Source: Lacunisphaera sp. (GTDB lineage Bacteria > Verrucomicrobiota > Verrucomicrobiia > Opitutales > Opitutaceae). From it: 64,000 nucleotides of DNA. The translations under genes were made by a program, and so were the position numbers. The stretch lies in the NCBI GenBank assembly GCA_029945445.1, contig JAQSCO010000009.1, positions 186,001 to 250,000 on the forward strand, written 5' to 3'. Below, piece after piece: positions 1 through 64,000 of the stretch. Each line of letters opens with the position of its first letter. The first letter of the stretch is position 1. The notes beneath the pieces are model-generated. The model searched no databases and was not told the origin of the DNA. It saw nothing but the letters and a program-made list of their open reading frames with translations.

Positions 1-961
1 GGCGCGCGCCGTCGAGTTCCCCGCGGTTCAGCAGCATCTGGGCAAAGCGCGCGTAGTCGTCCGCCGTGGAAATGAGCCCGCCGCTGCCGCTCGGGAAAAC
101 CGCGCGCTCGCCGGTGGCTGGCAGCACGAGCGTGCCGGGATTGGCGACGATCTCCAAGTGCCCGTCCTTCCCGCGTTGGTGGATCTTGGCAAGGCGGCTG
201 CGCTTTTCGGGCGGCACGACGAAGGAGGTGTCGTTCATCTTCAGCGGCGCGAACACGCGCTCGCGCATCGCGGTCTCGAGCGGCTGGCCGGTGATTTTCT
301 CGATCAGATAGCCGAGCACGTCGTAGCCCGCGCCGTAGAGGAAAGCGTCGCCGGGCTGGTGGTTGAGCGGGATCTGCGCGATGGCCTGGGCAAAGGCGGG
401 CAGGGTGGGAAAATTGAAGATGTCCGTGCGCTGGTAATAGGGCCGCACCGCCGGCGTCGCGTTCCAGTCGTAGGAGAATCCCGCCGTGTGGTTGAGCAGG
501 TGGCGGATGGTGATCGGGCGCGCGGCGGACAGTTCGGGCTTTTCCGGCGTGCCGCCGGTGACCGCCTGCATGTGCTGGAACTCGGGCAGGTAGGTGGCGA
601 CGGGGTCGTCGAGATTGAAGCGGCCTTCCTCCCACAGCGAGAGCGTGGTGACGGCGATCGCGACCTTGGTGAGCGAGAAAATGTAGGTGAGCGTGTCGCG
701 CTCCATCGGGAGCTTCGCGGCGATGTCGCGGTAGCCGTAGGTGCCGACATCCACGATGCGGCCGTCGCGCGCGATGAGGGTGATGGCACCGGCGCACTTG
801 CCCTCATTCACATAGCCCTGCACCAGGGCATGCACGCGCGCCAGCCGCTCGGTTGAAAAGCCGGCTTGGGCCGCGTCGCCGGCGGGCAGGGGCGCGGCCG
901 GCAGCTGGCCGAAGGCGAAAAGAAACGGGCAGAGGAGCGCGGCGAGCGGGCGGCGTTTCAT
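1..961 (-). CDS. Beta-lactamase-family serine hydrolase (class C/esterase-like), 3' end outside window
   Basis: About 320 codons are visible, and the C-terminus lies beyond the left edge. The start is the ATG at 961, which gives a hydrophobic leader (FLFAFGQLPAAP) typical of an exported protein. The SxxK catalytic motif is seen as FSLTK with Ser96 and Lys99. The family block HTAGFSYDWN follows, and then GAGYDVLGYLIEK, the usual helix of beta-lactamase/transpeptidase-like esterases. The gene starts 4 bp after the stop of the GH1 gene, so the two are probably co-transcribed. Family members are esterases, D-peptidases or beta-lactamases. The substrate cannot be read from sequence; the glycoside hydrolase context makes an ester-cleaving role at least as likely as antibiotic resistance. 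Confidence 0.85.
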   Translation of the reverse strand, partial: MKRRPLAALLCPFLFAFGQLPAAPLPAGDAAQAGFSTERLARVHALVQGYVNEGKCAGAITLIARDGRIVDVGTYGYRDIAAKLPMERDTLTYIFSLTKVAIAVTTLSLWEEGRFNLDDPVATYLPEFQHMQAVTGGTPEKPELSAARPITIRHLLNHTAGFSYDWNATPAVRPYYQRTDIFNFPTLPAFAQAIAQIPLNHQPGDAFLYGAGYDVLGYLIEKITGQPLETAMRERVFAPLKMNDTSFVVPPEKRSRLAKIHQRGKDGHLEIVANPGTLVLPATGERAVFPSGSGGLISTADDYARFAQMLLNRGELDGAR

Positions 962-965
962 GGGA

Positions 966-2321
966 TTACAGCACGCGGTTGGCGGCCATCACGTCGCGAT
1001 ACCAGCGGGCGCTGAGCTTGGGGGTGCGGCGCTGGGTCTTGAAATCCACGTGCACCAGGCCGAAGCGCCGCGCGTAGCCGTCGGTCCACTCGAAGTTATC
1101 GAGGATGGACCAGAGGAAGTAGCCGCGCACGGGCACACCGTCGCGAATGGCCCGGACCAGTTCCCTCAGATAACTCCGCAGGAATTCCACACGGTGCAGG
1201 TCGTGGCATTCGCCCCTGGTGACGGTGTCGTCATCGTAGCCGCAGCCGTTCTCCGTGATGTAGATGTTCTTCTCGCCATAGACCTCGGCGGCAAAGCGCG
1301 GGCCCCAGTAGAGCGCACGCGGCGTATGCTTGAGCCACTCGCTGTCGGCCCGAGGGTAGTGCGGAGGGGTGGGGATTTTTTCCGGCCGGCCGCCGGCGCC
1401 GCGCCGGGCAAACTGGGCGGAGTAGATGTTCAGGCCGAGGAAATCGGCGGGCTGGCTGATGAGCGCGAAGTCCCCGCGCGCCACCCGGGGCCGGGCGGAG
1501 CCGCATTGCCGCAAATACGCCGGCGCGTAGCCGCCGCGATAGATGGGGTCGAGGATCGCGAGGTTGGCGCGGACGAAGCAGGCCTGCGCCGCCGCCACGT
1601 CCGCCGCGGACTCAGTGACGGGGATGAAGACGTCGCAGTTGTCGGTCAGCCCGCAACGGGCGCCGCGGCCGCCGTGCTCGCGCACGGCGCGGACGGCGTG
1701 GCCGTGCGCGAGCAGCGCGTGATGGATGGTCTGGTTCACGACGGCGGGGGGCTCGATCACGCCGGGTGCCTTGCCCGTTGCGCCGTAGGCCATGCTGGTG
1801 AAGCACCGGATTTCGTTGAGTGTGATCCAGTTTTTCACGCGGTCACCGTAGGCGCGCACGATGGTGTCGGCGTAGGTGGCGAAAGCCTCGGGCACGACGC
1901 GTGACCGCCAGCCCCCACGATCCTCGAGGGCCTGGGGCAGGTCCCAATGGAACATGGTCACCCACGGGGTGAGGCCGTGCGCCAGCAGGGAGTCGATGAG
2001 AGCCTGGTAATAATCCAGTCCGCGCTGGTTCACCGCGCCGTCGCCCGCGGGAAAAATGCGCGGCCACGAGATCGAGAGACGGTAATGCTTCAGCCCGAGG
2101 CGGCGCATGAGGGCGAAATCCTCCGCATACCGGTGGTAATGGTCGCAGGCGACCGCGGGCGTGTCGCCATGGAGGATATTGCCGTGCTTGCGCGCGTAGC
2201 GGTCCCAGACGGACTCGCCCTTGCCGTCGACGCGGGCGGCGCCCTCGATCTGCGCGGCGGCGGCGGCGGCACCCCAGACGAAGCGGGCGGGGAAGGCGGG
2301 TGATGCTTTAGCGGCGTGCAT
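966..2321 (-). CDS. GH1 family beta-glucosidase
   Basis: This 451-residue protein has the normal length of a GH1 (beta/alpha)8 enzyme. The N-terminal signature FVWGAAAAAAQIEGA matches the GH1 start FxWGxATxxxQxEG. HYRLSISWPRIFP, the general acid segment WITLNEI (Glu170) and the nucleophile segment YITENG (Glu357) follow in order. It hydrolyses terminal beta-glucosyl (or related) residues from oligosaccharides. No signal peptide is evident, so it is likely cytoplasmic and acts on imported oligosaccharides. The proline that normally follows the acid/base Glu (NEP) is Ile here. The serine hydrolase gene follows after 4 bp. A 93-bp gap separates it from the divergent mutarotase-like gene and must hold both promoters. 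Confidence 0.93.
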   Translation of the reverse strand: MHAAKASPAFPARFVWGAAAAAAQIEGAARVDGKGESVWDRYARKHGNILHGDTPAVACDHYHRYAEDFALMRRLGLKHYRLSISWPRIFPAGDGAVNQRGLDYYQALIDSLLAHGLTPWVTMFHWDLPQALEDRGGWRSRVVPEAFATYADTIVRAYGDRVKNWITLNEIRCFTSMAYGATGKAPGVIEPPAVVNQTIHHALLAHGHAVRAVREHGGRGARCGLTDNCDVFIPVTESAADVAAAQACFVRANLAILDPIYRGGYAPAYLRQCGSARPRVARGDFALISQPADFLGLNIYSAQFARRGAGGRPEKIPTPPHYPRADSEWLKHTPRALYWGPRFAAEVYGEKNIYITENGCGYDDDTVTRGECHDLHRVEFLRSYLRELVRAIRDGVPVRGYFLWSILDNFEWTDGYARRFGLVHVDFKTQRRTPKLSARWYRDVMAANRVL

Positions 2322-2414
2322 GATGGGATTGGGGAAATGAGGTTGGGAAAAATTTCAGTCCACGGGCCGCGGACTCGACGTGCGGCGGCACTTGTGCTTG
2401 TTAGGGCATAAGGG

Positions 2415-3353
2415 ATGACTGCGGAGATTTTCACCACCACGGAACAGGGTTTTGCCGTCACCGGCCTGCGCCAGGCGGGGGTGGAGCTGGCGCTGGTGCC
2501 CGCGCTGGGCGGCCGCGTGATCAGCCTGCGGAACACACGCACCGGCCGCGAATGGTGCTGGCATCAGCCCCGGCCCGACTGGCTCTGGCGGAACGGACCG
2601 GCGGATGATTTCGGCCGCAGTCCGCAGGCGGGGATGGATGAATGCGTCCCGACCGTGGCCGCCTGCACCTGGCGGGGCCGCGCGATCCCCGACCACGGGG
2701 AAGTCTGGAACCGGGCTTGGACGCTGGACGCGGCGGAACTCGCTGCCGGCCGGCTGAGTGCCACCGTGCCGCTGGGCGTTTCGCCCCTGGTGTTCGAGCG
2801 CAGCATTGGCGCGGGCGGCCCTGGCGCGTTCATTTTCAATTACACCCTGCGCAACACCGGCCCGGTGCCCGAGGAATATTTGTGGTGTGCGCACCCGCTG
2901 CTGGCCATCGCGGCCGGCGACCGGCTGGTGCTGCCGCCGGAGGTCGCCACGCTGCGCCTCGATGGCGGGGTGGGCGACCGGCCGATCCAGCGGGGTGACA
3001 CGTGGGCCTACCCCGAACCTTTTCCCGGCTGCCGGCTCGACCGGTTCGAGACGCCCGGAATGCCGCGCGGCTGCGTGAAGGGTTTTGCCGGGCCGTTGTG
3101 TCCGGGCCTGGCCGTGGCCGCCATCGCCAACGAGGCGACGGGCGACCGGCTGGAGGTGCGGTGGGATACGCAAGTCAACCGCTACCTCGGTCTCTGGCTG
3201 AATCGCGGTCATGTCAGATTCCACCATGTCGCGCTCGAGCCCACCAATGGCGCCCCGGACTCGCTGGCCGAGGCGGTCGGGTCGTGGAAGCAGTTCAGCT
3301 TGATCCCGGCCGGCGGCACAGTGCGGTGGAGTGTGGAATGGCACGTCGCGTGA
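2415..3353 (+). CDS. Galactose-mutarotase-like (aldose 1-epimerase superfamily) protein
   Basis: This 312-residue protein has no signal peptide. The N-terminal half reads as a galactose-mutarotase-like beta-sandwich: LALVPALGGRVISLRN, then GMDECVPTVAACTWRG and IPDHGEVWNRAW. The DHGEVW segment carries a His that in this fold often lines the sugar pocket. The later segment WCAHPLLAI resembles the second conserved His region. It may interconvert sugar anomers or simply bind carbohydrate; the exact substrate is not visible. A purine-rich AAGGG lies directly before the ATG. It is divergent from the GH1 gene and converges on the GH94-like gene with only 18 bp between stops, in a GGCCGGCC-rich palindromic stretch. 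Confidence 0.7.
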   Translation: MTAEIFTTTEQGFAVTGLRQAGVELALVPALGGRVISLRNTRTGREWCWHQPRPDWLWRNGPADDFGRSPQAGMDECVPTVAACTWRGRAIPDHGEVWNRAWTLDAAELAAGRLSATVPLGVSPLVFERSIGAGGPGAFIFNYTLRNTGPVPEEYLWCAHPLLAIAAGDRLVLPPEVATLRLDGGVGDRPIQRGDTWAYPEPFPGCRLDRFETPGMPRGCVKGFAGPLCPGLAVAAIANEATGDRLEVRWDTQVNRYLGLWLNRGHVRFHHVALEPTNGAPDSLAEAVGSWKQFSLIPAGGTVRWSVEWHVA

Positions 3354-3371
3354 ACCGGCCGGCCGGCCGCG

Positions 3372-6300
3372 TCAGGTTGCGGGCGGCGAGTAGGGCACGA
3401 ATCCTTCCCCTAGGTTCACCTCGATTCGCGCGAGGGATCCGTCGCGGGCGAAGACCCTGGCGCTGGCGGTGGCGTCAAGTTCCAGACCCGGCGTGGTGCT
3501 GGGCGGGCCGGCGTGGCGGTGCACCGCGATGGCGGCCGGGCCCGGGCCGAGCCGGTAGATCACCGGCGTGCCACAGAAGGTGAAGGCGACCGAGCGGGCG
3601 GGCAGCGGCAGCGTGGCCTCGGCGCCAGCTGGATCCATGAACCGGAATTCTCCCGCCGTGGCGGTGAACTCCCGTGCGAGCAGGAAGCCCGGGACGAACG
3701 AGATTTTTCCCGCCTTGATCTGGACGCCGAGTTCGCCGAGGCGCGTCAGGATTTCCTCCTTCACCTGGCCGGTCATGCCGGGCTGCTGCGCGCCGGAATG
3801 TCCGGGGGTGTGCGAATACGGGTCGGTGGGGAACGCTCCGTAGACGGCGGGCGACTTGTTGAAACCGAGTCCGGACCGGATGTCGTAGTAAAGGGCGGTG
3901 AGGCGGGCGCGCTGGGGCGAGCCGGGGGCGGCCGCGAGGAGATTTTCCTGCACGGCGAGCAGCAGCTTTGCCACCATGTGCCAGTAGATACAGCCGAGTC
4001 CCTCGTAACCGAACATCGAGCCGCTGCGGCCGGTGAAGGCGCGATGGTGGAAGACTTCCTCGTAAAGGGCCTTCACTTGGACCGCGTCCGTGCGGACGGT
4101 GGCGGCCCAGCGGGGATCGTTCGCCAGGGTCGCCAGGGCGGCCCCAAGCGCATCGCCGTTGGCGAGGTCGGCGTTGAAGCGCAGGCGGCCGTCCGCGTCG
4201 CGCAGGACAAGCCGGGTGTCGCCGGCGGCAAGCAGGTCGCGGAGCAGCGGGTAGGCCGCCGCCGCCGCCGGCAGGATATTGCGCGCGAGGAACCCCGGCA
4301 GCTGCCGGTCCGGATAAAGCAGGTAGCTGTGCTGGTCGGCGCGATAGAGCGGACTTCCGCGCAGCGCGGTCAGCAGGCCGATGACCTCGTCGGCGGTCAG
4401 CAGGCCGCTGCTGAGCACCGCGACCTGGCCTTCGAGCATGGGCCCGAGACGATGGATGCGCAGTGCGGCGGGCTCCGCGGTGAACTCGAGCAGGTTGTAG
4501 GATTGATAGAGTCCGTCCGTGCGGCGGTTGGCGCGCAGGGTGTGATCAACGAAGGCGAGCGCGGTGGCGAGGAGCCGGTTGAGTTCGGCGGGGGCGGCGG
4601 CCGTGCGCGTCCCGGGGCCGGTCGCATAGACCTGGGCCCGATAGTCGCTGCCGGCTTCGGCGAGGGCATCGAGCAGGGCGCGGCGGGCCGCGTCGCCGAT
4701 CTCCGGGGAGTCGAGCAGGGTGCGGTGCGCCGTGAAGGCCGCCTGCACCCGGGCCGCGAGCGCGGCCACGGCGGCGGTCAGCGCCACCGGCTGGTCGCCG
4801 AGCGCGGGCAGCAGCTCGCGCTGCAGATGCACCAGCATGCGCCGGAGGTAGGCGAGCGTGACGACCGAGACGCCGTAGCCGACAAGCGCGTTGTTGGCGT
4901 CGTTCCACTCGGGCCGCTGGGTGTTCATCCAGATGCCGCCGCCCGGCACAAAATTCGTGAGCCGGGTGAGAACCAACACCAGCAGTTTCTCGGTCAGATT
5001 GACATGCTGCACGCCGCCCGCGGCGGTCGGCACGAGCCGGGCATCGGTGCCGGATTGCGCGACCCGCTGCATGATCGCCTGGTGTTGGGCTTCGTCGAAC
5101 TCGATCGTGGCATGGGGGTTTCGGCGCAGGTCGGCGTAGCCGGCGATGTAATAGGGCACCGCGGCATAGGTGAAGAGATCGCGGCGGAGCCAGGCCTCGA
5201 GGCGCCCGGGGTGGAATCGGCCGGACCATTCCAAAAGTTTCAGCAGGTAGATGGTCTGGTGGTCGCCCCAGTAGCCGATGGAGGCCCAGGGATCCTCGTG
5301 GTCGGGCACCTCCCAATCGAGGCCGGCGTGGCTGATCCGGTAGGGATTGTAGCCGTCGGCCGTCGAGGCATTGACGAACTTCGCGACAATATTCTCGAAG
5401 AACTCCGGGTGGCTCAGGCAGAGGGCTTCCCAGTTCTGGAAAATGTCGCGCCAGTTGCCCTCGTGGGCGAGGAGGCTGCGGCCGTGTTCATCGCGCAGCC
5501 GGATGCTGAACTTGTTCCAAGGCCGGCTCGGGTCGCCGTGGCGGCGGCTGAAGATGAGGGGCAGGTATTCGAGGCCCAGGCGTTCGAGGTCAGCGTCGCC
5601 GGTGGCGGCCAGCCGGGGGAGCAGGTCGGCGCGGGGCAGCGCGGCGGGCAGGGCGGCGAGCAGCGCCGCGTGACGTTCCGCCACCGGCCGGTTGCGGGTG
5701 AGGACGAACGCGGCAAAATCGGCGCCCGGCACCTCATGGCCGGCGACAAAGATGCCGCCGCGCATGACGTTGAAAAGCACGTTGGCGAAATGATGCACCG
5801 TGGTGGTTTCCTCGGCGGTGGACTGCAGTCCGTCGGCGGCGCCGACCAGCTGGCGGAGGCGCTGGGTCGAAGCGTCGGCGGCCGCGAGCACCGTGGCGCC
5901 GTAACCGCCCCGGCTCAGGGCCAGGTGACGGGCCGCCACTTCGCCCTGTGTCCGCCCAAGATCGGCGACCATCAGCCAGCGCGCGCTGGCGCGCGGGGCG
6001 AGGGTCAGCGTGGTGCTGAGAAAGTAACTGCAGCGGACGCCGCGGCGCTGCGTCTCGGCGACGAGCGGGCCGTCCTCGTAGAAACGGCCGAGCTGCTCAT
6101 CGGAGAGGAGGGTCGTGGGTGCGGACAGGCCCTCGGACCAGACGAGGCTTGAGCGCAGCGATTCCAGCGGGATGGCGCGGTCGACGATGGCGGCGGCCAG
6201 CGCGTAGACGGCCAGCGAGGAGCCGGGCAGCAGTTCGGCCGTCTTGTAGGCGTCGGCGAGGCAGCTGCTGCCGGTTTGGAGGCGCAGGGGAATGCCGGCG

Positions 6301-6836
6301 GGCAGCAGGTTGCGCAGACCGTCGAGCAAGCGGACGTCCACCGGCTGGTCACCGAGGTTTTCGAGTTCGCAGCGGCGGATGAATCCGTGCGTTTCGGCGG
6401 TGGACCAGCCGTAACGGAACGCGAGGCCGAGCGCCGGGTTGATTTCCTCGAACCACACCCGGTCGCCCTCGATGCTCTTGTAGAGATTGCGGATGATGCC
6501 GGCAAGAGCCGCCGTGCGGCGGGTGAAGGGCTCCCAAAGGATCCTCCGGCCGTCGCGCTCAACCCAGAGTGCCGTCACCGGGCCGATCTGGCCGGCGCTG
6601 TCGTAGACGCGATCCACGGCCTGATAGGGGAAAAGGGCGTGTTCCGCATCGATGCGCCCGGCGGTGAGTCCGCCGTTGCTGGCGAGAAACAACCACAGGT
6701 CTGACGAACTGACCACATTCATGAAGAAAGTGGGCAGGCGGTCGGCTTCGGTAATGCGATAGTAGCGTCCGCCGAAAATATTAACCAGGGAGCCGGTGGC
6801 TCCGGTCGGGGCGGATGTGGGTGAGTCGGACTTCAT
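3372..6836 (-). CDS. Large GH94-like / (alpha/alpha)6-barrel carbohydrate-active protein
   Basis: The start is placed at the ATG at 6836, giving 1154 residues (MKSDSPTSA). The frame stays open 30 codons upstream, but that extension has no conserved look. The N-terminal third contains FPYQAVDRVYDSAG and FRYGWSTAETHGFIRRCELENLG, the beta-sandwich style seen at the front of GH94 phosphorylases. The middle has TQRPEWNDANNALVG, which resembles the DWND catalytic-acid block of GH94, inside a helix-rich region. No signal peptide is seen, so it is probably cytoplasmic. It may phosphorolyse or hydrolyse beta-gluco-oligosaccharides. It is downstream of the LacI gene in the same direction. The family assignment is by motif resemblance only, and it could belong to an unassigned relative. 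Confidence 0.5.
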   Translation of the reverse strand: MKSDSPTSAPTGATGSLVNIFGGRYYRITEADRLPTFFMNVVSSSDLWLFLASNGGLTAGRIDAEHALFPYQAVDRVYDSAGQIGPVTALWVERDGRRILWEPFTRRTAALAGIIRNLYKSIEGDRVWFEEINPALGLAFRYGWSTAETHGFIRRCELENLGDQPVDVRLLDGLRNLLPAGIPLRLQTGSSCLADAYKTAELLPGSSLAVYALAAAIVDRAIPLESLRSSLVWSEGLSAPTTLLSDEQLGRFYEDGPLVAETQRRGVRCSYFLSTTLTLAPRASARWLMVADLGRTQGEVAARHLALSRGGYGATVLAAADASTQRLRQLVGAADGLQSTAEETTTVHHFANVLFNVMRGGIFVAGHEVPGADFAAFVLTRNRPVAERHAALLAALPAALPRADLLPRLAATGDADLERLGLEYLPLIFSRRHGDPSRPWNKFSIRLRDEHGRSLLAHEGNWRDIFQNWEALCLSHPEFFENIVAKFVNASTADGYNPYRISHAGLDWEVPDHEDPWASIGYWGDHQTIYLLKLLEWSGRFHPGRLEAWLRRDLFTYAAVPYYIAGYADLRRNPHATIEFDEAQHQAIMQRVAQSGTDARLVPTAAGGVQHVNLTEKLLVLVLTRLTNFVPGGGIWMNTQRPEWNDANNALVGYGVSVVTLAYLRRMLVHLQRELLPALGDQPVALTAAVAALAARVQAAFTAHRTLLDSPEIGDAARRALLDALAEAGSDYRAQVYATGPGTRTAAAPAELNRLLATALAFVDHTLRANRRTDGLYQSYNLLEFTAEPAALRIHRLGPMLEGQVAVLSSGLLTADEVIGLLTALRGSPLYRADQHSYLLYPDRQLPGFLARNILPAAAAAYPLLRDLLAAGDTRLVLRDADGRLRFNADLANGDALGAALATLANDPRWAATVRTDAVQVKALYEEVFHHRAFTGRSGSMFGYEGLGCIYWHMVAKLLLAVQENLLAAAPGSPQRARLTALYYDIRSGLGFNKSPAVYGAFPTDPYSHTPGHSGAQQPGMTGQVKEEILTRLGELGVQIKAGKISFVPGFLLAREFTATAGEFRFMDPAGAEATLPLPARSVAFTFCGTPVIYRLGPGPAAIAVHRHAGPPSTTPGLELDATASARVFARDGSLARIEVNLGEGFVPYSPPAT

Positions 6837-7001
6837 TGGGGGAACTGGATAAGCTTTCGGGCAGGCCTGAAACCCTGGAGAATCACCGCTTGCTCGCTCG
6901 CCATCATCAAGTCGGACCGCCTTCATTGCCCGGGTGGGCTGGTAGCTTGGGGCAGTTCGATAAGACGATGCGCTTCAGGACTTGGGCGGGAAGGGTGGCC
7001 G

Positions 7002-8108
7002 CTAGGAAGTGGCTGGGGTAGAGGTGGTGATAGGGTGGCGCGGGTGGGACAGAGCCGAGGGGACGTGGGGTGGGGAGATGGTCTCGCCTTCGACGAATTC
7101 ACCCTCGACGAGGATCTTCCGTCGGGGGGAGGCGGGGTGAGAAATACGGTTCATCAGGCGGGTGAGGGCGGAGGAACCGATGTGCTCGTGCGGCACGCGC
7201 ATCGAGGTTACGCGGCGCTGACCGGGCGGCGGCAGCAGGCCGTCGAAGCCGGTGATGGAGCAATCCTCGGGCACGCGGATGCCGCGCGCCGACAGGTCCT
7301 GCATGAGAGGGTAGGCTTGGTGATCCGCGGCGCAGACCCACGCGGTCACGTGATCCTCCTTGAAGAGCCGGGCGACAGCCGCGCTGACTTCCGCGGGGAG
7401 CAGGCGCGGCGAGCTCTTGTGGACGTTGATCACCCATTCGGGCCGGAACTCCAGGCCCTGATAGAAGAGCGCCTCGACATAGCCGCTGAAGCGCCGCGCG
7501 ACCCAGTGGCCGCCGACCGGATAGGTCCAGGAGACAAAGCCGATGCGCCGGTGGCCTGCGGCGAAGAGACGCAGCACGAGGTCGAGGATGGCCGGCGCGT
7601 CATCGGTGTCGATGATGTCGATGCCAGGCTGGTTGTAGCTCTCGAGCGCGGACACGATGGAGATGCGCTCGGCGATCATCGCCACGGCCGGTTCCGGGAA
7701 AGGATGCACGAGGATGCCACCCCGCCAGTCGTTGCTACGGATTTGTCGCATGACCAACTGCCGGCTGGCCTCCGTGTCGAACTCCGCCGGCGGCTGATAG
7801 CACACGTCGACATTCACGCGTTCGATTTCCGCACGCTCCCGGATGCCCTTCAGAATATGCGGGTAGGTGACCATCGTGACATTCTCGCGCGGGACGCCGA
7901 TGAGGACGCCGATGGTGAAGGTGCGGGACTTTTTCCCGCGCCGGGCCACGCGCCCGGGAGTCTGCTTGTAGCCGAGTTGCGCTGCCATCTCCTGCACCCG
8001 ACGCCGCGTCTCGGTACTGATGGCGGGGTGATTGGCAAGGCTGCGCGAGACGGTGGCGCGCGACAGATTCAGGCGCTGCGCGATCAGTTCTTGGTTCACG
8101 GACGGCAT
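7002..8108 (-). CDS. LacI-family transcriptional regulator
   Basis: The 368-residue protein begins with a LacI helix-turn-helix: LIAQRLNLSRATVSRSL, then NHPAISTETRRRVQEMAAQLGY as hinge approach. A periplasmic-binding-like effector domain follows (IGVLIGVPRENVTM, then IGFVSWTYPVGGHW and CSITGFDGLLPP). Such proteins repress or activate sugar genes and respond to a sugar or sugar phosphate. It sits between the GH94-like gene and the divergent TonB receptor/transporter/hydrolase run, so both flanks are likely targets. The intergenic region ahead of it contains repeated TGCA-centred elements that could be its operators. The C-terminal tail is Pro/His-rich and poorly conserved-looking. Confidence 0.93.
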   Translation of the reverse strand: MPSVNQELIAQRLNLSRATVSRSLANHPAISTETRRRVQEMAAQLGYKQTPGRVARRGKKSRTFTIGVLIGVPRENVTMVTYPHILKGIRERAEIERVNVDVCYQPPAEFDTEASRQLVMRQIRSNDWRGGILVHPFPEPAVAMIAERISIVSALESYNQPGIDIIDTDDAPAILDLVLRLFAAGHRRIGFVSWTYPVGGHWVARRFSGYVEALFYQGLEFRPEWVINVHKSSPRLLPAEVSAAVARLFKEDHVTAWVCAADHQAYPLMQDLSARGIRVPEDCSITGFDGLLPPPGQRRVTSMRVPHEHIGSSALTRLMNRISHPASPRRKILVEGEFVEGETISPPHVPSALSHPRHPITTSTPATS

Positions 8109-8505
8109 TGGCTGGGCAAATTAAGAGGGAAGCAGCATGTGTTTTGCGGGGTCACGCTGCGGGGTAAAATAATGCAATCATGTGCGGTATTCTTTGTGCA
8201 ACAAAATAAACAACAAAGCTGATAATATCATGCACAAACTAAGTAGAAACATGTACAAATCACTATTGAATATAATAATAGAATATAAACAAAGCCGATA
8301 AAATCAATGCAACTAACAATGCACATACCTATTGACTATAACGCACCAATTTCATCTCTATTCATCGCTGCATCGAATGGTCGGTGCAAATCGCCCCATG
8401 CCTTTTCCCCCATGCCCTTGGTTCTGGCCGCACATTCCCCTTGCGAGTGTTCCGTCCTGCGCCCGGTGAATGGCGGCTGAAATCAAACCCTAACAACCCC
8501 CAGAT
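8109..8505. promoter_or_regulatory. AT-rich divergent control region between LacI and TonB receptor genes
   Basis: This 397-bp gap has a strongly AT-rich core (about 8165-8345) in an otherwise GC-rich window. It contains no convincing ORF. At least seven TGCA- or TGTACA-like elements occur between 8170 and 8390. TTGACT at 8332-8337 is a possible -35 for the receptor operon, but no strong -10 follows at 17 bp, so the promoter is unassigned. The region must serve both the LacI gene (minus) and the receptor (plus). Confidence 0.6.
8193..8238. promoter_or_regulatory. Candidate operator: 8-bp inverted repeat TTTGTGCA / TGCACAAA
   Basis: TTTGTGCA at 8193-8200 is the exact reverse complement of TGCACAAA at 8231-8238, with centres 38 bp apart. 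The left copy is itself part of a smaller palindrome, TTTGT-GCA-ACAAA (8193-8205). LacI-type proteins bind palindromes around a central CpG or similar core and can bridge two sites. Assignment to the neighbouring LacI protein is inference. Confidence 0.35.
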
Positions 8506-11475
8506 ATGAACCTAAGACACCGCCCCGCCCGAATCGCGGGATTCCTGGTTAGTTCCGCCTTGCTGGCCTTTGGCCCAGGCGTCGCCCTCGCTCAGACCAC
8601 CACTCCGGCCGCGACCGACACCGCCAAGCCGGCGGCCGTTGCCGCGGAAGGCGAAACCATCGAGCTCTCTCCCTTCAAGGTGGTGACCGAGAAGGACAAT
8701 GGCTATCGCGCCACGAACTCCATCTCGGGCACCCGCCTGAACTCCGCGATCAAGGACCTGCCGATGCCGCTCGAGGTCATCACGGAAAAATTCCTGCGCG
8801 ACACCGGCTCGACCGACCTGCGCCAGAGCCTGCGCTATAGCGCAGGCATCCAGCTGCAGTCGCAGAACGACCAGGGTTCGCCCGGCGGCGCCTATCAGGG
8901 CCCCGGCGGCGTGAACAACCCCGAGGGCGCCACGGCCAACCCGAACAACACCACCATCAAGATCCGCGGCTACGTGACGGACACGGTGCTGCGTGACGGC
9001 TACCGCCGGCAGTTCGCCACCGACTCGATCAACATCGGCCGCGTCGAGGTCATTCGCGGGCCGGCCGCTTTGCTTTACGGCATCGGCAACTTCGGCGGCA
9101 TCGTCAACTACCTGCCGAAGGAACCCGAGCACAAAGCCCGGGGAGAAACCAGCTTCGTGTTCGGCAACTTCGGCTTGATGCGCGGCTCGGTCGATGTGAC
9201 CGGCCCGCTGAGCGACACCTTGATGACCGACTACCGCGTCACCGCGGCCTACGAGACCGCCCATGATTACACGCAATACTACAAGCAGAAGCACTACTTC
9301 GTGGCGCCGGTGCTGACCTTCAAGCCCGGCAAGAACACCGAGATCATCGTTGATCTGGAGCAGGGGAAAAAGTGGGAGGACGGGGTCGGCTTCAAGCAGA
9401 TCCGCGCCGTCGCCGGCGTCGGCATCAACAACGACCAGAACGAGCACGGCGGCTTCGTCACCTTCCCGGGCACGAACCCGCGGCTCTTCCGCTGGAGCGG
9501 ACCCGACACCTACTACAACACCGCGGCCACCAACGCCCGGTTCCAAGTGACCCAGAGGTTCACCGAGGGCCTCAGCCTGCTGGCCGGCTACAATTATTCC
9601 AAGGTCAGCACCGACAATCTCGACGTGCAAGGCAACTTCCGGCAGAGCGCCGGCCCCGCCAACCTGCGGGGCAACGTGCTCCTCAGCCCGATCGACCAGG
9701 TCAAGGGGGACAGCAGCGGCAACGTGACCGCCGGCATCGCGCCCAACGCGGTCTTTGAATACGGCTGGGGCTACCACAAGGGTAGCACCACCCGGGATCA
9801 GACCCGCATCGACCTGACCTATCACTTCAAGCTCTTCGAGGGCTCAAACAAATGGATGCGCATGGACAACACCTTCCTCGTCGGCGACACGATGGAGTCC
9901 AACAAGGCCAGCAACTATAACACCGGCACCACGCAGAATGTATATAATTACAAGAGCCCGACCGATCTGACCCCGATCCGTTTCGGCGCGGGCGTGAAGG
10001 ACAACGGCACGGCGGCCGGTTCCGCGGGCGATGTCCCGATGGTGCCGTTCAACGACTCCACCTCCAAGTCCAAGAATCATGGCGACTACGCCGTCTACCA
10101 GGGCAAATTCCTGGACAACCTGGTGACGATCGTGTCCGGCGTCCGCCGCGACAAGAACAGCCTTGATGTCACCAACACGAACCTGCTCCCCGGCGGCACG
10201 AAGACGACCACCAGCAGTCCGTCGGTCACCCACGACACCACGCAGAACGGCATCAGTGTGGCGATCCCCGGTTTCCGGGCCGTTTCGATCTACGCCTTGC
10301 GCGCCGGCGGCATCCAGCCCAATTTCGCGGGCAACATCGACGTCAACGGCCAGGCCATGGGCCCCGTGCTGGCCAAGAGCAAGGAGTTCGGCGTCAAAAT
10401 CGACCTCTTCGACGGCCGCCTCTCCGGCACGGTCAGCTCCTTCAAGATCAAGCGCAGCGGCAGCCCGGTCCTTTACTGGTGGGCCCCGACGACGAACCAC
10501 ACCACGTTCAATCCAAGCAAGGACATCATCTACAACGTGAACGAATTCGTGCCGACCAGCAGGGGCGGGCCGGACTACAACAACGGCGCGGTCGATGCCA
10601 ATCTGGCGAAGTGGAATGCCGGCTTCGCGGCCGGCGCCATTTACCAGAAGAACGGCAACTGGTATTTCAACGCCTCCAAGCCGACCGGCGCCGCGTTCCT
10701 CGATGCGGTCTTCGACTACACCAAGGCCAACGGCGGCTGGCCGGGCTGGATGTTTAACCTGGACAGTGAGACCAACAATTCGTGGGGCTCCATCGCGACC
10801 GCCGCCGGCCAGCCCGTCGAATATGTCTCCACGGAGGATTCCTCCAAGGGCTGGGATGCGCAGATCATGTGGACGCCGAACAAGAACCTGCAGATCCTCG
10901 CCACCTACGCGCACGTGCAGCGCGTGATCGACAGCGCCGGCCAATGGGCGAAATACCCCTATCCGCAGGACCGCTGGGCCGTCTGGTATTTCCCGAACAG
11001 CGACTGGGGCCTGGCGAACCGGCCCATCACCACGGTCTATAGCGACACTACGCACGCTGCGGCCGTAGGCCCGGACACCTCGACCTGGACCGGCATCGGC
11101 TTCGGCTCAGGTGAGCGGCAGGACGACACGCCGGAGCACCAAGTCAGCCTCTGGGCCAACTACCAGTTCACCGAGGGCAGCCTCAAGGGCTTTTCGATCG
11201 GCGCCGGTGGCTATTGGGAATCGCCCCGGGAATACATGTCCGGCGTCACCCATGGTGGCGGCCAGTTCATCACGGACAAGAACGGCAACCGCGTGATCCT
11301 GTCCACTGCCGCTCGCAAGAACGTGGACATCATGCTGCACTACAACTTCAAGTTCGAAGGTCACGACTGCAGCGTGCAGGCGAACGTCTACAACCTGCTC
11401 GACGACCAGAAGCGCTACGGCCTGATCTACTCGGCCCCGCGCACCACGCACGTCGAGTTCGTCTACCGCTTCTGA
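8506..11475 (+). CDS. TonB-dependent outer-membrane receptor (carbohydrate locus)
   Basis: This 989-residue protein has a signal peptide ending near ALAQTTT and then an IELSPFKVVTE segment, a TonB-box-like sequence common in Opitutaceae receptors. The plug domain follows: PLEVITEKFLRDTG, IKIRGYVTDTVLRDGYR, then VEVIRGPAALLYGIGNFGGIVNY, the classic plug end. The rest is beta-barrel, ending in a terminal Phe (EFVYRF) as expected for outer-membrane insertion. It likely imports oligosaccharides using TonB/ExbBD energy. It opens the plus-strand run of transporter and glycoside hydrolases, so an oligo-beta-glucan cargo is inferred. No SusD-like lipoprotein gene accompanies it. A strong terminator lies 24 bp after its stop, so downstream genes may have another promoter. 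Confidence 0.93.
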   Translation: MNLRHRPARIAGFLVSSALLAFGPGVALAQTTTPAATDTAKPAAVAAEGETIELSPFKVVTEKDNGYRATNSISGTRLNSAIKDLPMPLEVITEKFLRDTGSTDLRQSLRYSAGIQLQSQNDQGSPGGAYQGPGGVNNPEGATANPNNTTIKIRGYVTDTVLRDGYRRQFATDSINIGRVEVIRGPAALLYGIGNFGGIVNYLPKEPEHKARGETSFVFGNFGLMRGSVDVTGPLSDTLMTDYRVTAAYETAHDYTQYYKQKHYFVAPVLTFKPGKNTEIIVDLEQGKKWEDGVGFKQIRAVAGVGINNDQNEHGGFVTFPGTNPRLFRWSGPDTYYNTAATNARFQVTQRFTEGLSLLAGYNYSKVSTDNLDVQGNFRQSAGPANLRGNVLLSPIDQVKGDSSGNVTAGIAPNAVFEYGWGYHKGSTTRDQTRIDLTYHFKLFEGSNKWMRMDNTFLVGDTMESNKASNYNTGTTQNVYNYKSPTDLTPIRFGAGVKDNGTAAGSAGDVPMVPFNDSTSKSKNHGDYAVYQGKFLDNLVTIVSGVRRDKNSLDVTNTNLLPGGTKTTTSSPSVTHDTTQNGISVAIPGFRAVSIYALRAGGIQPNFAGNIDVNGQAMGPVLAKSKEFGVKIDLFDGRLSGTVSSFKIKRSGSPVLYWWAPTTNHTTFNPSKDIIYNVNEFVPTSRGGPDYNNGAVDANLAKWNAGFAAGAIYQKNGNWYFNASKPTGAAFLDAVFDYTKANGGWPGWMFNLDSETNNSWGSIATAAGQPVEYVSTEDSSKGWDAQIMWTPNKNLQILATYAHVQRVIDSAGQWAKYPYPQDRWAVWYFPNSDWGLANRPITTVYSDTTHAAAVGPDTSTWTGIGFGSGERQDDTPEHQVSLWANYQFTEGSLKGFSIGAGGYWESPREYMSGVTHGGGQFITDKNGNRVILSTAARKNVDIMLHYNFKFEGHDCSVQANVYNLLDDQKRYGLIYSAPRTTHVEFVYRF

Positions 11476-11498
11476 TGCGGCTGAAAGTCTAGCTCTTC

Positions 11499-11534
11499 GC
11501 GCGCACCGGCCTCACCGCCGGTGCGCGCTTTTTT
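11499..11534 (+). terminator. Intrinsic terminator after TonB receptor gene
   Basis: A perfect 12-bp stem (GCGCGCACCGGC with GCCGGTGCGCGC) encloses the loop CTCACC and is followed by six T residues. This is a textbook Rho-independent terminator on the plus strand. Confidence 0.92.
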
Positions 11535-11612
11535 CACCCCCCGGCCGGTGCGCTCCTTTCTCGCCACCGGCCGGCGTCTGTTACAGCCTCTTCCCCTCAA
11601 CCCCATCCCCCG

Positions 11613-12992
11613 TTGTCCACTCCCACCCCCCAGTTATCCTTCCGGGAAAAGCTCGCCTACGGTCTCGGCGACACCGCCTCGAATTTCTTTTTCCAGACCT
11701 TCAACATCTTTCTCGCCTACTACTACACCGACGTTGTCGCCATCAAGAACACCGTGGCGGTGGGCACCCTCCTCGGCACGATGCCCATCCTGGTCGCGGC
11801 GCTGAATCCCGTCATCGGCGTCCTCGCCGACCGCACGTCGTCGCGCTGGGGCAAGTTCCGCCCGTGGATCCTGTGGGGCGCCGTGCCCTACGGCATGCTG
11901 GGTTTCATGATGTTCCTGAACCCGGATTTCACGCCGGACGGCAAGCTCACCTACGCCTACATCACCTACACGCTCATGCTGATCGCCTACGCGGCGATCA
12001 ATACCCCGTATTCCGCCCTCATGGGCGTGATGTCCACCTCCTCCGAGGACCGCACCTCGCTTTCCGCCTACCGTTTCTCGTGCGCCTTTACCGGCGCGCT
12101 GCTCATCGGCTGGCTCGTGCCGTGGCTGAAGGACTTTCTCGCCGGCGTGAGCGGGAGCCCGGCCGCCGGATTCCGCAACACGATGGCGATCTTCTCCGTG
12201 CTCTCGGTCGTGATGTTTCTCTACACCTTCCTCAACACCCGGGAACGCGTCCTGCCGCCCGCGAATCAGGACAGCTCGCTCGGCCAGGACCTGCGCGTGC
12301 TGTTCCGCAACGGGCCGTGGCTGGTGCTCTTCTTCGCGGGCTTCCTCACGCTGGCCAACACCGGCCTGCGCAGCGGCTCGGGCATCTACTACTTCAAATA
12401 CGTCATCGGCCACGAGGCCTGGCTGGGCAACTTCAACCTCTTCGGCTTCCTCGCCTTCATCATCGGCGCGCTCAGCACCAAGGTGTTCACCCGCTACGCT
12501 TCGCGGCGGAAGCTCATGATCGGCTGCACGCTGCTCAACGCCGGCGCCATGGCCGCGTTCTATTTTGTCGATCCGCAGAACCTCCCGCTCCTCTACGCGC
12601 TGAACATCTTCGCCTCCTTCGTCGCGGGGCCGACGCCCGCCATCGTCTGGTCGATGTATGCCGACACCGCCGACTACGGCGAATGGAAGCACAACCGCCG
12701 CACCACCGGGCTCGTGTTCTCCGCGACGGTCTTTATCCAGAAGGTGGGCCTCGCCATCGGCAGCGCCATGATCGGCTGGCTGCTCGCCTACTACGGCTAC
12801 ATCGCCAATGCCGCCCAGACGCCGCGTTCCATCCACGGCATTACCCTGCTCTTCAGCCTGCTGCCTGCCGCCTTCGCGCTGCTCAGCGGCTTCGCCATCT
12901 TCTTCTACCCGCTGGATGAGCCGCAGGTGAAGCAGATGGAAAGCGAACTGGCTGCCCGCAAGGCCGCCGCACCGTCAACCGCCGCCAGCTAG
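11613..12992 (+). CDS. GPH-type glycoside/cation symporter (MFS superfamily)
   Basis: The 459-residue protein is read from a TTG start (STPTPQLSFREKLAYG); no in-frame ATG precedes the conserved start. KLAYGLGDTASNFFFQTFNIFLAYYYTD and NPVIGVLADRTSSRWGKFRPW match the glycoside-pentoside-hexuronide symporter family, where the RxGxxRP loop after helix 2 is diagnostic. About twelve hydrophobic segments are present. It would carry mono- or disaccharides across the inner membrane with a cation. It is followed after 12 bp by the GH30 gene. The frame begins 79 bp after the terminator, and no Shine-Dalgarno is visible, which leaves the exact start slightly uncertain. Confidence 0.9.
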   Translation: MSTPTPQLSFREKLAYGLGDTASNFFFQTFNIFLAYYYTDVVAIKNTVAVGTLLGTMPILVAALNPVIGVLADRTSSRWGKFRPWILWGAVPYGMLGFMMFLNPDFTPDGKLTYAYITYTLMLIAYAAINTPYSALMGVMSTSSEDRTSLSAYRFSCAFTGALLIGWLVPWLKDFLAGVSGSPAAGFRNTMAIFSVLSVVMFLYTFLNTRERVLPPANQDSSLGQDLRVLFRNGPWLVLFFAGFLTLANTGLRSGSGIYYFKYVIGHEAWLGNFNLFGFLAFIIGALSTKVFTRYASRRKLMIGCTLLNAGAMAAFYFVDPQNLPLLYALNIFASFVAGPTPAIVWSMYADTADYGEWKHNRRTTGLVFSATVFIQKVGLAIGSAMIGWLLAYYGYIANAAQTPRSIHGITLLFSLLPAAFALLSGFAIFFYPLDEPQVKQMESELAARKAAAPSTAAS

Positions 12993-13004
12993 TCACTTCC
13001 CCGC

Positions 13005-14420
13005 ATGCACTCCCCCAGCAACCTTCTCCGGGCAGGCTTGCTGCTGCTCGCTCCCGCCATGCTCACCGCCTCCCCCCGTCACTGGGCCGTCACCGAGACG
13101 GCCCGCGACAACGGCCACCGCCTCGCGGCGCTGGCCACTCCCGCTGCCGCCGCCGGGCCTGTCGCCGACGTCCTCACGCTCGACCCAGCTCAGCAATTCC
13201 AGGAAATGGTCGGTTTTGGCGGCGCGCTGACGGAGTCGTCCGCGTGGGTGCTGGCGCAGTTGCCGGCGGAGAAACGGCTGGAGATCATCCGCCGCTATTA
13301 CGACCCGAAGGAGGGGCTCGGCTACACGCTGGCGCGCACGCACCTCAACAGCTGCGATTTCTCCCTGAGCCTCTGGGCCCTCGACGAGACGCCGGGCGAC
13401 TACGACCTGCACGACTTCACCCTCGCGCCGATGCGGAAGTGGCTGATGCCGCTGCTGCACGACGCCGAGAAGACGGCCGGCCGCGACCGCTTCAAGCTCC
13501 TGGTCTCGCCCTGGAGCCCGCCGGCGTGGATGAAGACCAACTTCCGCATGGATGACGGCGGCTCGCTCCGCCGCGAATACGCCCCGGCGTGGGCCAACTA
13601 CTATGTGAAGTTCGTGCAGGCGATGCGCGCCGAGGAAAAGCTCAACGTCTGGGCCTTCACCGTACAGAACGAGCCGGAGGCGAAGCAGACCTGGGAATCC
13701 TGCCTCTACACGCCGGCCCAGGAGCGCGATTTCATCCGCGACCACCTCGGGCCCGCGCTGCAGCAGGCCGGCATGAGCGACATCAAGCTCCTCGCCCACG
13801 ACCACAACCGCGACATCATCGAGGCCCACGCGGACGCGGTGCTGGGCGATCCGGCCACGGCCAAATTTGTCTGGGGCACCGGCGTCCATTGGTATGTGAG
13901 CGACGACTACGCCGCGTCCGCCCGCGTCCACGCCAAGTATCCCGACAAGCCCATCCTCTTCACCGAAGGCTGCGTCGAGAGCGGCAAGCTGGTCGGCCGG
14001 TGGGAAAACGGGGAGCGTTACGCCCGGAATATCATCGGCGACTTCAAGAACTGGGTTTGCGGCTTCATCGATTGGAACATCGTGCTCGACGAGCGGGGCG
14101 GGCCCAACCACGTGGGCAACTTCTGCGATGCGCCGGTGATCGTGAACACCGCCACCAAGCAGGTCAGTTACGGTTCGTCCTTTTATTATCTCGGGCACTT
14201 CAGCAAGTTCGTGCAACCCGGTGCGCACCGCATCGCATCCAGGGGCGGCCCGGCCGGCCTGCAAAGCATCGCCTTCGCGAATCCCGACGGCTCGCTCGTG
14301 GCGGTCGTGCTCAATGAGGGCGCGGCGGCCGTGAACTTCACGCTCGGGGTCGGCGCCGAGGCGGTGGCCTGCATCATTCCCGCCCACGCGATCCAGAGCT
14401 ATGTGGGGACGGCCAGATGA
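13005..14420 (+). CDS. GH30 family glucosidase/glucanase (beta-1,6-glucanase-like)
   Basis: This 471-residue protein has a signal peptide (NLLRAGLLLLAPAMLTA). The core matches GH30: QEMVGFGGALTESSAW, LLVSPWSPPAWMKTN, the acid/base segment VQNEPE (Glu223) and the nucleophile segment LFTEG (Glu321). A small beta-sandwich at the C-terminus ends in VVLNEGAAAVNFTL, as is normal for GH30. The family includes glucosylceramidases and endo-beta-1,6-glucanases. The neighbouring GH16 and GH55-like genes make beta-1,6-linked glucan the likeliest substrate. The stop overlaps the next start (ATGA), so it is translationally coupled to GH16. It is exported, and therefore acts in the periplasm or outside. Confidence 0.92.
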   Translation: MHSPSNLLRAGLLLLAPAMLTASPRHWAVTETARDNGHRLAALATPAAAAGPVADVLTLDPAQQFQEMVGFGGALTESSAWVLAQLPAEKRLEIIRRYYDPKEGLGYTLARTHLNSCDFSLSLWALDETPGDYDLHDFTLAPMRKWLMPLLHDAEKTAGRDRFKLLVSPWSPPAWMKTNFRMDDGGSLRREYAPAWANYYVKFVQAMRAEEKLNVWAFTVQNEPEAKQTWESCLYTPAQERDFIRDHLGPALQQAGMSDIKLLAHDHNRDIIEAHADAVLGDPATAKFVWGTGVHWYVSDDYAASARVHAKYPDKPILFTEGCVESGKLVGRWENGERYARNIIGDFKNWVCGFIDWNIVLDERGGPNHVGNFCDAPVIVNTATKQVSYGSSFYYLGHFSKFVQPGAHRIASRGGPAGLQSIAFANPDGSLVAVVLNEGAAAVNFTLGVGAEAVACIIPAHAIQSYVGTAR

Positions 14421-15217
14421 GACGGCCGGTAATTTTCCTAGGGTTGTTACTGGGGATCCTCCCGCTGGCGCAGGCAGAGACGCCGGCGCCAGCGGGTTGG
14501 AAGCTGGCCTGGTCCGATGAATTTGACCACGACGGCGCGCCCGATCCGGCCAAGTGGACCTGCGATGTCGGCGGCAGCGGCTGGGGCAACCGCGAGTTGC
14601 AATTCTACACCAAGGGCCGGCCGGAGAACGTGCGGGTGGAGGGCGGTCGCCTCATCATCGAGGCGCGGCGCGAGGCCTTTCAGGGACGCGACTATACGTC
14701 CGCGCGGCTGGTCACGAAGAACAAGGGCGACTGGGACCATGGTCGCTTCGAGATCCGCGCCAAGCTGCCCGCGGGCCGCGGCACATGGCCCGCCATCTGG
14801 ATGCTGCCGACCGTGTGGGATCTCGGCGACGGCGGCTGGCCGGATAACGGCGAGATCGATATCATGGAGCATGTCGGCCACAAGGCCGGGCTCGTCCACG
14901 CCTCGACCCACAGCCGGCTGAACCAGTGGCGCAAGAACACGCAGCGCACCGCCACGCGGCAGGTGCCGGATGCCACCACCGCCTTTCACACCTATGCGCT
15001 GGAATGGGAGCGCGACGAGATCCGCATCTACATCGACGACGTGCATTATTTCACCTCGATGCGGGCCGGGGGCGACTGGCAGTCCTGGCCTTTCTTCCGG
15101 AAATTCCACTTGGTGCTAAATCTCGCGATCGGGGGCGACTGGGGCGGGGAGAAGGGCGTCGACCCCGCGGGCTTTCCCCAGCGCATGGAGGTGGACTACG
15201 TCCGGGTTTATCAGTGA
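14417..15217 (+). CDS. GH16 family endo-beta-glucanase (laminarinase-like)
   Basis: This 266-residue protein has a signal peptide (VIFLGLLLGILPLAQA). The jelly-roll catalytic block is GEIDIMEHVG with Glu146 (nucleophile), Asp148 and Glu151 (acid/base), the ExDxxE layout with an extra Met bulge characteristic of laminarinase-type GH16. Upstream is GWKLAWSDEFD, the usual first strand, and WPAIWMLP precedes the active site. It cuts internal beta-1,3 (or mixed) glucan bonds. It overlaps GH30 by 4 bp and precedes the TIM-barrel gene by 70 bp. The family call is secure; laminarin preference is inference from motif and context. Confidence 0.93.
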   Translation: MRRPVIFLGLLLGILPLAQAETPAPAGWKLAWSDEFDHDGAPDPAKWTCDVGGSGWGNRELQFYTKGRPENVRVEGGRLIIEARREAFQGRDYTSARLVTKNKGDWDHGRFEIRAKLPAGRGTWPAIWMLPTVWDLGDGGWPDNGEIDIMEHVGHKAGLVHASTHSRLNQWRKNTQRTATRQVPDATTAFHTYALEWERDEIRIYIDDVHYFTSMRAGGDWQSWPFFRKFHLVLNLAIGGDWGGEKGVDPAGFPQRMEVDYVRVYQ

Positions 15218-15287
15218 CGCGCGATGACCCCGTGACGGGATGCGCCGCCACCGGTCCAATTTCCTCGCCAAACTTTCCCCCTGCATC

Positions 15288-16571
15288 ATGAAAAAAATCC
15301 TCTCCGTCCTGTGCCTTGCCTGTGTCCTTCCAGCCGCTTTGGCGGCCCAGCCAGTGCGGGTTGAACTGCGGCCCGCCGGCGCGGGCTTTGAGCTCCGGCG
15401 CAACGGCGAGCCATTTTTTATCCTCGGGGCCGGCGGGGTCGAGCAGCTCGACCGGCTGGCGGGGAGCGGGGCCAATTCGGTCCGCACGTGGGGTTCCGAC
15501 CAGACGGCGAAAGTTCTGGATGTGGCCGGGAAGGTCGGCCTCACGGTCTGCGCCGGCCTCTGGATCGAGCAGGAACGGCGCGGTTTCAATTACGATGATC
15601 CGGCGGCGGTCGCGGCCCAGATCGCCGCGCACAAGCGGGCCGTCGATCAGTTCAAGAACCATCCCTCCCTCCTGCTCTGGGCCGTGGGCAACGAAGTGGA
15701 AGCCCAGTCGCGCAATCCCAAGGTGTGGGACACCATCGAGGCGGTCGCGGCCTACATCCGGCAGACGGATCCGAACCACCCCGTGATGGTCGTCACCGCG
15801 CATGTCTCGCCCGGCACGGTGGCCTTGATCAAGGCGCATTGCCCGTCGGTCCAGCTGCTCGGCTGCAATTCCTATGCGGGGCTGTCGGTGCTGGCGCAGG
15901 ATGTGCGCAAGAGCGGCTGGCCCGGGCCCTACCTGGTCACCGAATGGGGCTCGGACGGCAACTGGGAGGTGCCCAAGACCCCGTGGGGGGCGGAGCTGGA
16001 GCCCACGAGCACGGAGAAGGCCTTTCAATTCGCCCTGCGCTATTCACTCATCATGGCGGATTACACGAACTGCCTGGGGAGCTACGCGTTTTACTGGGGG
16101 CAGAAACAGGAGACGACCCCGACCTGGTTCAATCTTTATACCGAGGATGGCGCCGAGACGGAGGCCATCGAGGTGCTGCAATTCCTGTGGACGGGCCTGC
16201 AGGCCAAGGTGACCGCGCCCCGGGTTACGCCGCTGCTGCTCAACGGGCAGGGCGGGGCCGCCGCCGTGACGGTCGCGTCCCGGGCGCCGTTGCGCGCGGA
16301 ATTCGCGCTGGCCCGCGGTGAACGCGATCGGATCCGGGTGAAGTGGGAACTGCTGCCCGAGAGTTCGCACAAGGGCTTTGGTGGCGATGCCGAGCTCCGG
16401 CCAGCCGAACTGTCCCTGCCGGCCATTCCGCCCGCCGCGGACCCGACCCGGCTGGAATTTTCTGCGCCCAAGTCACCCGGCGCCTACCGCCTGTTCATCA
16501 CCGTCTACGGGCCGGGGGGCAAGGCGGCGACGGCGAACATTCCATTCCTGGTGGCGGCACCGGCTTCCTGA
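15288..16571 (+). CDS. GH2/GH5-like TIM-barrel glycoside hydrolase with C-terminal Ig-like domain
   Basis: The start is set at MKKILSVLCLACVLPAALA, a clear signal peptide (427 residues); the frame is open 16 codons further upstream without conserved features. The catalytic-like Glu136 lies in LLLWAVGNEVEA, the NE motif of clan GH-A. Glu219 lies in YLVTEWGSDG, the usual nucleophile strand. After about residue 320 comes a beta-rich region (VTVASRAPLRAEF to YRLFITVYGPGGKA) like an Ig/Fn3 fold. Clan GH-A is well supported; the exact family is not. It fits as an exported exo- or endo-beta-glycosidase in the glucan locus. Its stop overlaps the following start (TGATG). Confidence 0.78.
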   Translation: MKKILSVLCLACVLPAALAAQPVRVELRPAGAGFELRRNGEPFFILGAGGVEQLDRLAGSGANSVRTWGSDQTAKVLDVAGKVGLTVCAGLWIEQERRGFNYDDPAAVAAQIAAHKRAVDQFKNHPSLLLWAVGNEVEAQSRNPKVWDTIEAVAAYIRQTDPNHPVMVVTAHVSPGTVALIKAHCPSVQLLGCNSYAGLSVLAQDVRKSGWPGPYLVTEWGSDGNWEVPKTPWGAELEPTSTEKAFQFALRYSLIMADYTNCLGSYAFYWGQKQETTPTWFNLYTEDGAETEAIEVLQFLWTGLQAKVTAPRVTPLLLNGQGGAAAVTVASRAPLRAEFALARGERDRIRVKWELLPESSHKGFGGDAELRPAELSLPAIPPAADPTRLEFSAPKSPGAYRLFITVYGPGGKAATANIPFLVAAPAS

Positions 16572-19500
16572 TGCGCCGGATCCTTCTGGTTGGCGTGCTC
16601 CTGGCGGTGGGCCTGCGGGCCGGCAGCGCCGCTTCGTTCTATCCGCTCCGGCCGGACGATCCGCAGGCGGTCTGCGTGAGCCCGGATTCATTTCCCGTCG
16701 CGGCCGATGGCGTGGCCGATGATACGCCGGCCTTGCAGCAGGCGATCGACCGGGTGCAGCAGACCACCCGGCGCGGCATCGTGCTTTTGCCCGAGGGGCG
16801 CTACCGGCTCACCCGGGCCCTGCAGGTCTGGAGCGGCATCCGCTTGATCGGCTACGGGGCCTCCCGCCCGGTCCTGGTGCTGGCCCCACGCACCCCCGGC
16901 TATCAGGAGGGGGAGGGCAAATACCTCGTGCATTTTGTCAGCGACCGGCCCGAGCCGGCCGACGGTCAGGTCCGCGATGCCAATCCCGGGACATTCTACT
17001 CGGCGATGAGCAACATCGACATCGAGATCGGCGAGGGCAATGCCGCGGCCGTGGGGGTCCGCGCGCATTTTGCCCAGCACTGCTATCTCGCGCACATCAA
17101 TTTCCATATCGGCCAGGGCCGCGCCGGCATGGAGGAGGTCGGCAATGAGGCCGAGGACCTGCATTTTCACGGTGGCGACTTCGGGATCACGATGCACAAG
17201 CCGTCCCCGAGCTGGCCGTTCCTGCTCATCGACTCGAGCTTCGAGGGCCAGCGCCGGGCCGCGATCGAGACCGAGGAAGGCGGCCTGACTCTCATTCGCC
17301 CGCGCTTCCGCCACCTGCCCACCGCCGTCCTGATCCGCCCGGACCGGGCCGAGGAGCTCTGGATGAAGGATGCGCGTCTCGAGGACATTTCCGGCCCGGC
17401 GCTCGTGATCAGCGGGGAGAAAAATTCCCGCACCCAGATCAACCTGCAGGGGATATTCTGCGCCAACGTGCCGGAGTTTGCGCGGTTTCGCGAGAGCGGC
17501 CGGACCATCGCCGGGCCGGGCCCCCGCTACCGGGTGGACGAGTTCTCGCACGGCCTGCAAATCGCCCGGCCCGGGGCAACGGGTGAAATCCAGACGGTGA
17601 TGGAGGCCCGGGCGCTGGACCGCGAGCCCGCGCCGGTCCCCAGCGACATTCCCGTTTTGCCGCCCCAGTCGACCTGGGTGAACCTGCGGGCGCTCGGCGC
17701 GCGGGGCGACGGGATCACGGATGACACGGCGGTGCTGCGCGCGGCGATTGCCGGGCACCGGACGATTTACCTGCCCAGCGGCCGCTACCGCGTCAGCGAC
17801 ACCATCACGCTCGCGCCCGACACGGTGCTGGTCGGTCTGAATCCGATCACGACGCAGATCCTGCTCACGGATTACACCGCGGCTTTCCAAGGCGTGAACG
17901 GACCGACCGAGCCGCCGGCACCGCCGGATGTTCCCGGGGTGCCGCGCCGATTCCTTGAGCTGCCGCCTTTCCCGGGGACGGGCTCGCCCAAGCCGCTGCT
18001 GGAGACGCCCGCGCGCGGCCGGAACATCATCACCGGGATTGGCCTTGATACTGGTGGCATCAACAACCGCGCGGTCGCGCTCAAGTGGATGGCCGGGGCG
18101 GACTCGATGGTGAATGACGTGCGGTTCCTCGGCGGTCACGGCACCTACGGGCCGGACGGCCGGTATCTCGACATCTACAACAACACGCGCTCGGCGGACG
18201 CCGATCCGCGCCGCCGCTGGGATGCGCAATATCCGAGCCTCTGGATCACCGCGGGCGGCGGCGGCACCTTCAAGGGTCTCTGGACCCCGAGCCCCTTCGC
18301 TGCCGCCGGCATCCTCGTTTCCGACACCGAGACTCCGGGCCGCATCTATGCGCTCTCCAGCGAGCACCATGTCCGCTTCGAGGTTAAGTTCCGCCGCGTG
18401 GCCAACTGGCAGGTCTACGCCCTCCAGACCGAGGAGGAGCGCGGCGAGAGTCCGCACGCCCTGCCGCTGGAGATCGACCAATGCCGGAACCTGACCTTCG
18501 GCAATTTCTTCATCTACCGCGTTTCGTTGGAGACGCCTTTCCCTGCCGGCATCCGCGTCACGGACTCGCGCGACCTGCATTTCCGCGGCCTGCACGTCTA
18601 CAGCCCCGGCAAGCTTTCCTTTGACAACACGCTCATCGATGAGACGACCGGTGCGCAGGTGCGGGCGCGCGAGATCGCCTGGCTGAAGCTGGGCGGTGAG
18701 CCCGCCGCGGTGCCCGTGCCGCTGCCGGCGGCCGTGATCGAGGCCGGGGCCCGGCTTGAAAAGCTGGCCGGTGGTTTCAGCAATATCGATGGCGCTGTCA
18801 CCGACGCGGCCGGCAATGTCTGCTTCGTGGACCACCGGTGGAACACGATCTATCGCTGGTCGCAGGCGCGCGGGCAGTTGCAGGTGGTCTCGGATGCCGC
18901 CCTGCAGCCGGTGGCCCTCGCGGTCGAGCGGTCGGGCCGCCTGCTGGTCGTCTCCAGTCACGGCAACATTTACGCGCTGCCACCCGAGGGCAGCGGCGCG
19001 GATCTGGCGGTGCTGGCGGCCGTGCCCGCGGCCTTGCGCCCCGGGGCCACGGCCTGGCTGCCGGTCAGCCGGTGGCGCGACAGCCATGACTGGCTGGCGG
19101 CCAGCCAAGTTCGCCAGCCTTGGGATTTCGTGTCGCCTGATGGCAGTATCTACCTTCCGGCCCCCGGGACCTATCGCGTGCTTGGGCAGCCCGGCCGGAG
19201 CTGGGGCTTGGGCACCGTTGACTTGGCCCGCACCTATGCGCTGGTTCCGGCGGTGCCCGGCCGCCCGTTTTACGCCGCAGACGAATTTGGCCAGAAGACC
19301 TGGCGCTTCATGGTCCAGCCGGACGGCACGCTGGCAGAACCCCAGGTTTTCGCCGAGGAAGGAGAGGCGGGGACCGCCGTCGACACCGCGGGCAATGTCT
19401 ATGTCTGCGCCGGCCAGATCTTCGTTTATGATCGCACCGGCCGGCCGCTCGGGGTGATTGCCGTGCCGGAGCGGCCCAGCGCCCTGGCTTTCGGCGGCCC

Positions 19501-19573
19501 CGACCGGCAGACCCTCTTTATCACCGCGCGCAGTTCGCTCTATGCGATCCGGGTGATGGCCCCCGGCCAATGA
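16571..19573 (+). CDS. GH55-like double beta-helix protein with C-terminal propeller-like domain
   Basis: This 1000-residue protein is read from the ATG at 16571, which gives a signal peptide (LLVGVLLAVGLRAGSAAS). Two pectate-lyase-3-type entries are seen: FPVAADGVADDTPALQQAID near residue 35, and LGARGDGITDDTAVLRAAI near residue 380. Two tandem right-handed beta-helices are the hallmark of GH55 exo/endo-beta-1,3-glucanases. From about residue 735 the sequence changes to propeller-like repeats (NIDGAVTDAAGNVCFVDHRW, GTAVDTAGNVYVCAGQIFVYD) similar to SMP-30/NHL blades. I could not locate the catalytic Glu with certainty. The helix-propeller fusion is unusual. The start overlaps the preceding stop, which indicates one operon. 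Confidence 0.72.
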   Translation: MRRILLVGVLLAVGLRAGSAASFYPLRPDDPQAVCVSPDSFPVAADGVADDTPALQQAIDRVQQTTRRGIVLLPEGRYRLTRALQVWSGIRLIGYGASRPVLVLAPRTPGYQEGEGKYLVHFVSDRPEPADGQVRDANPGTFYSAMSNIDIEIGEGNAAAVGVRAHFAQHCYLAHINFHIGQGRAGMEEVGNEAEDLHFHGGDFGITMHKPSPSWPFLLIDSSFEGQRRAAIETEEGGLTLIRPRFRHLPTAVLIRPDRAEELWMKDARLEDISGPALVISGEKNSRTQINLQGIFCANVPEFARFRESGRTIAGPGPRYRVDEFSHGLQIARPGATGEIQTVMEARALDREPAPVPSDIPVLPPQSTWVNLRALGARGDGITDDTAVLRAAIAGHRTIYLPSGRYRVSDTITLAPDTVLVGLNPITTQILLTDYTAAFQGVNGPTEPPAPPDVPGVPRRFLELPPFPGTGSPKPLLETPARGRNIITGIGLDTGGINNRAVALKWMAGADSMVNDVRFLGGHGTYGPDGRYLDIYNNTRSADADPRRRWDAQYPSLWITAGGGGTFKGLWTPSPFAAAGILVSDTETPGRIYALSSEHHVRFEVKFRRVANWQVYALQTEEERGESPHALPLEIDQCRNLTFGNFFIYRVSLETPFPAGIRVTDSRDLHFRGLHVYSPGKLSFDNTLIDETTGAQVRAREIAWLKLGGEPAAVPVPLPAAVIEAGARLEKLAGGFSNIDGAVTDAAGNVCFVDHRWNTIYRWSQARGQLQVVSDAALQPVALAVERSGRLLVVSSHGNIYALPPEGSGADLAVLAAVPAALRPGATAWLPVSRWRDSHDWLAASQVRQPWDFVSPDGSIYLPAPGTYRVLGQPGRSWGLGTVDLARTYALVPAVPGRPFYAADEFGQKTWRFMVQPDGTLAEPQVFAEEGEAGTAVDTAGNVYVCAGQIFVYDRTGRPLGVIAVPERPSALAFGGPDRQTLFITARSSLYAIRVMAPGQ

Positions 19574-19614
19574 GCGGTTGCCAGTCAAGGCCCGTGCACG
19601 GTGTAATCGCCGTC

Positions 19615-20214
19615 ATGCCCAAGTCGCCGTTGTTCCTCCGCTGCCTGGTGGCCGCCTGGGGCCTGGCCCTGGCTGGCCCGCTGGTGGCCGCGGACAAGGG
19701 CGCGCACGACTGGTGGACAAACCAGGATGTCCGCGGATTGGAGGGTGCGCCCGTGGCCGTGACGGGCCGGTGGATCGTGCTGGTTTTTCTCTCGCCGGAA
19801 TGCCCGCTGGCCAACGCCTCCGTGCCGCTCCTGAACAAGCTCGCGGAGGAATACGGGCCGCGGGGCTTCACCTTTGTCGGGGTCTACGCCGATCCCACGG
19901 CCGGCCGGCCTGTGCTCCGCCAGCATGCGAAGGACTACGGGCTGGTTTTTTCGACCACCGATGACCGCGAGCACCGGCTGGTCCGGCTCACCGCCGCCAC
20001 CTACACCCCCGAAGTCTTTGTCTTCGCCGCCGATGGCAACCGGTTGTATCGCGGCCGCATCGACGACCGGGTGGGGGACTTCGGTGCGGCGCGGCCGACG
20101 GCGACGCGGCAGGACTTGCGCGAGGTGCTGGCCGCGCTGGTGTCTGGGAAATCCGGGCCTTTCCCCGACCGGCCGGGCTTCGGCTGCGCGATCCCGGAGG
20201 CGGTGAAGCCATGA
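19615..20214 (+). CDS. Exported redoxin (AhpC/TSA-like thioredoxin fold)
   Basis: The start is chosen at MPKSPLFLRCLVAAWGLALAGPLVAA, a proper signal peptide (199 residues). An in-frame ATG at 19570 overlaps the previous stop and would add 15 residues, so coupling remains possible. The thioredoxin-fold core has IVLVFLSPECPLANASVPLLN with a single Cys in the resolving position, then YTPEVFVFAADGNRLYRGRIDDR containing the cis-Pro-like turn. A CxxC pair is absent. Such redoxins often sit beside haem/copper oxidative enzymes, as here, where the next gene overlaps by 4 bp. It may deliver reducing power or assist metal or thiol maturation in the periplasm. Confidence 0.8.
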   Translation: MPKSPLFLRCLVAAWGLALAGPLVAADKGAHDWWTNQDVRGLEGAPVAVTGRWIVLVFLSPECPLANASVPLLNKLAEEYGPRGFTFVGVYADPTAGRPVLRQHAKDYGLVFSTTDDREHRLVRLTAATYTPEVFVFAADGNRLYRGRIDDRVGDFGAARPTATRQDLREVLAALVSGKSGPFPDRPGFGCAIPEAVKP

Positions 20215-21605
20215 AGCGCCTGACGCTCGTGCTTGGCTGGGCGGTTGCGCAGCTGCCGGCCGCGGAAACGCCGGTTCCGACCTGGTCGCGCGATATTGCG
20301 CCGGTGATTTACGAGAACTGTGTGCCGTGCCACCGGCCGGGCCAGGTGGCGCCGTTCTCCCTGCTGGACTACGCCGACGTCGCCAAGCGCGCCCGCTTCA
20401 TCGCGCGGGCCGTCAAGTCGCATTACATGCCGCCGTGGTCGCCGGACGGACCGGTGGGCGCCTTCATCGGGGAACGTGGCCTCACCGAGGAAAAGATCGC
20501 GCTGCTCGCCGCCTGGGCCGCGGCTGGGGCCCCCGCGGGCGACCTGGCCGCCGTGCCCGCGCCTCCCCCCGGGCCGACCGCCGGTTGGGAACTGGGCCAA
20601 CCCGACCTGATTGTCCGCATGCCGCGGCCGTATGCGGTGCCGCGCGGCCCGGACAATGTCTACATGGTGTTCCCCATGCCCTTTTCCTTGAAGGATGTCG
20701 CCCCCGCGGTGCTGGCCCGCGCGCGCATCCCGGACTCGGACGCACTGGCCGTCGCCGCAGTGGAGATCCATCCGGGCAACCGCCGCGTGTTCCACCATGC
20801 CGACGTCTGGGTCGACCTGACCGGGCAGGCCCGGAAGCGCGAGGCCGCCGAGGGCGGCACGGGTTATCTCAGTTTCGGCACGCCGGGGTTTCCGCCGGCG
20901 ATCTATCTCGGCGGCCGTGTGCCGGGCATCACGCCGCGGTTCCTGCCGGACGGCATCGCGGCGAGCGTGCTGCCGGTCGAGGGAGGCGACCTCGCGCTGC
21001 AGGTGCACTACGCGCCCACGGGCAAGCCGGAGACCGACCAGAGCGAGATCGGCATCTACTTCATGCGCGAGCCGGTGAAGCGGGTGTTGGAATCGGTTTT
21101 CCTGCGCAGCTTCAACCTCGACATTCCGGCCGGGGCGGCGGCCTTCACGGTCGAGGACACCCTCGAGATTCCCGCGGATTGCATGCTGCTATCGGTGTTT
21201 CCGCACATGCACCTGCTTGGCCGCGAGGTGCAGGCCGACGCGCTCCTGCCGGACGGCACGCGCCGCGAGTTGCTCACGGTGCGGCATTGGAGTTTCCCGT
21301 GGCAGGACCGCTATTTCTACAAGAAACCCGTCTTCCTGCCGAAGGGCACCAGGGTCCACTGCCGCTGGGTGTTCGACAACAGCGACGGCAACAAACAGAA
21401 CCCACATGTGCCCGCCCAGCCGGTGCGCTTCGGGCCGAACGCCACCGACGAGATGTGCGAATTCCATCTTGGCATCGTCCCGGTCAACCTGGCGGAGGCG
21501 GAGCTGTTTCCCGCCGCGCGGGAACAAAAGATGCGGCAGAAGATCGACGAACTTTCCCCGGAGCAGCGGGCCCGCTTCAACTGGAAGGAAGCCTTCGAAC
21601 GCTGA
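20211..21605 (+). CDS. Periplasmic haem c / copper type II monooxygenase-like protein
   Basis: The 464-residue protein has a short signal peptide (LTLVLGWAVAQLPAAE). A haem c motif CVPCH at about residue 39 lies in a small cytochrome-like N-domain (DIAPVIYENCVPCHRPGQVAPFSL split around the motif). The rest resembles the two-domain copper ascorbate-dependent monooxygenase fold. Candidate copper ligands are FHHADVWVD, LQVHYAPTG and SVFPHMHLLG. It may oxidise an organic substrate with electrons delivered through the cytochrome domain. It is coupled to the redoxin by ATGA overlap. Its 3' end overlaps the convergent rhombosortase gene by 29 bp. Substrate unknown. Confidence 0.72.
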   Translation: MKRLTLVLGWAVAQLPAAETPVPTWSRDIAPVIYENCVPCHRPGQVAPFSLLDYADVAKRARFIARAVKSHYMPPWSPDGPVGAFIGERGLTEEKIALLAAWAAAGAPAGDLAAVPAPPPGPTAGWELGQPDLIVRMPRPYAVPRGPDNVYMVFPMPFSLKDVAPAVLARARIPDSDALAVAAVEIHPGNRRVFHHADVWVDLTGQARKREAAEGGTGYLSFGTPGFPPAIYLGGRVPGITPRFLPDGIAASVLPVEGGDLALQVHYAPTGKPETDQSEIGIYFMREPVKRVLESVFLRSFNLDIPAGAAAFTVEDTLEIPADCMLLSVFPHMHLLGREVQADALLPDGTRRELLTVRHWSFPWQDRYFYKKPVFLPKGTRVHCRWVFDNSDGNKQNPHVPAQPVRFGPNATDEMCEFHLGIVPVNLAEAELFPAAREQKMRQKIDELSPEQRARFNWKEAFER

Positions 21606-22191
21606 CGCCGCGCCGGCTAACCACCCAAGCGATGAGTGCATAGGCCGCGCTGGCGAGGTGCGCGCTGGTGGCGACGTGGATGCCGGGGTCGTCAAACCGG
21701 ATCATGCCGCCACCGCGGCCGCCTTGGATGATCTCGAAGATCACCTCGCCGACATAGATCGCGAGGACGGCGGGCCAGAACCAGTCCGTCCAGTTGCGCT
21801 GCCAGCCCTGCGCCGCGAGGTAGAGCAGCAGGCCGAGGTTCACCGCGCTGAGTCCGCCGTAGATAACCATGGTCGGGTCGCACCACCAGAGCACGGCCGA
21901 GATGAAAGCCGGCATGACCGCCAGCGCGATATAGCTGAACCGCGGGTGCCGTGGCTCCAGCAGCCAGCCTAGGATGAAGAACAGCCCGGCATCGGCGACC
22001 CAGTGCGGCCAGCCGAAATGCACGAGGTGGCCGGTCCAGATCCGCCACCATTCGCCACGGGCGAGGGCCGGGCGATCATAGAGGAGGGCGTCGCGCCACG
22101 CCGGAGTCAGCTGGATGGCCAGCACGACCACGCTGACGGCGAGAAAGCACCACGGCGGCGGGCCGGGAAGAAACGAACGCAACGATCGCAT
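21577..22191 (-). CDS. rrtA: Rhombosortase (intramembrane rhomboid-type protease)
   Basis: This 204-residue multi-helix protein carries rhombosortase signatures. RGEWWRIWTGHLVHFGWPHW is the conserved loop, YGGLSAVNLG holds the catalytic Ser115, and TSAHLASAAYALI holds the catalytic His178. The length matches the family (about 200). Rhombosortases are inner-membrane serine proteases that remove GlyGly-CTERM tails from exported proteins so they can be released or lipid-modified. The upstream gene, 9 bp away in the same operon, encodes a protease with just such a Gly-rich tail, so the pair forms an enzyme-substrate unit. Confidence 0.85.
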   Translation of the reverse strand: MRSLRSFLPGPPPWCFLAVSVVVLAIQLTPAWRDALLYDRPALARGEWWRIWTGHLVHFGWPHWVADAGLFFILGWLLEPRHPRFSYIALAVMPAFISAVLWWCDPTMVIYGGLSAVNLGLLLYLAAQGWQRNWTDWFWPAVLAIYVGEVIFEIIQGGRGGGMIRFDDPGIHVATSAHLASAAYALIAWVVSRRGVSVRRLPSS

Positions 22192-22200
22192 GCCCTCTGC

Positions 22201-23673
22201 TTAGCGGCGGCGGAAGAAGCGGGCAAGACCAGCCGCACCGAGGCTGAGCAAGAACCACACGCTCGGGGCACCGCCACCGCCGCCGCCGCCACTCGAACTC
22301 GGAGGCGGCGTAGGCGTTACCACCACGGGGGTGTTCACCGTGAGCGTCGCGTCGCTGCTGGTCACCGAGCCCGCGCCGGTCGATACGACCACGGTATAGG
22401 AACCCCCGCTGGCGGACGTGACGCTGTTGAGGCTCAGGGTGGCGCTTGTAGCGCCGCTGATCGCGGCGCCGTTGAACATCCACTGGTAGCTGATCGGGCT
22501 CGTGCCGGCGGCCGCGACCACGCTAAACGCGGCGTTGCTGCCGGCGGTGACGGTGACGCTGGCGGGCTGGGTCGTGATGGTCGGCGCGGTGCCGCTGGTG
22601 GCGGAGAAGGTGACGTTCAGGGTGATGCCGGCGGTATCGCCATCAAAGCCATCGACGGCGATATTATAGACGGTGCCGGCGGTGGCGGAGAAGGTGACGG
22701 TGCTGGCCTGAACCACACCGGAGTTGATGTCGTCGTTGGAGGCGATCGTGGTGAGGGCGGAGACGCTCGTGCCGGTGTAGATGCCGAGCGTGGTGTCGTA
22801 GTAGCTGCCGCGGGTGTCGACCGTGACGTTGCCGACGGCGGGCGCGGTCCATTTCCACCAGACGGAATGGCCGCCTGCGTTGCCCGCGTGGTTCGGCTCG
22901 CCGGTTTCCTTGGTGGCGAAGGTGTTGAAGCCCGTGTAGGCGACGGTGCCGGTCGTGGTGAGGTTGTTGATGACCGTGGCCGAGGAGAACTTGTCGTTCA
23001 GCGGCGGTCCGGGCGGGCCGTAGAGATTCTGGGCGCCGGTGATGTCGTCCATGGCCAGCGTGTCGAGGTTGCTGATATGGCTGTTCATGACGGCGCTGAT
23101 GGTCTGGGGCGGCGTGGCCTCGTCGGGATGGTCGAGCCCGAGGATGTGGCCCATCTCGTGGAGCGCCACACGGTGGATATCCACGACCCCCGAGCGCAGG
23201 TTACCCGCATAGGAATCCCAAGTGCGGCCGGCGTTGAAGATGATGTCCGCCTCCGTGCGGTCGTTGCCGAGGCGCCACGTGGTGGTGACGGCGATGGTGC
23301 TCGTGTCGAAGGCCGAACCGAAGACCGTGGTGGCCATGGCCAGTTCGTTGACGTGGTTGTGGTCCGTCGGGGCGCCGGTGGAGATGGTGGTCGTGAACTG
23401 CATTGAGCCCAGCAGGGCGTTCCACGTCTGGGCGGCGCCCTGCGCACTGGTGGCAAAGGTGGTGCCGTCGGTCCTGACCGTGGTATTGTCGAGCAGGATG
23501 TTGAGCGGAACCAAAACAGGCGTCGCGGCGCCGTTCTGTAGGGCCGTGGCACCGGGCCACTTGATCGGCAGGCCCGTCGAGGCGTTCAGGATGAAGGTGT
23601 AACCGAGGCCCGAGGTGCTGAGGGCCAGCGCGGCGAGCCCGCCAATCAGGGTGCGGAGCACGTCAGTTCTCAT
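22201..23673 (-). CDS. Exported matrixin-type zinc metalloprotease with GlyGly-CTERM-like tail
   Basis: This 490-residue protein has a signal peptide (LRTLIGGLAALALSTSGLG). The metzincin motif HEMGHILGLDH (His172, His176, His182) preceded by GVVDIHRVAL marks a matrixin-like catalytic domain, with the Met-turn at ISAVMN. Next are a PPC-like beta domain (SVWWKWTAPAVGNVTVDTR) and an Ig-like domain (PASVTVTAGSNAAFSVVA). The tail is a seven-Gly run (462-468), a hydrophobic helix (VWFLLSLGAAGLA) and RFFRRR, the layout of GlyGly-CTERM sorting signals. It should be secreted or surface-held after cleavage by the adjacent rhombosortase. The 5' end overlaps the upstream gene by 11 bp. Confidence 0.88.
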   Translation of the reverse strand: MRTDVLRTLIGGLAALALSTSGLGYTFILNASTGLPIKWPGATALQNGAATPVLVPLNILLDNTTVRTDGTTFATSAQGAAQTWNALLGSMQFTTTISTGAPTDHNHVNELAMATTVFGSAFDTSTIAVTTTWRLGNDRTEADIIFNAGRTWDSYAGNLRSGVVDIHRVALHEMGHILGLDHPDEATPPQTISAVMNSHISNLDTLAMDDITGAQNLYGPPGPPLNDKFSSATVINNLTTTGTVAYTGFNTFATKETGEPNHAGNAGGHSVWWKWTAPAVGNVTVDTRGSYYDTTLGIYTGTSVSALTTIASNDDINSGVVQASTVTFSATAGTVYNIAVDGFDGDTAGITLNVTFSATSGTAPTITTQPASVTVTAGSNAAFSVVAAAGTSPISYQWMFNGAAISGATSATLSLNSVTSASGGSYTVVVSTGAGSVTSSDATLTVNTPVVVTPTPPPSSSGGGGGGGAPSVWFLLSLGAAGLARFFRRR

Positions 23674-24274
23674 TGACGGAGGGCTGACCGTGGGCGGGAA
23701 CTTGGCGGACTTGGCGGATGAAGGCCGCGGCGGTGATCGGCTGGGCGGCGGGATTCTGGAGCTTGACGTCGCTCAGGCGGGTCATCGGCAGGGAAACATC
23801 CTGTTCGCTGTAGAGCGGCATGCCGTTGCTCCGGAGCACATAGTCCTGGCCGGAGCCGAAGTTGTGCAGGACGGGATAGACGCCGTGCATGATGCCCACG
23901 AAGGGGGAGATCATCCGGCCGTTGCCGTGCACAAAGAAGATGTCCTCCTCGCCGATCTGGAACTTCGGCGCGCCCTCGACGACGAGCTCGTCGTCACCCA
24001 CGCGGCCGCCGAGGAACTGCAGCACGACCTTCTCCGGGGGCGTGCCCTTGATGGCATCGTTGACGTTGATCTCGACCTGGCTGGCGATGTAACGACGGCC
24101 GTCGTCGGTCTGGCGCCATTCCGAGGAAAGGGACACCACGACGCCGCGCACGACATAGTCGGCCTGGCCAATGAGGTCCTTGAATTCGGGCGGCTCGACT
24201 GTGGTGGCGAGGGCCCCGGGCGGCAGCAGCAAGGTAGCTGCGAGGCCGAGATAAATAAGGCGTCTGGGCATCAT
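23663..24274 (-). CDS. Exported protein of unknown function, partner of the matrixin protease
   Basis: This 203-residue protein starts with a signal peptide (MMPRRLIYLGLAATLLLPPGALA). The segment FKDLIGQADYVVRGVVVSLSSEW and the later IGEEDIFFVHGNG are beta-rich and resemble small proteins often found beside matrixin-like proteases. I cannot assign a catalytic site. It is the first gene of a three-gene operon and overlaps the protease start by 11 bp, so it could be an inhibitor, chaperone or binding partner. That role is inference from position only. Confidence 0.75.
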   Translation of the reverse strand: MMPRRLIYLGLAATLLLPPGALATTVEPPEFKDLIGQADYVVRGVVVSLSSEWRQTDDGRRYIASQVEINVNDAIKGTPPEKVVLQFLGGRVGDDELVVEGAPKFQIGEEDIFFVHGNGRMISPFVGIMHGVYPVLHNFGSGQDYVLRSNGMPLYSEQDVSLPMTRLSDVKLQNPAAQPITAAAFIRQVRQVPAHGQPSVNEN

Positions 24275-24457
24275 GAGGGGCGTTTTTTAGACGAATGAAT
24301 CGGTCAAAAGTTCCCTGGCCCGGGAAGCGACGGCAGAATTAGCAGGCGGATAGGCAGCGTCAATCACCGGCCGCCGGATGAGCACATTATTTGAACAGCA
24401 ATCGCTGGTGGAAACGGGCGCTTATGGCCCGGCCGCCGGGCTTCGATGCCGTCGGGA

Positions 24458-26029
24458 CTACCCGAGTCGCGTGGCGACCTCGATGACGTCGTGCGGCGCC
24501 GCCTCCTTCTGGCCGGCCGGGGTCACGCGGACGTAACGGGCCTTCTTGCGCAATTCGTCCAGGTTTTTTGCCCCGAGGTAGCCCATGCCGCTTTGGACGC
24601 CGCCGATGAGGGTGCCGAGCACGTCGTCCACGGAGCCGGAGACTTCCTTGAGGGCCTCGATGCCCTCGGCGGCGACCTTGCGGGCGGTGTCGTTCTTGTC
24701 GTGGCCGTAGCGGGCGGCCGAGCCGGCCTTCATCGCGGCGTGGCTGCCCATGCCGCGGTATTGTTTGTAGAGCTTGCCGGAGATTTCCATGATCTCGCCC
24801 GGCGCCTCGCGACAGCCGGCGAGCAGGCCGCCGAGAATCACGGCGTCCGAGAGGGTGAGGGCCTTGACGATGTCGCCCGACTTCGTGATGCCGCCGTCGG
24901 CGATGAGGCGGACGCCCTTTTTCGCCGCGCCGTGACCCGCGACGTGGAGCGCCGTGAGCTGGGGAATGCCGACGCCCGCGACAATCCGGGTGGTGCAGAT
25001 GGAGCCGGGGCCCTGGCCGATCTTGATGGCGTTGGCCCCCGCGTTCGCGAGAAACTCGACGCCCGCGCCGCTGGTGACGTTGCCGGCGATGATGGGGAGA
25101 TCCTTGAACTGGCCGCGGATAAGCTTCACGACATCGCCGACCCCGGCGGTGTGGCCGTGCGCCGTGGAGACGGCGACGATGTCCACGGCCTCGTCCACGA
25201 GGGCGCCGACGTGGTCGAAGATCTTGTCGCGGTCGAGATCGCCGTTGGGCTTGCGGACGGGCGAAATGGCGGCGCCGACGACGAGGCGGAACTGCGAGTC
25301 GCGCGCGGGCTTGCGGCGGGACTTGGCCTCGCTCGTGATGCGCTCGATGTCGGAACTGGTGACGAGGCCGCGGAGGTGATCCTTGTCGTCGACGACGAGA
25401 ATCTTGTGGAGACCGACGTTCGCGGTGAAGAACTTGTCCGCGGCCTTGATCGGGTCGGCCGCCATTTGCTTTTCCGTCACGGTGATGAGCTGCTTGCGCG
25501 CGGTCATGACCTCAAAGACGCGCTTGGACTTGTAGCGGTCCTTGACGAGATTGCCGGAGAGGAGGCCGGCGAGCTTGCCCGCGGCGTCGACGACGGGGAA
25601 AGTGCGGAAGTCGAAACGCTTCTGGTCGATCATCGCGAGGACCTCGCTGAGGAGGGCGTCGGGCGAGACGGTGATCGGGTCCTGGATGAGGCCGTGGATA
25701 TGGCGCTTCACGCGGGCGACCTCCTTGATCTGGTCCTTGCCCGGCAGGTTGTAATGGATGAGGCCGAGGCCGCCGTTCAAGGCCATGGCGATGGCCATGC
25801 GCGACTCGGTGACGGTGTCCATGTCGGACGAGATGATCGGGATCTGCAGGCGCAGGCTCTCCGCGAGCGAAGTGGCCAGATCGGTGTCCTTCGGGAGGAT
25901 CTCCGAATGGAGCGTGGCGAGCGAGACGTCGTCGTAGGTCAGCGCGCTCGGCAGGTTGGCGGCGAAGAAGCGATCGGCGGGCAGGTAGAAGTCCGAATCG
26001 CTGGCGGAAGTGGCAACAGGCTTGGTCAT
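24458..26029 (-). CDS. guaB: Inosine-5'-monophosphate dehydrogenase
   Basis: This 523-residue protein is the usual length for IMPDH. The N-terminal barrel start [17 protein letters not shown] and [20 protein letters not shown] match the family. Two CBS modules occupy about residues 100-235 ([34 protein letters not shown]). The catalytic loop [11 protein letters not shown] carries the active-site Cys. [13 protein letters not shown] and [17 protein letters not shown] follow as IMP-binding and flap segments. It converts IMP to XMP with NAD in guanine nucleotide synthesis. It is monocistronic, divergent from menC with an 83-bp gap. The 183-bp space downstream shows no gene. Confidence 0.97.
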
Positions 26030-26112
26030 CGTTGCCGTGAACGAAATACTCCGGCCGCGGCAAACCTCAACGAAAATTTGCCAAGACCAGCCCGTTTCGT
26101 AACGCTGGCGGG

Positions 26113-27129
26113 ATGCGCTTCGGCTTCAGTCATAAAACCTACCGTTTGCCGCTGCCGGCACCCCTGCGGACGGCGCACGGCCGGTGGACGGAGCGCGAGG
26201 GCATCATGGTCCGCCTGGAGGATGAGGCCGGGCGGGTCGGTTATGGGGAAATCGCACCCATCCCGTGGTTTGGGACGGAGACCCTGGCCGAGGCGGCGGA
26301 GATTTGCCTAAAATTCGGCGACAAGGCCGAGGGCGCACTGCTGGATGAAGTGCCGGAGCGGTTCGGCTGCGTCCGTTTCGCGCTGGCCCAGGCCCGGGCG
26401 GCCCTCGGGCAGTGTGATATAGATGACACGGGCGGGAAGCGTCTGCCCGTCGCGGCCTTGTTGCCCGCGGGCCGGGAAGCCGTGGCGCTCTTGCGCAGCA
26501 AACTCGCGGGCGGGTTTCTCGCCTTCAAATGGAAGGTCGGGGTGGGTGACCCCGCCGATGAACTCGGCGTCCTTGACGACCTGCTGGCCCACCTGCCGGC
26601 GCACGCGAAGCTCCGGCTCGACGCGAACGGCGCCTGGACGCGCCTGCTGGCGGAACGCTGGCTGGCACGCTGCGCCGAGCGGCCCATCGAGTTTGTCGAG
26701 CAGCCGGTCGCGCCGGCGGAAGAGGACACCCTGCGCGGGCTTGCCGCGGACTATCCCGTGAAACTCGCCCTCGACGAGTCCGTGGTGCGGCTCGCGGAGG
26801 CGCGGCGCTGGCAGGCGCAGGGCTGGCCGGGAATATTTGTCATCAAGCCGGTGCTGGCGGGTCCGCTCGACGAACTGGCCCGGTGGATTTCGGATACCAA
26901 GGCTGACGTCGTGCTCTCGAGCGCGATCGAGACCGCGCTCGGGCGCGCGGCGGTCCTGCGCGCCGCCCTCAGCCAGCCGCTGACCAAACGCGCGCTGGGC
27001 TTCGGCGTGGGTGAAATTTTTGGCGACCGGCGCTGGGACGGGCCGGTCATCGGGCCGCTGGCCGACGCGTCCTGTCTGGCGGACAATTCCGGGGAGGAGA
27101 TGTGGAGAAACTTGAAACCGGAAACCTGA
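26113..27129 (+). CDS. menC: o-Succinylbenzoate synthase (enolase superfamily)
   Basis: This 338-residue protein has the enolase-superfamily pattern. An N-terminal capping domain ([32 protein letters not shown]) is followed by the barrel. Lys in FKWKVGVGD, Asp in LRLDANGAW, Glu in EFVEQPV, Asp in LALDESV and Lys in FVIKPVLAG make up the metal and acid/base set. The last barrel segment [21 protein letters not shown] is typical of OSB synthase. It dehydrates SHCHC to o-succinylbenzoate in menaquinone synthesis. The menE gene follows after a 64-bp repeat-rich spacer. Some family members also have N-succinylamino acid racemase activity, but the menE neighbour favours MenC. Confidence 0.9.
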
Positions 27130-27194
27130 GACCTGAGGATTTCCGCATGCTGCTCATAATTTTTCAGGTTTCAGATTTCAGCTTTCAGCTTTCA
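27113..27194. repeat. Two facing tracts of degenerate heptamers at the menC/menE junction
   Basis: The left tract (27113-27140) is four consecutive 7-mers: TGAAACC, GGAAACC, TGAGACC, TGAGGAT. The right tract (27160-27194) is five 7-mers: TTTTTCA, GGTTTCA, GATTTCA, GCTTTCA, GCTTTCA. The right tract read on the other strand is again TGAAANC-type, so the tracts are inverted and could fold into a hairpin. The left tract encodes the last codons of menC, and the last A of the right tract is the A of the menE ATG. A related piece occurs near 34266. Confidence 0.8.
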
Positions 27195-28447
27195 TGAATC
27201 GTTACGAACTAGCCCGTCTGCTCGGCGCCCCCGCCGGTCTCCTCACCGAGGCGCGGCGCGAAGCGGTCGTGATTGAAGACAGCGATCCGCGGCGCTTCAT
27301 GACGGCGCTCGCGGCCGCCACGGCGCAGGGCGGCACGGTGATTCTCGCGAGCGAGACCTGGAGCGAGTCCGAGCGGGCGCAGCTCGCGGTCCTGCGAAAA
27401 CTGGACGCGGTCACGCCGGCCACCGCGGCGGGCAAGGGCTGGCTGTGCATCCCGACCGGCGGCACCGGCGGGCACGTGAAGCTGGCGCGGCACGACGAGG
27501 AAACCCTCGCGGCGGCCGTGGGCGGATTCTGCCGGCATTTCTCGATCACGCAGGTCAACGCCGTGGGCCTGCTGCCGCTGCACCATGTGAGCGGGCTGAT
27601 GGCGTGGCTGCGCTGCGCGCTGACCGGCGGCGAATACCGGCCGCTTGACTGGAAGAAAATCGAGGCGGGCGAGTTGCCGGCCTTGCCCGCGAAACCGCAG
27701 GGCTGGGTGGTCTCGCTTGTGCCGACGCAGCTCGAGCGCCTGCTGCGCAACGCGACCGCGGTCGCATGGCTGCAGGGCTTCCGCACGATCTTCCTCGGCG
27801 GCGCGCCGGCCTGGCCGGAACTGCTCGCCAAGGCGGCGGCCGCGCAACTGCCCCTCTCGCTCGGTTACGGCCTGACGGAAACGGCGGCGATGGTCACGGG
27901 GCTGCGTCCGGCGGAATTCCTGCTCGGGGCGCGCGGCAACGGCCCGGCCTTGCCGCATGCGAACGTGCAGGTCGGCGGAGACGGCGTGATCTCGGTCGGT
28001 GGCGACTCACTGTTCCGCGGCTACTACCCGGAGTGGCGCGACCGCCGGCCGTTTGCGACCGGCGACCTCGGCCGGTTGGACGGGCAGGGACATCTGCAGG
28101 TCCTCGGCCGGCGTGACGCGGTCATCATCACGGGCGGCGAGAAGGTTGACCCGGCGGAAGTGGAGGCCGTGCTCTGCGGCAGCGGCGAACTGGGCGAGGT
28201 GATCGTCCTCGGCGTGCCCGACGCGGAGTGGGGGCAGGTGGTGGTCGCGGCTTACCCGGCGAGCGCCCAGCCGGTCTGGGCGCTGGTGCAGCAGGCGGTC
28301 ACGAGCCGGCTCAGCGCAATGAAGCGGCCGAAGCATTTCGTGCCCGTCGCCGACTGGCCGGTGAACGACCAGGGCAAGGTCAACCGCGCGGAGGTCGCCC
28401 GGCGGGTCCAGGCCGCCATGAGTGACCCGAAGCAGCGCAGCAGCTAA
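27194..28447 (+). CDS. menE: o-Succinylbenzoate-CoA ligase (AMP-binding)
   Basis: This 417-residue acyl-adenylate enzyme is somewhat short for MenE. The P-loop-like motif is [16 protein letters not shown], the A5 core is [12 protein letters not shown], and the hinge/C-domain is [22 protein letters not shown] with [15 protein letters not shown]. The C-terminal Lys lies in [13 protein letters not shown]. It activates o-succinylbenzoate to its CoA thioester. Position directly after menC supports the name over a generic AMP-dependent ligase. The start codon lies at the very end of a heptamer repeat, and no clear Shine-Dalgarno is present in the repeat. Confidence 0.9.
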
Positions 28448-28480
28448 GACGCTTTGCTTCTTCGCTGCTTCGTGTTTTCT
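28428..28480 (+). terminator. Probable hairpin terminator at end of menE
   Basis: CGAAGCAGCG (28428-28437) pairs exactly with CGCTGCTTCG (28463-28472), followed by TGTTTTCTTTT. The stem begins inside the last menE codons. The pairing continues imperfectly inward (AGCAGCTAAG against GCTTTGCTTCTT), so the structure is long. The T-rich tail is interrupted, and polX starts 9 bp later with GTG, so termination may be only partial. Confidence 0.55.
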
Positions 28481-28488
28481 TTTCCGCC

Positions 28489-30261
28489 GTGAACAAGACC
28501 GAGATCGCCGCCGTCCTGACCGAGATCGGCACGCTGCTGGAGTTGAAGGGCGAGAACCCGTTCAAGATCCGCGCCTACCAGGCCGGCGCCCGCATCGTCG
28601 AAACGTTGCCGGAGGAGGAACTCAAGCAGCGCAGCGCGGCGGGCACGCTCGAGGAAGTGAAGGGCATTGGCGAGGCGCTCGCGCAGAAGATCACGGAGCT
28701 GCAGACGACGGGGCGGCTGGAGTTCTTCGAGAAGCTCAAGGCCTCGGTGCCCGCGGGCCTCGGCGAGATCCTGCAGATCCCCGGCATGGGCGCGAAGAAG
28801 ACGCGGGCCCTCCAGGAAAAGCTCGGCATCGACACCATCGCGAAGTTGCGGGCGGCCTGCGCCGCGAACCAGGTGGCGGCGCTGGACGGCTTCGGCGAGA
28901 AGACGCAGGAGAAAATCCTTGCCGGCATCCGCAACCGCGAGGCCTACGGCAAGCGGCACCTCTGGCAGGACGCGTGGGACGCGGCCGCGCCGATCCTCGC
29001 CGGCTTGAAGAAGCTGCCGGGCGTCAAGCAGGTCGAGGCATGCGGCAGCATGCGCCGCCGGCTGGAAACGGTGGGTGACCTGGATTTTCTCGTGGCGACG
29101 ACCGAGCCGGCGCCGATCGTCGAGTGGTTTGTCACGCAGGGTGGCGTGAAGGAGGTCACGGCGCGCGGCGAGAGCAAGGCGAGCGTGCGGCTCGAGTCCG
29201 GGTTGCAGGCTGACCTGCGTCTGGTGCCGCCGGAGCAGTTCGTGTTCACGCTGCACCACCTGACCGGCTCGAAGGACCACAACGTCCAGATGCGGCAGCG
29301 GGCGCTCGCCCGCGGACTCTCCATGAGCGAGTGGGGGCTCTTCCCCGCCGATCAAAAGCACGGGCCGAGCGCGGAGAAGCCCGAGGGCGGGGCGCGCAAG
29401 ACCGACATCAAGACCGAGGAGCAGCTTTTCAAGAAACTCGGACTGGCGTTCGTTCCCCCCGAGTTGCGCGAGGGCTTGGGCGAGATTGAGGCGGCGGAAC
29501 AGGACGCGCTGCCGCAACTCGTCGAGGCGGCCGACATCCGCGGGGTGTTTCATAACCACACGACCGCCTCGGACGGGCACAATACGCTCGAGGAAATGAC
29601 CGCCGCGGCGCAGGCGCTCGGGCTTGAATACCTCGGGATCGCCGACCATTCGAAATCCAGCGTCCAGGCCCGCGGCCTCACGGAGGAACGGCTCGGGGCC
29701 CAGATCGCGGAGATCAAGGCGCTCAACGCCTCGGGCAAATTCAAGACGCATGTCTTCACCGGCACCGAGTGCGATATCCTGCCGGACGGGAAGCTCGACT
29801 TCGACGCGGGGGTCCTGGGCCAGCTGGATTACACCGTGGTGTCGGTGCACAGCTCCTTCCGGCAGGAGAGGGAAGTAATGACCAAGCGCATCATCCGCGC
29901 CCTCGAGCAGCCGCACGTGACGATGCTCGGGCACCTGACCGGGCGCCTGCTGCTGGAGCGCGAGGGCTATGAGGTGGACGTCGACAAGGTCATCGACGCA
30001 GCGCTCGCGAACGGTGTTATCATTGAGTTGAACGCGAGCCCGTGGCGCCTCGACCTGGACTGGCGGCACTGGCGCAAGGCGGCGGAGCGGGGCCTCCTGT
30101 GCAGCATCAATCCGGATGCCCACAGCACGGCAGGCTTGGCGCATTTTCGCACCGGGGTCGGCGCGGCCCGCAAGGGCTGGCTGACCAAGGAGCACATCCT
30201 GAACACCAGGCCCCTCGCGCAGGTGAAAAAGTGGCTCGCGGCCAAACGGAAGGGGGCCTGA
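28489..30261 (+). CDS. polX: DNA polymerase X with PHP exonuclease domain
   Basis: This 590-residue protein starts at GTG ([10 protein letters not shown]). Helix-hairpin-helix DNA-binding modules occupy about 1-140 ([35 protein letters not shown]). The nucleotidyltransferase motif is [19 protein letters not shown], with the GS and the DxD-like carboxylates. The PHP domain begins with [19 protein letters not shown], then [10 protein letters not shown] and FTGTECDIL, up to [12 protein letters not shown]. The family does short gap filling and 3'-5' exonuclease or AP-site processing in base excision repair. It is closely spaced after menE and is followed after 4 bp by the esterase gene. Confidence 0.96.
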
Positions 30262-30265
30262 CCGC

Positions 30266-31111
30266 ATGAACCATCGTCTCCTGGCCGCGTTCACCTGGCT
30301 GTCTATTTTCAGCGGAGCCGCCAACCTCGGGGCGCAGCAGGAAATTCTGCCAGGGCTGGATTTCGACGGGCTGGCGCCGCGGGAAGTGCGCGTCTATCTG
30401 CCGGCGGCCGGCGTCACGGCCGCCACCCCGGTGCTGGTGGCGCTCGATGGCCAGAACATGTCCGCCTGGCGGCTCGCGGAAGCGCTGGCGGGACTGGCGG
30501 CGAAGGGGCGGGTCGTGCCGCTCGTCGTGACGATTGCCGCGGGTGCCGACCGGATCGATGAATACGGCATGGCGGGCACGCCCGACTACGCGGGCCGCGG
30601 GAAAAAATCGGCGCAGTTCCAGCGTTTCGTCGTGGCGTCAGTGCTGCCCGCCGTGCGCGCGCGCTACGGCGTCGCCGCGGACCCGGCGCGCACCGGCATC
30701 ATGGGTTCCTCGCTCGGCGGGCTCGCCGCCTTCGATCTTGCGTGGCGGCATCCGGAGGTTTTTGGCTTTGCGGGGATTTTCTCCGGCTCGTTCTGGTGGC
30801 GCGGGGACAATTCCTCGCTGGCGGCCAAGCAGGCCTCGCGGCTGGCGCACCGGCTCGTGCGGGAATCGCCGGCGGTGCCGCGCCTGCGGCTGTGGTTCGA
30901 GGCCGGCACGCAGGATGAGGCCGACGACCGTGACGGCAATGGCGTCATCGATGCGATCCAGGACACGACCGAATTGATGGACGCGATCGCGCAGCGCGGG
31001 CTGCCGCGCGGCCCGGCGCTGGTCTATCGCGAGATCAAGGATGGCCGGCACAATGAGGCCACCTGGGCGCAGGCCCTGCCGGAATTTCTGGAGTGGGCGG
31101 ACGGGCAGTGA
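30266..31111 (+). CDS. Exported alpha/beta-hydrolase, esterase-D / enterochelin-esterase-like
   Basis: This 281-residue protein has an N-terminal signal-like segment (LLAAFTWLSIFSGAANLGA). The nucleophile elbow is GIMGSSLGGLAAFDLAWRHPEVFG with the GxSxGG Ser, and IFSGSFWWRG follows. The acid segment is FEAGTQDEADDRDGNG, and the catalytic His is probably in REIKDGRHNEATWAQALPEFLEW. Members hydrolyse siderophore or carbohydrate esters. The start is 4 bp after polX, so it is co-transcribed, although a functional link is not obvious. The end converges on the next gene with 10 bp between stops. Confidence 0.88.
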   Translation: MNHRLLAAFTWLSIFSGAANLGAQQEILPGLDFDGLAPREVRVYLPAAGVTAATPVLVALDGQNMSAWRLAEALAGLAAKGRVVPLVVTIAAGADRIDEYGMAGTPDYAGRGKKSAQFQRFVVASVLPAVRARYGVAADPARTGIMGSSLGGLAAFDLAWRHPEVFGFAGIFSGSFWWRGDNSSLAAKQASRLAHRLVRESPAVPRLRLWFEAGTQDEADDRDGNGVIDAIQDTTELMDAIAQRGLPRGPALVYREIKDGRHNEATWAQALPEFLEWADGQ

Positions 31112-31121
31112 GGGCGGCTCG

Positions 31122-31637
31122 TTATTTGGCCGCCGTGGTGATCATCATCATCACGAAGGTGGTCTTGGGATCCTGCGGGGGATCCTGCGGGCTGATCGTG
31201 AGACTGATGCTGCGCTGGTCCTTCTTGGGCCACATCATGGTGATGCCTTCCCCCCTATTGATGCTCGGGGCGCCCGCCCAGCCCTGCTTCTTGAATTCGG
31301 CCTCGTAGAATGCGGTGACCTCTGCGGCCGGCAGGGCAACGACAATGGCCAATTGTGTATGGTCTGCCCCAATCTGGTTGAACATCTGCACGACGCCCTT
31401 CGGGTGGATGGGAATGTCCTTCGCGAAATCCTTCGGCAAGGCCATGCCGCTCTCACTGACGTTGAGGCTGGTATTGCCGCCGGACTTGGAGGTCAGATCC
31501 ATGCTCACCTTGTCGCCCTTGCTCGACTGCGTGATCTTGGTGCCGTCGGCGGCGGTGGCGGTGTGACTGGAGCTCTTGGAGCAGCCAAAGGCCAGCAGGA
31601 GGAATGCGGCCGGCAGGAGACGGAGGGCGATTTTCAT
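31122..31637 (-). CDS. Small lipoprotein of unknown function
   Basis: The start is set at MKIALRLLPAAFLLLAFGC (171 residues), which yields a lipobox LAFGC with Cys19. The longer open frame upstream to 31751 has no conserved look. After the Cys comes a Ser/Thr/Lys-rich linker (SKSSSHTATAADGTKIT). A compact domain then contains IPIHPKGVVQMFN and LPAAEVTAFYEAEFKKQGW. That last piece resembles small periplasmic domains in which an amphipathic helix follows a beta-strand. Function not recognised. It is probably outer- or inner-membrane anchored. A 165-bp gap separates it from the TPR gene upstream. Confidence 0.75.
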   Translation of the reverse strand: MKIALRLLPAAFLLLAFGCSKSSSHTATAADGTKITQSSKGDKVSMDLTSKSGGNTSLNVSESGMALPKDFAKDIPIHPKGVVQMFNQIGADHTQLAIVVALPAAEVTAFYEAEFKKQGWAGAPSINRGEGITMMWPKKDQRSISLTISPQDPPQDPKTTFVMMMITTAAK

Positions 31638-31802
31638 GGGGTGGGATGGGATTTTCCCGGGAAAACCAGCAGGCATTCCGGGCGCAATGTCGTGGGCTGC
31701 TGTGGTCTCCAGATTGCTTTGCGGCGGATGCAGGGTCAAGCTTCGCCCCAAGGGATGCGCGGGAGGAAAGGCGGAACGTTGCGCCGCGAGGTTCAGGTCA
31801 CC

Positions 31803-33872
31803 CTATGGCAGCTTGGCTTCGAAGATTTGGTGGCCGAGGGCGGCGGCCTCGAAGCCGGCCCCTATCTGCGGGGTCAGCCCCTCGGGGCCGATCGTCACCC
31901 CCAGGCTGCTGTGGACGGTGGCCTCGGCGAGGGTCGGCAGCGGGCTTTCCACCTCGACCGAGACCTCGGCCTTGATCTTGTCGCTGTCGCCCCGGCTGGC
32001 GACCTCTCGCTCAAGGCCGGGGAGGCCGTTCAGTTTCGCGCTCCCCGAGAATTCCACCCCGGCGTAGATCAGGTTGTTGTTCCGGTCCCAGGTCAGGGCG
32101 AACTGGGCGGAGCTGATTGCCTTGCCGACGGAGGCCAGGGCGAGTTCTTCGCCGAGCCCCGCCGTCAGGGTGGTCTCGCCCGTGACAAAATTTTTGTTGG
32201 CACTGAAGGCCAGGCCGGCCTTGAAATCGAACCCGAAGCTCGTGCAGTTGATCTTGAGCGTGGCGACCTTGAAACCCACCGCGCTGATCTCCGCCTTGAT
32301 GTTGATGGGGCAGTCGGTCATGCGCGGCAGTTCGCCGTTGGGCTTCTCCCCGGATCCACCCACGTAGGGCACCTCGCAGCTGTAGGCCTCGGTGACCTGC
32401 TGCGAGGCGAGTGTGGCCAGCTTGTTGAGGAATTCCTGCGCCTCGGCGGCGAAGGCCACCTGGTAGGCCGGGCCCGACGAGCACAGCGCCAGCTCCGTCA
32501 TGATGCGGTTCGTCCGGTCCCGCAGCCGGGGCAGCACCACGTCCTCCAACTCGCCGTAGCGGTTGGCGCAGCCGTCCAGGTAGTGGTCGATGATCGCCTT
32601 CTTCGTCTCGCAGCTGCCCGTCTGCGTCGCGGCCATCTTGGCAATCGCCGCTTCCTTTTGCTGCCGCAGTTCCGCCACGGCCTGGTCGTAGTGCCGCTGG
32701 GCATCGGCGATGACGTCCTGGCCGGCCAGGCGGGCCTGGACGATCCGGATGCGGGCGGTCTCGGCGATCCCGGGGACCGGGATCGTCACCATGACAAGGG
32801 CCGCCTTTTCCGTGGCCTTGTCCTTGAGCATTTTCCTCAGGGTGGCGTCGCGCTCGGCCACTTCCCCCTGCAGTTCGGTCTTCTTCCCGCGCACGAAATC
32901 CATGAAGGCCTCCATCTCGCGCACCTTCATGCGCCCCTCCTCGCCGCGGCGCTGCGGGCGCGGGGGGACAAAATGGCTGGGGCTGAAATATTCCTGGCGC
33001 CCGACCAGGCGGTCGAAGGAGGCGGGCACCGGATAAGGCGTCCCGTCTTCGTCCAGAATACGGCGCGCAGTGGGCGAGAGGTTCTCGGCCGCGGCCGCTT
33101 CGGCGTGCGCCTTGGCGCCCGACAGGTCGCCCCGCGCGTGGGCGATCGCGCCCAGTGAGGCGTGGGCCGCCCCGAAGCGCGGGGCGAGCGCCAGACAGCG
33201 CGCCAGTTCCTCCTCAGCCTGGGTGATGTCCCCCAGCGTGAGCCAGGCCTGGCCGAGGTTGTTGTGGGCGCGCGCGTCCTGCGGGTGCTGCTGCACCTGG
33301 TAACGGAGGAGCGGGACCGCCTTGTGCCCGTAACCGGCCATCGACAGGAGCGAGCCGAGGGTGTTCAGCGCATTCCAGTCGCCGGGATTGGCCCGGACGG
33401 CCTCGGCCGCCAGCAGGAGCGCCGCGCCGGGGGACTTCTGTACCCAGCCGATGGCCGCGGCCGAGGCCAGGGCCGAGGAATTGCCCGGGGCCGCCCGGAG
33501 GAAGGCATCGGCTTCCGCGATCTCTGCGGGATCCACGGCCGCGCGCAGCGCGCGGACCATGCGCTCGGCCTCGGCGGGCAGGGTGGCGGCGGAAATCTGC
33601 GTTGCGGCCAAAAGGCCCAGCTCCGCCTCGTTGCGGGTGGGCAGGACAAAGAGCGGCCGGCGGGACCGGCGCGGCGCGGCGGTGGATTCCGCCGCCGCTT
33701 GGCGCTTCATCTCCTCCAACTGCTGGCGGGACTTCTCCTGCTGGCGAGCGAGCCACAGTTTGAGCTCGGCCGGATCGGCCGGCGGCGTTTCGTCCGGGGA
33801 GTGGGGCGCCGCCCCGCGAAGTGCGATCGCCAGCATGGACACTCCTAGAAAACTAAGTACGAGGCGCTTCAT
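31803..33872 (-). CDS. Exported TPR-repeat protein
   Basis: The start is placed at the ATG at 33872 (MKRLVLSFLGVSMLAIALRGAA), a signal peptide, giving 689 residues. The frame is open 63 codons further upstream, without conservation. A charged helical segment (LWLARQQEKSRQQLEEMKRQ) follows. TPR units lie at about residues 110-230: WNALNTLGSLLSMAGYGHKA, ARAHNNLGQAWLTLGDITQA and AAHASLGAIAHARGDLSGAKA. A coiled, charged middle (MEAFMDFVRGKKTELQGEVA) and a Cys-containing region follow, and the C-terminus is beta-rich (FGFDFKAGLAFSANKNF, NNLIYAGVEFSGSA). It probably scaffolds or binds partners in the periplasm. No enzyme motif seen. Confidence 0.8.
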   Translation of the reverse strand: MKRLVLSFLGVSMLAIALRGAAPHSPDETPPADPAELKLWLARQQEKSRQQLEEMKRQAAAESTAAPRRSRRPLFVLPTRNEAELGLLAATQISAATLPAEAERMVRALRAAVDPAEIAEADAFLRAAPGNSSALASAAAIGWVQKSPGAALLLAAEAVRANPGDWNALNTLGSLLSMAGYGHKAVPLLRYQVQQHPQDARAHNNLGQAWLTLGDITQAEEELARCLALAPRFGAAHASLGAIAHARGDLSGAKAHAEAAAAENLSPTARRILDEDGTPYPVPASFDRLVGRQEYFSPSHFVPPRPQRRGEEGRMKVREMEAFMDFVRGKKTELQGEVAERDATLRKMLKDKATEKAALVMVTIPVPGIAETARIRIVQARLAGQDVIADAQRHYDQAVAELRQQKEAAIAKMAATQTGSCETKKAIIDHYLDGCANRYGELEDVVLPRLRDRTNRIMTELALCSSGPAYQVAFAAEAQEFLNKLATLASQQVTEAYSCEVPYVGGSGEKPNGELPRMTDCPINIKAEISAVGFKVATLKINCTSFGFDFKAGLAFSANKNFVTGETTLTAGLGEELALASVGKAISSAQFALTWDRNNNLIYAGVEFSGSAKLNGLPGLEREVASRGDSDKIKAEVSVEVESPLPTLAEATVHSSLGVTIGPEGLTPQIGAGFEAAALGHQIFEAKLP

Positions 33873-34361
33873 GACGGAATGCATTGAAGTAAGAGGGGTT
33901 CTTTTCAAGGAGTCCAAGGGGGCGACTCCCAGAGGCGTGATCATGGGGTTTGCAAGGACCGCTGGCAAACCCAATTGCCCACTGGCAGGTGGTGCCAGAC
34001 TCGATGAGATGGCGACGCAAAGGTTGGTTACTCCTCTATCGTCGCCCCGCGAAGCGGGCATAAAAGGGCACGCTCATGTTGGGAGAGAGGAACGATTGTC
34101 ATGTGTTGTTGCGCTCAGGTGTATATCCCCCGCTGTGCGGGTCCTCCTCGTGGTGGATAAGGCCTTCGCCCGGCGGGTCCCGTGACGCCCGGGCCGGGAC
34201 TAGGTGTGAACGGCGAGAGCCGGCTCGCCGCCGCAAAAAAGCGGCTCGCGACCACGCGCAAAACCTGAGACTTGAGAGCTGGCTTTAATGCCTGCTATCT
34301 CTCTTATGCTGCTTTGCTTCCGGCTTTCCAGCCACGCTCGATAAACCAAACCTGCAATCCC
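33873..34361. other. 489-bp intergenic region with serial hairpins, no supported gene
   Basis: It separates the divergent TPR gene and sugar-nucleotide operon. Perfect short stems are packed in a row: GGAGTC/GACTCC (33909-33929), GGCAA/TTGCC (33964-33979), CTGGCA/TGCCAG (33982-33998), GGCGACG/CGTCGCC (34011-34047), CCCGC-GAA-GCGGG (34047-34059) and CCCGC-TGT-GCGGG (34129-34141). No coding frame looks real. The rfbF promoter and leader must be here, but no clear -35/-10 pair stands out. Confidence 0.55.
34259..34279 (+). repeat. Partial copy of the TGARACC-type heptamer repeat
   Basis: CAAAACC, TGAGACT and TGAGAGC follow each other in a 7-bp register and match the left tract at the menC/menE junction (TGAAACC, TGAGACC). 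It lies about 80 bp ahead of rfbF. A dispersed intergenic repeat family is inferred. Confidence 0.5.
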
Positions 34362-35144
34362 ATGAAAGTAGTCATTCTCTGTGGCGGTCGGGGCACGCGC
34401 TTGCGCGAGGAAACGGAGTTCCGGCCGAAGCCCATGGTGCCGGTCGGCAACCGCCCGATTCTCTGGCACATCATGAAGGCCTACGCGCATTTCGGGCACA
34501 AGGAGTTCATCCTCTGCCTCGGCTACAAGGGCGACATGATCAAGGACTACTTCCGCAACTACCGGTGGAACACCTGCGATGTCACCCTCCGGCTGGGTCA
34601 CGACCCGGCGGAGAAATTCCATGACCGTCACGCCGAGGAGGACTGGAGCGTGACCTTGGCGGATACCGGCGAGGATTCCATGACCGCGTCCCGTGTGCAG
34701 CAGATCCAGCGTTACGTGCCCGCGGGCGAGCCCTTTCTCCTGACCTATGGCGACGGGCTTTCGACGATCGATATCAACGCGAGCATCGCCGCGCACCAGG
34801 CCGCCCGCAAAGTCTGCACGATTTCCGCCGTGCATCCGGCCGGCCGGTTCGGTTCGCTCCGCATCGAGGAGGACGGCGGCATCCACACCTTCAGCGAGAA
34901 ACCCCAGTTCGAGGACGCCTACGTCAACGGCGGCTACATGGTCTGCGAGCACCGCATGTTCGACTACCTGCCGGCCGACCCACGGGTGATGCTGGAGCGC
35001 CAGCCGATGGACCAACTGGTGAAGGACGGCCAGCTCCACGCCTACAAGCACGAGGGCTTTTGGCAGCCGATGGACACCTATCAGGAAACCCAGTATCTCA
35101 ACAAACTGTGGGCCGACGGGCAGGCCCCCTGGAAGATCTGGTGA
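34362..35144 (+). CDS. rfbF: Glucose-1-phosphate cytidylyltransferase
   Basis: The start is at MKVVILCGGRGTRLREET (260 residues), the nucleotide-binding signature of sugar-1-phosphate nucleotidylyltransferases. EFRPKPMVPVGNRPILWHIM and FILCLGYKGDMIKDYF match the CDP-glucose pyrophosphorylase subgroup, as do FLLTYGDGLSTIDI (metal site) and FWQPMDTYQE near the end. The frame is open 30 codons upstream without conservation. It makes CDP-glucose from CTP and glucose-1-phosphate. It is the first gene of a nine-gene operon, and the next start is 2 bp after its stop. Confidence 0.95.
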   Translation: MKVVILCGGRGTRLREETEFRPKPMVPVGNRPILWHIMKAYAHFGHKEFILCLGYKGDMIKDYFRNYRWNTCDVTLRLGHDPAEKFHDRHAEEDWSVTLADTGEDSMTASRVQQIQRYVPAGEPFLLTYGDGLSTIDINASIAAHQAARKVCTISAVHPAGRFGSLRIEEDGGIHTFSEKPQFEDAYVNGGYMVCEHRMFDYLPADPRVMLERQPMDQLVKDGQLHAYKHEGFWQPMDTYQETQYLNKLWADGQAPWKIW

Positions 35145-35146
35145 CG

Positions 35147-36250
35147 ATGTTCGGCGACGCCTTCAAAGGGAAGACCGTCTGGCTCTCCGGCGTGACCGGA
35201 TTCAAGGGCACGTGGCTGGCCGAATGGCTGGTGAGCCTCGGCGCCAAGGTCCATGGCTTCGCCCTCGCCCCGTCGACCAATCCGTCGGTCTTCGGGCAGA
35301 CCGGACTCAGCTCGCGCATCACCTGGGATGAGGCCGATCTGCGCGATGCCGCGGCGGTGCGCCGCTCGCTGCTGCAAGCGAAGCCTGATTTCGTCCTGCA
35401 TCTGGCGGCCCAGCCGCTGGTGCGCCTGTCCTATGCGGAGCCGGTCGACACCTACGCGACCAACGTCATGGGGACCATCCACGTGCTCGAAGCCCTGCGC
35501 GCCCTCGACCGGCCCTGTGCCGCGGTGCTGGTCACCACCGACAAGTGCTACGAGAACCGCGAGCGGGACCACCGCTATGGCGAGGAGGACCACTTGGGCG
35601 GCCATGATCCCTACAGTTCCAGCAAGGCGGCGTGCGAGATCGCCATCGCCTCGTGGCGGCGGTCGTTTTTCCAGAATCATCCGGTGAAGATCGCCAGCGC
35701 CCGCGCCGGCAATGTCATCGGCGGCGGCGATTGGGCCCTCGACCGGATCATGCCGGATTGCGTGCGTTCCCTGGGCCGGTCCGAGGCGATTGCGCTCCGT
35801 CATCCGGGGGCGACGCGGCCCTGGCAGCATGTGCTGGAGCCCCTCAGCGGTTATCTCTGGCTGGCGGCGTGCCTGGCGAACCCGCGGCTCCGGCCTCCCG
35901 GCGCCGAGCTTTGCGCCGCGTTTAATTTCGGCCCCGGCCCCGAGGCGAACCGCACCGTGGCGGAACTGGTGACCGAGGTTTTACAGACTTGGCCCGGCTC
36001 CTGGGTGGACAAGTCTGATCCCAAGGCCGTCCACGAAGCGAAGCTCCTGCAGCTGGACACGGCGAAGGCCAAGGCACTGCTCGATTGGTCGCCGGTGTGG
36101 CTGTTCTCCGATGCGGTCAGGGAAACCATGGCGTGGTATCGTGCCAATCCCGCCGGACTCGACGCGGGCCAGGTGCACGCCTTCACTCTCCAGCAGATCA
36201 AATCCTACGGCGAACGCGCCGCCGCCGGGCGGGCGCCGTGGACCGCTTGA
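35147..36250 (+). CDS. rfbG: CDP-glucose 4,6-dehydratase
   Basis: The ATG at 35147 gives MFGDAFKGKTVWLSGVTGFKGTWLAEWL (367 residues), the Rossmann GxxGxxG of the extended SDR family with the RfbG-typical TGFKGTWL. The catalytic Tyr/Lys region is HDPYSSSKAACEIAI, and TDKCYENRE precedes it. It oxidises C4 and removes O6 to yield CDP-4-keto-6-deoxyglucose. An upstream in-frame start inside rfbF is unlikely because the chosen ATG abuts the rfbF stop. rfbH follows after 6 bp. Confidence 0.95.
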   Translation: MFGDAFKGKTVWLSGVTGFKGTWLAEWLVSLGAKVHGFALAPSTNPSVFGQTGLSSRITWDEADLRDAAAVRRSLLQAKPDFVLHLAAQPLVRLSYAEPVDTYATNVMGTIHVLEALRALDRPCAAVLVTTDKCYENRERDHRYGEEDHLGGHDPYSSSKAACEIAIASWRRSFFQNHPVKIASARAGNVIGGGDWALDRIMPDCVRSLGRSEAIALRHPGATRPWQHVLEPLSGYLWLAACLANPRLRPPGAELCAAFNFGPGPEANRTVAELVTEVLQTWPGSWVDKSDPKAVHEAKLLQLDTAKAKALLDWSPVWLFSDAVRETMAWYRANPAGLDAGQVHAFTLQQIKSYGERAAAGRAPWTA

Positions 36251-36256
36251 GTTTCC

Positions 36257-37744
36257 ATGCCGACTCCTGCCGAACTTAAAGCCGAGATTCTCCGCCTCAC
36301 CCGCGCCTACTCGGAGTTGATGCACCGGGCAAACCGCCCCGGGGCGGACGCGGCCGTGCCTTTCGAGCCGGGCCAGACGACCGTGCCGTATGCGGGCCGT
36401 GTGTTCAACGCGGACGAGGTCGAGGCAGCGGTCGGCTCGACCTTGGATTTTTGGCTGACGCTCGGCCCCGAGGGCGCGGCCTTTGAGGCGGAGCTTGCTG
36501 CGCTGCTCGGCGTGAAGCACTCGCTCCTCGTCAACTCGGGCTCGTCGGCCAACCTGGTCGCGCTCTCCGCGCTGACCACCCACAAGCTGCCGGCACACAA
36601 ACGCATTCAGCCCGGGGACGAAGTCATCACGGTGGCCGCCGGATTCCCCACGACCGTGGCGCCGATCCTCCAGTGCGGGGCGGTACCCGTGTTTATTGAT
36701 AACGATCCCGCCACCGGCAACGTGCGCGTGGCGCAGCTCGCGGCGGCGTTTTCCGCGGGGAAGACCAAGGCTGTCATGATTGCCCATGCCCTCGGCAATC
36801 CGTTCGATCTCGGCACTGTGCTCGAGTTCTGCCGGAAGCACGATCTCTGGCTCATCGAGGATAATTGCGACGCGCTCGGCTGCACCTACTCGCTGCCGGT
36901 GGCGCGGGCGAAGGCACTGGGCTTCACGGAGAATTCTCCCGGCCTTCCCGCGGACGGCACGTACATCACGCGCTACACCGGCACGTGGGGCGATCTTTCG
37001 ACGCAGTCGTTCTATCCGCCGCATCATCTCACGATGGGGGAGGGCGGGGCCGTCAACATCGTGCACCGTCCGCCGCTCAAGACCTACGCCGAGAGCTTCC
37101 GCGACTGGGGCCGCGACTGCTGGTGCGCGTCGGGCAAGGACGACACCTGCGGCAAGCGCTTCCAGTGGCAGCTGGGCGAGCTGCCCAAGGGCTATGACCA
37201 CAAATACATCTACAGCCACCTCGGCTACAACCTGAAGCCGCTGGATCCGCAGGCCGCCATCGGCCGGCAGCAGTTGAAAAAACTCCCGGCGTTCATCGAG
37301 GCGCGCAAGCGCAACTGGACAACCCTCCGCGCCGGGCTGGCCGACCTCGCGGACGTGTTCGACTTTTCACTACCGACGCATGCGACCGGCTGGACGCCGC
37401 AGGGATTTGCCTGGGATGCCACCGGTTGCCGGACGGACTGCTCCTGGTTCGGCTTCATGCTCCGGGTGAAATCCACGGCGCCGTTCTCGCACACGGAGCT
37501 GGCCCAGCACCTCGACCAAAGGAAAATCGGCAACCGGATGTTTTTCGGCGGGAATCTCCTGCGCCAGCCGGCCTTCGTGCAGTTGAAGCAAGACCGCCCG
37601 TCCGCGTTCCGCGTCGTGGGCGAATTCCCCGGCGCGGACGAGATCATGCACCGGGCCCTTTTTCTCGGCACCTATCCGGGCCTCACCGCGGCGATGCTCG
37701 ACTACGAGATCGCCACGATCCGCGCCTTTGTGCGGTCCCGCTGA
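36257..37744 (+). CDS. rfbH: CDP-4-keto-6-deoxyglucose 3-dehydratase (E1, PMP and [2Fe-2S])
   Basis: The 495-residue protein belongs to the DegT/aminotransferase fold. VNSGSSANLVAL and EVITVAAGFPTTVAPIL are cofactor-site segments. The PLP-lysine position is replaced by His in SFYPPHHLTMGEGGA (His256), as known for E1-type dehydratases, which use free PMP. RDCWCASGKDDTC shows Cys288, Cys290 and Cys298, the C-x-C-x7-C part of the [2Fe-2S] ligand set. The enzyme removes the 3-OH together with an NADH-dependent reductase (E3), giving CDP-4-keto-3,6-dideoxyglucose. No E3 gene is in this cluster, so the reductase must be elsewhere. Confidence 0.95.
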   Translation: MPTPAELKAEILRLTRAYSELMHRANRPGADAAVPFEPGQTTVPYAGRVFNADEVEAAVGSTLDFWLTLGPEGAAFEAELAALLGVKHSLLVNSGSSANLVALSALTTHKLPAHKRIQPGDEVITVAAGFPTTVAPILQCGAVPVFIDNDPATGNVRVAQLAAAFSAGKTKAVMIAHALGNPFDLGTVLEFCRKHDLWLIEDNCDALGCTYSLPVARAKALGFTENSPGLPADGTYITRYTGTWGDLSTQSFYPPHHLTMGEGGAVNIVHRPPLKTYAESFRDWGRDCWCASGKDDTCGKRFQWQLGELPKGYDHKYIYSHLGYNLKPLDPQAAIGRQQLKKLPAFIEARKRNWTTLRAGLADLADVFDFSLPTHATGWTPQGFAWDATGCRTDCSWFGFMLRVKSTAPFSHTELAQHLDQRKIGNRMFFGGNLLRQPAFVQLKQDRPSAFRVVGEFPGADEIMHRALFLGTYPGLTAAMLDYEIATIRAFVRSR

Positions 37745-37753
37745 ATCCGGTTG

Positions 37754-38812
37754 ATGTCCGCTCCCGTCCATCCGCTGCCCGCCGGGGACCTCGACCACGT
37801 CCTCGCGCATACCCGTGCGCTGTGGGCCGCGGCGCGCGGCCAGTCGTTCTTCATCACCGGGGGCACCGGTTTTTTCGGCAGCTGGTTGCTGGAAAGTTTC
37901 GCCCGCGCGAACGACGCGCTCGCCCTCGGGATGCGCGCTGTGGTGCTGACGCGCGACCCCGCCGCCTTCCTAAATAAAGCGCCGCACCTCGCCCGCCGGA
38001 CCGACGTGAAATTCCACCAGGGCGATCTGCGCACTTTTGCTTTTCCGGCCGGTCACTTTGATTACGTCATTCATGCGGCGGCCGACACCGACGTCTGGAC
38101 CAAGAGGGTGACCGCCGACGGTCTGATCGCGCGTCTGACGGCGGGCACGAACCATCTGCTGGATTTCAGCGCGCAGGCCGGCGTCAAATGTTTCCTGCAT
38201 GTCAGCTCCGGTGCGGTCTACGGCACCCAGCCCGCGTCGCTGGCTGGCGTGGCCGAAGATTATCCCGGTATCGCGGACCCGCTGCCGCCCGATGCGGCCT
38301 GGGCCGAGGGCAAGCGCGTGGCCGAGCAACTGTGCCGCGCGCACGCGGCCCGGCACCCGTATGAGCTCAAGATCGCCCGGTGCTTCACCTTTGTCGGCCC
38401 GCATCTGCCGCTCGAGGCCAAATACGCCATCGGCAACTTCCTGCGCGACGGCCTGCGCGGCACACCGATCGAGGTGGCGGGCGATGGCACGTCGGTCCGC
38501 AGTTATCTCTACGCCTCCGACCTGGCGGTCTGGCTGTGGACGATTCTCTTCCGCGGTGAAGCGGGTCGCCCCTACAACGTCGGCTCGCCCGAAGCGGTGA
38601 GCATCGCGGAGCTTGCCGGCCTGGTGAATGAGGTTTTTGCTCAACGATTCCCGGTGAAAATCATGCAGGCAGTCAAACCCGGCAGTCCGGTCTCGCGCTA
38701 CGTTCCGTCCGTTGCCCGCGCGGCGGCGGAGCTCGGCTTGCAGGTGCGGATCCCGCTGCCGGAAGCCTTGCGGAAAACCGCCGCCTGGTATGGCGGCGCG
38801 GCCAAACTCTGA
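37754..38812 (+). CDS. NAD(P)-dependent sugar epimerase/reductase (extended SDR), copy 1
   Basis: The ATG at 37754 is used (352 residues), with a TTG just before it. The GxxGxxG motif is FFITGGTGFFGSWLLESF, and VIHAAADTDV and FLHVSSGAVYG follow. The active-site Tyr of the normal YxxxK motif is not plain: AAWAEGKRVAEQL has Trp-Ala-Glu-Gly-Lys, so the Tyr appears replaced. It is similar in layout to the second SDR of the operon at 40748 (TGILGTWLLELIK; PLRSNDVGAVYPESKR). Probable role: reduction or epimerisation of the branched sugar intermediate. Confidence 0.85.
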   Translation: MSAPVHPLPAGDLDHVLAHTRALWAAARGQSFFITGGTGFFGSWLLESFARANDALALGMRAVVLTRDPAAFLNKAPHLARRTDVKFHQGDLRTFAFPAGHFDYVIHAAADTDVWTKRVTADGLIARLTAGTNHLLDFSAQAGVKCFLHVSSGAVYGTQPASLAGVAEDYPGIADPLPPDAAWAEGKRVAEQLCRAHAARHPYELKIARCFTFVGPHLPLEAKYAIGNFLRDGLRGTPIEVAGDGTSVRSYLYASDLAVWLWTILFRGEAGRPYNVGSPEAVSIAELAGLVNEVFAQRFPVKIMQAVKPGSPVSRYVPSVARAAAELGLQVRIPLPEALRKTAAWYGGAAKL

Positions 38813-38830
38813 CGCCATCCGCCGATCGCC

Positions 38831-39706
38831 ATGGCCTTTAAGAAGCTGAACGTCGCGATTCTCGGTACAGGCAACATCGGCACCGACCTGTTGCTCAAGG
38901 TCCTGCGTTCGGAGGTGCTGCACTGCCGGCTTTTCGCCGGGCGGAACCTGTCCTCGCCGGGCATGACGAAGGGCAGCATGTTGGGCGTGCCGGTCTCGGC
39001 GCGCGGCCTGCAGAGTATCCTCGACCTGAAGGGCGAACTCGCACTCGTGTTCGATGCGACCAGCGCCGAGGACCACATCCGGCACGCGCCGTTGCTCAAG
39101 CAGGCGGGTCTCGTGGCCGTGGACCTGACCCCGGCCAAGGTCGGCCGCCTGTGCGTGCCGGCCGTCAACCTTGCCGAGTGCCTCGACGAGCTGAACGTCA
39201 ACATGGTCACCTGCGGCGGGCAGGCCTCGATCCCGCTGGCGCATGTCATCGCGGAGGTGAATCCCGGCATCACCTACATCGAGACCGTTTCCAGCATCGC
39301 CTCGCGCAGCGCCGGGCCGGCCACGCGCATCAACCTCGACGAATACCTGCAGACCACCGAGCACGGCCTGCAGGAGTTCACTGGCGCCGCGCACACCAAG
39401 GCTATCCTTAACCTGAACCCCGCGCAGCCGTGCGTGCATATGCAGACGACCGTCATGGCGAAGATCGCCGCCCCGGACCTCCCGCGCACCCGTGAGGTTG
39501 TCGCCGCGATGGTCAAGGTGATCCGCCAATACGTGCCCGGCTACCAGCTCATCCTCGAGCCGATGGTCGAACACGGCCGGTTGGTCGCCATGGTGCGGGT
39601 GGACGGCCTCGGGGATTACCTGCCGCGCTACGCGGGCAACCTTGATATCATCAACTGTGCCGCTATAGCCTTCGCCGAAGCGGTGGCCCGGCGCCGCCAG
39701 TCCTGA
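38831..39706 (+). CDS. mhpF: Acetylating acetaldehyde dehydrogenase
   Basis: This 291-residue protein matches the MhpF/DmpF family in length and motifs. The NAD-binding start is LNVAILGTGNIGTDLL, the nucleophile Cys128 lies in VNMVTCGGQASIP, and NPAQPCVHMQTTV is near the C-terminus. It interconverts acetyl-CoA and acetaldehyde with NAD. In catabolism it pairs with the 4-hydroxy-2-oxovalerate aldolase and channels acetaldehyde. The same pair appears here, but inside a CDP-sugar operon. A biosynthetic, reverse-direction use is inferred. No aromatic-ring-cleavage genes are nearby. Confidence 0.93.
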   Translation: MAFKKLNVAILGTGNIGTDLLLKVLRSEVLHCRLFAGRNLSSPGMTKGSMLGVPVSARGLQSILDLKGELALVFDATSAEDHIRHAPLLKQAGLVAVDLTPAKVGRLCVPAVNLAECLDELNVNMVTCGGQASIPLAHVIAEVNPGITYIETVSSIASRSAGPATRINLDEYLQTTEHGLQEFTGAAHTKAILNLNPAQPCVHMQTTVMAKIAAPDLPRTREVVAAMVKVIRQYVPGYQLILEPMVEHGRLVAMVRVDGLGDYLPRYAGNLDIINCAAIAFAEAVARRRQS

Positions 39707-39716
39707 TTCTACCTTC

Positions 39717-40751
39717 ATGAGCACCGACCAGCCCTCGATCACCGTTTGCGACGCGACCCTGCGCGACGGTTCGCACGCCTACAGTCACCAGATCACGGTG
39801 GAGCAGATCAAGGCCTACGCGGCGGCCGCCGAGGCCGCGGGCTATGATTACCTTGAGGTCGGGCACGGCAACGGGCTCGGTGCCTCCTCCCTGCAGATCG
39901 GCGAAAGCCTCGTCGAGGAGGGCGAGATGCTCCGTGTGGCGCGGGCCCAGCTGAAGCGCACGCGGCTCAGCGTCCACCTCATGCCGGGCTTCGCCACGAT
40001 CCAGCGCGAGATTGCCGGGGCGCTCGCCGCCGGCGTGGATTTGTTCCGCGTGGGCAGTCATTGCACCGAGGCGGACATCACGCAGCGCCACATCAGCCAC
40101 GTGCGCTCCGCCGGCCGCCATGTCTGGGGCGTGCTCATGATGAGCCACATGGTTTCGAAGGAGGTGCTCCTGCAGGAAGCCCGGAAGATGCAGTCCTACG
40201 GCGCGCAGGGCATCGTGCTGATGGATTCGGCCGGCGCGTATTTTCCCGCGGACGTGACGGCCAAGATCGGCCTGCTGGCGTCATCGCTGGAAGTGCCGGT
40301 GGGCTTCCACGCCCACCACAATCTCGGACTCAGCATCGCCAACTCCCTCGCCGCGCTCCAGGCGGGCGCGCGCATCATCGATGGCACGTCGAAGGGCTTC
40401 GGGGCGGGGGCCGGCAACGCCCCGCTCGAACTCCTCGCCGCCGTGCTCAGGCAGCAGGGCTACGCGACCTCGATCGATCTCTACCGGGCGCTCGATGCGG
40501 CGGACCTGGCCGGGAAACTTTTCGCGGGCTCGCTGCCCAACTCCAACGGCATCACGATCGTCAGCGGGCTCGCCGGCGTGTTCTCCGGGTTTTCCAAACC
40601 CGTGCAGCGGGCGGCCGAGCAGCTTGGCGTTGATCCGCGCGATGTCTTCTTTGAACTGGGCCGCCGCAAGGTGGTGGGCGGCCAGGAGGACCTGATCCTC
40701 GAGGTCGCCACCGAACTGGCCCGCCGCGCCCAACCCGGAGCAAAATCATGA
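39717..40751 (+). CDS. mhpE: 4-Hydroxy-2-oxovalerate aldolase
   Basis: The 344-residue protein shows the HMGL-like barrel signature TVCDATLRDGSHAYSHQI, with Asp/Arg at the metal and substrate site. YLEVGHGNGLG, VLMDSAGAYFP and VGFHAHHNLGLSIANSL (metal His pair) follow. IIDGTSKGFGAGAGNAPLE is typical of DmpG/MhpE. It splits or forms 4-hydroxy-2-oxovalerate from pyruvate and acetaldehyde. It begins 10 bp after the dehydrogenase, and its stop overlaps the next start (ATGA), so the operon is tightly coupled. Proposed to run in the condensing direction and supply a 2-oxo acid to the ThDP enzyme downstream. Confidence 0.95.
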   Translation: MSTDQPSITVCDATLRDGSHAYSHQITVEQIKAYAAAAEAAGYDYLEVGHGNGLGASSLQIGESLVEEGEMLRVARAQLKRTRLSVHLMPGFATIQREIAGALAAGVDLFRVGSHCTEADITQRHISHVRSAGRHVWGVLMMSHMVSKEVLLQEARKMQSYGAQGIVLMDSAGAYFPADVTAKIGLLASSLEVPVGFHAHHNLGLSIANSLAALQAGARIIDGTSKGFGAGAGNAPLELLAAVLRQQGYATSIDLYRALDAADLAGKLFAGSLPNSNGITIVSGLAGVFSGFSKPVQRAAEQLGVDPRDVFFELGRRKVVGGQEDLILEVATELARRAQPGAKS

Positions 40752-41800
40752 ATCGCGCCATCGCCCTCGTTCACGCCGACGCCACGGCCGTCCTCGCCGG
40801 CCAGGCGGACCGGCTCGCCGCCCTCCGGGGCCAGCATGTCTTCATCTCCGGCGGCACGGGCATCCTCGGCACCTGGCTGCTCGAGTTGATCAAGGTGCTG
40901 AACGAGGCGCACGGTTTCGAGATGAAGGCCACGGTGTTTAGCCGCAACGCCCGCCACTTCGCGCAGTGCTGGCCGCACCTGGGCAACCTCGCATGGATCC
41001 ACTGGCAGGAGGGCGACATCCGTTACCTGACCGAATTGCCCCGCGATGTCCGCTACATCATCCACGCCGCCGCCCTGACCGACCGGCGCCTGTTCGCCTC
41101 CCAGCCCGGCGCGGTCGGCGAGATCAACAGCCTCGGCACGCTGCGGATCCTGCGCGCCGCCAACCTGCTGGAGGATGTGCAAAAGTTCGTCCTCATGAGT
41201 TCCGGCCTGGTCTACGGGGCGCAGCCCTGGGAGCTCCCGCGGATCGACGAGAAATTCGCCGGGCCGCTGCGCAGCAACGACGTTGGCGCGGTCTATCCCG
41301 AGTCGAAGCGCTTCGCCGAGGTTTTGGCCCAGTGCGCCGTCAGCGAGACCAAGCTGCCGGTCGTCACGCTGCGGCCGTTCGCCTTCGTCGGACCCTACCA
41401 GTCGCTGCAGCTGCCGTGGGCGGTGACGGACTTCATCCGCGACAGCTTCAACGGCGGGCCCATCCGTATCATGGGCGACGGCGTGACCGTGCGCTCCATC
41501 ATGTATGTGAGCGACTACGCCCACTGGGTGCTCGCGGCGCTTGCCGCCGGCCGGCCGGGGGAGACCTACAACGTGGGCAGCGCCGAGCCCGTCGATCTGT
41601 TGACGCTGGCCAACGCCATCACCCGCTTTTTTGCACCGGTGCCCGAGGTCCGCACGCGGGTGGGGCAGGCGGGACATGACCGCAACCGCCTCGTGCCCGA
41701 CACGGCGAAGGCCCAGCGCGACCTCGGCGTCAGTCAGACCGTTCCGCTCGAGGCGGCGCTGCAGAAATCCATCGAGTGGCACCGCTGCATGCAAGGCTGA
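40748..41800 (+). CDS. NAD(P)-dependent sugar epimerase/reductase (extended SDR), copy 2
   Basis: This 350-residue Rossmann protein has HVFISGGTGILGTWLLELI as the cofactor loop, IIHAAALTDRRL, FVLMSSGLVYGAQPW and GAVYPESKRFAEVL, in which the YxxxK catalytic pair (Tyr, Lys) is intact, unlike copy 1. LRPFAFVGPYQSLQLPWAV follows as the substrate segment. It overlaps the aldolase gene by 4 bp. Together with copy 1 it probably performs the ketone reduction after the ThDP step, by analogy with the reductase of yersiniose synthesis. The exact stereochemical role is unknown. Confidence 0.87.
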   Translation: MNRAIALVHADATAVLAGQADRLAALRGQHVFISGGTGILGTWLLELIKVLNEAHGFEMKATVFSRNARHFAQCWPHLGNLAWIHWQEGDIRYLTELPRDVRYIIHAAALTDRRLFASQPGAVGEINSLGTLRILRAANLLEDVQKFVLMSSGLVYGAQPWELPRIDEKFAGPLRSNDVGAVYPESKRFAEVLAQCAVSETKLPVVTLRPFAFVGPYQSLQLPWAVTDFIRDSFNGGPIRIMGDGVTVRSIMYVSDYAHWVLAALAAGRPGETYNVGSAEPVDLLTLANAITRFFAPVPEVRTRVGQAGHDRNRLVPDTAKAQRDLGVSQTVPLEAALQKSIEWHRCMQG

Positions 41801-41823
41801 GCCGCCGGCGTTATCTCCCACCC

Positions 41824-43659
41824 ATGAAGCACAAAGTCAGCGACCTGATCGCCCGGTTTTTCGAAGGGAAGGGTGTCACCCACTGCTTCGGCATCATCGG
41901 CTCGGCCAACGCGCACATTTTCGACTCGATCTGCTACAACTCGAAGATCGAACTGGTCTGCAATCATCACGAGCAGGCGAGCACGATGGCGGTGCAGACT
42001 TATTGGAAGCTCACCGGCATTCCCTCGTTCGCGCTCGTCACGGCGGGCGCGGGCTCGAGCAACGCGATTACCGGCGTGCTCTCGGCGTGGGCGGATTCCA
42101 TTCCCTGCCTCGTGATCTCGGGCCAGGAAAACGCCCGCTACATCACGCCCGACCACGACCGGCGCATGTATGGCATCCAGGGTTACGACAGCCCGTTTGC
42201 CGTGAGCAAGATGACGAAATACGCCACGCGCGTGATGGCGCCGGAGGATGTGCTCTTTGAGTTGGAGAAGGCCTGGCACTGCGCCACGACCGGCCGCCCC
42301 GGCCCCTGTTGGGTCGACTTTCCCCTGAGCGTGCAGACCGCACTGGTGGAGGAGACGGCCCTGCGCCACTTCACGCCCGAGCCGGCCGCGATCGCGCCGC
42401 CCGCGCCGCTGCAGGGCGCCGCCCTCACGCAGGAAGTCGCCGCGACCCTGGCCAGTTTGCGCGCGGCCAAGCGTCCGTTGCTCTGGCTGGGCGTCGGCCT
42501 CCGCATGGCTGGCGCCGCGGGTGAGCTCGCCGCCTTCGTCGAATCACTCGGCCTGCCCGTTTTGCTGACCTGGTCCGCCATCGATCTGCTGCCTGCGGGT
42601 CATCCGCTGGTCATGGGCAGCGCGGGTGTCTACGGCCAGCGCGCGGCGAACTTCATCCTGCAAAGCTGCGACTGCCTCGTCACGATCGGCACCCGGCTGG
42701 CGATTCCGCAGATCGGCTACGACATCACCGAACTGGCCCGCGCGGCCCGGGAGATCACGGTGGTCGACATCGATCCGACCGAGCTGAAGAAATACCCGCA
42801 GCGCTGCAACCATCCGGTGCACGCCGATGCGGCGGACTTCATCCGCGAATTGCGCCGGCAGGTTGGCGCGACCCCGCCGGCCGCCGCCGACTGGCTCGCG
42901 TGGTGCCAGCAGGTGCGGACGCGTTTCCCGTGGATCGGGCCCGAGCACGACGACAAGGGTGGCTTCATCAATTCCTACCGTTTCATGGACCGGCTGGCGC
43001 AGCACCTGAAGCCCGACCAAATCATCGTGACCGACATGGGCACCGCCCTCCTCAGCGGCCACCACTCGCTGCCGATCAAGCCGCCGCAGCGCCTGCTCAC
43101 CTCGCAGGGACTCGGCGAAATGGGCTTCGGCCTGCCGGGGGCCATCGGGGCCTCGTTCGCGCGCAACCGCGGCGAGGTGCTCTGTCTCAATTGCGACGGC
43201 GGCATGATGATGAACCTGCAGGAGCTGCAGACCGTCGCGCACCACCAGTTGCCGATCAAGCTGATCATCTTCAACAATGACGGCTACCTCATGATCAAGC
43301 ACACGCAGAAGGCCGTGCTGTCGGGCCGCTATGCCGGCACCGACAAGTCCTCGGGCGTTTCCTGCCCGGACTTCTCGAAGCTCGCCGCGGCGTTCGGCCT
43401 GCCGGCCTTCCAGATCCGCACGTGGGAGGACTTCGACCGCGAGCTGCCGCGGCTGCAGGCGTGCCCCGGACCGGCCATCTGCGAGGTGTTCATGCACCCG
43501 GAACAATTCTTCCATCCCAAGCTCGGCGTGGCCGTGCAACCCGACGGCACGCTGATCTCGCCGCCGTTGGAGGATCTTTCGCCCTTCCTGCCGCGGACGA
43601 CGCTGGCGGAGAACCTCAAGGTGCCGCTCCATCCCAAATCCACGCAGATCAAGGCCTGA
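41824..43659 (+). CDS. ThDP-dependent acetolactate-synthase-like enzyme (YerE-type candidate)
   Basis: The ATG at 41824 gives MKHKVSDLIARFFEGKGV (611 residues), the standard N-terminus of ThDP enzymes. The catalytic Glu50 is in VCNHHEQASTMA. The central FAD/TPP-like domain has PLVMGSAGVYGQRAANFI. The ThDP/Mg site is NCDGGMMMNLQEL with IIFNNDGYLMIKHTQK, and GLGEMGFGLPGAIGA lies ahead. Acetolactate-synthase relatives such as YerE decarboxylate a 2-oxo acid and transfer the acyl unit to C4 of a CDP-4-keto-3,6-dideoxy sugar. With the aldolase next door, the donor may be 4-hydroxy-2-oxovalerate instead of pyruvate. The acetolactate synthase function itself is unlikely in this context. Confidence 0.88.
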   Translation: MKHKVSDLIARFFEGKGVTHCFGIIGSANAHIFDSICYNSKIELVCNHHEQASTMAVQTYWKLTGIPSFALVTAGAGSSNAITGVLSAWADSIPCLVISGQENARYITPDHDRRMYGIQGYDSPFAVSKMTKYATRVMAPEDVLFELEKAWHCATTGRPGPCWVDFPLSVQTALVEETALRHFTPEPAAIAPPAPLQGAALTQEVAATLASLRAAKRPLLWLGVGLRMAGAAGELAAFVESLGLPVLLTWSAIDLLPAGHPLVMGSAGVYGQRAANFILQSCDCLVTIGTRLAIPQIGYDITELARAAREITVVDIDPTELKKYPQRCNHPVHADAADFIRELRRQVGATPPAAADWLAWCQQVRTRFPWIGPEHDDKGGFINSYRFMDRLAQHLKPDQIIVTDMGTALLSGHHSLPIKPPQRLLTSQGLGEMGFGLPGAIGASFARNRGEVLCLNCDGGMMMNLQELQTVAHHQLPIKLIIFNNDGYLMIKHTQKAVLSGRYAGTDKSSGVSCPDFSKLAAAFGLPAFQIRTWEDFDRELPRLQACPGPAICEVFMHPEQFFHPKLGVAVQPDGTLISPPLEDLSPFLPRTTLAENLKVPLHPKSTQIKA

Positions 43660-43669
43660 ACCCGCGCAA

Positions 43670-44599
43670 ATGAAAACTCTCAGCATCGTCACGCCCTGCT
43701 ACAACGAGGAAGGCAACATCGCCGCGCTGATCGGGCGTGTCCGCGAGGTGCTGGCCCAGCTGCCCGCCTACCAATACGAGCACATCTTCATCGACAACTG
43801 CTCGACCGACGGGACCCTCGCGGTGCTCCGGCAGTTCGCCGCGGAGGACCGCCGGGTCAAGGTCATCGTGAACGCCCGGAATTTTGGCCACATCCGCTCG
43901 CCCTATTACGCGTTGCTGCAGGCGCAGGGGGACGCCGTCATCTCGCTCGTCTCCGATCTGCAGGACCCGCCGGAGCTGCTGCTCGACTTCGTGCGCGAGT
44001 GGGAGGCCGGGCACAAGGTGGTCGTGGGCATCAAGACCCGCAGCCGCGAAAGCTGGGGGATGTATCAGCTGCGCGGCCTGTATTACCGGCTGATCAAGCG
44101 CCTCGCCGATGTGGAGCTGCTGGAGCAGTTCACCGGCTTCGGCCTCTATGACCGGCAGATCATGGACGTGCTGCGGGGCCTGCGGGAACCCTATCCGTAT
44201 TTCCGCGGGCTGATCTCGGATGTCGGCTACAACATCCAGCGCATCGAATACACGCAGCCCGCGCGGACGCACGGCAAGACCAAGAACGGTTTTTTTGACC
44301 TCTTCGACATCGCGCTGCTCGGGCTGACGAGCTACTCGAAGGTGCCATTGCGGCTCGCGACCCTCGTCGGTTTCTTCACGGCGGGCCTGTCACTGCTGGT
44401 GGGTTTCGGCTACCTGATCGCCAAGCTGCTTTTCTGGAATACCTTCACGGCCGGTGTCGCGCCCGTGATGATCGGCATTTTCTTCATCGGCTCGGTGCAA
44501 CTGATCTTCATGGGCATCGTGGGCGAGTATGTCGGCGCTGTGTTCACCTACGTGCAGAACCGCCCGCTGGTCATCGAGAAAGAACGCATCAATTTCTGA
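43670..44599 (+). CDS. GT2 glycosyltransferase with C-terminal membrane helices (GtrB/DPM1-like)
   Basis: This 309-residue protein has a GT-A domain, LSIVTPCYNEEGNIAALI, IFIDNCSTDGT and a DxD-like SLVSDLQDPPELLLD, as in polyprenyl-phosphate hexosyltransferases. The tail carries two hydrophobic segments (LATLVGFFTAGLSLLVGFGY; VMIGIFFIGSVQLIFMGIVG) and ends ENRP-like (QNRPLVIEKERINF). It would move a sugar to a lipid carrier on the inner membrane. It is the last gene of the operon. Linkage of the branched sugar to the lipid is inference; the enzyme could also transfer a common hexose. Confidence 0.88.
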   Translation: MKTLSIVTPCYNEEGNIAALIGRVREVLAQLPAYQYEHIFIDNCSTDGTLAVLRQFAAEDRRVKVIVNARNFGHIRSPYYALLQAQGDAVISLVSDLQDPPELLLDFVREWEAGHKVVVGIKTRSRESWGMYQLRGLYYRLIKRLADVELLEQFTGFGLYDRQIMDVLRGLREPYPYFRGLISDVGYNIQRIEYTQPARTHGKTKNGFFDLFDIALLGLTSYSKVPLRLATLVGFFTAGLSLLVGFGYLIAKLLFWNTFTAGVAPVMIGIFFIGSVQLIFMGIVGEYVGAVFTYVQNRPLVIEKERINF

Positions 44600-44720
44600 C
44601 GGTGCGGGGCGCGAGGTGTCCGGGCGCGGTATGGCTGCGGCCGTTGATACCGTGCCGGCCAACTGGCTGGCGAAGTAGGCGGTCATGCGTTTTTTGCCCA
44701 GATGCCGGGAGCCAATGCTT
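44600..44720. other. Spacer after the sugar operon
   Basis: A 7-bp GC stem (GCCGGCC/GGCTGGC with a G-T pair, 44654-44671) is followed 19 bp later by six T residues. This is not the usual terminator geometry, and no other feature is clear before the Pho-box repeats begin at 44721. Confidence 0.3.
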
Positions 44721-44775
44721 CCTTAATCAATTTTCAGTGGGGATTAATGTTAGTTTAATGGGTGGGGCCTAGGGT
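44721..44775 (+). promoter_or_regulatory. Pho-box-like promoter P1 (four 7-bp direct repeats, 11-bp period)
   Basis: Half-sites CCTTAAT (44721), TTTCAGT (44732), ATTAATG (44743) and TTTAATG (44754) are spaced by exactly 4 bp. Nine bp later comes TAGGGT (44770-44775) as the -10-like hexamer. Direct 7-bp repeats with 11-bp period are the known arrangement bound by PhoB/PhoP-type response regulators. It drives the operon starting at 44817. Confidence 0.72.
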
Positions 44776-44816
44776 GGCGTCGTTCAATCCCCCCTTCAAC
44801 CCCAGCCCCGTTCCTT

Positions 44817-45338
44817 ATGAAGACCCTGCTTAAACTCGTCTGCCTATTCGCCCTCGGCGCCGCCGCGCTGTGCGCCGCGGAAAAAAACTGGACCGCGCCG
44901 GCCCACAAGATCCAGGCGCAGGTCCTCTCCGACCAGATCATGGCGGCGCACCCCGAACTGATCAGTATCACCTTCCACGGCGTGCCCCCGGGCCTGTCGA
45001 AGGTCTACACGATGTTCGCCGGTTCCTTTCCCGATCGCATCGGCAACGCCGACGATCCGGATGACGTGATGATCATCGAACTCGGCATCACCATCCTCGA
45101 TCCCCGCTGGCACCGCCTGAAGGATCCGGCGAAGAAGTTCGTCATGATGATGCCGCTGCGCGACGCGTCCGGCGAAAACTGCGGCCTGCTGGTCGCCGCC
45201 TACAAGAACCCCGACTTTGCGTCCAGCGGCAGCAACGCCAAGCTCGAGGCGGAGTTCTTCGCCAAGGGCACCAAGCTGCGCGACGAGCTCCAGAAGCAGA
45301 TCCCGAGCTACGCCGGCCTGTTCGAAGCCGCCAAATAA
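44817..45338 (+). CDS. Small exported protein of unknown function, first gene of Pho-type operon 1
   Basis: This 173-residue protein has a signal peptide (LLKLVCLFALGAAALCAAEK). The mature part contains IMAAHPELISITFHGVPPG, VMIIELGITILDPRWHRL and FVMMMPLRDASGENCGLLVAAY, suggesting a compact alpha/beta domain. I recognise no family or active site. It is the first gene behind the strongest repeat promoter in the island. The next gene begins 24 bp after its stop, so they are co-transcribed. A phosphate-starvation role is inferred only from promoter and neighbours. Confidence 0.8.
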   Translation: MKTLLKLVCLFALGAAALCAAEKNWTAPAHKIQAQVLSDQIMAAHPELISITFHGVPPGLSKVYTMFAGSFPDRIGNADDPDDVMIIELGITILDPRWHRLKDPAKKFVMMMPLRDASGENCGLLVAAYKNPDFASSGSNAKLEAEFFAKGTKLRDELQKQIPSYAGLFEAAK

Positions 45339-45362
45339 CCTGATTTCCAGTCCGCTTCCCTC

Positions 45363-46400
45363 ATGAAACTAAAGATCGTCGCCTTCGCGGCCCTCACGTG
45401 GGTCAGCCTCCCGGCCCAGCCATTCTACCAGCTCGAGTCCGCGCTCACCATCAAGAGCCCCACGGCCCCGTCGTGGGACTATCTCACCTACGATGCCGCG
45501 CGTGACGTTCTCCTCATCGCGCGACGCGACGACGGCATCCTGCTCTACGACGCCAAGGCGAAGAAGATCACCGGCGCCCTCGAGGATTCCAAGGGCGGGA
45601 ATTCCACCGTGCTCGTGCCGGAGTTTGACCGCGGCTACGTCGTCAAACAGGACGGCACGCTGCTGATCTTTCAGGCTTCCACCTACAAGAAGATCGGCAG
45701 TGTGAGCGTCGGCGACAACGCCGACAATGCTTTCTACGATCCCGTCACCAAGCAACTGCTCGTCACCCAGGGCGACAGCAGTCAGGTGACGTTCGTTGAC
45801 GCCAAGGCCGGCGCCGTCACGGGCGTACTCAAGATCGACAGCGAGAGCATCGAGGGCTGCGCGGCCGATGGCGAAGGCAACTTCTACACGGCGCTGCGCG
45901 ACCGCGACAAGGTCGTCAAGATCGACGCCCGCGCCCGCACGCTCGTCGCCGCGTGGAAGGTTGGCAATCACATCAAACCGAACGGCGTCGCCTACGACCA
46001 GACCAACCACCGCCTATTCGTCTCCACCCGTGGCGACAATCCTGCACTGCTGGTCTACGACCCCACCGGCAAGATCATTGCCGAGCCGATTATCGGCCGC
46101 GGCAACGACCAGGTGGTCTTCGACGCGGACGCGAAGAAGATCTACACGGCAAACGGCTTTGACGGCACAGTGGTGATCATCGACCAGGTCGACGCCAACA
46201 CCTACAAGCTTGCCGAGGCCCCCACCACGCGCCCCTATGCTCGCACCATGGCCCTCGATCCCAAGACCAAGACGATCTACCTGACCACGGCCGAGGGCAC
46301 CATCGATCCCGCCAAGAAAATCAAGACCGAGGTCGGCCCGTTCTACCCGAACAAGTATTTCAAGGACACGTTCACACTGCTCACGTATACCCGCAAGTAA
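45363..46400 (+). CDS. YncE-like beta-propeller protein
   Basis: This 345-residue protein has a signal peptide (IVAFAALTWVSLPAQP). Seven-blade-like repeats are visible: WDYLTYDAARDVLLIARRDDG, NAFYDPVTKQLLVTQGDSS, GVAYDQTNHRLFVSTRGDN and TMALDPKTKTIYLTTAEGT. They match the YncE/YVTN WD40-like family of periplasmic propellers, which bind proteins or small ligands and have no catalytic site. The position between the small exported protein and the first PstS-like gene (22 bp gap) indicates one operon. The role could be ligand binding or protection of a partner. Confidence 0.87.
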   Translation: MKLKIVAFAALTWVSLPAQPFYQLESALTIKSPTAPSWDYLTYDAARDVLLIARRDDGILLYDAKAKKITGALEDSKGGNSTVLVPEFDRGYVVKQDGTLLIFQASTYKKIGSVSVGDNADNAFYDPVTKQLLVTQGDSSQVTFVDAKAGAVTGVLKIDSESIEGCAADGEGNFYTALRDRDKVVKIDARARTLVAAWKVGNHIKPNGVAYDQTNHRLFVSTRGDNPALLVYDPTGKIIAEPIIGRGNDQVVFDADAKKIYTANGFDGTVVIIDQVDANTYKLAEAPTTRPYARTMALDPKTKTIYLTTAEGTIDPAKKIKTEVGPFYPNKYFKDTFTLLTYTRK

Positions 46401-46422
46401 CCCGCGGCGACACCCCACCACC

Positions 46423-47487
46423 ATGAACCACTCCGCATTCCTCCCCCTAAGCCGGCCGGCCCTCGCCGTGGCGCTTTCGCTTGCGCTCCTCAGCCCCGCG
46501 TTCGCGCTCAAATACGCGGCGGTCGAGCACCATATCAAGGCCGACGCGGCGATCCCCGCCTGGAAACCCGGCCCCGTCGAGTCCGTGCCCGAGGAGGAAC
46601 TAAACCTCGTCGGCGCCGATATCATGGACGAGATCACGCTCGGCTGGGTGAAGATCTTCCGCCAGGCGTATCCGCGCCTCAGCGTCACCATGCAGGCACG
46701 CTCGTCCGGCAGCGGCGTGCCCGCGCTCACCGAGGGCACCGCGCACCTGGCGCCGGTCGGCCGCGAGGCGTTGCCCGCGGAGCACGACGGCTTCGTGAAG
46801 AAGTTCGGCTACGAGCCCTTCGCGATCAAGGTCGCCACCGGCAGCCTCGGTTCGCTCGGCAAGACCGCGACCAGCATCGTGCTCGTCGCGAAGAGCAACC
46901 CGATCAAGGGCCTCACGTTCAAGCAGCTCGACCAGATCTACTCGAAGTCGCACCACCGCGGCGGCGACGCCCTCACGACCTGGGGCCAGCTCGGCCTCAC
47001 CGGCGAGTGGGCCGACCGCCCGATCCATACCTACGGCCTCAAGCCGCCGAACGGCATCGAGCAGTTTGTGAAGTGGAAGGTGCTCCAGAATGGCGAATGG
47101 CGCGAGGGCATCCATAACGTCAAGGGGCAGGGCTTCACCCACGCGTTCACCGTCGCCTCAAACGACATGCACACGCAGCTCGGCGGTCTGACCTACGCGC
47201 TGCTGGCCAATGTCACGCCCGATGTCCGCGTCGTGCCGCTCGCGGAGAAGGACGGCGACCCGTTCATCGCGCCGACGCTCGACACGGTCTACCACCACAC
47301 CTATCCGCTCAGCCGCTACGTTTACATCTACGTCAACCGGCCTCCGGGCAAGCCGCTCGAGCCGAAGATCAAGGAGTTCCTCAAGGCCGTGCTCAGCCAG
47401 CAGGGCCAGGGGGTGGTCGCCGAGGAGGGCGTGTTCATGCCGCTCCTGCCCGAGGTCGTGCAGGAAGAACTCGCGAAACTCGAGTGA
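46423..47487 (+). CDS. PstS-like substrate-binding protein 1
   Basis: This 354-residue protein has a signal peptide without lipobox (ALAVALSLALLSPAFALK), so it is soluble in the periplasm or released. The PBP-like_2 fold signs are RSSGSGVPALTEGTAHLAPVGRE (the SGSG at 95-98 matches the phosphate loop of PstS proteins), KVATGS at 137-141, NPIKGLTFKQLDQIY and TTWGQLGLTGEWADRPIHTYG at 185-205. The C-terminus ends EELAKLE, a tail shared by most members of this array. It probably binds phosphate or a phosphate ester. The next gene begins 1 bp after its stop. No permease or ATPase gene follows. Confidence 0.87.
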   Translation: MNHSAFLPLSRPALAVALSLALLSPAFALKYAAVEHHIKADAAIPAWKPGPVESVPEEELNLVGADIMDEITLGWVKIFRQAYPRLSVTMQARSSGSGVPALTEGTAHLAPVGREALPAEHDGFVKKFGYEPFAIKVATGSLGSLGKTATSIVLVAKSNPIKGLTFKQLDQIYSKSHHRGGDALTTWGQLGLTGEWADRPIHTYGLKPPNGIEQFVKWKVLQNGEWREGIHNVKGQGFTHAFTVASNDMHTQLGGLTYALLANVTPDVRVVPLAEKDGDPFIAPTLDTVYHHTYPLSRYVYIYVNRPPGKPLEPKIKEFLKAVLSQQGQGVVAEEGVFMPLLPEVVQEELAKLE

Positions 47488-47488
47488 C

Positions 47489-49312
47489 GTGAATTTTAGG
47501 CCCAGTCTCGCAGCCCTTGCCCTCGTGGCGGGGGCTTCTTTTTTACCGGCGACCGAGGTGGCCTGCGCGAGCGCCGAGAGCATGGACGGGCTGATGTCGG
47601 CCTGGACCGCGGGCTTTTCCGCGCTCCACCCGGACACTCCGGCGCGCGTGACGTTGCGCGCAAAATTCTCGGCGGACTTTGCCGAGCCGCTCGCGCGCGG
47701 CGAGGTGCAGGTCGCGCCGTTCGCCCGCGAGCTGTTCGCTTCAGAACAGACGCGAATGACCCAGCTCGCCGGCGGGGCGCCGCGGCTCGTGCCGGTGGCC
47801 ACCGGCAGCCGGGCGACGAAGGGCGGCACGCATGCCATCGTGATCTTTGTGAACGAGAAGAATCCGCTCGCGCACCTGTCGCTCGCGCAGCTCCGCGAGA
47901 TATTCGCCCGCGACGGCCGTATCAGGACGTGGGGCCAGCTCGGCCTGAAAGGGGAGTGGGCGGATAGAAAAATCTCACTGCACGGCATGCGCGTGCGCCG
48001 TGAGACCGGCAATCCGCCCGGCATCGTCAATTTTCTAGAGTCGCGGTTGCTCGCTGGCCACACGTGGCGCGAGGACGTGCACGAATACACCGACGTGCCC
48101 GGTGGCGCGCAGTCGCTCGAGCTCATCACGCGGGCGGTCGCGGCCGACGAGGCGGCGATCGGCTACAGCGGCTTCGCTTACGCCGTGCCGGGCGTGAAAG
48201 CGCTCGCGCTCGGCGAGACCGACGCCGGCCCGTTCTTCGCCGGCACGGAGGTCGAGATCGCCCGGCGCGACTATCCGCTGGCCCGCACGATCTATCTCGC
48301 CGTCGGGCCATTGCCTGATGCGGCCACCAGTGAATTCATCCGCTACGTGCTGGGTCCGGCAGGACAGGGAGCCATTGCGACGGATGCGCAGAAGTTCTTT
48401 CCGCTCGCCGAATCAACCGTGCTCCCGGCGTACGAGCCACGGACGGTCGAAGTCCCGCGCAAGGCACGCTACGTCGGGGCCGACGGCGCGATCGCAGTCA
48501 TCGGCTACAACGACATGGCGGAGATGATGGCGGCGTTGAGTGCGCGGTTCGAGGCGCTGCATCCCGGCTTTAAGTTTGCCCTGACGCTCAAGGGCACCCG
48601 CACGGGTCCGCCGGCGCTGGCGCAGGGCACGTCGGCGTTCGCCCCGATGGGTGCGGAATTTTCGCCGACGGAGCTGGCCGACTACCGCGCGGCGACGGGC
48701 GGCGATCCGCTGCTCATCCGTGTCGCCCACTGCTCGTTGGATCCCAAGGCACTGAGCGGACCGCTGGCGGTCTTTGTGCATCAAGACAACCCGCTCGCGT
48801 CCCTGACGTTGGCGGAGGTCGCCGACATCTTCTCCGGTCGGGACACACGCGGCCTGCAGCCGGCCGGCCTTGAGTCTCAGCTGGCGCTTTCGCTCTGCCT
48901 GCGCGACAGGGTGCCCAGGCTCGGGACCTTTGCCGCGAACTTCAAGGGGTTCAGGCAATCGGCCGAGGTCGTGGGCTACGTCGCCGGGAATCCCCGGGCC
49001 ATCGGCTTTGCCGCCGCCATGCGGAGCCTGCCCGGGGTGAAGGTGCTCCCGCTGGCTGCGGTAGCCGGCCAGGCACCGGTCGCACTCACCGAGGCGAATC
49101 TTCGCGTTGGACGCTATCCCCTCGACCGGTTTTTGCTTATCCATGCCCGCCAGCCGCTGGAGCCCTGGGTCCGCGAATTCCTCGGCTTCGTCCTGTCGGC
49201 GGAGGGGCAGGGGATCATCACGCGCGGCACCCTCGGTTATCTGCCGCTCAACGCTGCCGAACAGTCGGCGGAGCGCGTTAAATTGTGGTTACCTGAACGA
49301 GAATTAAGGTAG
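47489..49312 (+). CDS. Double PstS-like binding protein (two fused PBP domains)
   Basis: The GTG at 47489, 1 bp after the previous stop, is chosen; it gives a signal peptide (NFRPSLAALALVAGASFL) and 607 residues. Domain 1 (about 25-305) has VPVATGS, IFVNEKNPLAHLSLAQLREIF and IRTWGQLGLKGEWADRKISLHG. Domain 2 (about 315-600) restarts with YVGADGAIAVIGYNDMAEMMAAL and LAVFVHQDNPLASLTLAEVADIF, but its TWGQLG block is degenerate (LQPAGLESQLALSLCL). One copy is therefore more diverged. Two sites on one chain could raise capacity or bind two partners. It is the last gene of operon 1; its 3' end holds the first half-site of the next promoter. Confidence 0.85.
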   Translation: MNFRPSLAALALVAGASFLPATEVACASAESMDGLMSAWTAGFSALHPDTPARVTLRAKFSADFAEPLARGEVQVAPFARELFASEQTRMTQLAGGAPRLVPVATGSRATKGGTHAIVIFVNEKNPLAHLSLAQLREIFARDGRIRTWGQLGLKGEWADRKISLHGMRVRRETGNPPGIVNFLESRLLAGHTWREDVHEYTDVPGGAQSLELITRAVAADEAAIGYSGFAYAVPGVKALALGETDAGPFFAGTEVEIARRDYPLARTIYLAVGPLPDAATSEFIRYVLGPAGQGAIATDAQKFFPLAESTVLPAYEPRTVEVPRKARYVGADGAIAVIGYNDMAEMMAALSARFEALHPGFKFALTLKGTRTGPPALAQGTSAFAPMGAEFSPTELADYRAATGGDPLLIRVAHCSLDPKALSGPLAVFVHQDNPLASLTLAEVADIFSGRDTRGLQPAGLESQLALSLCLRDRVPRLGTFAANFKGFRQSAEVVGYVAGNPRAIGFAAAMRSLPGVKVLPLAAVAGQAPVALTEANLRVGRYPLDRFLLIHARQPLEPWVREFLGFVLSAEGQGIITRGTLGYLPLNAAEQSAERVKLWLPERELR

Positions 49313-49346
49313 GCTTCAGCTTGGCTTTAGTGAATGTCCCTAGGGT
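49303..49346 (+). promoter_or_regulatory. Pho-box-like promoter P2 for TonB receptor
   Basis: ATTAAGG (49303), CTTCAGC (49314) and CTTTAGT (49325) are in 11-bp register with 4-bp spacers. TAGGGT at 49341-49346 follows after exactly 9 bp, identical in sequence and spacing to P1. The first half-site lies in the final codons of the preceding gene. Confidence 0.72.
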
Positions 49347-49408
49347 GGTTTTGTTATTTTAAGCTGTCGGCCCCCTTTGGTCACCTCACCCCAACCCTCG
49401 CTACCCGC

Positions 49409-51769
49409 ATGAACCCCCTCGTTACTCCGTCCGCCTCACACCCGCGCCTCGTGCCGCATGGCCTCATGGCGCTTTGCCTGCTGCTGCCCGTCACATCCCT
49501 CTTGGCGCAGTCCGCCGCGCCGGTCAAGTCCCTCGAGGAGGAGGCGACCGCGACCACCAGCGACAAGGTCATCCAGCTGGATACCTTCAAGGTGTCCGCG
49601 GCGATCGATACCTACCACCAGGCCACGTCCTCCATGGCCACCAAGCTCCCGATGGAGCTGAAGGAGATCCCGTCCTCGCTCTCGATCATGAACGCGACGG
49701 CGATCACCGACCGCAACGCCGTGACCTTGGTGGACGTGTTCGGCTACGTCGTGGGCGCCACGCAGTCGCAGGGCAACATCAACGGCTTTTCGTTCCGCGG
49801 CTTCCCCAACACCGGCTCCTACACGCAGAACATCCAGTTCGACGGTCTTATGGGCGCCACGCTCAAGAAGGCCGCGTCCAGCGCCGCCAACGTCGACAGC
49901 CTCGAGTTCCTCAAGGGCCCGAACGGCGTGCTCTACGGGCAGATGAATCCCGGCGGCTTGCTGAACATCGTCACCAAGAATCCCAAGGAAAAGAGGGAAT
50001 CATATCTCCGGTTGACCGCCGGCGTCTATGCCGGCGAGTTCACGAGCTTCGGCTCGAAGGTCACCAACACCCTCAGCTACGACACCACCGGGCCGGTCCC
50101 GGGCATCAAGCACCTGTTCTACCGCCTGGTCGCCGACGCGGGCAGCACCCCGAGTTCCCGCCCGGGCAACTGGGACCGCAATTACTCGGTCTATCCCTCG
50201 CTCTCCTACCGGTGGAGCACCGACACCTCCTTCACCATCAAGATGGAGAGCAGCCAGGATGTCCGCCGCCAGGACGACGGCGTGATCCCGATCTTCACCA
50301 GCGCGCCCATCTCGATCACCCAGGCCGGCGTGGTCACCACGAGCGCCGCCTTCGGCGAAAACGCGGCCTACTTCACCGCACCCCTGAACACGGTCTATAA
50401 CGATCACAAGGACACGGCCCGCGACTTCGGCCAGGCGATCTCCACGGTTTTCCACACCACGCTCGGCTCCGAGTGGCAGGTGCGGGTGCAGTCCCGCTCG
50501 GTCTGGCACCGGGACATCGTCCGCGAGTTCACGGTCAACAACGCGAACGTCTTTTCGCCCACGGCCAAGAACGCCACCCCGACCTCGTTGCTGCGCCGGC
50601 AATACAACAACGTCGATAACGGCCATCGCTACAATTACATCGACGCGAATGTTTTCCGGGCTTTCGAGACCGGCAAGGTCAAGCAGACGATCATCGCCGG
50701 CATCGGCGGCGGCAAGGAGTTCTTCGGCAACAAGCGCATCGCGTTCGGCCCGAACCAGACCCTCGCGCAGGCCGTCACGCTCATCAATCCGATCCTCGAT
50801 CTGGTGGTCGATTACCCGGTCGACGGGACGGGAGCAACGGACCAGGCCACGGACCAGACGGCACTGGGCGAGTATGTCTCCGACCAGATCAAGGTTGGCG
50901 ACCGCGTGCACGTCTCGCTCGGCGTCCGGCATGACCACCAGCTCGTCGAGGGCCTGGACAAGCTGAAACCCGCCACCACCACCTTCTCCAACACGCTCGA
51001 CGCCTACACCAAGCAGGGCGGCGTGGTGCTCGATGTCACCAGCCAGATCTCGACCTACGGCAGCTTCAGCCAGTCGATCAAGCCGCAGACGAACATCGCG
51101 TTCGATGTGAACGGCAATTCCAGCTTCCCGGCCGAGTCGGGCGAGCAGTATGAGCTCGGCCTGAAGTTCGAGACGCCCCAGAAGAACCTGAACATCGCCG
51201 TCGCGGCCTACCAGATCAAGCGCACCAATGTCGTGGTCGCGTCCGGCACCAACTTCACCGTGGCCACCGGCAGCGCGCAGGTTGGTCAGGCCATCTCCCG
51301 TCTCGACGGCGAGCAGACCAGCAAGGGCTACGAGCTCGAGGTGCAATACCAGCCGCTGCCGCACTGGCAGCTGCAGGGCGGCTTTGCCAGCAGCAAGGCA
51401 ACCATCACGGGCTCGACCAAGAACCCCGAGTCGGTCGGCTTTGACCTCGCCAACGCGCCCCGCCTGACCGGCAACTTCTGGACCCGCTATAATTTTCCCA
51501 CCGGCGCCCTGAAGGGCCTCGGCGTCGGCACCGGCATCGTCTACGTGGGCAAGGCCTGGGCCGGCGACCCGACCACCTCGGTCTATTACCGCCTGAAGGG
51601 CTGGACGCGCGTCGACTCCTCGATCTACTACAAGTGGAAGCGCTACGACTTCGCCCTGAACATCCAGAATCTCCTCGATAAGCGCTACATCTCCTCGGCG
51701 CAAAGCGCGCTGACCCTCAACATCGGCGAGCAGCGCAAGCTGACCTTCTCGGCCGGCCTGCGCTTCTGA
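49409..51769 (+). CDS. TonB-dependent outer-membrane receptor (Pho-type island)
   Basis: The ATG at 49409 (MNPLVTPSASHPRL) is preferred to an upstream in-frame ATG that lies between promoter and gene; it yields 786 residues with a signal peptide (LMALCLLLPVTSLLAQ). The TonB-box-like VIQLDTFKVSA precedes the plug (IPSSLSIMNATAITDRN; FSFRGFPNTGSYTQNIQFDG; VDSLEFLKGPNGVLYGQMNPGGLLNIVTK). The barrel ends in GLRF with a terminal Phe. It resembles siderophore-type receptors in size. A Pho-box-like promoter of its own and flanking PstS-like genes suggest that it imports a phosphate-containing compound. The ligand is not readable from sequence. Confidence 0.93.
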   Translation: MNPLVTPSASHPRLVPHGLMALCLLLPVTSLLAQSAAPVKSLEEEATATTSDKVIQLDTFKVSAAIDTYHQATSSMATKLPMELKEIPSSLSIMNATAITDRNAVTLVDVFGYVVGATQSQGNINGFSFRGFPNTGSYTQNIQFDGLMGATLKKAASSAANVDSLEFLKGPNGVLYGQMNPGGLLNIVTKNPKEKRESYLRLTAGVYAGEFTSFGSKVTNTLSYDTTGPVPGIKHLFYRLVADAGSTPSSRPGNWDRNYSVYPSLSYRWSTDTSFTIKMESSQDVRRQDDGVIPIFTSAPISITQAGVVTTSAAFGENAAYFTAPLNTVYNDHKDTARDFGQAISTVFHTTLGSEWQVRVQSRSVWHRDIVREFTVNNANVFSPTAKNATPTSLLRRQYNNVDNGHRYNYIDANVFRAFETGKVKQTIIAGIGGGKEFFGNKRIAFGPNQTLAQAVTLINPILDLVVDYPVDGTGATDQATDQTALGEYVSDQIKVGDRVHVSLGVRHDHQLVEGLDKLKPATTTFSNTLDAYTKQGGVVLDVTSQISTYGSFSQSIKPQTNIAFDVNGNSSFPAESGEQYELGLKFETPQKNLNIAVAAYQIKRTNVVVASGTNFTVATGSAQVGQAISRLDGEQTSKGYELEVQYQPLPHWQLQGGFASSKATITGSTKNPESVGFDLANAPRLTGNFWTRYNFPTGALKGLGVGTGIVYVGKAWAGDPTTSVYYRLKGWTRVDSSIYYKWKRYDFALNIQNLLDKRYISSAQSALTLNIGEQRKLTFSAGLRF

Positions 51770-51793
51770 GCCAAACCGGCTCGATTTCTCCTC

Positions 51794-51825
51794 ACGGCCG
51801 CCGGTTTCCGGCGGCCGTTTGCTTT
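51794..51825 (+). terminator. Intrinsic terminator after the island TonB receptor
   Basis: A perfect 11-bp stem (ACGGCCGCCGG with CCGGCGGCCGT) and TTT loop are followed by TTGCTTT. It lies 24 bp after the receptor stop and so isolates it as a single-gene unit. Confidence 0.88.
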
Positions 51826-51852
51826 GGCGGCGGAAGTTCCGGCTGAACGATT

Positions 51853-51896
51853 TTTCAGCGCGGCTTAAGGCGGGGTTCAGACAATTTTGGCATTCT
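51853..51896 (+). promoter_or_regulatory. Pho-box-like promoter P3
   Basis: TTTCAGC (51853), CTTAAGG (51864) and GTTCAGA (51875) follow an 11-bp period. CATTCT (51891-51896) lies 9 bp after the last half-site. One period upstream is GCTGAAC (51842), which is the reverse complement of the half-site form GTTCAGC; the same arrangement recurs at P5. It drives the gene at 51943. Confidence 0.68.
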
Positions 51897-51942
51897 GTTC
51901 GGGTTGCTCCTCTCTCCGTGCGGCCTCGGGCCATTCACCACC

Positions 51943-53043
51943 ATGAAACTACCCTCCCGTATTCTCGTCCTGGCGCTGCTCGCCGGCGGCCTTTCCCTGC
52001 AGGCATTCGCGGCCGCGCCCGAGCGGATCAAAATCCGGCTGGCCCCGATGCCGGGCATCGGCCACCTCGTGCCCGAGCTGGCGGTCGGCCTTGGCTACTT
52101 TGAGCAGGAGGGCATCGACGTCGAGATGGTCAACGTCATGAACTATCGCGACGAGGACTTCTACTCCACCGAGCTGCTCAATGACGGCACGATCGACGCC
52201 GAGATCTGCTGGTATCAGCGCGTCGTTTTCGGCATCGGCAACGACCAGCCCGCGCGCGCCGTCTTCCTCATCGAGAACAGCCCGCACCTGACGATCTCCG
52301 TGGCCAACCGGCTGCGTGACCAGGTCAGGACCGCCGCCGATTTCAAGGGCAAGGTCATCGCCGACTCGGCGGGGTTTTCGACCCGGCGTTACCTGACCGA
52401 CGTCATGATCGCCCAGGCCGGTCTGCCGCCGGGCAGCTACACCCCGGCGGCCACGGAGTTGTCCTCCAAGTTGCCGCTGCTGACCCAGGCGCTGCAAGAC
52501 GGCAAGGTCGACATCGTCGCGTGCATGGAGCCCATGACTTCCGGCCTGATGGCCACCAAGCTGGTCACCCCGCTCTATGAGCTGACGACCGCCGAGGGCA
52601 CCCGCAAGGCGCTCGGCGAGATCTGGCCCGCGCGCTGCCTCTACGTCGCCCCGCGCTACATCGAGGCTCATCCTGACCGGGTGCAGCGGCTCGTGAACGT
52701 GTTTGCGCGCACGCTGCGCTATCTCAACACGCACACCGCGCAGGAGATCGTCGCGAAGTTGCCCGCCGGGTATTTCGCGCCGGACATCAGCAACGACCTC
52801 TGGGCGGACTACAAGAAGGGCAAGACCGATGAGATCGCGAAGGTGCTGCCGTCGCTGACCAACGGCGACTACACCATCCCGCCGGCGGCGGCCAGGCTCG
52901 CCTGCGATGTGCTCGCCCACACCGGGTTCGACGAAAGCCACGAGGGCCAATATCGCCGGACGGCCTCGCAAAGCGGCAAGGTCCGGCCCGAAGCGACCTA
53001 TGACAACCGCTTCGCCGAGGAAGCGGTGAAACACCTCAAGTGA
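51943..53043 (+). CDS. NMT1/THI5-like (SsuA-type) substrate-binding protein
   Basis: The start at MKLPSRILVLALLAGGLSLQAFA gives a signal peptide and 366 residues. The NMT1/SsuA-type fold is shown by LVPELAVGLGYFEQEGIDVEMVNV, DGTIDAEICWYQRVVFG, VRTAADFKGKVIADSAG and LTQALQDGKVDIVACMEPMT. The segment LVNVFARTLRYLNTHTAQEI is nearly repeated in the fusion gene at 61566 (LVNAFVRTMRFVNTHTAEQI), so the two are close relatives. Family members bind sulfonates, nitrate, thiamine precursors or phosphonate-like ligands for ABC import. Control by a Pho-box-like site suggests a phosphorus-containing ligand. No permease gene is nearby. Confidence 0.88.
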   Translation: MKLPSRILVLALLAGGLSLQAFAAAPERIKIRLAPMPGIGHLVPELAVGLGYFEQEGIDVEMVNVMNYRDEDFYSTELLNDGTIDAEICWYQRVVFGIGNDQPARAVFLIENSPHLTISVANRLRDQVRTAADFKGKVIADSAGFSTRRYLTDVMIAQAGLPPGSYTPAATELSSKLPLLTQALQDGKVDIVACMEPMTSGLMATKLVTPLYELTTAEGTRKALGEIWPARCLYVAPRYIEAHPDRVQRLVNVFARTLRYLNTHTAQEIVAKLPAGYFAPDISNDLWADYKKGKTDEIAKVLPSLTNGDYTIPPAAARLACDVLAHTGFDESHEGQYRRTASQSGKVRPEATYDNRFAEEAVKHLK

Positions 53044-53069
53044 ACCGCCTTGGCGTGAGGTGAATTAAA

Positions 53070-53113
53070 TTTAAGAGGCGGTTCAGCGTCCGTTAATGTC
53101 CTTTTGCGAATCT
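53070..53113 (+). promoter_or_regulatory. Pho-box-like promoter P4
   Basis: TTTAAGA (53070), GTTCAGC (53081) and GTTAATG (53092) are in 11-bp register. GAATCT (53108-53113) lies 9 bp downstream, the same spacing as P1-P3. It precedes the three-gene operon starting at 53173. Confidence 0.7.
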
Positions 53114-53172
53114 ACCTTTTCCCCTCAGCCTTTCGGCCGGGCCTCACGCCCGGTCGCCTATCACCCCTCGTC

Positions 53173-54924
53173 ATGAATCCAGTCACCCCGCTTTCCGTCC
53201 GGCGCCTCGTCCAACTGCTGGCCTTCTGCGCTGCCGCCCTCGTGGCGGCCGCTGCCCCGACCAACGTCATTATCCGCGTGCCCACCGGGACCGCGTCGCC
53301 GGCCGGGCTCCCCGAGCTGCTCTCGAAGTGGCGCCAGTCGGGCCAGGTTTCCAACGTGCTCTGCCTCACCCAGGGCAAGCCCGAGAAGGCCGAGCGCACC
53401 GCCCAGTTCGCCTCGCTTGTCGTGCTCGAGTTCCTCAGCGAGGGTTCCTACCAGGCTTGGCAAAAGGACGCGGCCCCGGCGTTGCCCGCTGGCCTGATCG
53501 TGCACCAGGCCGACGCCCTTGCGCACGGCGAGCTGTCGCCGCGCGATTCCAACCGCTCCGTCTTCGTCGTCAACGCCTACAAGCCCACGGTGCCCGCGGC
53601 GCGCTTCCGCGAATACGTCGCCGGCTACGTGCATCCGCTCTACGAGGCCATGCGCGGCACCAAGCACCTTGTGCGTTACACTGCCTACCTTGAGCACGGT
53701 GACATCGGCCAGGCCATGGCCTTCAATGTCCTCGAATACCGCGACCCCGTCGCCTTCGCCGCGATGGGCACGCTCAAGGGCGGTCTCCGGGAAAAACTCA
53801 CCGCCACGACACCGTCCTATGCGGAGTTCGACAAGATCAAGGACACGCTGCGCGTCGACGGCTTCGGCACCTTTGCCACCTACGCCGAGCTGCCCCCGCC
53901 GGACCTGAGCTACCTGCCATCCTACAAGCCCGAGGTCAAAATCAGCGGCGCCCTGCGCATCGTCGGCAGCGAACTGAAGAACGCCACCGACCAGCTCGCG
54001 GAGGGATTCAAGCACTTCCATCCCGAGGCGCGCGTCTCGGTCAACATCATGACCAGCAGCGAGGGTGGCATTGCCGGCCTCTACTGCGGCATCTCCGACG
54101 TGGCCCCGATGGGCGATGACGCGAAGATCACCGACCAGATGCCGTTCTTCAACACCTTCGGCTACATGCCGACGGAACTCTCCGTGGCGACCGGCGGCTC
54201 CGAGAAGCGCGGCTCGCTTTGGGCCTGGGCCATCGTGGTCAACAAGGACAACCCGCTCGAGGAAATCTCGGTCGAGGAACTCGAGCGCGTCTTCGGCTCC
54301 GAGCGCACCGGCGGCTGGGAGTTGGTGAGCAACAATTATCTCTATACGGCCAAGTTTGCCCGCGCCGCCGACCGGAACATCCGCACCTGGGACCAACTCG
54401 GCCTCAAGGGCGAGTTCGCCGGCAAGGAAATCGGGACCTTTGGCTACACCGCGCCCGGCTTCGAAATCTATTTCGAGCGGAATTGGTTCCACTGGGTCCA
54501 CAAGTGGAACGGCAACTTCAAGGAATATGTCGAGGCCAAGCAGACCACCCCCGATGCCGCCGGTGCGGCCGTGGCCAGCGAGCGGCCGCTCGAGGATCTC
54601 TCGACCAACAAGTTCGCCATCGGCATCGCCGGCCTGATGCACGTGAAGGATTTCCCGAACGTCAAGGTGCTGCGCATTTCCCGGCAGAAAGGCGGCCCGG
54701 CCGTCGCACTCACGCCCGACAACGTGGCCAACCGCACTTATCCGCTCATTCGCGACGCCTTCTTCTACGTGAACAAGGCGCCGGGCAAGCCGCTCGACCC
54801 GAAGGTGCGCGAGTTCATGCGCTTCGTGCTGAGCCGCGAGGGCCAGGAGATCATGGCGCGCGTCGGCTACTACTATCCGCTCAACGCCGAGTATCTCGCC
54901 GAGCAGCTGAAGAAGCTGGATTGA
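53173..54924 (+). CDS. PstS-like binding protein fused to N-terminal alpha/beta-barrel-like domains
   Basis: The ATG at 53173 (MNPVTPLSVRRLVQLLAFC) gives a signal peptide and 583 residues. Residues about 30-215 look like two ferredoxin-like dimeric alpha/beta-barrel units. The first has NVIIRVPTGT and SLVVLEFLSEGSYQAW; the second has VFVVNAYKPTVPAARFREYV and MAFNVLEYRDPVAFAAM. Residues about 235-583 are PstS-like: ISGALRIVGSELKNATDQL, ATGGSEKRGSLWAWAIVVNKDNPL, IRTWDQLGLKGEFAGKEIGTFG, and tail AEQLKKLD. The N-terminal domain may bind or degrade a small ligand such as haem or an aromatic, or aid dimerisation; I cannot tell which. First gene of operon 4. Confidence 0.8.
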   Translation: MNPVTPLSVRRLVQLLAFCAAALVAAAAPTNVIIRVPTGTASPAGLPELLSKWRQSGQVSNVLCLTQGKPEKAERTAQFASLVVLEFLSEGSYQAWQKDAAPALPAGLIVHQADALAHGELSPRDSNRSVFVVNAYKPTVPAARFREYVAGYVHPLYEAMRGTKHLVRYTAYLEHGDIGQAMAFNVLEYRDPVAFAAMGTLKGGLREKLTATTPSYAEFDKIKDTLRVDGFGTFATYAELPPPDLSYLPSYKPEVKISGALRIVGSELKNATDQLAEGFKHFHPEARVSVNIMTSSEGGIAGLYCGISDVAPMGDDAKITDQMPFFNTFGYMPTELSVATGGSEKRGSLWAWAIVVNKDNPLEEISVEELERVFGSERTGGWELVSNNYLYTAKFARAADRNIRTWDQLGLKGEFAGKEIGTFGYTAPGFEIYFERNWFHWVHKWNGNFKEYVEAKQTTPDAAGAAVASERPLEDLSTNKFAIGIAGLMHVKDFPNVKVLRISRQKGGPAVALTPDNVANRTYPLIRDAFFYVNKAPGKPLDPKVREFMRFVLSREGQEIMARVGYYYPLNAEYLAEQLKKLD

Positions 54925-54942
54925 TTTGTTGCCGCCGGCGTC

Positions 54943-56013
54943 ATGAAAACCGCCGGCTTCGTTCGCCTCCTGGCGCTCCTGCTGCTCGCCGGTCCGATTC
55001 TCGCGGACGAGGGCCGCAATGCCTCGGCTTTCGCCCATGCCGAGGTCGCGCGCCTGCCGGCCTACCAGCCCGGCCCGGCGCCGGCCGGCATCATCCGGCT
55101 GTGGGGCCACGGCAGTTTTTCACGGCCGTTTATGCGGCTGCTCGTGGCGCGTTGGGTGCAGGGGTTCAACCGCTTTCATCCCGACGTCCGGATTGAGGAG
55201 GACACTTACGGCACCTCGTCCGCCATTCCCGCGCTGGCGTTCGGTGCCGGCGACCTCGCGATCCTTGGCGAGGAAATACTGCCGGAGGCCGTCGATACCT
55301 TCCGGCGGGTCAAACCCTACGAGCCCTTCGGCGTCGACATCGCGACCGGCAGCGTGGACGTCCGCAACTTCGACTACGCGCAGATGTTTTTTGTCCACCG
55401 GGACAACCCGCTCGCACAGCTCACGCTGACGCAGCTCGACGCCATCTTCGGCGCCGAGCACCGGCGGGGACCGGGCAACCTCCGCACCTGGGGCGAGCTA
55501 GGGTTGAAAGGGGAGTGGGCCGGCCAGCCGATCAGGCCCTACGGTTGGCGGACCGACGACAGTTTCGGTTTTTATCTCGAGCAGACTCTGCTCGCCGGCA
55601 GCCACCGGTGGAACAGTGCGCTCCGCGAATTCAGGCATATCAACCGGCCCGACGGCACGATCCACGACCACGGCCAGCAGGCGCTCGATGCGCTCGCCCG
55701 CGACCGTTACGGCCTAGCGGTTTCGAACATCCGCTACGCCGGGCCGGACGTGAAGGCTCTCGCCGTCGCGGAGCGCGAAGGCCGGCCGTATGTCAGCGTC
55801 ACCGCGGAAACCCTCATCACCGGAAAATACCCGCTCACCCGCCTGATCCCGGCGTATCTCGACCGGGTGCCCGGCCAGCCGGTCGAGCCGAAGGTGAAGG
55901 AGTTCCTCCGCTACATCCTCAGCCGCGAGGGCCAGCAGGACATCCTCGATGACGGACGCTATCTGCCGCTGAACGCGGACTCCGCCGCCGCACAGTTGAA
56001 AAAACTCGAATGA
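54943..56013 (+). CDS. PstS-like substrate-binding protein, short type
   Basis: This 356-residue protein has a signal peptide (FVRLLALLLLAGPILADEG). Conserved array motifs follow: LPAYQPGPAPAGIIRLWGHG, VDIATGSVDVRNFDYAQMFF, HRDNPLAQLTLTQLDAIFGAEHRRG, LRTWGELGLKGEWAGQPIRPYG and tail AQLKKLE. The GAEHRRG loop is short, lacking the longer insert seen in the members from 58174 on. It starts 18 bp after the fusion gene and overlaps the next gene by 4 bp (ATGA). It probably binds phosphate or a phosphorylated ligand in the periplasm. Confidence 0.87.
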   Translation: MKTAGFVRLLALLLLAGPILADEGRNASAFAHAEVARLPAYQPGPAPAGIIRLWGHGSFSRPFMRLLVARWVQGFNRFHPDVRIEEDTYGTSSAIPALAFGAGDLAILGEEILPEAVDTFRRVKPYEPFGVDIATGSVDVRNFDYAQMFFVHRDNPLAQLTLTQLDAIFGAEHRRGPGNLRTWGELGLKGEWAGQPIRPYGWRTDDSFGFYLEQTLLAGSHRWNSALREFRHINRPDGTIHDHGQQALDALARDRYGLAVSNIRYAGPDVKALAVAEREGRPYVSVTAETLITGKYPLTRLIPAYLDRVPGQPVEPKVKEFLRYILSREGQQDILDDGRYLPLNADSAAAQLKKLE

Positions 56014-57032
56014 AATTTCTGGCCCAGCTCGCACTCACGATCGTCCTGGCCGCGGCTTTACGGGGCGAAGTGGCGCCGCCGCTCGCGCCTTACCAACCGC
56101 CGGAGAATCGCACGGCGACCATCCGCATCTGGGGCGACCGGCACATGGAGTCGCTCACGCATGCCTGGGCCCGGGCCTATCAGGCCGCGCATCCGGAAAT
56201 CAGTTTCGAGATCAAGCTGCTTGGCAACGGCACGGCGATGCCCGCGCTTTATCTCGGCCGCGCCGACCTGGCGTTCTTCGGCCGCGACACGATCGTCACC
56301 GACAACGACGGGTTCGCGCACGTGTTGAAATACGATCCGCTCCGCATCGAGCTCGGCACCGGCAGCCTTGATGCACCGGGCAAGGCCACGGCGCTCGCGC
56401 TGTTTGTGCACCGCGACAACCCGCTCGCGCGGCTCACACTGACGCAGGTTGACGCCATCTTCAGCGCCCTACGCCGGCGCGGCGCGCCGGCGGCCATCCA
56501 CAACTGGGGTGAACTCGGCCTGACGGGCGAATGGGCCGGCCAGCCGATCAACCTTTACGCTGAGGACACACAAAGCATGACCGGTTTGTTTTTCCAGCAC
56601 GCTGCGCTGCAGGACAGCCGGATGATGAACTGGGAGCATTTCACGGAGTTCCAGGATATCCGGCATCCCGACGGCGCGGTGACCGATGCAGCGGAGCAAA
56701 GCATGGCGGCGTTGCGCGCGGATCGCTACGGGCTGGCGATTTCGAACCTGCATTATCTCGATGCGCGGGTGAAACCGCTCGCCCTGGCGGCGAAGGACGG
56801 CGGACCCTACTATGCGCCCACGAAGGACAATCTCATCGCCCGGAGCTACCCTCTGACGCGGACCATCCTCGCCTGCGCCAACCAGCCGCCGGGCCGCCCG
56901 CTCGACCCCAAGGTCCGCGACTTCCTGCGCTTTATCGCGAGTCAGGAGGGACAGCAGGTGGTTGCCAGGAACGGATCCTATCTGCCCCTGACCGCCGACG
57001 CCGTCCATCACGAACGGGAAAAGCTGAACTGA
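56010..57032 (+). CDS. PstS-like substrate-binding protein, short type
   Basis: This 340-residue protein has a signal peptide (FLAQLALTIVLAAALRGEVA). Motifs: LAPYQPPENRTATIRIWGDRH, LLGNGTAMPALYLGRADLAFFGRD, LGTGSLDAPGKATALALFVHRDN, LTLTQVDAIFSALRRRG and HNWGELGLTGEWAGQPINLY. The tail is HEREKLN, lacking the KKLE form. It overlaps the preceding gene (ATGA) and ends operon 4; its last codons hold the GCTGAAC element in front of promoter P5. It is similar enough to its neighbour to indicate tandem duplication followed by divergence. Confidence 0.86.
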   Translation: MKFLAQLALTIVLAAALRGEVAPPLAPYQPPENRTATIRIWGDRHMESLTHAWARAYQAAHPEISFEIKLLGNGTAMPALYLGRADLAFFGRDTIVTDNDGFAHVLKYDPLRIELGTGSLDAPGKATALALFVHRDNPLARLTLTQVDAIFSALRRRGAPAAIHNWGELGLTGEWAGQPINLYAEDTQSMTGLFFQHAALQDSRMMNWEHFTEFQDIRHPDGAVTDAAEQSMAALRADRYGLAISNLHYLDARVKPLALAAKDGGPYYAPTKDNLIARSYPLTRTILACANQPPGRPLDPKVRDFLRFIASQEGQQVVARNGSYLPLTADAVHHEREKLN

Positions 57033-57064
57033 ATTTCAGTTACCATTCAGCCATGCGCTAGACT
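57023..57064 (+). promoter_or_regulatory. Pho-box-like promoter P5
   Basis: TTTCAGT (57034) and ATTCAGC (57045) are 11 bp apart, preceded in register by GCTGAAC (57023). TAGACT (57059-57064) is a good -10-like hexamer, but here the gap is 7 bp instead of 9. It precedes the last visible operon, starting at 57115 and continuing past the right edge. Confidence 0.62.
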
Positions 57065-57114
57065 GGCACTGCATGATGCAGGCTCACCCCCCGTTGGTTC
57101 ACCCCTGCCCACCC

Positions 57115-58125
57115 ATGAAGCCCGTCCGCTGTTTGTCTTTCGCGCTCCTGGCGCTTGCGGCGCTCGCTTCCGGGCGTGGTCTGGCCGCGGATCTCCCGCA
57201 CTACCAGCCGGGCGTGAAGCTCACGGGAGACATGCGCATCACCTGCGAGACTTCCGCCGAGCCCTTGATGAAAATCTGGGTGGAACGCTTCGCGAAACTC
57301 CAGCCGGGCCTGGAGATCATCGCCAAGGGGACCTCGCCCCTCGCGTCGGTTCCGATGGTGGCGTCGGGCGCCTATGAATTGGGGTTTCCGGCGCGCGAGC
57401 TCTGGGCCTACGAGGTGGAGAATTTCCGCCGGATCCGCGGCTATGACCCGACCGTCGTGATGGTCGGCCTCGGCGCGCACCGGACGGCGGGCCTGACGCC
57501 GGCGCTCGGGGTCTATGTGAATGCGAGCAATCCCATCGAGCGGATCACCCTCGACCAGCTCGATGCGATCTATTCCGCGGAGCGCCGCCGCGGTGGCACA
57601 AAGGAAATCAAGACCTGGGGCGACCTGGGGCTGACTGGGGAATGGGCCCGCCGGCCGATCGAGGCCTACACCCATCGTTTGCCGAACGGCATCGACTATT
57701 TTATCCAGCTGATCGTGACCAAGGGCGCCGGCTTTGGGAAGTCGGTGATCGAACTGCCGATGCGCCGCGGCAAGCTCGGGCCCGATGAGGTCATTGCCAA
57801 CGCGGTCGTGCAAAATCCCGCGGCCATCGGTTTCGGCTGCCTCGGCAATGTGATGCCCGGGATGAAGACCATCGCGCTCGCGGAGAATTCCCGTGGTCCC
57901 TACTACGCCGGCACGCTCGAAGAGGTGAAGAGCATGGCTTACCCGCTGTCGCGCCCGATCTACATGGTCGTCGACCGCGCACCGGGCAGGCCGCTGGAGC
58001 CGAAGCTGCAGGAGTTCCTCGCGTTTGTCCTCAGCCAGGAAGGCCAGGAGGCCATCGCGGCCTCTGAGGGCTGGCTGCCGCTGCCGTCCGGCACCGCCGC
58101 CGCCGAGCGTCGGAAGCTGCCATAG
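57115..58125 (+). CDS. PstS-like substrate-binding protein, short type
   Basis: The start is at MKPVRCLSFALLALAALASGRGLAA (336 residues), a signal peptide; an upstream ATG at 57073 lies too near the promoter. Motifs: LPHYQPGVKLTGDMRITCETS, LGVYVNASNPIERITLDQLDAIYSAERRRGG and IKTWGDLGLTGEWARRPIEAY. The SGSG-like loop is changed to GTSPLASVPM, and the ATGS segment to GLGAHRTAGL, so ligand contacts may differ from protein 1. The tail is AAERRKLP. First gene of operon 5. Confidence 0.85.
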   Translation: MKPVRCLSFALLALAALASGRGLAADLPHYQPGVKLTGDMRITCETSAEPLMKIWVERFAKLQPGLEIIAKGTSPLASVPMVASGAYELGFPARELWAYEVENFRRIRGYDPTVVMVGLGAHRTAGLTPALGVYVNASNPIERITLDQLDAIYSAERRRGGTKEIKTWGDLGLTGEWARRPIEAYTHRLPNGIDYFIQLIVTKGAGFGKSVIELPMRRGKLGPDEVIANAVVQNPAAIGFGCLGNVMPGMKTIALAENSRGPYYAGTLEEVKSMAYPLSRPIYMVVDRAPGRPLEPKLQEFLAFVLSQEGQEAIAASEGWLPLPSGTAAAERRKLP

Positions 58126-58173
58126 TCGCCAAGCCGGCAAATTCTACCCCAACCCCCGACCGGAGAAACCCAG

Positions 58174-59352
58174 ATGAATCAGCGCCTCCCCAAACTCACG
58201 GCTCGCGCGGTCCTCGCGTTCGCGCTCCTCGTTCCCGCGCTGCGCGCGCAAGCTCCCCAGTCCGCCGACCAGGTCAATGCGCTGAAGGCGCAGGCCGAGC
58301 ACTTCCGCATCGTGCGCGAGCGCGGCGAGAAGGCGTATTATCAGCCGCGGTTCGACCTGAGCGCGCTGCCGCACTACCAGCCGCAGAAGGTGCTGGCCGG
58401 CTGGCTCAAGATTCATGGCAACAACTACATCGCGGACGGCCCCCTCGGCGACTACTGGCAGAAGGCCTTCGCCAAGTTTCAGCCGGGGGTAAAGATTTCC
58501 TATTATCTGCCAACCTCGGCGGGATCCTTCGGTGCCCTCAACTACAACCAGGCGGACCTGATCTTTTCACACAAGCCGGGCTTCTACGATCTGCTCGCCT
58601 ACGAGCGCATGAAGAACTGCGACCCGGTCGAGATCACGGCCGTGACCGGTTCCTTCGATGTCGGCGGCTGGGAAAATTCCTTCACGATCCTCGTCAACGG
58701 CGAGAATCCGCTCAAGGGCATCACGCTGGAGCAGTTGGACGGCGTGTTCGGCGCCGAGCGCGACGGAGGCTGGGTCGGCACCAACTGGCGCCCCGATCTC
58801 GCGCGCGGTCCCGAGAAAAACGTCCGCACTTGGGGCCAGCTCGGCCTGACTGGCGAGTGGGCCGACAAACCCATCCACGTCTACGGCTTCAGCCTCCGCT
58901 ACAACACCGCCACGGCGTTCTGCGACTTGGTGCTCAAGAGCAGCGACAAGTGGAACGAGAAGATCCACGCCTACGGCAATTACATGGCGCCCGATGGCAA
59001 GCGCTACGTCGAGGCCGACCAGATCACCGAGGCCATCGGCAGGGACAAATACGCGATCGGCTTCAACCGCTACCGCGGCGAGCGGCCGAACGTGCGCCGC
59101 ATCGCGGTGGGCGAGGGGAGCGGTCCGCTGGTTGAGCACAACATCGACAACATCCAGAACGGCAGCTACCCGCTCCTGACCCAAGTCTACTTCTACACGA
59201 CAGTGCTCCCCGGCCAGAAGATGGATCCGATGGTGAAGGAGTTTCTGCGCTTTATCCTGAGCCAGGAAGGCCAGGCGGAGGTCCAGCGCGACGGCAAATA
59301 CCTGCCGCTCACCGCCGAGATGGTCCGCGAGCAACTCAAGAAACTCGAATGA
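58174..59352 (+). CDS. PstS-like substrate-binding protein, long type
   Basis: This 392-residue protein has a signal peptide (AVLAFALLVPALRAQAP) and a good GGAGAAA ribosome site 8-14 bp upstream of ATG. An N-terminal extension (NALKAQAEHFRIVRERGEKAYY) precedes the FDLSALPHYQPQKVLAG entry. WLKIHGNNYIADGPLGDYWQ, VTGSFDVGGW and ITLEQLDGVFGAERDGGW follow. A long insert (TNWRPDLARGPEK) leads to VRTWGQLGLTGEWADKPIHVYG, and the tail is REQLKKLE. The insert defines the long subtype shared by the genes at 59349, 60468 and 61566. Probable periplasmic binding of a phosphorus compound. Confidence 0.87.
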   Translation: MNQRLPKLTARAVLAFALLVPALRAQAPQSADQVNALKAQAEHFRIVRERGEKAYYQPRFDLSALPHYQPQKVLAGWLKIHGNNYIADGPLGDYWQKAFAKFQPGVKISYYLPTSAGSFGALNYNQADLIFSHKPGFYDLLAYERMKNCDPVEITAVTGSFDVGGWENSFTILVNGENPLKGITLEQLDGVFGAERDGGWVGTNWRPDLARGPEKNVRTWGQLGLTGEWADKPIHVYGFSLRYNTATAFCDLVLKSSDKWNEKIHAYGNYMAPDGKRYVEADQITEAIGRDKYAIGFNRYRGERPNVRRIAVGEGSGPLVEHNIDNIQNGSYPLLTQVYFYTTVLPGQKMDPMVKEFLRFILSQEGQAEVQRDGKYLPLTAEMVREQLKKLE

Positions 59353-60458
59353 AAACCAGCCTCGGATCCGCCCTGACGGGCGTGCTGCTCACGGCGACCG
59401 TCGCCCTTGCCGCCGACGGCCCGGCCTATCAGCCGGCGCATTACGACCTCAGCGCCTTGCCGCCGTATGTGAAGGCGGCGCGTGTCACCGGCGTCCTGCG
59501 CATCTACGGCACTCCGCTCGAGGATCTCGTGGGCAAATGGGCCAACGCCTTCCGCGGCTACCATGGCCAGGTCCGCCTGAACGCCTACCTCATCAACACC
59601 TCGCAGGCCTTCGCCGGCCTCGTGACAGGGTCAGCCGACATCGGCCTCATGGGGCACCGGCAGTGGCGCAACGGTTTCCAGGCCTTCGCGGCGCAGTTCG
59701 GCTACGCCCCGCTCGAGATCAAGTTTGCGACCGGTTCCTACGACGACCCGCAGGGCACGACGCCCGGGCTGATGTTCATCGTGAACAAGCACAACCCGCT
59801 GGCCGGTCTCACGCTCGGGCAGCTCGACGGCATCTACGCTGCGCAGCGCACCGGCGGCTGGGTGAACGGCCAGTGGTCGACGGCGTCCGCGCGCGGCCCG
59901 GAGAAGGACATCCGCACCTGGGGCCAGCTCGGGCTGACCGGCGAGTGGGCGGACAAGCCCATCCATCTCTACGGCTCCGATGTCACGCTCAGCAACTGGG
60001 CCGACCTGCTGGAGCGCGAGGCTTTCCAGGGCGGCACCAAGTGGAATCCCGCGCTCCACGAGGCCCCGCGCGCCGACATCGGCACGAAGGCCAAGGGCAA
60101 GACCAAGGACCAGCTCATCTTGGAGGCGGTCGAGCAGGACCCGGCGGCGATCGGTTTCATCTTCCAGCGCGTGATCAACGCCAACCACGGCGACGTGCGC
60201 GTGCTGCCGCTCGCCGCGAAGGCCGGCGGTCGGTTTGTCACGCCGGGCGCGCAGACGTTCTTCGACGCCAGCTACCCGCTGCATAACGGCGCGTATATCT
60301 ACCTCAACCGTGTGCCCGGTCAGCCGCTGGGCGTCCGGGAAAAGGAATTTGCGCGCTTCCTCCTGAGCCGCGAAGGCCAGCAGATCATCGCGGACAGCCG
60401 CCTGTTCATCCCGCTCACTGTCCAGCAGGTCATGGTTGAGCTGGCGAAACTTGAATAA
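59349..60458 (+). CDS. PstS-like substrate-binding protein, long type
   Basis: This 369-residue protein has a signal peptide (LGSALTGVLLTATVALAAD). Motifs: YDLSALPPYVKAARVTGVLRIYG, FATGSYDDPQGTTPGLMFIVNKHNPLAG, LTLGQLDGIYAAQRTGGW and IRTWGQLGLTGEWADKPIHLYG. The tail is VELAKLE. A Lys-rich insert (DIGTKAKGKTKDQL) is found in the C-terminal lobe. It overlaps the preceding gene by 4 bp (ATGA). Same role as neighbours assumed. Confidence 0.87.
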   Translation: MKTSLGSALTGVLLTATVALAADGPAYQPAHYDLSALPPYVKAARVTGVLRIYGTPLEDLVGKWANAFRGYHGQVRLNAYLINTSQAFAGLVTGSADIGLMGHRQWRNGFQAFAAQFGYAPLEIKFATGSYDDPQGTTPGLMFIVNKHNPLAGLTLGQLDGIYAAQRTGGWVNGQWSTASARGPEKDIRTWGQLGLTGEWADKPIHLYGSDVTLSNWADLLEREAFQGGTKWNPALHEAPRADIGTKAKGKTKDQLILEAVEQDPAAIGFIFQRVINANHGDVRVLPLAAKAGGRFVTPGAQTFFDASYPLHNGAYIYLNRVPGQPLGVREKEFARFLLSREGQQIIADSRLFIPLTVQQVMVELAKLE

Positions 60459-60467
60459 CTTCTCGCG

Positions 60468-61553
60468 ATGAATTTCCCCAAATCCATTTTGCAGGTCCTC
60501 CTGACCTCCATCGCAGCTTGTCTCGGCGCGGGCGGTGAACTGCCGGACTACAAGCCCTCGATGCACGTCAGCGGCGTGCTGCGCAGCTGCGGCAACCCGC
60601 AGATGGCCGCGCTGCTGCAGCGCTGGCAGGCCGGTTTCAAGCGCGCGCAGCCCGACGTCCAGTTCGCGGACGACCTCAGGAGTAGCGCGTCGGGCATGTT
60701 TGGCCTCGATATGCGCACCGCCGACCTCGCCCTGATGGGGCGGGCGATTTTTCCTTACGAGCGTTACGGCGTCTATGAGCGCTCATGGGTTTATCCGGCG
60801 CAGATCGAGGTGGCCACCGGCAGCGCCACGGCCCTGCACAAATCGCCGGCCTATGCGATTTTTGTCCACAAGGACAACCCGCTCGCGCAGCTGACGGTGA
60901 GGCAGCTCGAGGGCATCTTCGGGGCCGAGCGTGGCGGCGGTTGGAATGCACTGACCTGGGACACGAGCGTCGCCCGCACGCCGAAGGACGATCTTCGCAC
61001 CTGGGGCCAGCTGGGCCTGAAAGGGGAGTGGGCCACCAAGCCGATCCATCCGTATGCCCAGGCCGGCCTCGGCGCGGGCGCGATCACTTATTTCCAGAGC
61101 CGCGTCTTCGGCGGCGCCGAAACCTGGAACGAGGGTTTGCGCGAATACGCGGACCGGCAGCAGATGCTTGCCGATCTCAGCCGTGATCCGCTCGGCATCG
61201 CCTACGCGCCGCTCGCCTATGCGACCGCGGACGTGAAGGCGCTCCCGCTCGCCGAGACTGCGGCCGGGCCCTTCGTGAGGCTCACCAAGGCCAGTGTCGC
61301 GGACCGTACCTATCCGCTGCACCGGCCGGTCTACATCTACTACACGATGGACAACCGGAACACGGAGCTGATGCCGACGCTCGGCGATCCGCGCGTGAAG
61401 GAATTTCTCCGCTATATCCTAAGCAGGCAGGGCCAGCAGGACATCGCCGCGGAAGGCAGCTACCTGCCGCTGCCGTTGGCGGCCATACAGGTGCAGCGAC
61501 AGAAACTCGATTCAACCGAGATCCCGCTCGAGCACCGTTTCATGGAAGACTGA
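60468..61553 (+). CDS. PstS-like substrate-binding protein, long type
   Basis: This 361-residue protein has a signal peptide (ILQVLLTSIAACLGAGG). Motifs: LPDYKPSMHVSGVLRSCGN, DDLRSSASGMFGLDMRTADLALMGR, EVATGSATALHKSPAYAIFVHKDNPL, then LRTWGQLGLKGEWATKPIHPYA. The end is unusual: after the normal IQVQRQKLD it continues with STEIPLEHRFMED, so the C-terminus is about 13 residues longer than its relatives. It begins 9 bp after the previous gene and ends 12 bp before the fusion gene. Confidence 0.86.
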   Translation: MNFPKSILQVLLTSIAACLGAGGELPDYKPSMHVSGVLRSCGNPQMAALLQRWQAGFKRAQPDVQFADDLRSSASGMFGLDMRTADLALMGRAIFPYERYGVYERSWVYPAQIEVATGSATALHKSPAYAIFVHKDNPLAQLTVRQLEGIFGAERGGGWNALTWDTSVARTPKDDLRTWGQLGLKGEWATKPIHPYAQAGLGAGAITYFQSRVFGGAETWNEGLREYADRQQMLADLSRDPLGIAYAPLAYATADVKALPLAETAAGPFVRLTKASVADRTYPLHRPVYIYYTMDNRNTELMPTLGDPRVKEFLRYILSRQGQQDIAAEGSYLPLPLAAIQVQRQKLDSTEIPLEHRFMED

Positions 61554-61565
61554 CCGTACCACCCT

Positions 61566-63740
61566 ATGCGCCTCACCACTGCCTTCGCCTCTCTATCGCT
61601 ATCGTGCCTTCTGCTCGCTGCAGGGAGATCCACGCTCCATGCCGCGGACCAGCCGGTCCAGGTCCGCCTCGCCACCGATGACGAGATCTTCGTGGCCGAA
61701 CTCGGCCTGGCGCTCGGCTATTTTGCCGAGGCCGGCGTCGAGCTCGTGCCCGTCCGGGTGGATGCCTTCGAGAAGGAAGACTATCTGCTGCAGGCCCCGC
61801 TGAACCGCGGCCAGATCGACGCCTGCATCCACTGGTTCCAGCACGCGGTCATTGGCGCCCGCCACAATCTGCCGGTCACCGGCGTGATGGTCTTCAACGA
61901 TGCTCCCGGCATGACGGTGATGGTCGCGAATCGTGTGAAGGACCAGGTCCGGAGCGTGGCGGACTTCAAGGGCCGCCGGGTTGCGCAGGGCGCCGGTTAT
62001 GGCACCAAGAGTGTGATCACAAACTACCTCGCGACGCGCGCCGGGCTGCCCCTGGGCAGCTACACGCCGGTGTTCCTGGAAAATGCCGGCCGGCAGGAGG
62101 CCGTGATCAAGGGACTGCACGACGGCGCGGTCGATGTGATGACGTTCCAGGATCCGGTCACCACCGCGCTGCTGGAGACGAACCTGGTCACCCCGCTCCA
62201 CGACCTGACCACGAAGGAATCGACCACGAAGGTCCTCGGTGCCCCCTGGCTCTCGCAGTGCCTGCTCATGGCGCCGAAGTTCGTCGCCGCGCACCCCGCG
62301 ACCGTGCAGCGCCTCGTGAACGCCTTCGTGCGCACTATGCGCTTCGTGAATACCCACACGGCGGAACAGATCGCGGCCAAGCTACCCGACCGCTATTTCG
62401 CCGGGAAGGACAAGGCGGCGGAGACAAAATTGATCGGGCAGACGCTCCGGACCTATGCGCAAGGTGACTACGGCTTCGATCCGTTGGCCGTGAAACTCGA
62501 GACGGACGTGCTGATGGCGTCGCATTTTGACGACAGTATCGAGGGCAAGTGGCGCCGCGAGGGGGAGAATCCCCGGGTTGATCCTGCGCAGCTCTACACG
62601 AACGAATTTGTCGGCAGGGCCATGAAGGAGTTCGCGGCCGAGCCCGCCAACGCCGGGGTCAGCATCTGGACGCAGAACGTGACCGGCTTCCGCAAGGAGC
62701 ACGGCGCCGTCGGCGGCTACACGAAGAAGTGGGACCTCAGCGACCTGCCGCATTATGTGCCGCAGCAGCAGTTGACCGGCACGCTCCGGATCTGGGGCAA
62801 CAACTACATCAAGGACGGATACCTCGGGGCATACTGGCAGGAGGCCTTCAAGAAGTTCCAGCCGGGTCTCATGATCGAATACAATCTCCCGACGACCGGC
62901 ATTGGCATCCCGTCGCTCTCCGCGCGGGCGTCCGACCTCGCAATGAGCCGGAAGGCGATCCTCATGGACCTGTTGACCTTTGAGCAGGTGTTTCATTATC
63001 CGGTCACGGAAATCTCGGCGGTGACCGGTTCGTATGACGTCTATGGCTGGTCGCCGGCCTTCATCATCGTCGTGCACAAGGACAACCCGCTCACGCAAAT
63101 CAGCCTGAAGCAGCTGGACGGCGTTTTCAGTGGCGCGCGCAACGGCGGCTACGCCGGCAGCGTCTGGCACACGGAGTATCCCTATGCGCGCGGGCCGGAG
63201 GAAAATATCCGCACGTGGGGCCAGCTCGGCCTGACCGGCGAGTGGGCGAACCAGCCGATCCACACCGGCGGACAGTCCTTGCGCGGCAACCAGACCACGC
63301 AGTTCTCCGACATCGTGACCCGTGGCAGCGACCAGTTTGTCGAGGGCTACCAGTCCTTCGCGAACTACATCACGCACGACGGCAAGATCAACAGCTGGAG
63401 CCTGCAGGCGCAGCACGCGATCGCGGCGGACAGGCTGTCCCTGTTCTACGTTTCACCGCTGACGCTTAGCCCGGACATGAAGGAGCTCGCGGTGCAGGCC
63501 TACGACGGCGGCCCCTATGTGCAGCGATCGCTCGAGACCATCCACGACCGGACTTATCCGCTCTACGGACAGTATTTTTTCTACCTGAACCGCGAGCCGG
63601 GCAAACCGGTCGACCCGAAGGTGGCGGAGTTCATGCGCTTCATCCTCAGCCAGGAAGGGCAGGAGTGTGTGCAGCGCGAGGGCCGCTATATTCCGCTCAC
63701 CGTCGACATCGTGCGGGCGCAGCTCAAGAAACTGGAATGA
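61566..63740 (+). CDS. NMT1-type plus PstS-type fused double binding protein
   Basis: This 724-residue protein has a signal peptide (LSLSCLLLAAGRSTLHAAD). Residues about 28-330 are NMT1/THI5-like: FVAELGLALGYFAEAGVELVPV, RGQIDACIHWFQHAVIG, VRSVADFKGRRVAQGAG and LVNAFVRTMRFVNTHTAEQI. Residues about 388-724 are long-type PstS-like: DLSDLPHYVPQQQLTGTLRI, VTGSYDVYGW, VVHKDNPLTQISLKQLDGVF, IRTWGQLGLTGEWANQPIH, tail RAQLKKLE. Two unrelated binding folds on one chain are rare. The fusion joins the two protein types that occur separately at 51943 and elsewhere in this island, suggesting that they handle the same or paired ligands. Confidence 0.87.
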   Translation: MRLTTAFASLSLSCLLLAAGRSTLHAADQPVQVRLATDDEIFVAELGLALGYFAEAGVELVPVRVDAFEKEDYLLQAPLNRGQIDACIHWFQHAVIGARHNLPVTGVMVFNDAPGMTVMVANRVKDQVRSVADFKGRRVAQGAGYGTKSVITNYLATRAGLPLGSYTPVFLENAGRQEAVIKGLHDGAVDVMTFQDPVTTALLETNLVTPLHDLTTKESTTKVLGAPWLSQCLLMAPKFVAAHPATVQRLVNAFVRTMRFVNTHTAEQIAAKLPDRYFAGKDKAAETKLIGQTLRTYAQGDYGFDPLAVKLETDVLMASHFDDSIEGKWRREGENPRVDPAQLYTNEFVGRAMKEFAAEPANAGVSIWTQNVTGFRKEHGAVGGYTKKWDLSDLPHYVPQQQLTGTLRIWGNNYIKDGYLGAYWQEAFKKFQPGLMIEYNLPTTGIGIPSLSARASDLAMSRKAILMDLLTFEQVFHYPVTEISAVTGSYDVYGWSPAFIIVVHKDNPLTQISLKQLDGVFSGARNGGYAGSVWHTEYPYARGPEENIRTWGQLGLTGEWANQPIHTGGQSLRGNQTTQFSDIVTRGSDQFVEGYQSFANYITHDGKINSWSLQAQHAIAADRLSLFYVSPLTLSPDMKELAVQAYDGGPYVQRSLETIHDRTYPLYGQYFFYLNREPGKPVDPKVAEFMRFILSQEGQECVQREGRYIPLTVDIVRAQLKKLE

Positions 63741-63787
63741 GTGTCTGCCGTCGTCATGATGCCCTTATTCCCCAACCCCTTACTCCC

Positions 63788-64000
63788 ATGAAAAACTATC
63801 TCTGCCGATACGTGATCCTTGCGGCGGTCCTGTCGCTGTCCTCCTCCGCCGAGGAGAAGGTCTCCACCGGTCTCGCCATGCAGGAGGCCCGCTCCGAGAA
63901 CCTCAAGATCAAGGGTCCGAAGACCTATTACGCGGCCGACAAATTCGACCTCGGCGACCTGCCGGCCTACGCGCCGAAGGAGAAGGTCACCGGCACGATT
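63788..64000 (+). CDS. PstS-like substrate-binding protein, long type, 5' part only
   Basis: The first 71 codons are visible, and the gene runs off the right edge. A signal peptide (MKNYLCRYVILAAVLSLSSSA) is followed by an extension (RSENLKIKGPKTYY) and the array signature FDLGDLPAYAPKEKVTGTI, matching the entry of the protein at 58174. It starts 47 bp after the fusion gene with no new Pho-box repeats between, so operon 5 continues beyond this window. Confidence 0.8.
   Translation, partial: MKNYLCRYVILAAVLSLSSSAEEKVSTGLAMQEARSENLKIKGPKTYYAADKFDLGDLPAYAPKEKVTGTI

Follow-up and report, generated by a model that had tools for sequence, protein, structure and literature searches.

An array of diverged PstS-like binding proteins around a TonB receptor in Lacunisphaera sp., and its possible role in carboxylate acquisition

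The genome of Lacunisphaera sp. carries an array of exported PstS-like binding proteins that is real and longer than first reported: a profile search of contig C9 finds 18 PF12849 domains at C9:232600-264563 (ca. 32 kb), 17 of them above the family cut-off of 27 bits and the remaining one at 23.5 bits. The window, i.e. the whole stretch of 64,000 nucleotides that was analysed, holds 10 genes with 11 of these domains; the array runs ca. 15 kb beyond the window end at 64000, which was missed in the preliminary description. The eleven genes counted there are recovered only if an NMT1-type gene is included, and the twelve domains were not reproduced. Alignment confirmed that consecutive exported paralogs share the TWGQLGLTGEWADKPI block and ATGS, DNPL and KKLE-type features. 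Seventeen array domains have 23-49% identity to the first domain of alignment A1, which excludes both chance and assembly duplication and, together with orthogroups that extend across phyla, rules out recent tandem amplification. Our preferred reading, put forward tentatively, is that PstS-fold binders were refitted into a TonB-linked cassette for acquiring carboxylates, possibly metal-carboxylates, in concert with secondary symporters. Carboxylates are favoured over phosphate because most of the phosphate grip is lost, the usual pump is missing, and transporters of organic acids are often found nearby.

All genes described here for the window lie on the forward strand, and their starts are approximate since they were called with a home-made codon score. 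Two genes directly upstream of the binders, overlooked earlier, probably belong to the array: one encodes a secreted GAF/PAS-like domain protein of 173 aa (GAFs; 44817..45338; model pLDDT 89.3) with no Pfam or NCBIfam family match, and the other an exported YncE-like beta-propeller (45363..46400), a distant relative given that it scores 54.4 bits where the cut-off is 400 (NF052280 YncE, E 8.4e-15). Then come a PstS-like protein of orthogroup 24 (46423..47487; PF12849 59.7 bits, cut-off 27); a double PstS-like protein of orthogroups 23 and 22 (47489..49312; two PF12849 stretches, 90.5 bits; GTG start candidate); a siderophore-type TonB-dependent receptor with plug and barrel (49409..51769); and an NMT1-type binding protein without ABC partner (51943..53043; PF09084 37.9 bits, cut-off 20.5). 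The next protein joins an N-terminal domain of ca. 220 aa to a PstS-like domain of orthogroup 14 (53173..54924; 28 genomes); this N-terminal domain is present in 20 of the 29 orthogroup 14 members and gave no useful PDB match by sequence. Six PstS-like proteins follow: orthogroup 20 (54943..56013; 29 genomes; predicted structure pLDDT 94.1); orthogroup 19 (56010..57032), whose start overlaps the preceding gene; one outside all orthogroups (57115..58125; PF12849 51.2 bits); orthogroup 7 (58174..59352; 24 genomes), placed by profile match and tree; orthogroup 11 (59349..60458), again with an overlapping start; and orthogroup 15 (60468..61553). The last has a lipobox-like start (IAAC at residues 15-18), so that the reported lack of lipoboxes holds for nine of the 10 window proteins. 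A fusion protein with an NMT1 domain and an orthogroup 6 PstS-like domain (61566..63740; PF09084 40.6 and PF12849 43.1 bits) precedes the start of an orthogroup 4 gene (63788..64000; 24 genomes) that crosses the window end. From this gene (L001:1788-2975) the same-strand run continues to a PepSY_TM protein (L001:7581-8729) and then to a 2HCT symporter (L001:8781-10187) that ends at C9:258187; a second GAFs copy lies at L001:5845-6327, outside the window.

A Pst phosphate ABC transporter has pstC, pstA and pstB with its binder, and the array does not qualify as one. PF00528, the PstC/PstA-type permease family, has eight matches genome-wide and none on contig C9, while PF00005, the ABC ATPase family, has none in C9:186001-283149, which covers the window and all of the contig to its right. 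These searches, with a reading of the contig, rule out pstCAB right after the window, the arrangement named beforehand as fatal to the idea of a diverged binder set that has no ABC partner and encloses a TonB receptor gene; that idea is now supported. A separate pstSCAB-phoU cluster, read from ORFs and with PF12849, PF00528 and PF00005 matches, is present on contig C6.

Array-type domains, 424 in number, were sorted into 25 orthogroups (62 domains fall outside them) from one FastTree run, with support of at least 0.7, at most 1.6 domains per genome and at least 5 genomes. Left out were overlapping loci of one genome and domains that scored at most 100 bits, were shorter than 230 residues, or were identical after trimming, the domain filters also removing a weak orphan on C55; two overlapping locus pairs (L038/L076 and L059/L102) were retained, their identical domains being removed and the genome counts unaffected. 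Six orthogroups occur in 23-29 of the 44 array genomes, in several phyla, and gene order is partly kept: OG18 precedes OG20 in 13 genomes with no reversal (shuffled mean 3.1, maximum 8), and OG13 precedes OG14 in 12, again with none (shuffled maximum 8). OG20 followed by OG19 is the commonest pair, yet is reversed in 4 genomes, and OG4 and OG20 show no preferred order. GAFs also goes with the arrays: among 57 relatives the domain occurs in exactly the four array genomes (Fisher 2.5e-6), and elsewhere it is fused N-terminally to a TonB receptor (two records) or joined to a YncE propeller (one record). Its model matches a GAF domain (VIA Z 10.7, rmsd 3.5, 124 aligned), and the Foldseek list also includes DcuS/CitA sensor domains.

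Among 29 polytopic membrane proteins within 3 kb of arrays, 13 are di/tricarboxylate symporters (DctA, 2HCT, CitMHS or DASS). If three C6 pst locus proteins are kept, the ratio is 13/32, and control DNA (800 kb) gives 1/57 (p 2.7e-6), a comparison in which the symporter models were built on near-array members, the control comprised two genomes and the test many, and the genomes are non-independent. Near and far positions in the same loci (13/32 vs 2/11, p 0.28) are too few for separation. One far match, at the end of L016, probably is the 2HCT gene of genome G012, which has a PstS-like gene of the adjoining locus ca. 2 kb away. A symporter stands among the polytopic neighbours in only 10 of the 44 array genomes, many of whose contigs are cut. 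The symporters lie on the same strand as the binders, with a minimum gap of 29 bp, and the CitMHS of S. gilva and the DASS of L095 both exceed their own cut-offs. Cluster names such as DctA, RND, FGE-like and MFS were given from one or a few scanned members or by sequence reading, the six near-array DctA being named through clustering with a scanned L002 protein. Since 49 of 57 relatives have DctA-type genes, merely finding one in a genome is uninformative; 2HCT occurs in two of 53 relatives without array. Also near arrays are methylisocitrate lyase and 2-methylcitrate dehydratase (L070), isocitrate lyase and malate synthase A (L082), and TctC (L073). A distant relationship among 2HCT, DASS and CitMHS is possible, and four symporter families therefore need not mean four independent inventions.

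In the predicted route, binders nearest to the Pseudomonas-type PstS would have been refitted, most likely for carboxylates with two or three acid groups such as citrate, isocitrate, 2-methylcitrate and malate, perhaps as metal complexes. The ligand or its metal complex would cross the outer membrane via the siderophore-type TonB receptor, and in the periplasm each exported binder would retain a ligand of its own. A redox step, perhaps the reduction of ferric iron, may be carried out by membrane proteins of the PepSY_TM or cytochrome b561 type. The acid would then be handed to a secondary symporter (2HCT, DctA, CitMHS or DASS) and not to an ABC pump, and the secreted GAF/PAS-like domain, with neighbouring two-component systems, might report on the ligand. 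A more specific version, which we consider possible though rather doubtful, has a horizontally spread uptake machine in which a TonB receptor, in some cases with GAF-like domains before its plug, feeds several converted PstS binders, each with a different carboxylate or metal-carboxylate, that directly load elevator-type symporters. If true, this would be a multi-ligand counterpart of the ABC system, with many binders serving one symporter.

Frequent companions of the arrays are the siderophore-type TonB receptor, the YncE-like propeller (its cluster near arrays in 16 genomes), GAFs, and PepSY or cytochrome-b membrane proteins. One alternative reading is TonB-linked uptake of ferric chelates, the binders holding different siderophores or chelates and the carboxylate genes being partners only because some chelators are themselves hydroxycarboxylates. 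We regard this as unlikely. It draws on the window receptor, which passes the siderophore-receptor model TIGR01783 narrowly (226.3 vs 223.5 bits); on PepSY_TM within 2.5 kb of the array in 10 of 44 genomes and cytochrome b561 types in three; and on FecR and additional TonB receptors at the right edge of the array. The PepSY_TM and cytochrome b561 neighbours speak equally for the redox step of the preferred carboxylate reading, as does the PepSY protein of Paraburkholderia PGU19, which matches the oxidoreductase NAD-binding family PF00175 (28.2 bits, cut-off 22) and falls just under the cut-off of the ferric-reductase model PF08030 (21.1 vs 22.2). FecA/FecR-type and FpvA-type iron uptake likewise combines a siderophore-type receptor with a nearby FecR and a PepSY-type membrane protein; the array differs from these by its many PstS-like binders and by N-terminal GAFs domains on some receptors. 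The TonB receptor gene yncD of E. coli adjoins the YncE propeller gene, as in the array; that pair is not known to have a PstS-like array. Against siderophore uptake, siderophore genes do not typically include DctA, 2HCT or the enzymes of glyoxylate and methylcitrate metabolism, and the PF00005 search places no ABC ATPase near the array. With a single consensus, Fur-like sites gave two matches, both at 31.1 kb and none in the array, which also speaks against this explanation; the same absence, with the siderophore type of the receptor, is listed against the carboxylate reading.

Alternatively, the paralogs could be orphan sensory binders that signal the presence of many ligands through two-component systems and work without a transporter, a role already suggested for orphan TctC proteins (PMC5994714, accessible part); this seems to us quite unlikely. 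Of the 44 genomes, 13 have two-component genes at their array loci (10 of them within 2.5 kb), and a DcuS/DcuR-like pair, with scores under the cut-offs, adjoins the Streptomyces copies, a pair that counts for the carboxylate reading as well. Genome STD2_236 has 88 matches in 3.0 Mb, with a single copy among unrelated genes at three of the nine loci viewed; such single copies fit sensing and are counter-evidence to the preferred uptake reading, since a strict relay would have no need of them. However, the frequent TonB receptor and the symporters point to uptake, many arrays have no two-component gene, and the Lacunisphaera pair is nearest to CopRS-type heavy-metal models, under their cut-offs.

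The ancestry of the binders is that of PstS, as the preliminary description had recognized and the PF12849 profile bears out. The closest PDB relative by sequence is Pseudomonas aeruginosa PstS (4omb, E 9.8e-88), and the AlphaFold model of the protein at 54943 is nearest to PstS chains, with 4omb as its top PDB match (Foldseek E 1.2e-33, VIA Z 28.9). All 18 domains match the PstS family TIGR02136 at E <= 0.01 (best E 6.6e-32) without qualifying for it: the one member whose score is given reaches 68.7 against a cut-off of 206.6. Fold, the TWGDLGLTGDWAKKP block and overall length are shared with P. aeruginosa PstS (4omb, 4pqj) and the PF12849 family; in contrast to that PstS, the array has no pstCAB partner, has many paralogs per cassette, has mostly lost the GRNSxSGTY phosphate loop and the Asp of DALA, and has gained a TGSxDxxG insertion, which adjoins the hinge strand; 395 of 424 domains have G at column 117. 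The S, G and T of the phosphate loop (columns 188-190) are present in all eight reference PstS (five that adjoin pst genes, L003 and L032-L035 as read from ORFs and clusters, plus P. aeruginosa PstS, L014 and L015), and SG[TS] is found in 31 of 424 array-type domains, mostly OG13-like. By alignment, the phosphate-contact residues given for solved PstS and PhoX in the accessible part of PMC5439949 are changed in most array-type domains. The initial proposal, that the proteins bind various phosphate esters or store phosphate in the periplasm, would agree with the PstS ancestry, the retained SG[TS] and a gene of the phosphate-selective porin family Porin_O_P divergent from the right-hand copies; we consider it improbable, as most domains lack the phosphate-loop residues, the neighbours point to tri- and dicarboxylates, and the genome has its separate pst operon. 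Some members, e.g. of orthogroup 13, may still hold an oxyanion, and the phosphate label probably is wrong for this cross-phylum subfamily. Public records label such proteins 'phosphate-binding' or merely 'substrate-binding domain-containing'.

Pocket positions separate the orthogroups better than other positions do: in 22 orthogroups with 346 domains, between-orthogroup information is 1.42 bits at 42 pocket columns against 0.91 over the remaining 256 (p 1.2e-7), and within-group entropy at variable columns is 1.49 in the pocket against 1.84 elsewhere (p 2.7e-8). Pocket positions conserved within and different between orthogroups are as expected for different ligands, and this pattern supports, in kind, that the orthogroups retain distinct specificities. 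That the paralogs assemble with one another into a heteromeric layer or fibre and have idle clefts is very improbable, for although the set is conserved and partly ordered, includes double and fused domains, and has an N-terminal [LIV]Px[YWF] motif in 183 of 424 domains (also present in P. aeruginosa PstS), the enrichment of group-specific columns in the pocket is unexpected for unused clefts.

Expansions of orphan binding proteins are already known as a kind, and the array belongs to it. According to the accessible part of PMC5994714, TctC/Bug proteins of Bordetella and Rhodoplanes number up to hundreds, mostly orphans that adjoin kinases and varied transporters; Rhodoplanes has 434 TctC genes in 8.2 Mb, including a nine-gene array, which its authors consider a lineage-specific expansion. 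The Lacunisphaera array differs in protein family (PF03401, TctC/Bug, has no match at E <= 0.01 in 10 window proteins scanned, seven of them PstS-like), and its paralogs form orthogroups common to several phyla, with order partly kept and a TonB receptor. Another related system is TAXI-GltS of Bordetella pertussis, in which a binder adjoins a secondary symporter that replaces the usual membrane partner and that is likened to VcINDY (DASS) and CitS (2HCT) (PMC12344293, accessible part). Both DASS and 2HCT are also found beside arrays, where such adjacency is enriched and functional coupling is putative; TAXI-GltS has one TAXI binder and one transporter, whereas the array has many PstS-fold binders and a TonB receptor. 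The literature searched, which covers few subscription journals, held nothing relevant on PstS-like arrays with TonB receptors. The cassette would offer a natural series of pockets derived from a single phosphate site and a test case for binding proteins paired with secondary symporters, and GAFs is a candidate for a new domain on TonB receptors with a ligand or signalling role.

The PF12849 search of the 4.17 Mb source genome (G000; 66 contigs) returned 20 matches: 18 in C9:232600-264563, on the contig whose positions 186001-250000 make up the window; one on contig C6, which is a canonical PstS; and one on contig C55, a weak orphan. The preliminary description had counted eleven genes with twelve PstS-like domains; the array itself stands, but the window holds 10 genes with 11 domains, and seven further domains of the array lie beyond position 64000. 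The called genes form a single-strand run with short gaps or overlaps from window position 44817 to L001:10187 (C9:258187), L001 being the extracted locus that continues past the window. The run opens with a secreted GAF/PAS-like domain protein (GAFs), followed in order by YncE, a PstS-like protein, a double PstS-like protein, a TonB receptor, and NMT1; further PstS-like genes come after NMT1, one with an extra N-terminal domain and one fused to NMT1; and the run closes with an SBP_bac_3 binder, a second GAFs, its last PstS-like gene, PepSY_TM, and a 2HCT symporter. Past its end come a two-component pair (closest to CopRS-type models, though short of the cut-offs) and, on the opposite strand, another three PstS-like domains; a Porin_O_P gene, FecR, and additional TonB receptors also lie there. 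The Porin_O_P gene (phosphate-selective porin family; L001:16949-18142) is divergent from these three right-hand domains, and a clustered relative of it is found in the array of locus L095. L002:3324-4247, with further TonB receptors nearby, encodes a 307 aa protein related (E 1.1e-5) to the domain at the N-terminus of the 53173 fusion.

The absence of an ABC partner, proposed from the window alone, extends to the whole array for the two families searched: none of the 8 genome-wide PF00528 matches, which would mark a PstC/PstA-type permease, is on C9, and PF00005 (ABC ATPase) has no match in C9:186001-283149, the contig running on for about 18 kb past the last PstS-like gene. A separate pstSCAB-phoU set, read from ORFs with PF12849, PF00528, and PF00005 matches, is present on C6.

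The array proteins belong to the PstS fold. A profile of 18 array domains best matched Pseudomonas aeruginosa PstS (4omb, E 9.8e-88; 4pqj, E 4.1e-86), and the model predicted for the 54943 protein (56 sequences; pLDDT 94.1) was closest to 4omb, both by Foldseek (E 1.2e-33) and by VIA (Z 28.9, rmsd 6.0, 297 residues aligned); the top 30 rows of the VIA comparison are all chains of PstS/PhoX type. When 432 domains were aligned together (424 array-type and 8 reference PstS), the array-type domains proved to carry an insertion adjoining the strand that runs into FVHxDNP: column 117 is G in 395 of 424, and columns 118-124 are gapped in all 8 references. The S, G, and T of the loop GRNSxSGTY, present in 8/8 references, have array-type frequencies of 0.18, 0.41, and 0.19; SG[TS] is retained in 31/424, all with the insertion. 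According to PMC5439949, the phosphate contacts of X. citri PhoX are Ser34, Ser62, Asp80, Arg159, Gly164, Thr165, and Asn201. The lone C55 protein (L004:6239-7183; G000:C55:70238-71182) is without the insertion, and its gene is flanked by those for an NtrC-type regulator and a valyl-tRNA synthetase, both read from ORFs.

Across 44 array genomes, on contigs that are often cut, TonB receptors accompany the arrays in 22, YncE-like proteins in 16, GAFs in 15, NMT1 in 11, and PepSY_TM in 10. By our models, the 643 genes of the control DNA described below include 5 TonB receptors and nothing that matches PepSY_TM, YncE, GAFs, or PstS-like proteins. GAFs could be placed in no Pfam family; the structure predicted for it (pLDDT 89.3) is GAF-like (Z 10.7) and by Foldseek also resembles the DcuS and CitA sensor domains, and its sequence matches DcuS weakly (E about 0.5). 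Among 57 relatives the four array genomes have it and no other does. A pair of GAFs domains stands ahead of a TonB receptor in Paraburkholderia PGU19 (on a plasmid, L109) and in a Janthinobacterium MAG (L086, contig-cut), and in L056 a YncE propeller has a single one before it; on the Arthrobacter plasmid pHiyo8-1 propeller pieces adjoin PstS-like genes, and the PGU19 PepSY_TM protein bears an NAD-binding oxidoreductase domain. In Streptomyces scopuliridis a DcuS/DcuR-like pair (L090:5764-8120, below cut-offs) adjoins three PstS-like genes, by eye two with lipobox-like starts and one with a twin-arginine-like start; in Actinopolymorpha alba (L100:4219-8714) three SBP_bac_5 binders precede two PstS-like genes. 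Named by sequence alone, formylglycine-generating-enzyme-like exported proteins lie within or beside arrays in three genomes (L018, L023, L047), and RND efflux pump genes come after arrays in three (L060, L077, L089).

Clues to the ligand come from neighboring genes. Every called polytopic protein within 3 kb of PstS-like genes was taken regardless of name, and 13 of 29 were carboxylate symporter types (DctA 6, 2HCT 4, CitMHS 2, DASS 1), against 1 of 57 in control DNA (40 stretches, 20 kb each, of G000 and G012); the Fisher value (2.7e-6) was computed with 13/32, a count that also takes in three proteins of the C6 pst locus, and sets a control of two genomes against a test of many, with models built from near-array proteins. 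CitMHS scored 605 bits in S. gilva (cut-off 260) and 207 in L095, where the locus end cuts the gene; the DASS protein scored 295 (cut-off 199). 2HCT is found in 3/4 array genomes versus 2/53 others. Arrays also neighbor prpB and prpD (L070), isocitrate lyase and malate synthase A (L082), TctC (L073), and a cut TcuC gene below its cut-off (385 versus 445; L040). Carboxylate uptake is the favored reading; its weakest steps are the identities of the ligands and their hand-over to the symporters, both proposals. The nearest printed precedents in the literature consulted are orphan TctC expansions (PMC5994714) and TAXI-GltS (PMC12344293).

A FastTree tree and our own grouping rule gave 26 domain groups, one of them reference-type. 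At 42 cleft columns, chosen from PstS motifs without superposition, residues are conserved within groups and different across groups more than at 256 others (between-group information 1.42 versus 0.91 bits; p 1.2e-7, a guide only, since alignment columns are not independent), and the 30 most group-specific columns include 12 pocket columns versus 4.2 expected. This argues for pockets that are in use and differ between groups.

Arrays occur in 4 of the 57 relatives (G000, G004 of the same genus, G012, G029), the rest having 0-3 matches each, mostly reference-type or weaker; among 387 genomes drawn from the phylum, in each of which no more than five candidates were scored, array-type scores were confined to G000 and G012. 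Counting fragments as well as PstS proper, G012 has 39 matches at E <= 1e-10 and STD2_236 (G029) 88 in 3.0 Mb, with a single copy at 3/9 of its loci viewed; a few are fragments or have in-frame stops (contigs C1, C24), so copies may also be decaying there. The loci that carry names, in a scan limited to the best 80 of 401, belong to Verrucomicrobiota, Alpha-, Beta-, and Gammaproteobacteria, Acidobacteriota, Eremiobacterota, Actinomycetota, and others; labels of metagenome-derived loci could be wrong. Within the 44 array genomes OG20 occurs in 29, OG14 in 28, OG4, OG7, and OG13 in 24 each, and OG19 in 23; isolates or closed genomes with OG14 are G012, N. kunmingense, P. piptadeniae, Pelomonas KK5, S. 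gilva, and Streptomyces scopuliridis. Gene order exceeds shuffling for several orthogroup pairs: OG20 precedes OG19 in 20 genomes and follows it in 4 (shuffled mean 5.9, maximum 15), while OG18-OG20 (13 genomes; shuffled maximum 8), OG13-OG14 (12; 8), and OG11-OG15 (9; 5) are never reversed. Other pairs show no preferred order in the same test (e.g., OG4/OG20, 6 versus 6 genomes). In all, 25 ordered pairs recur in at least four genomes; shuffling gives 10 on average and 17 at most. Sporadic presence combined with shared order suggests that the array has spread by horizontal transfer.
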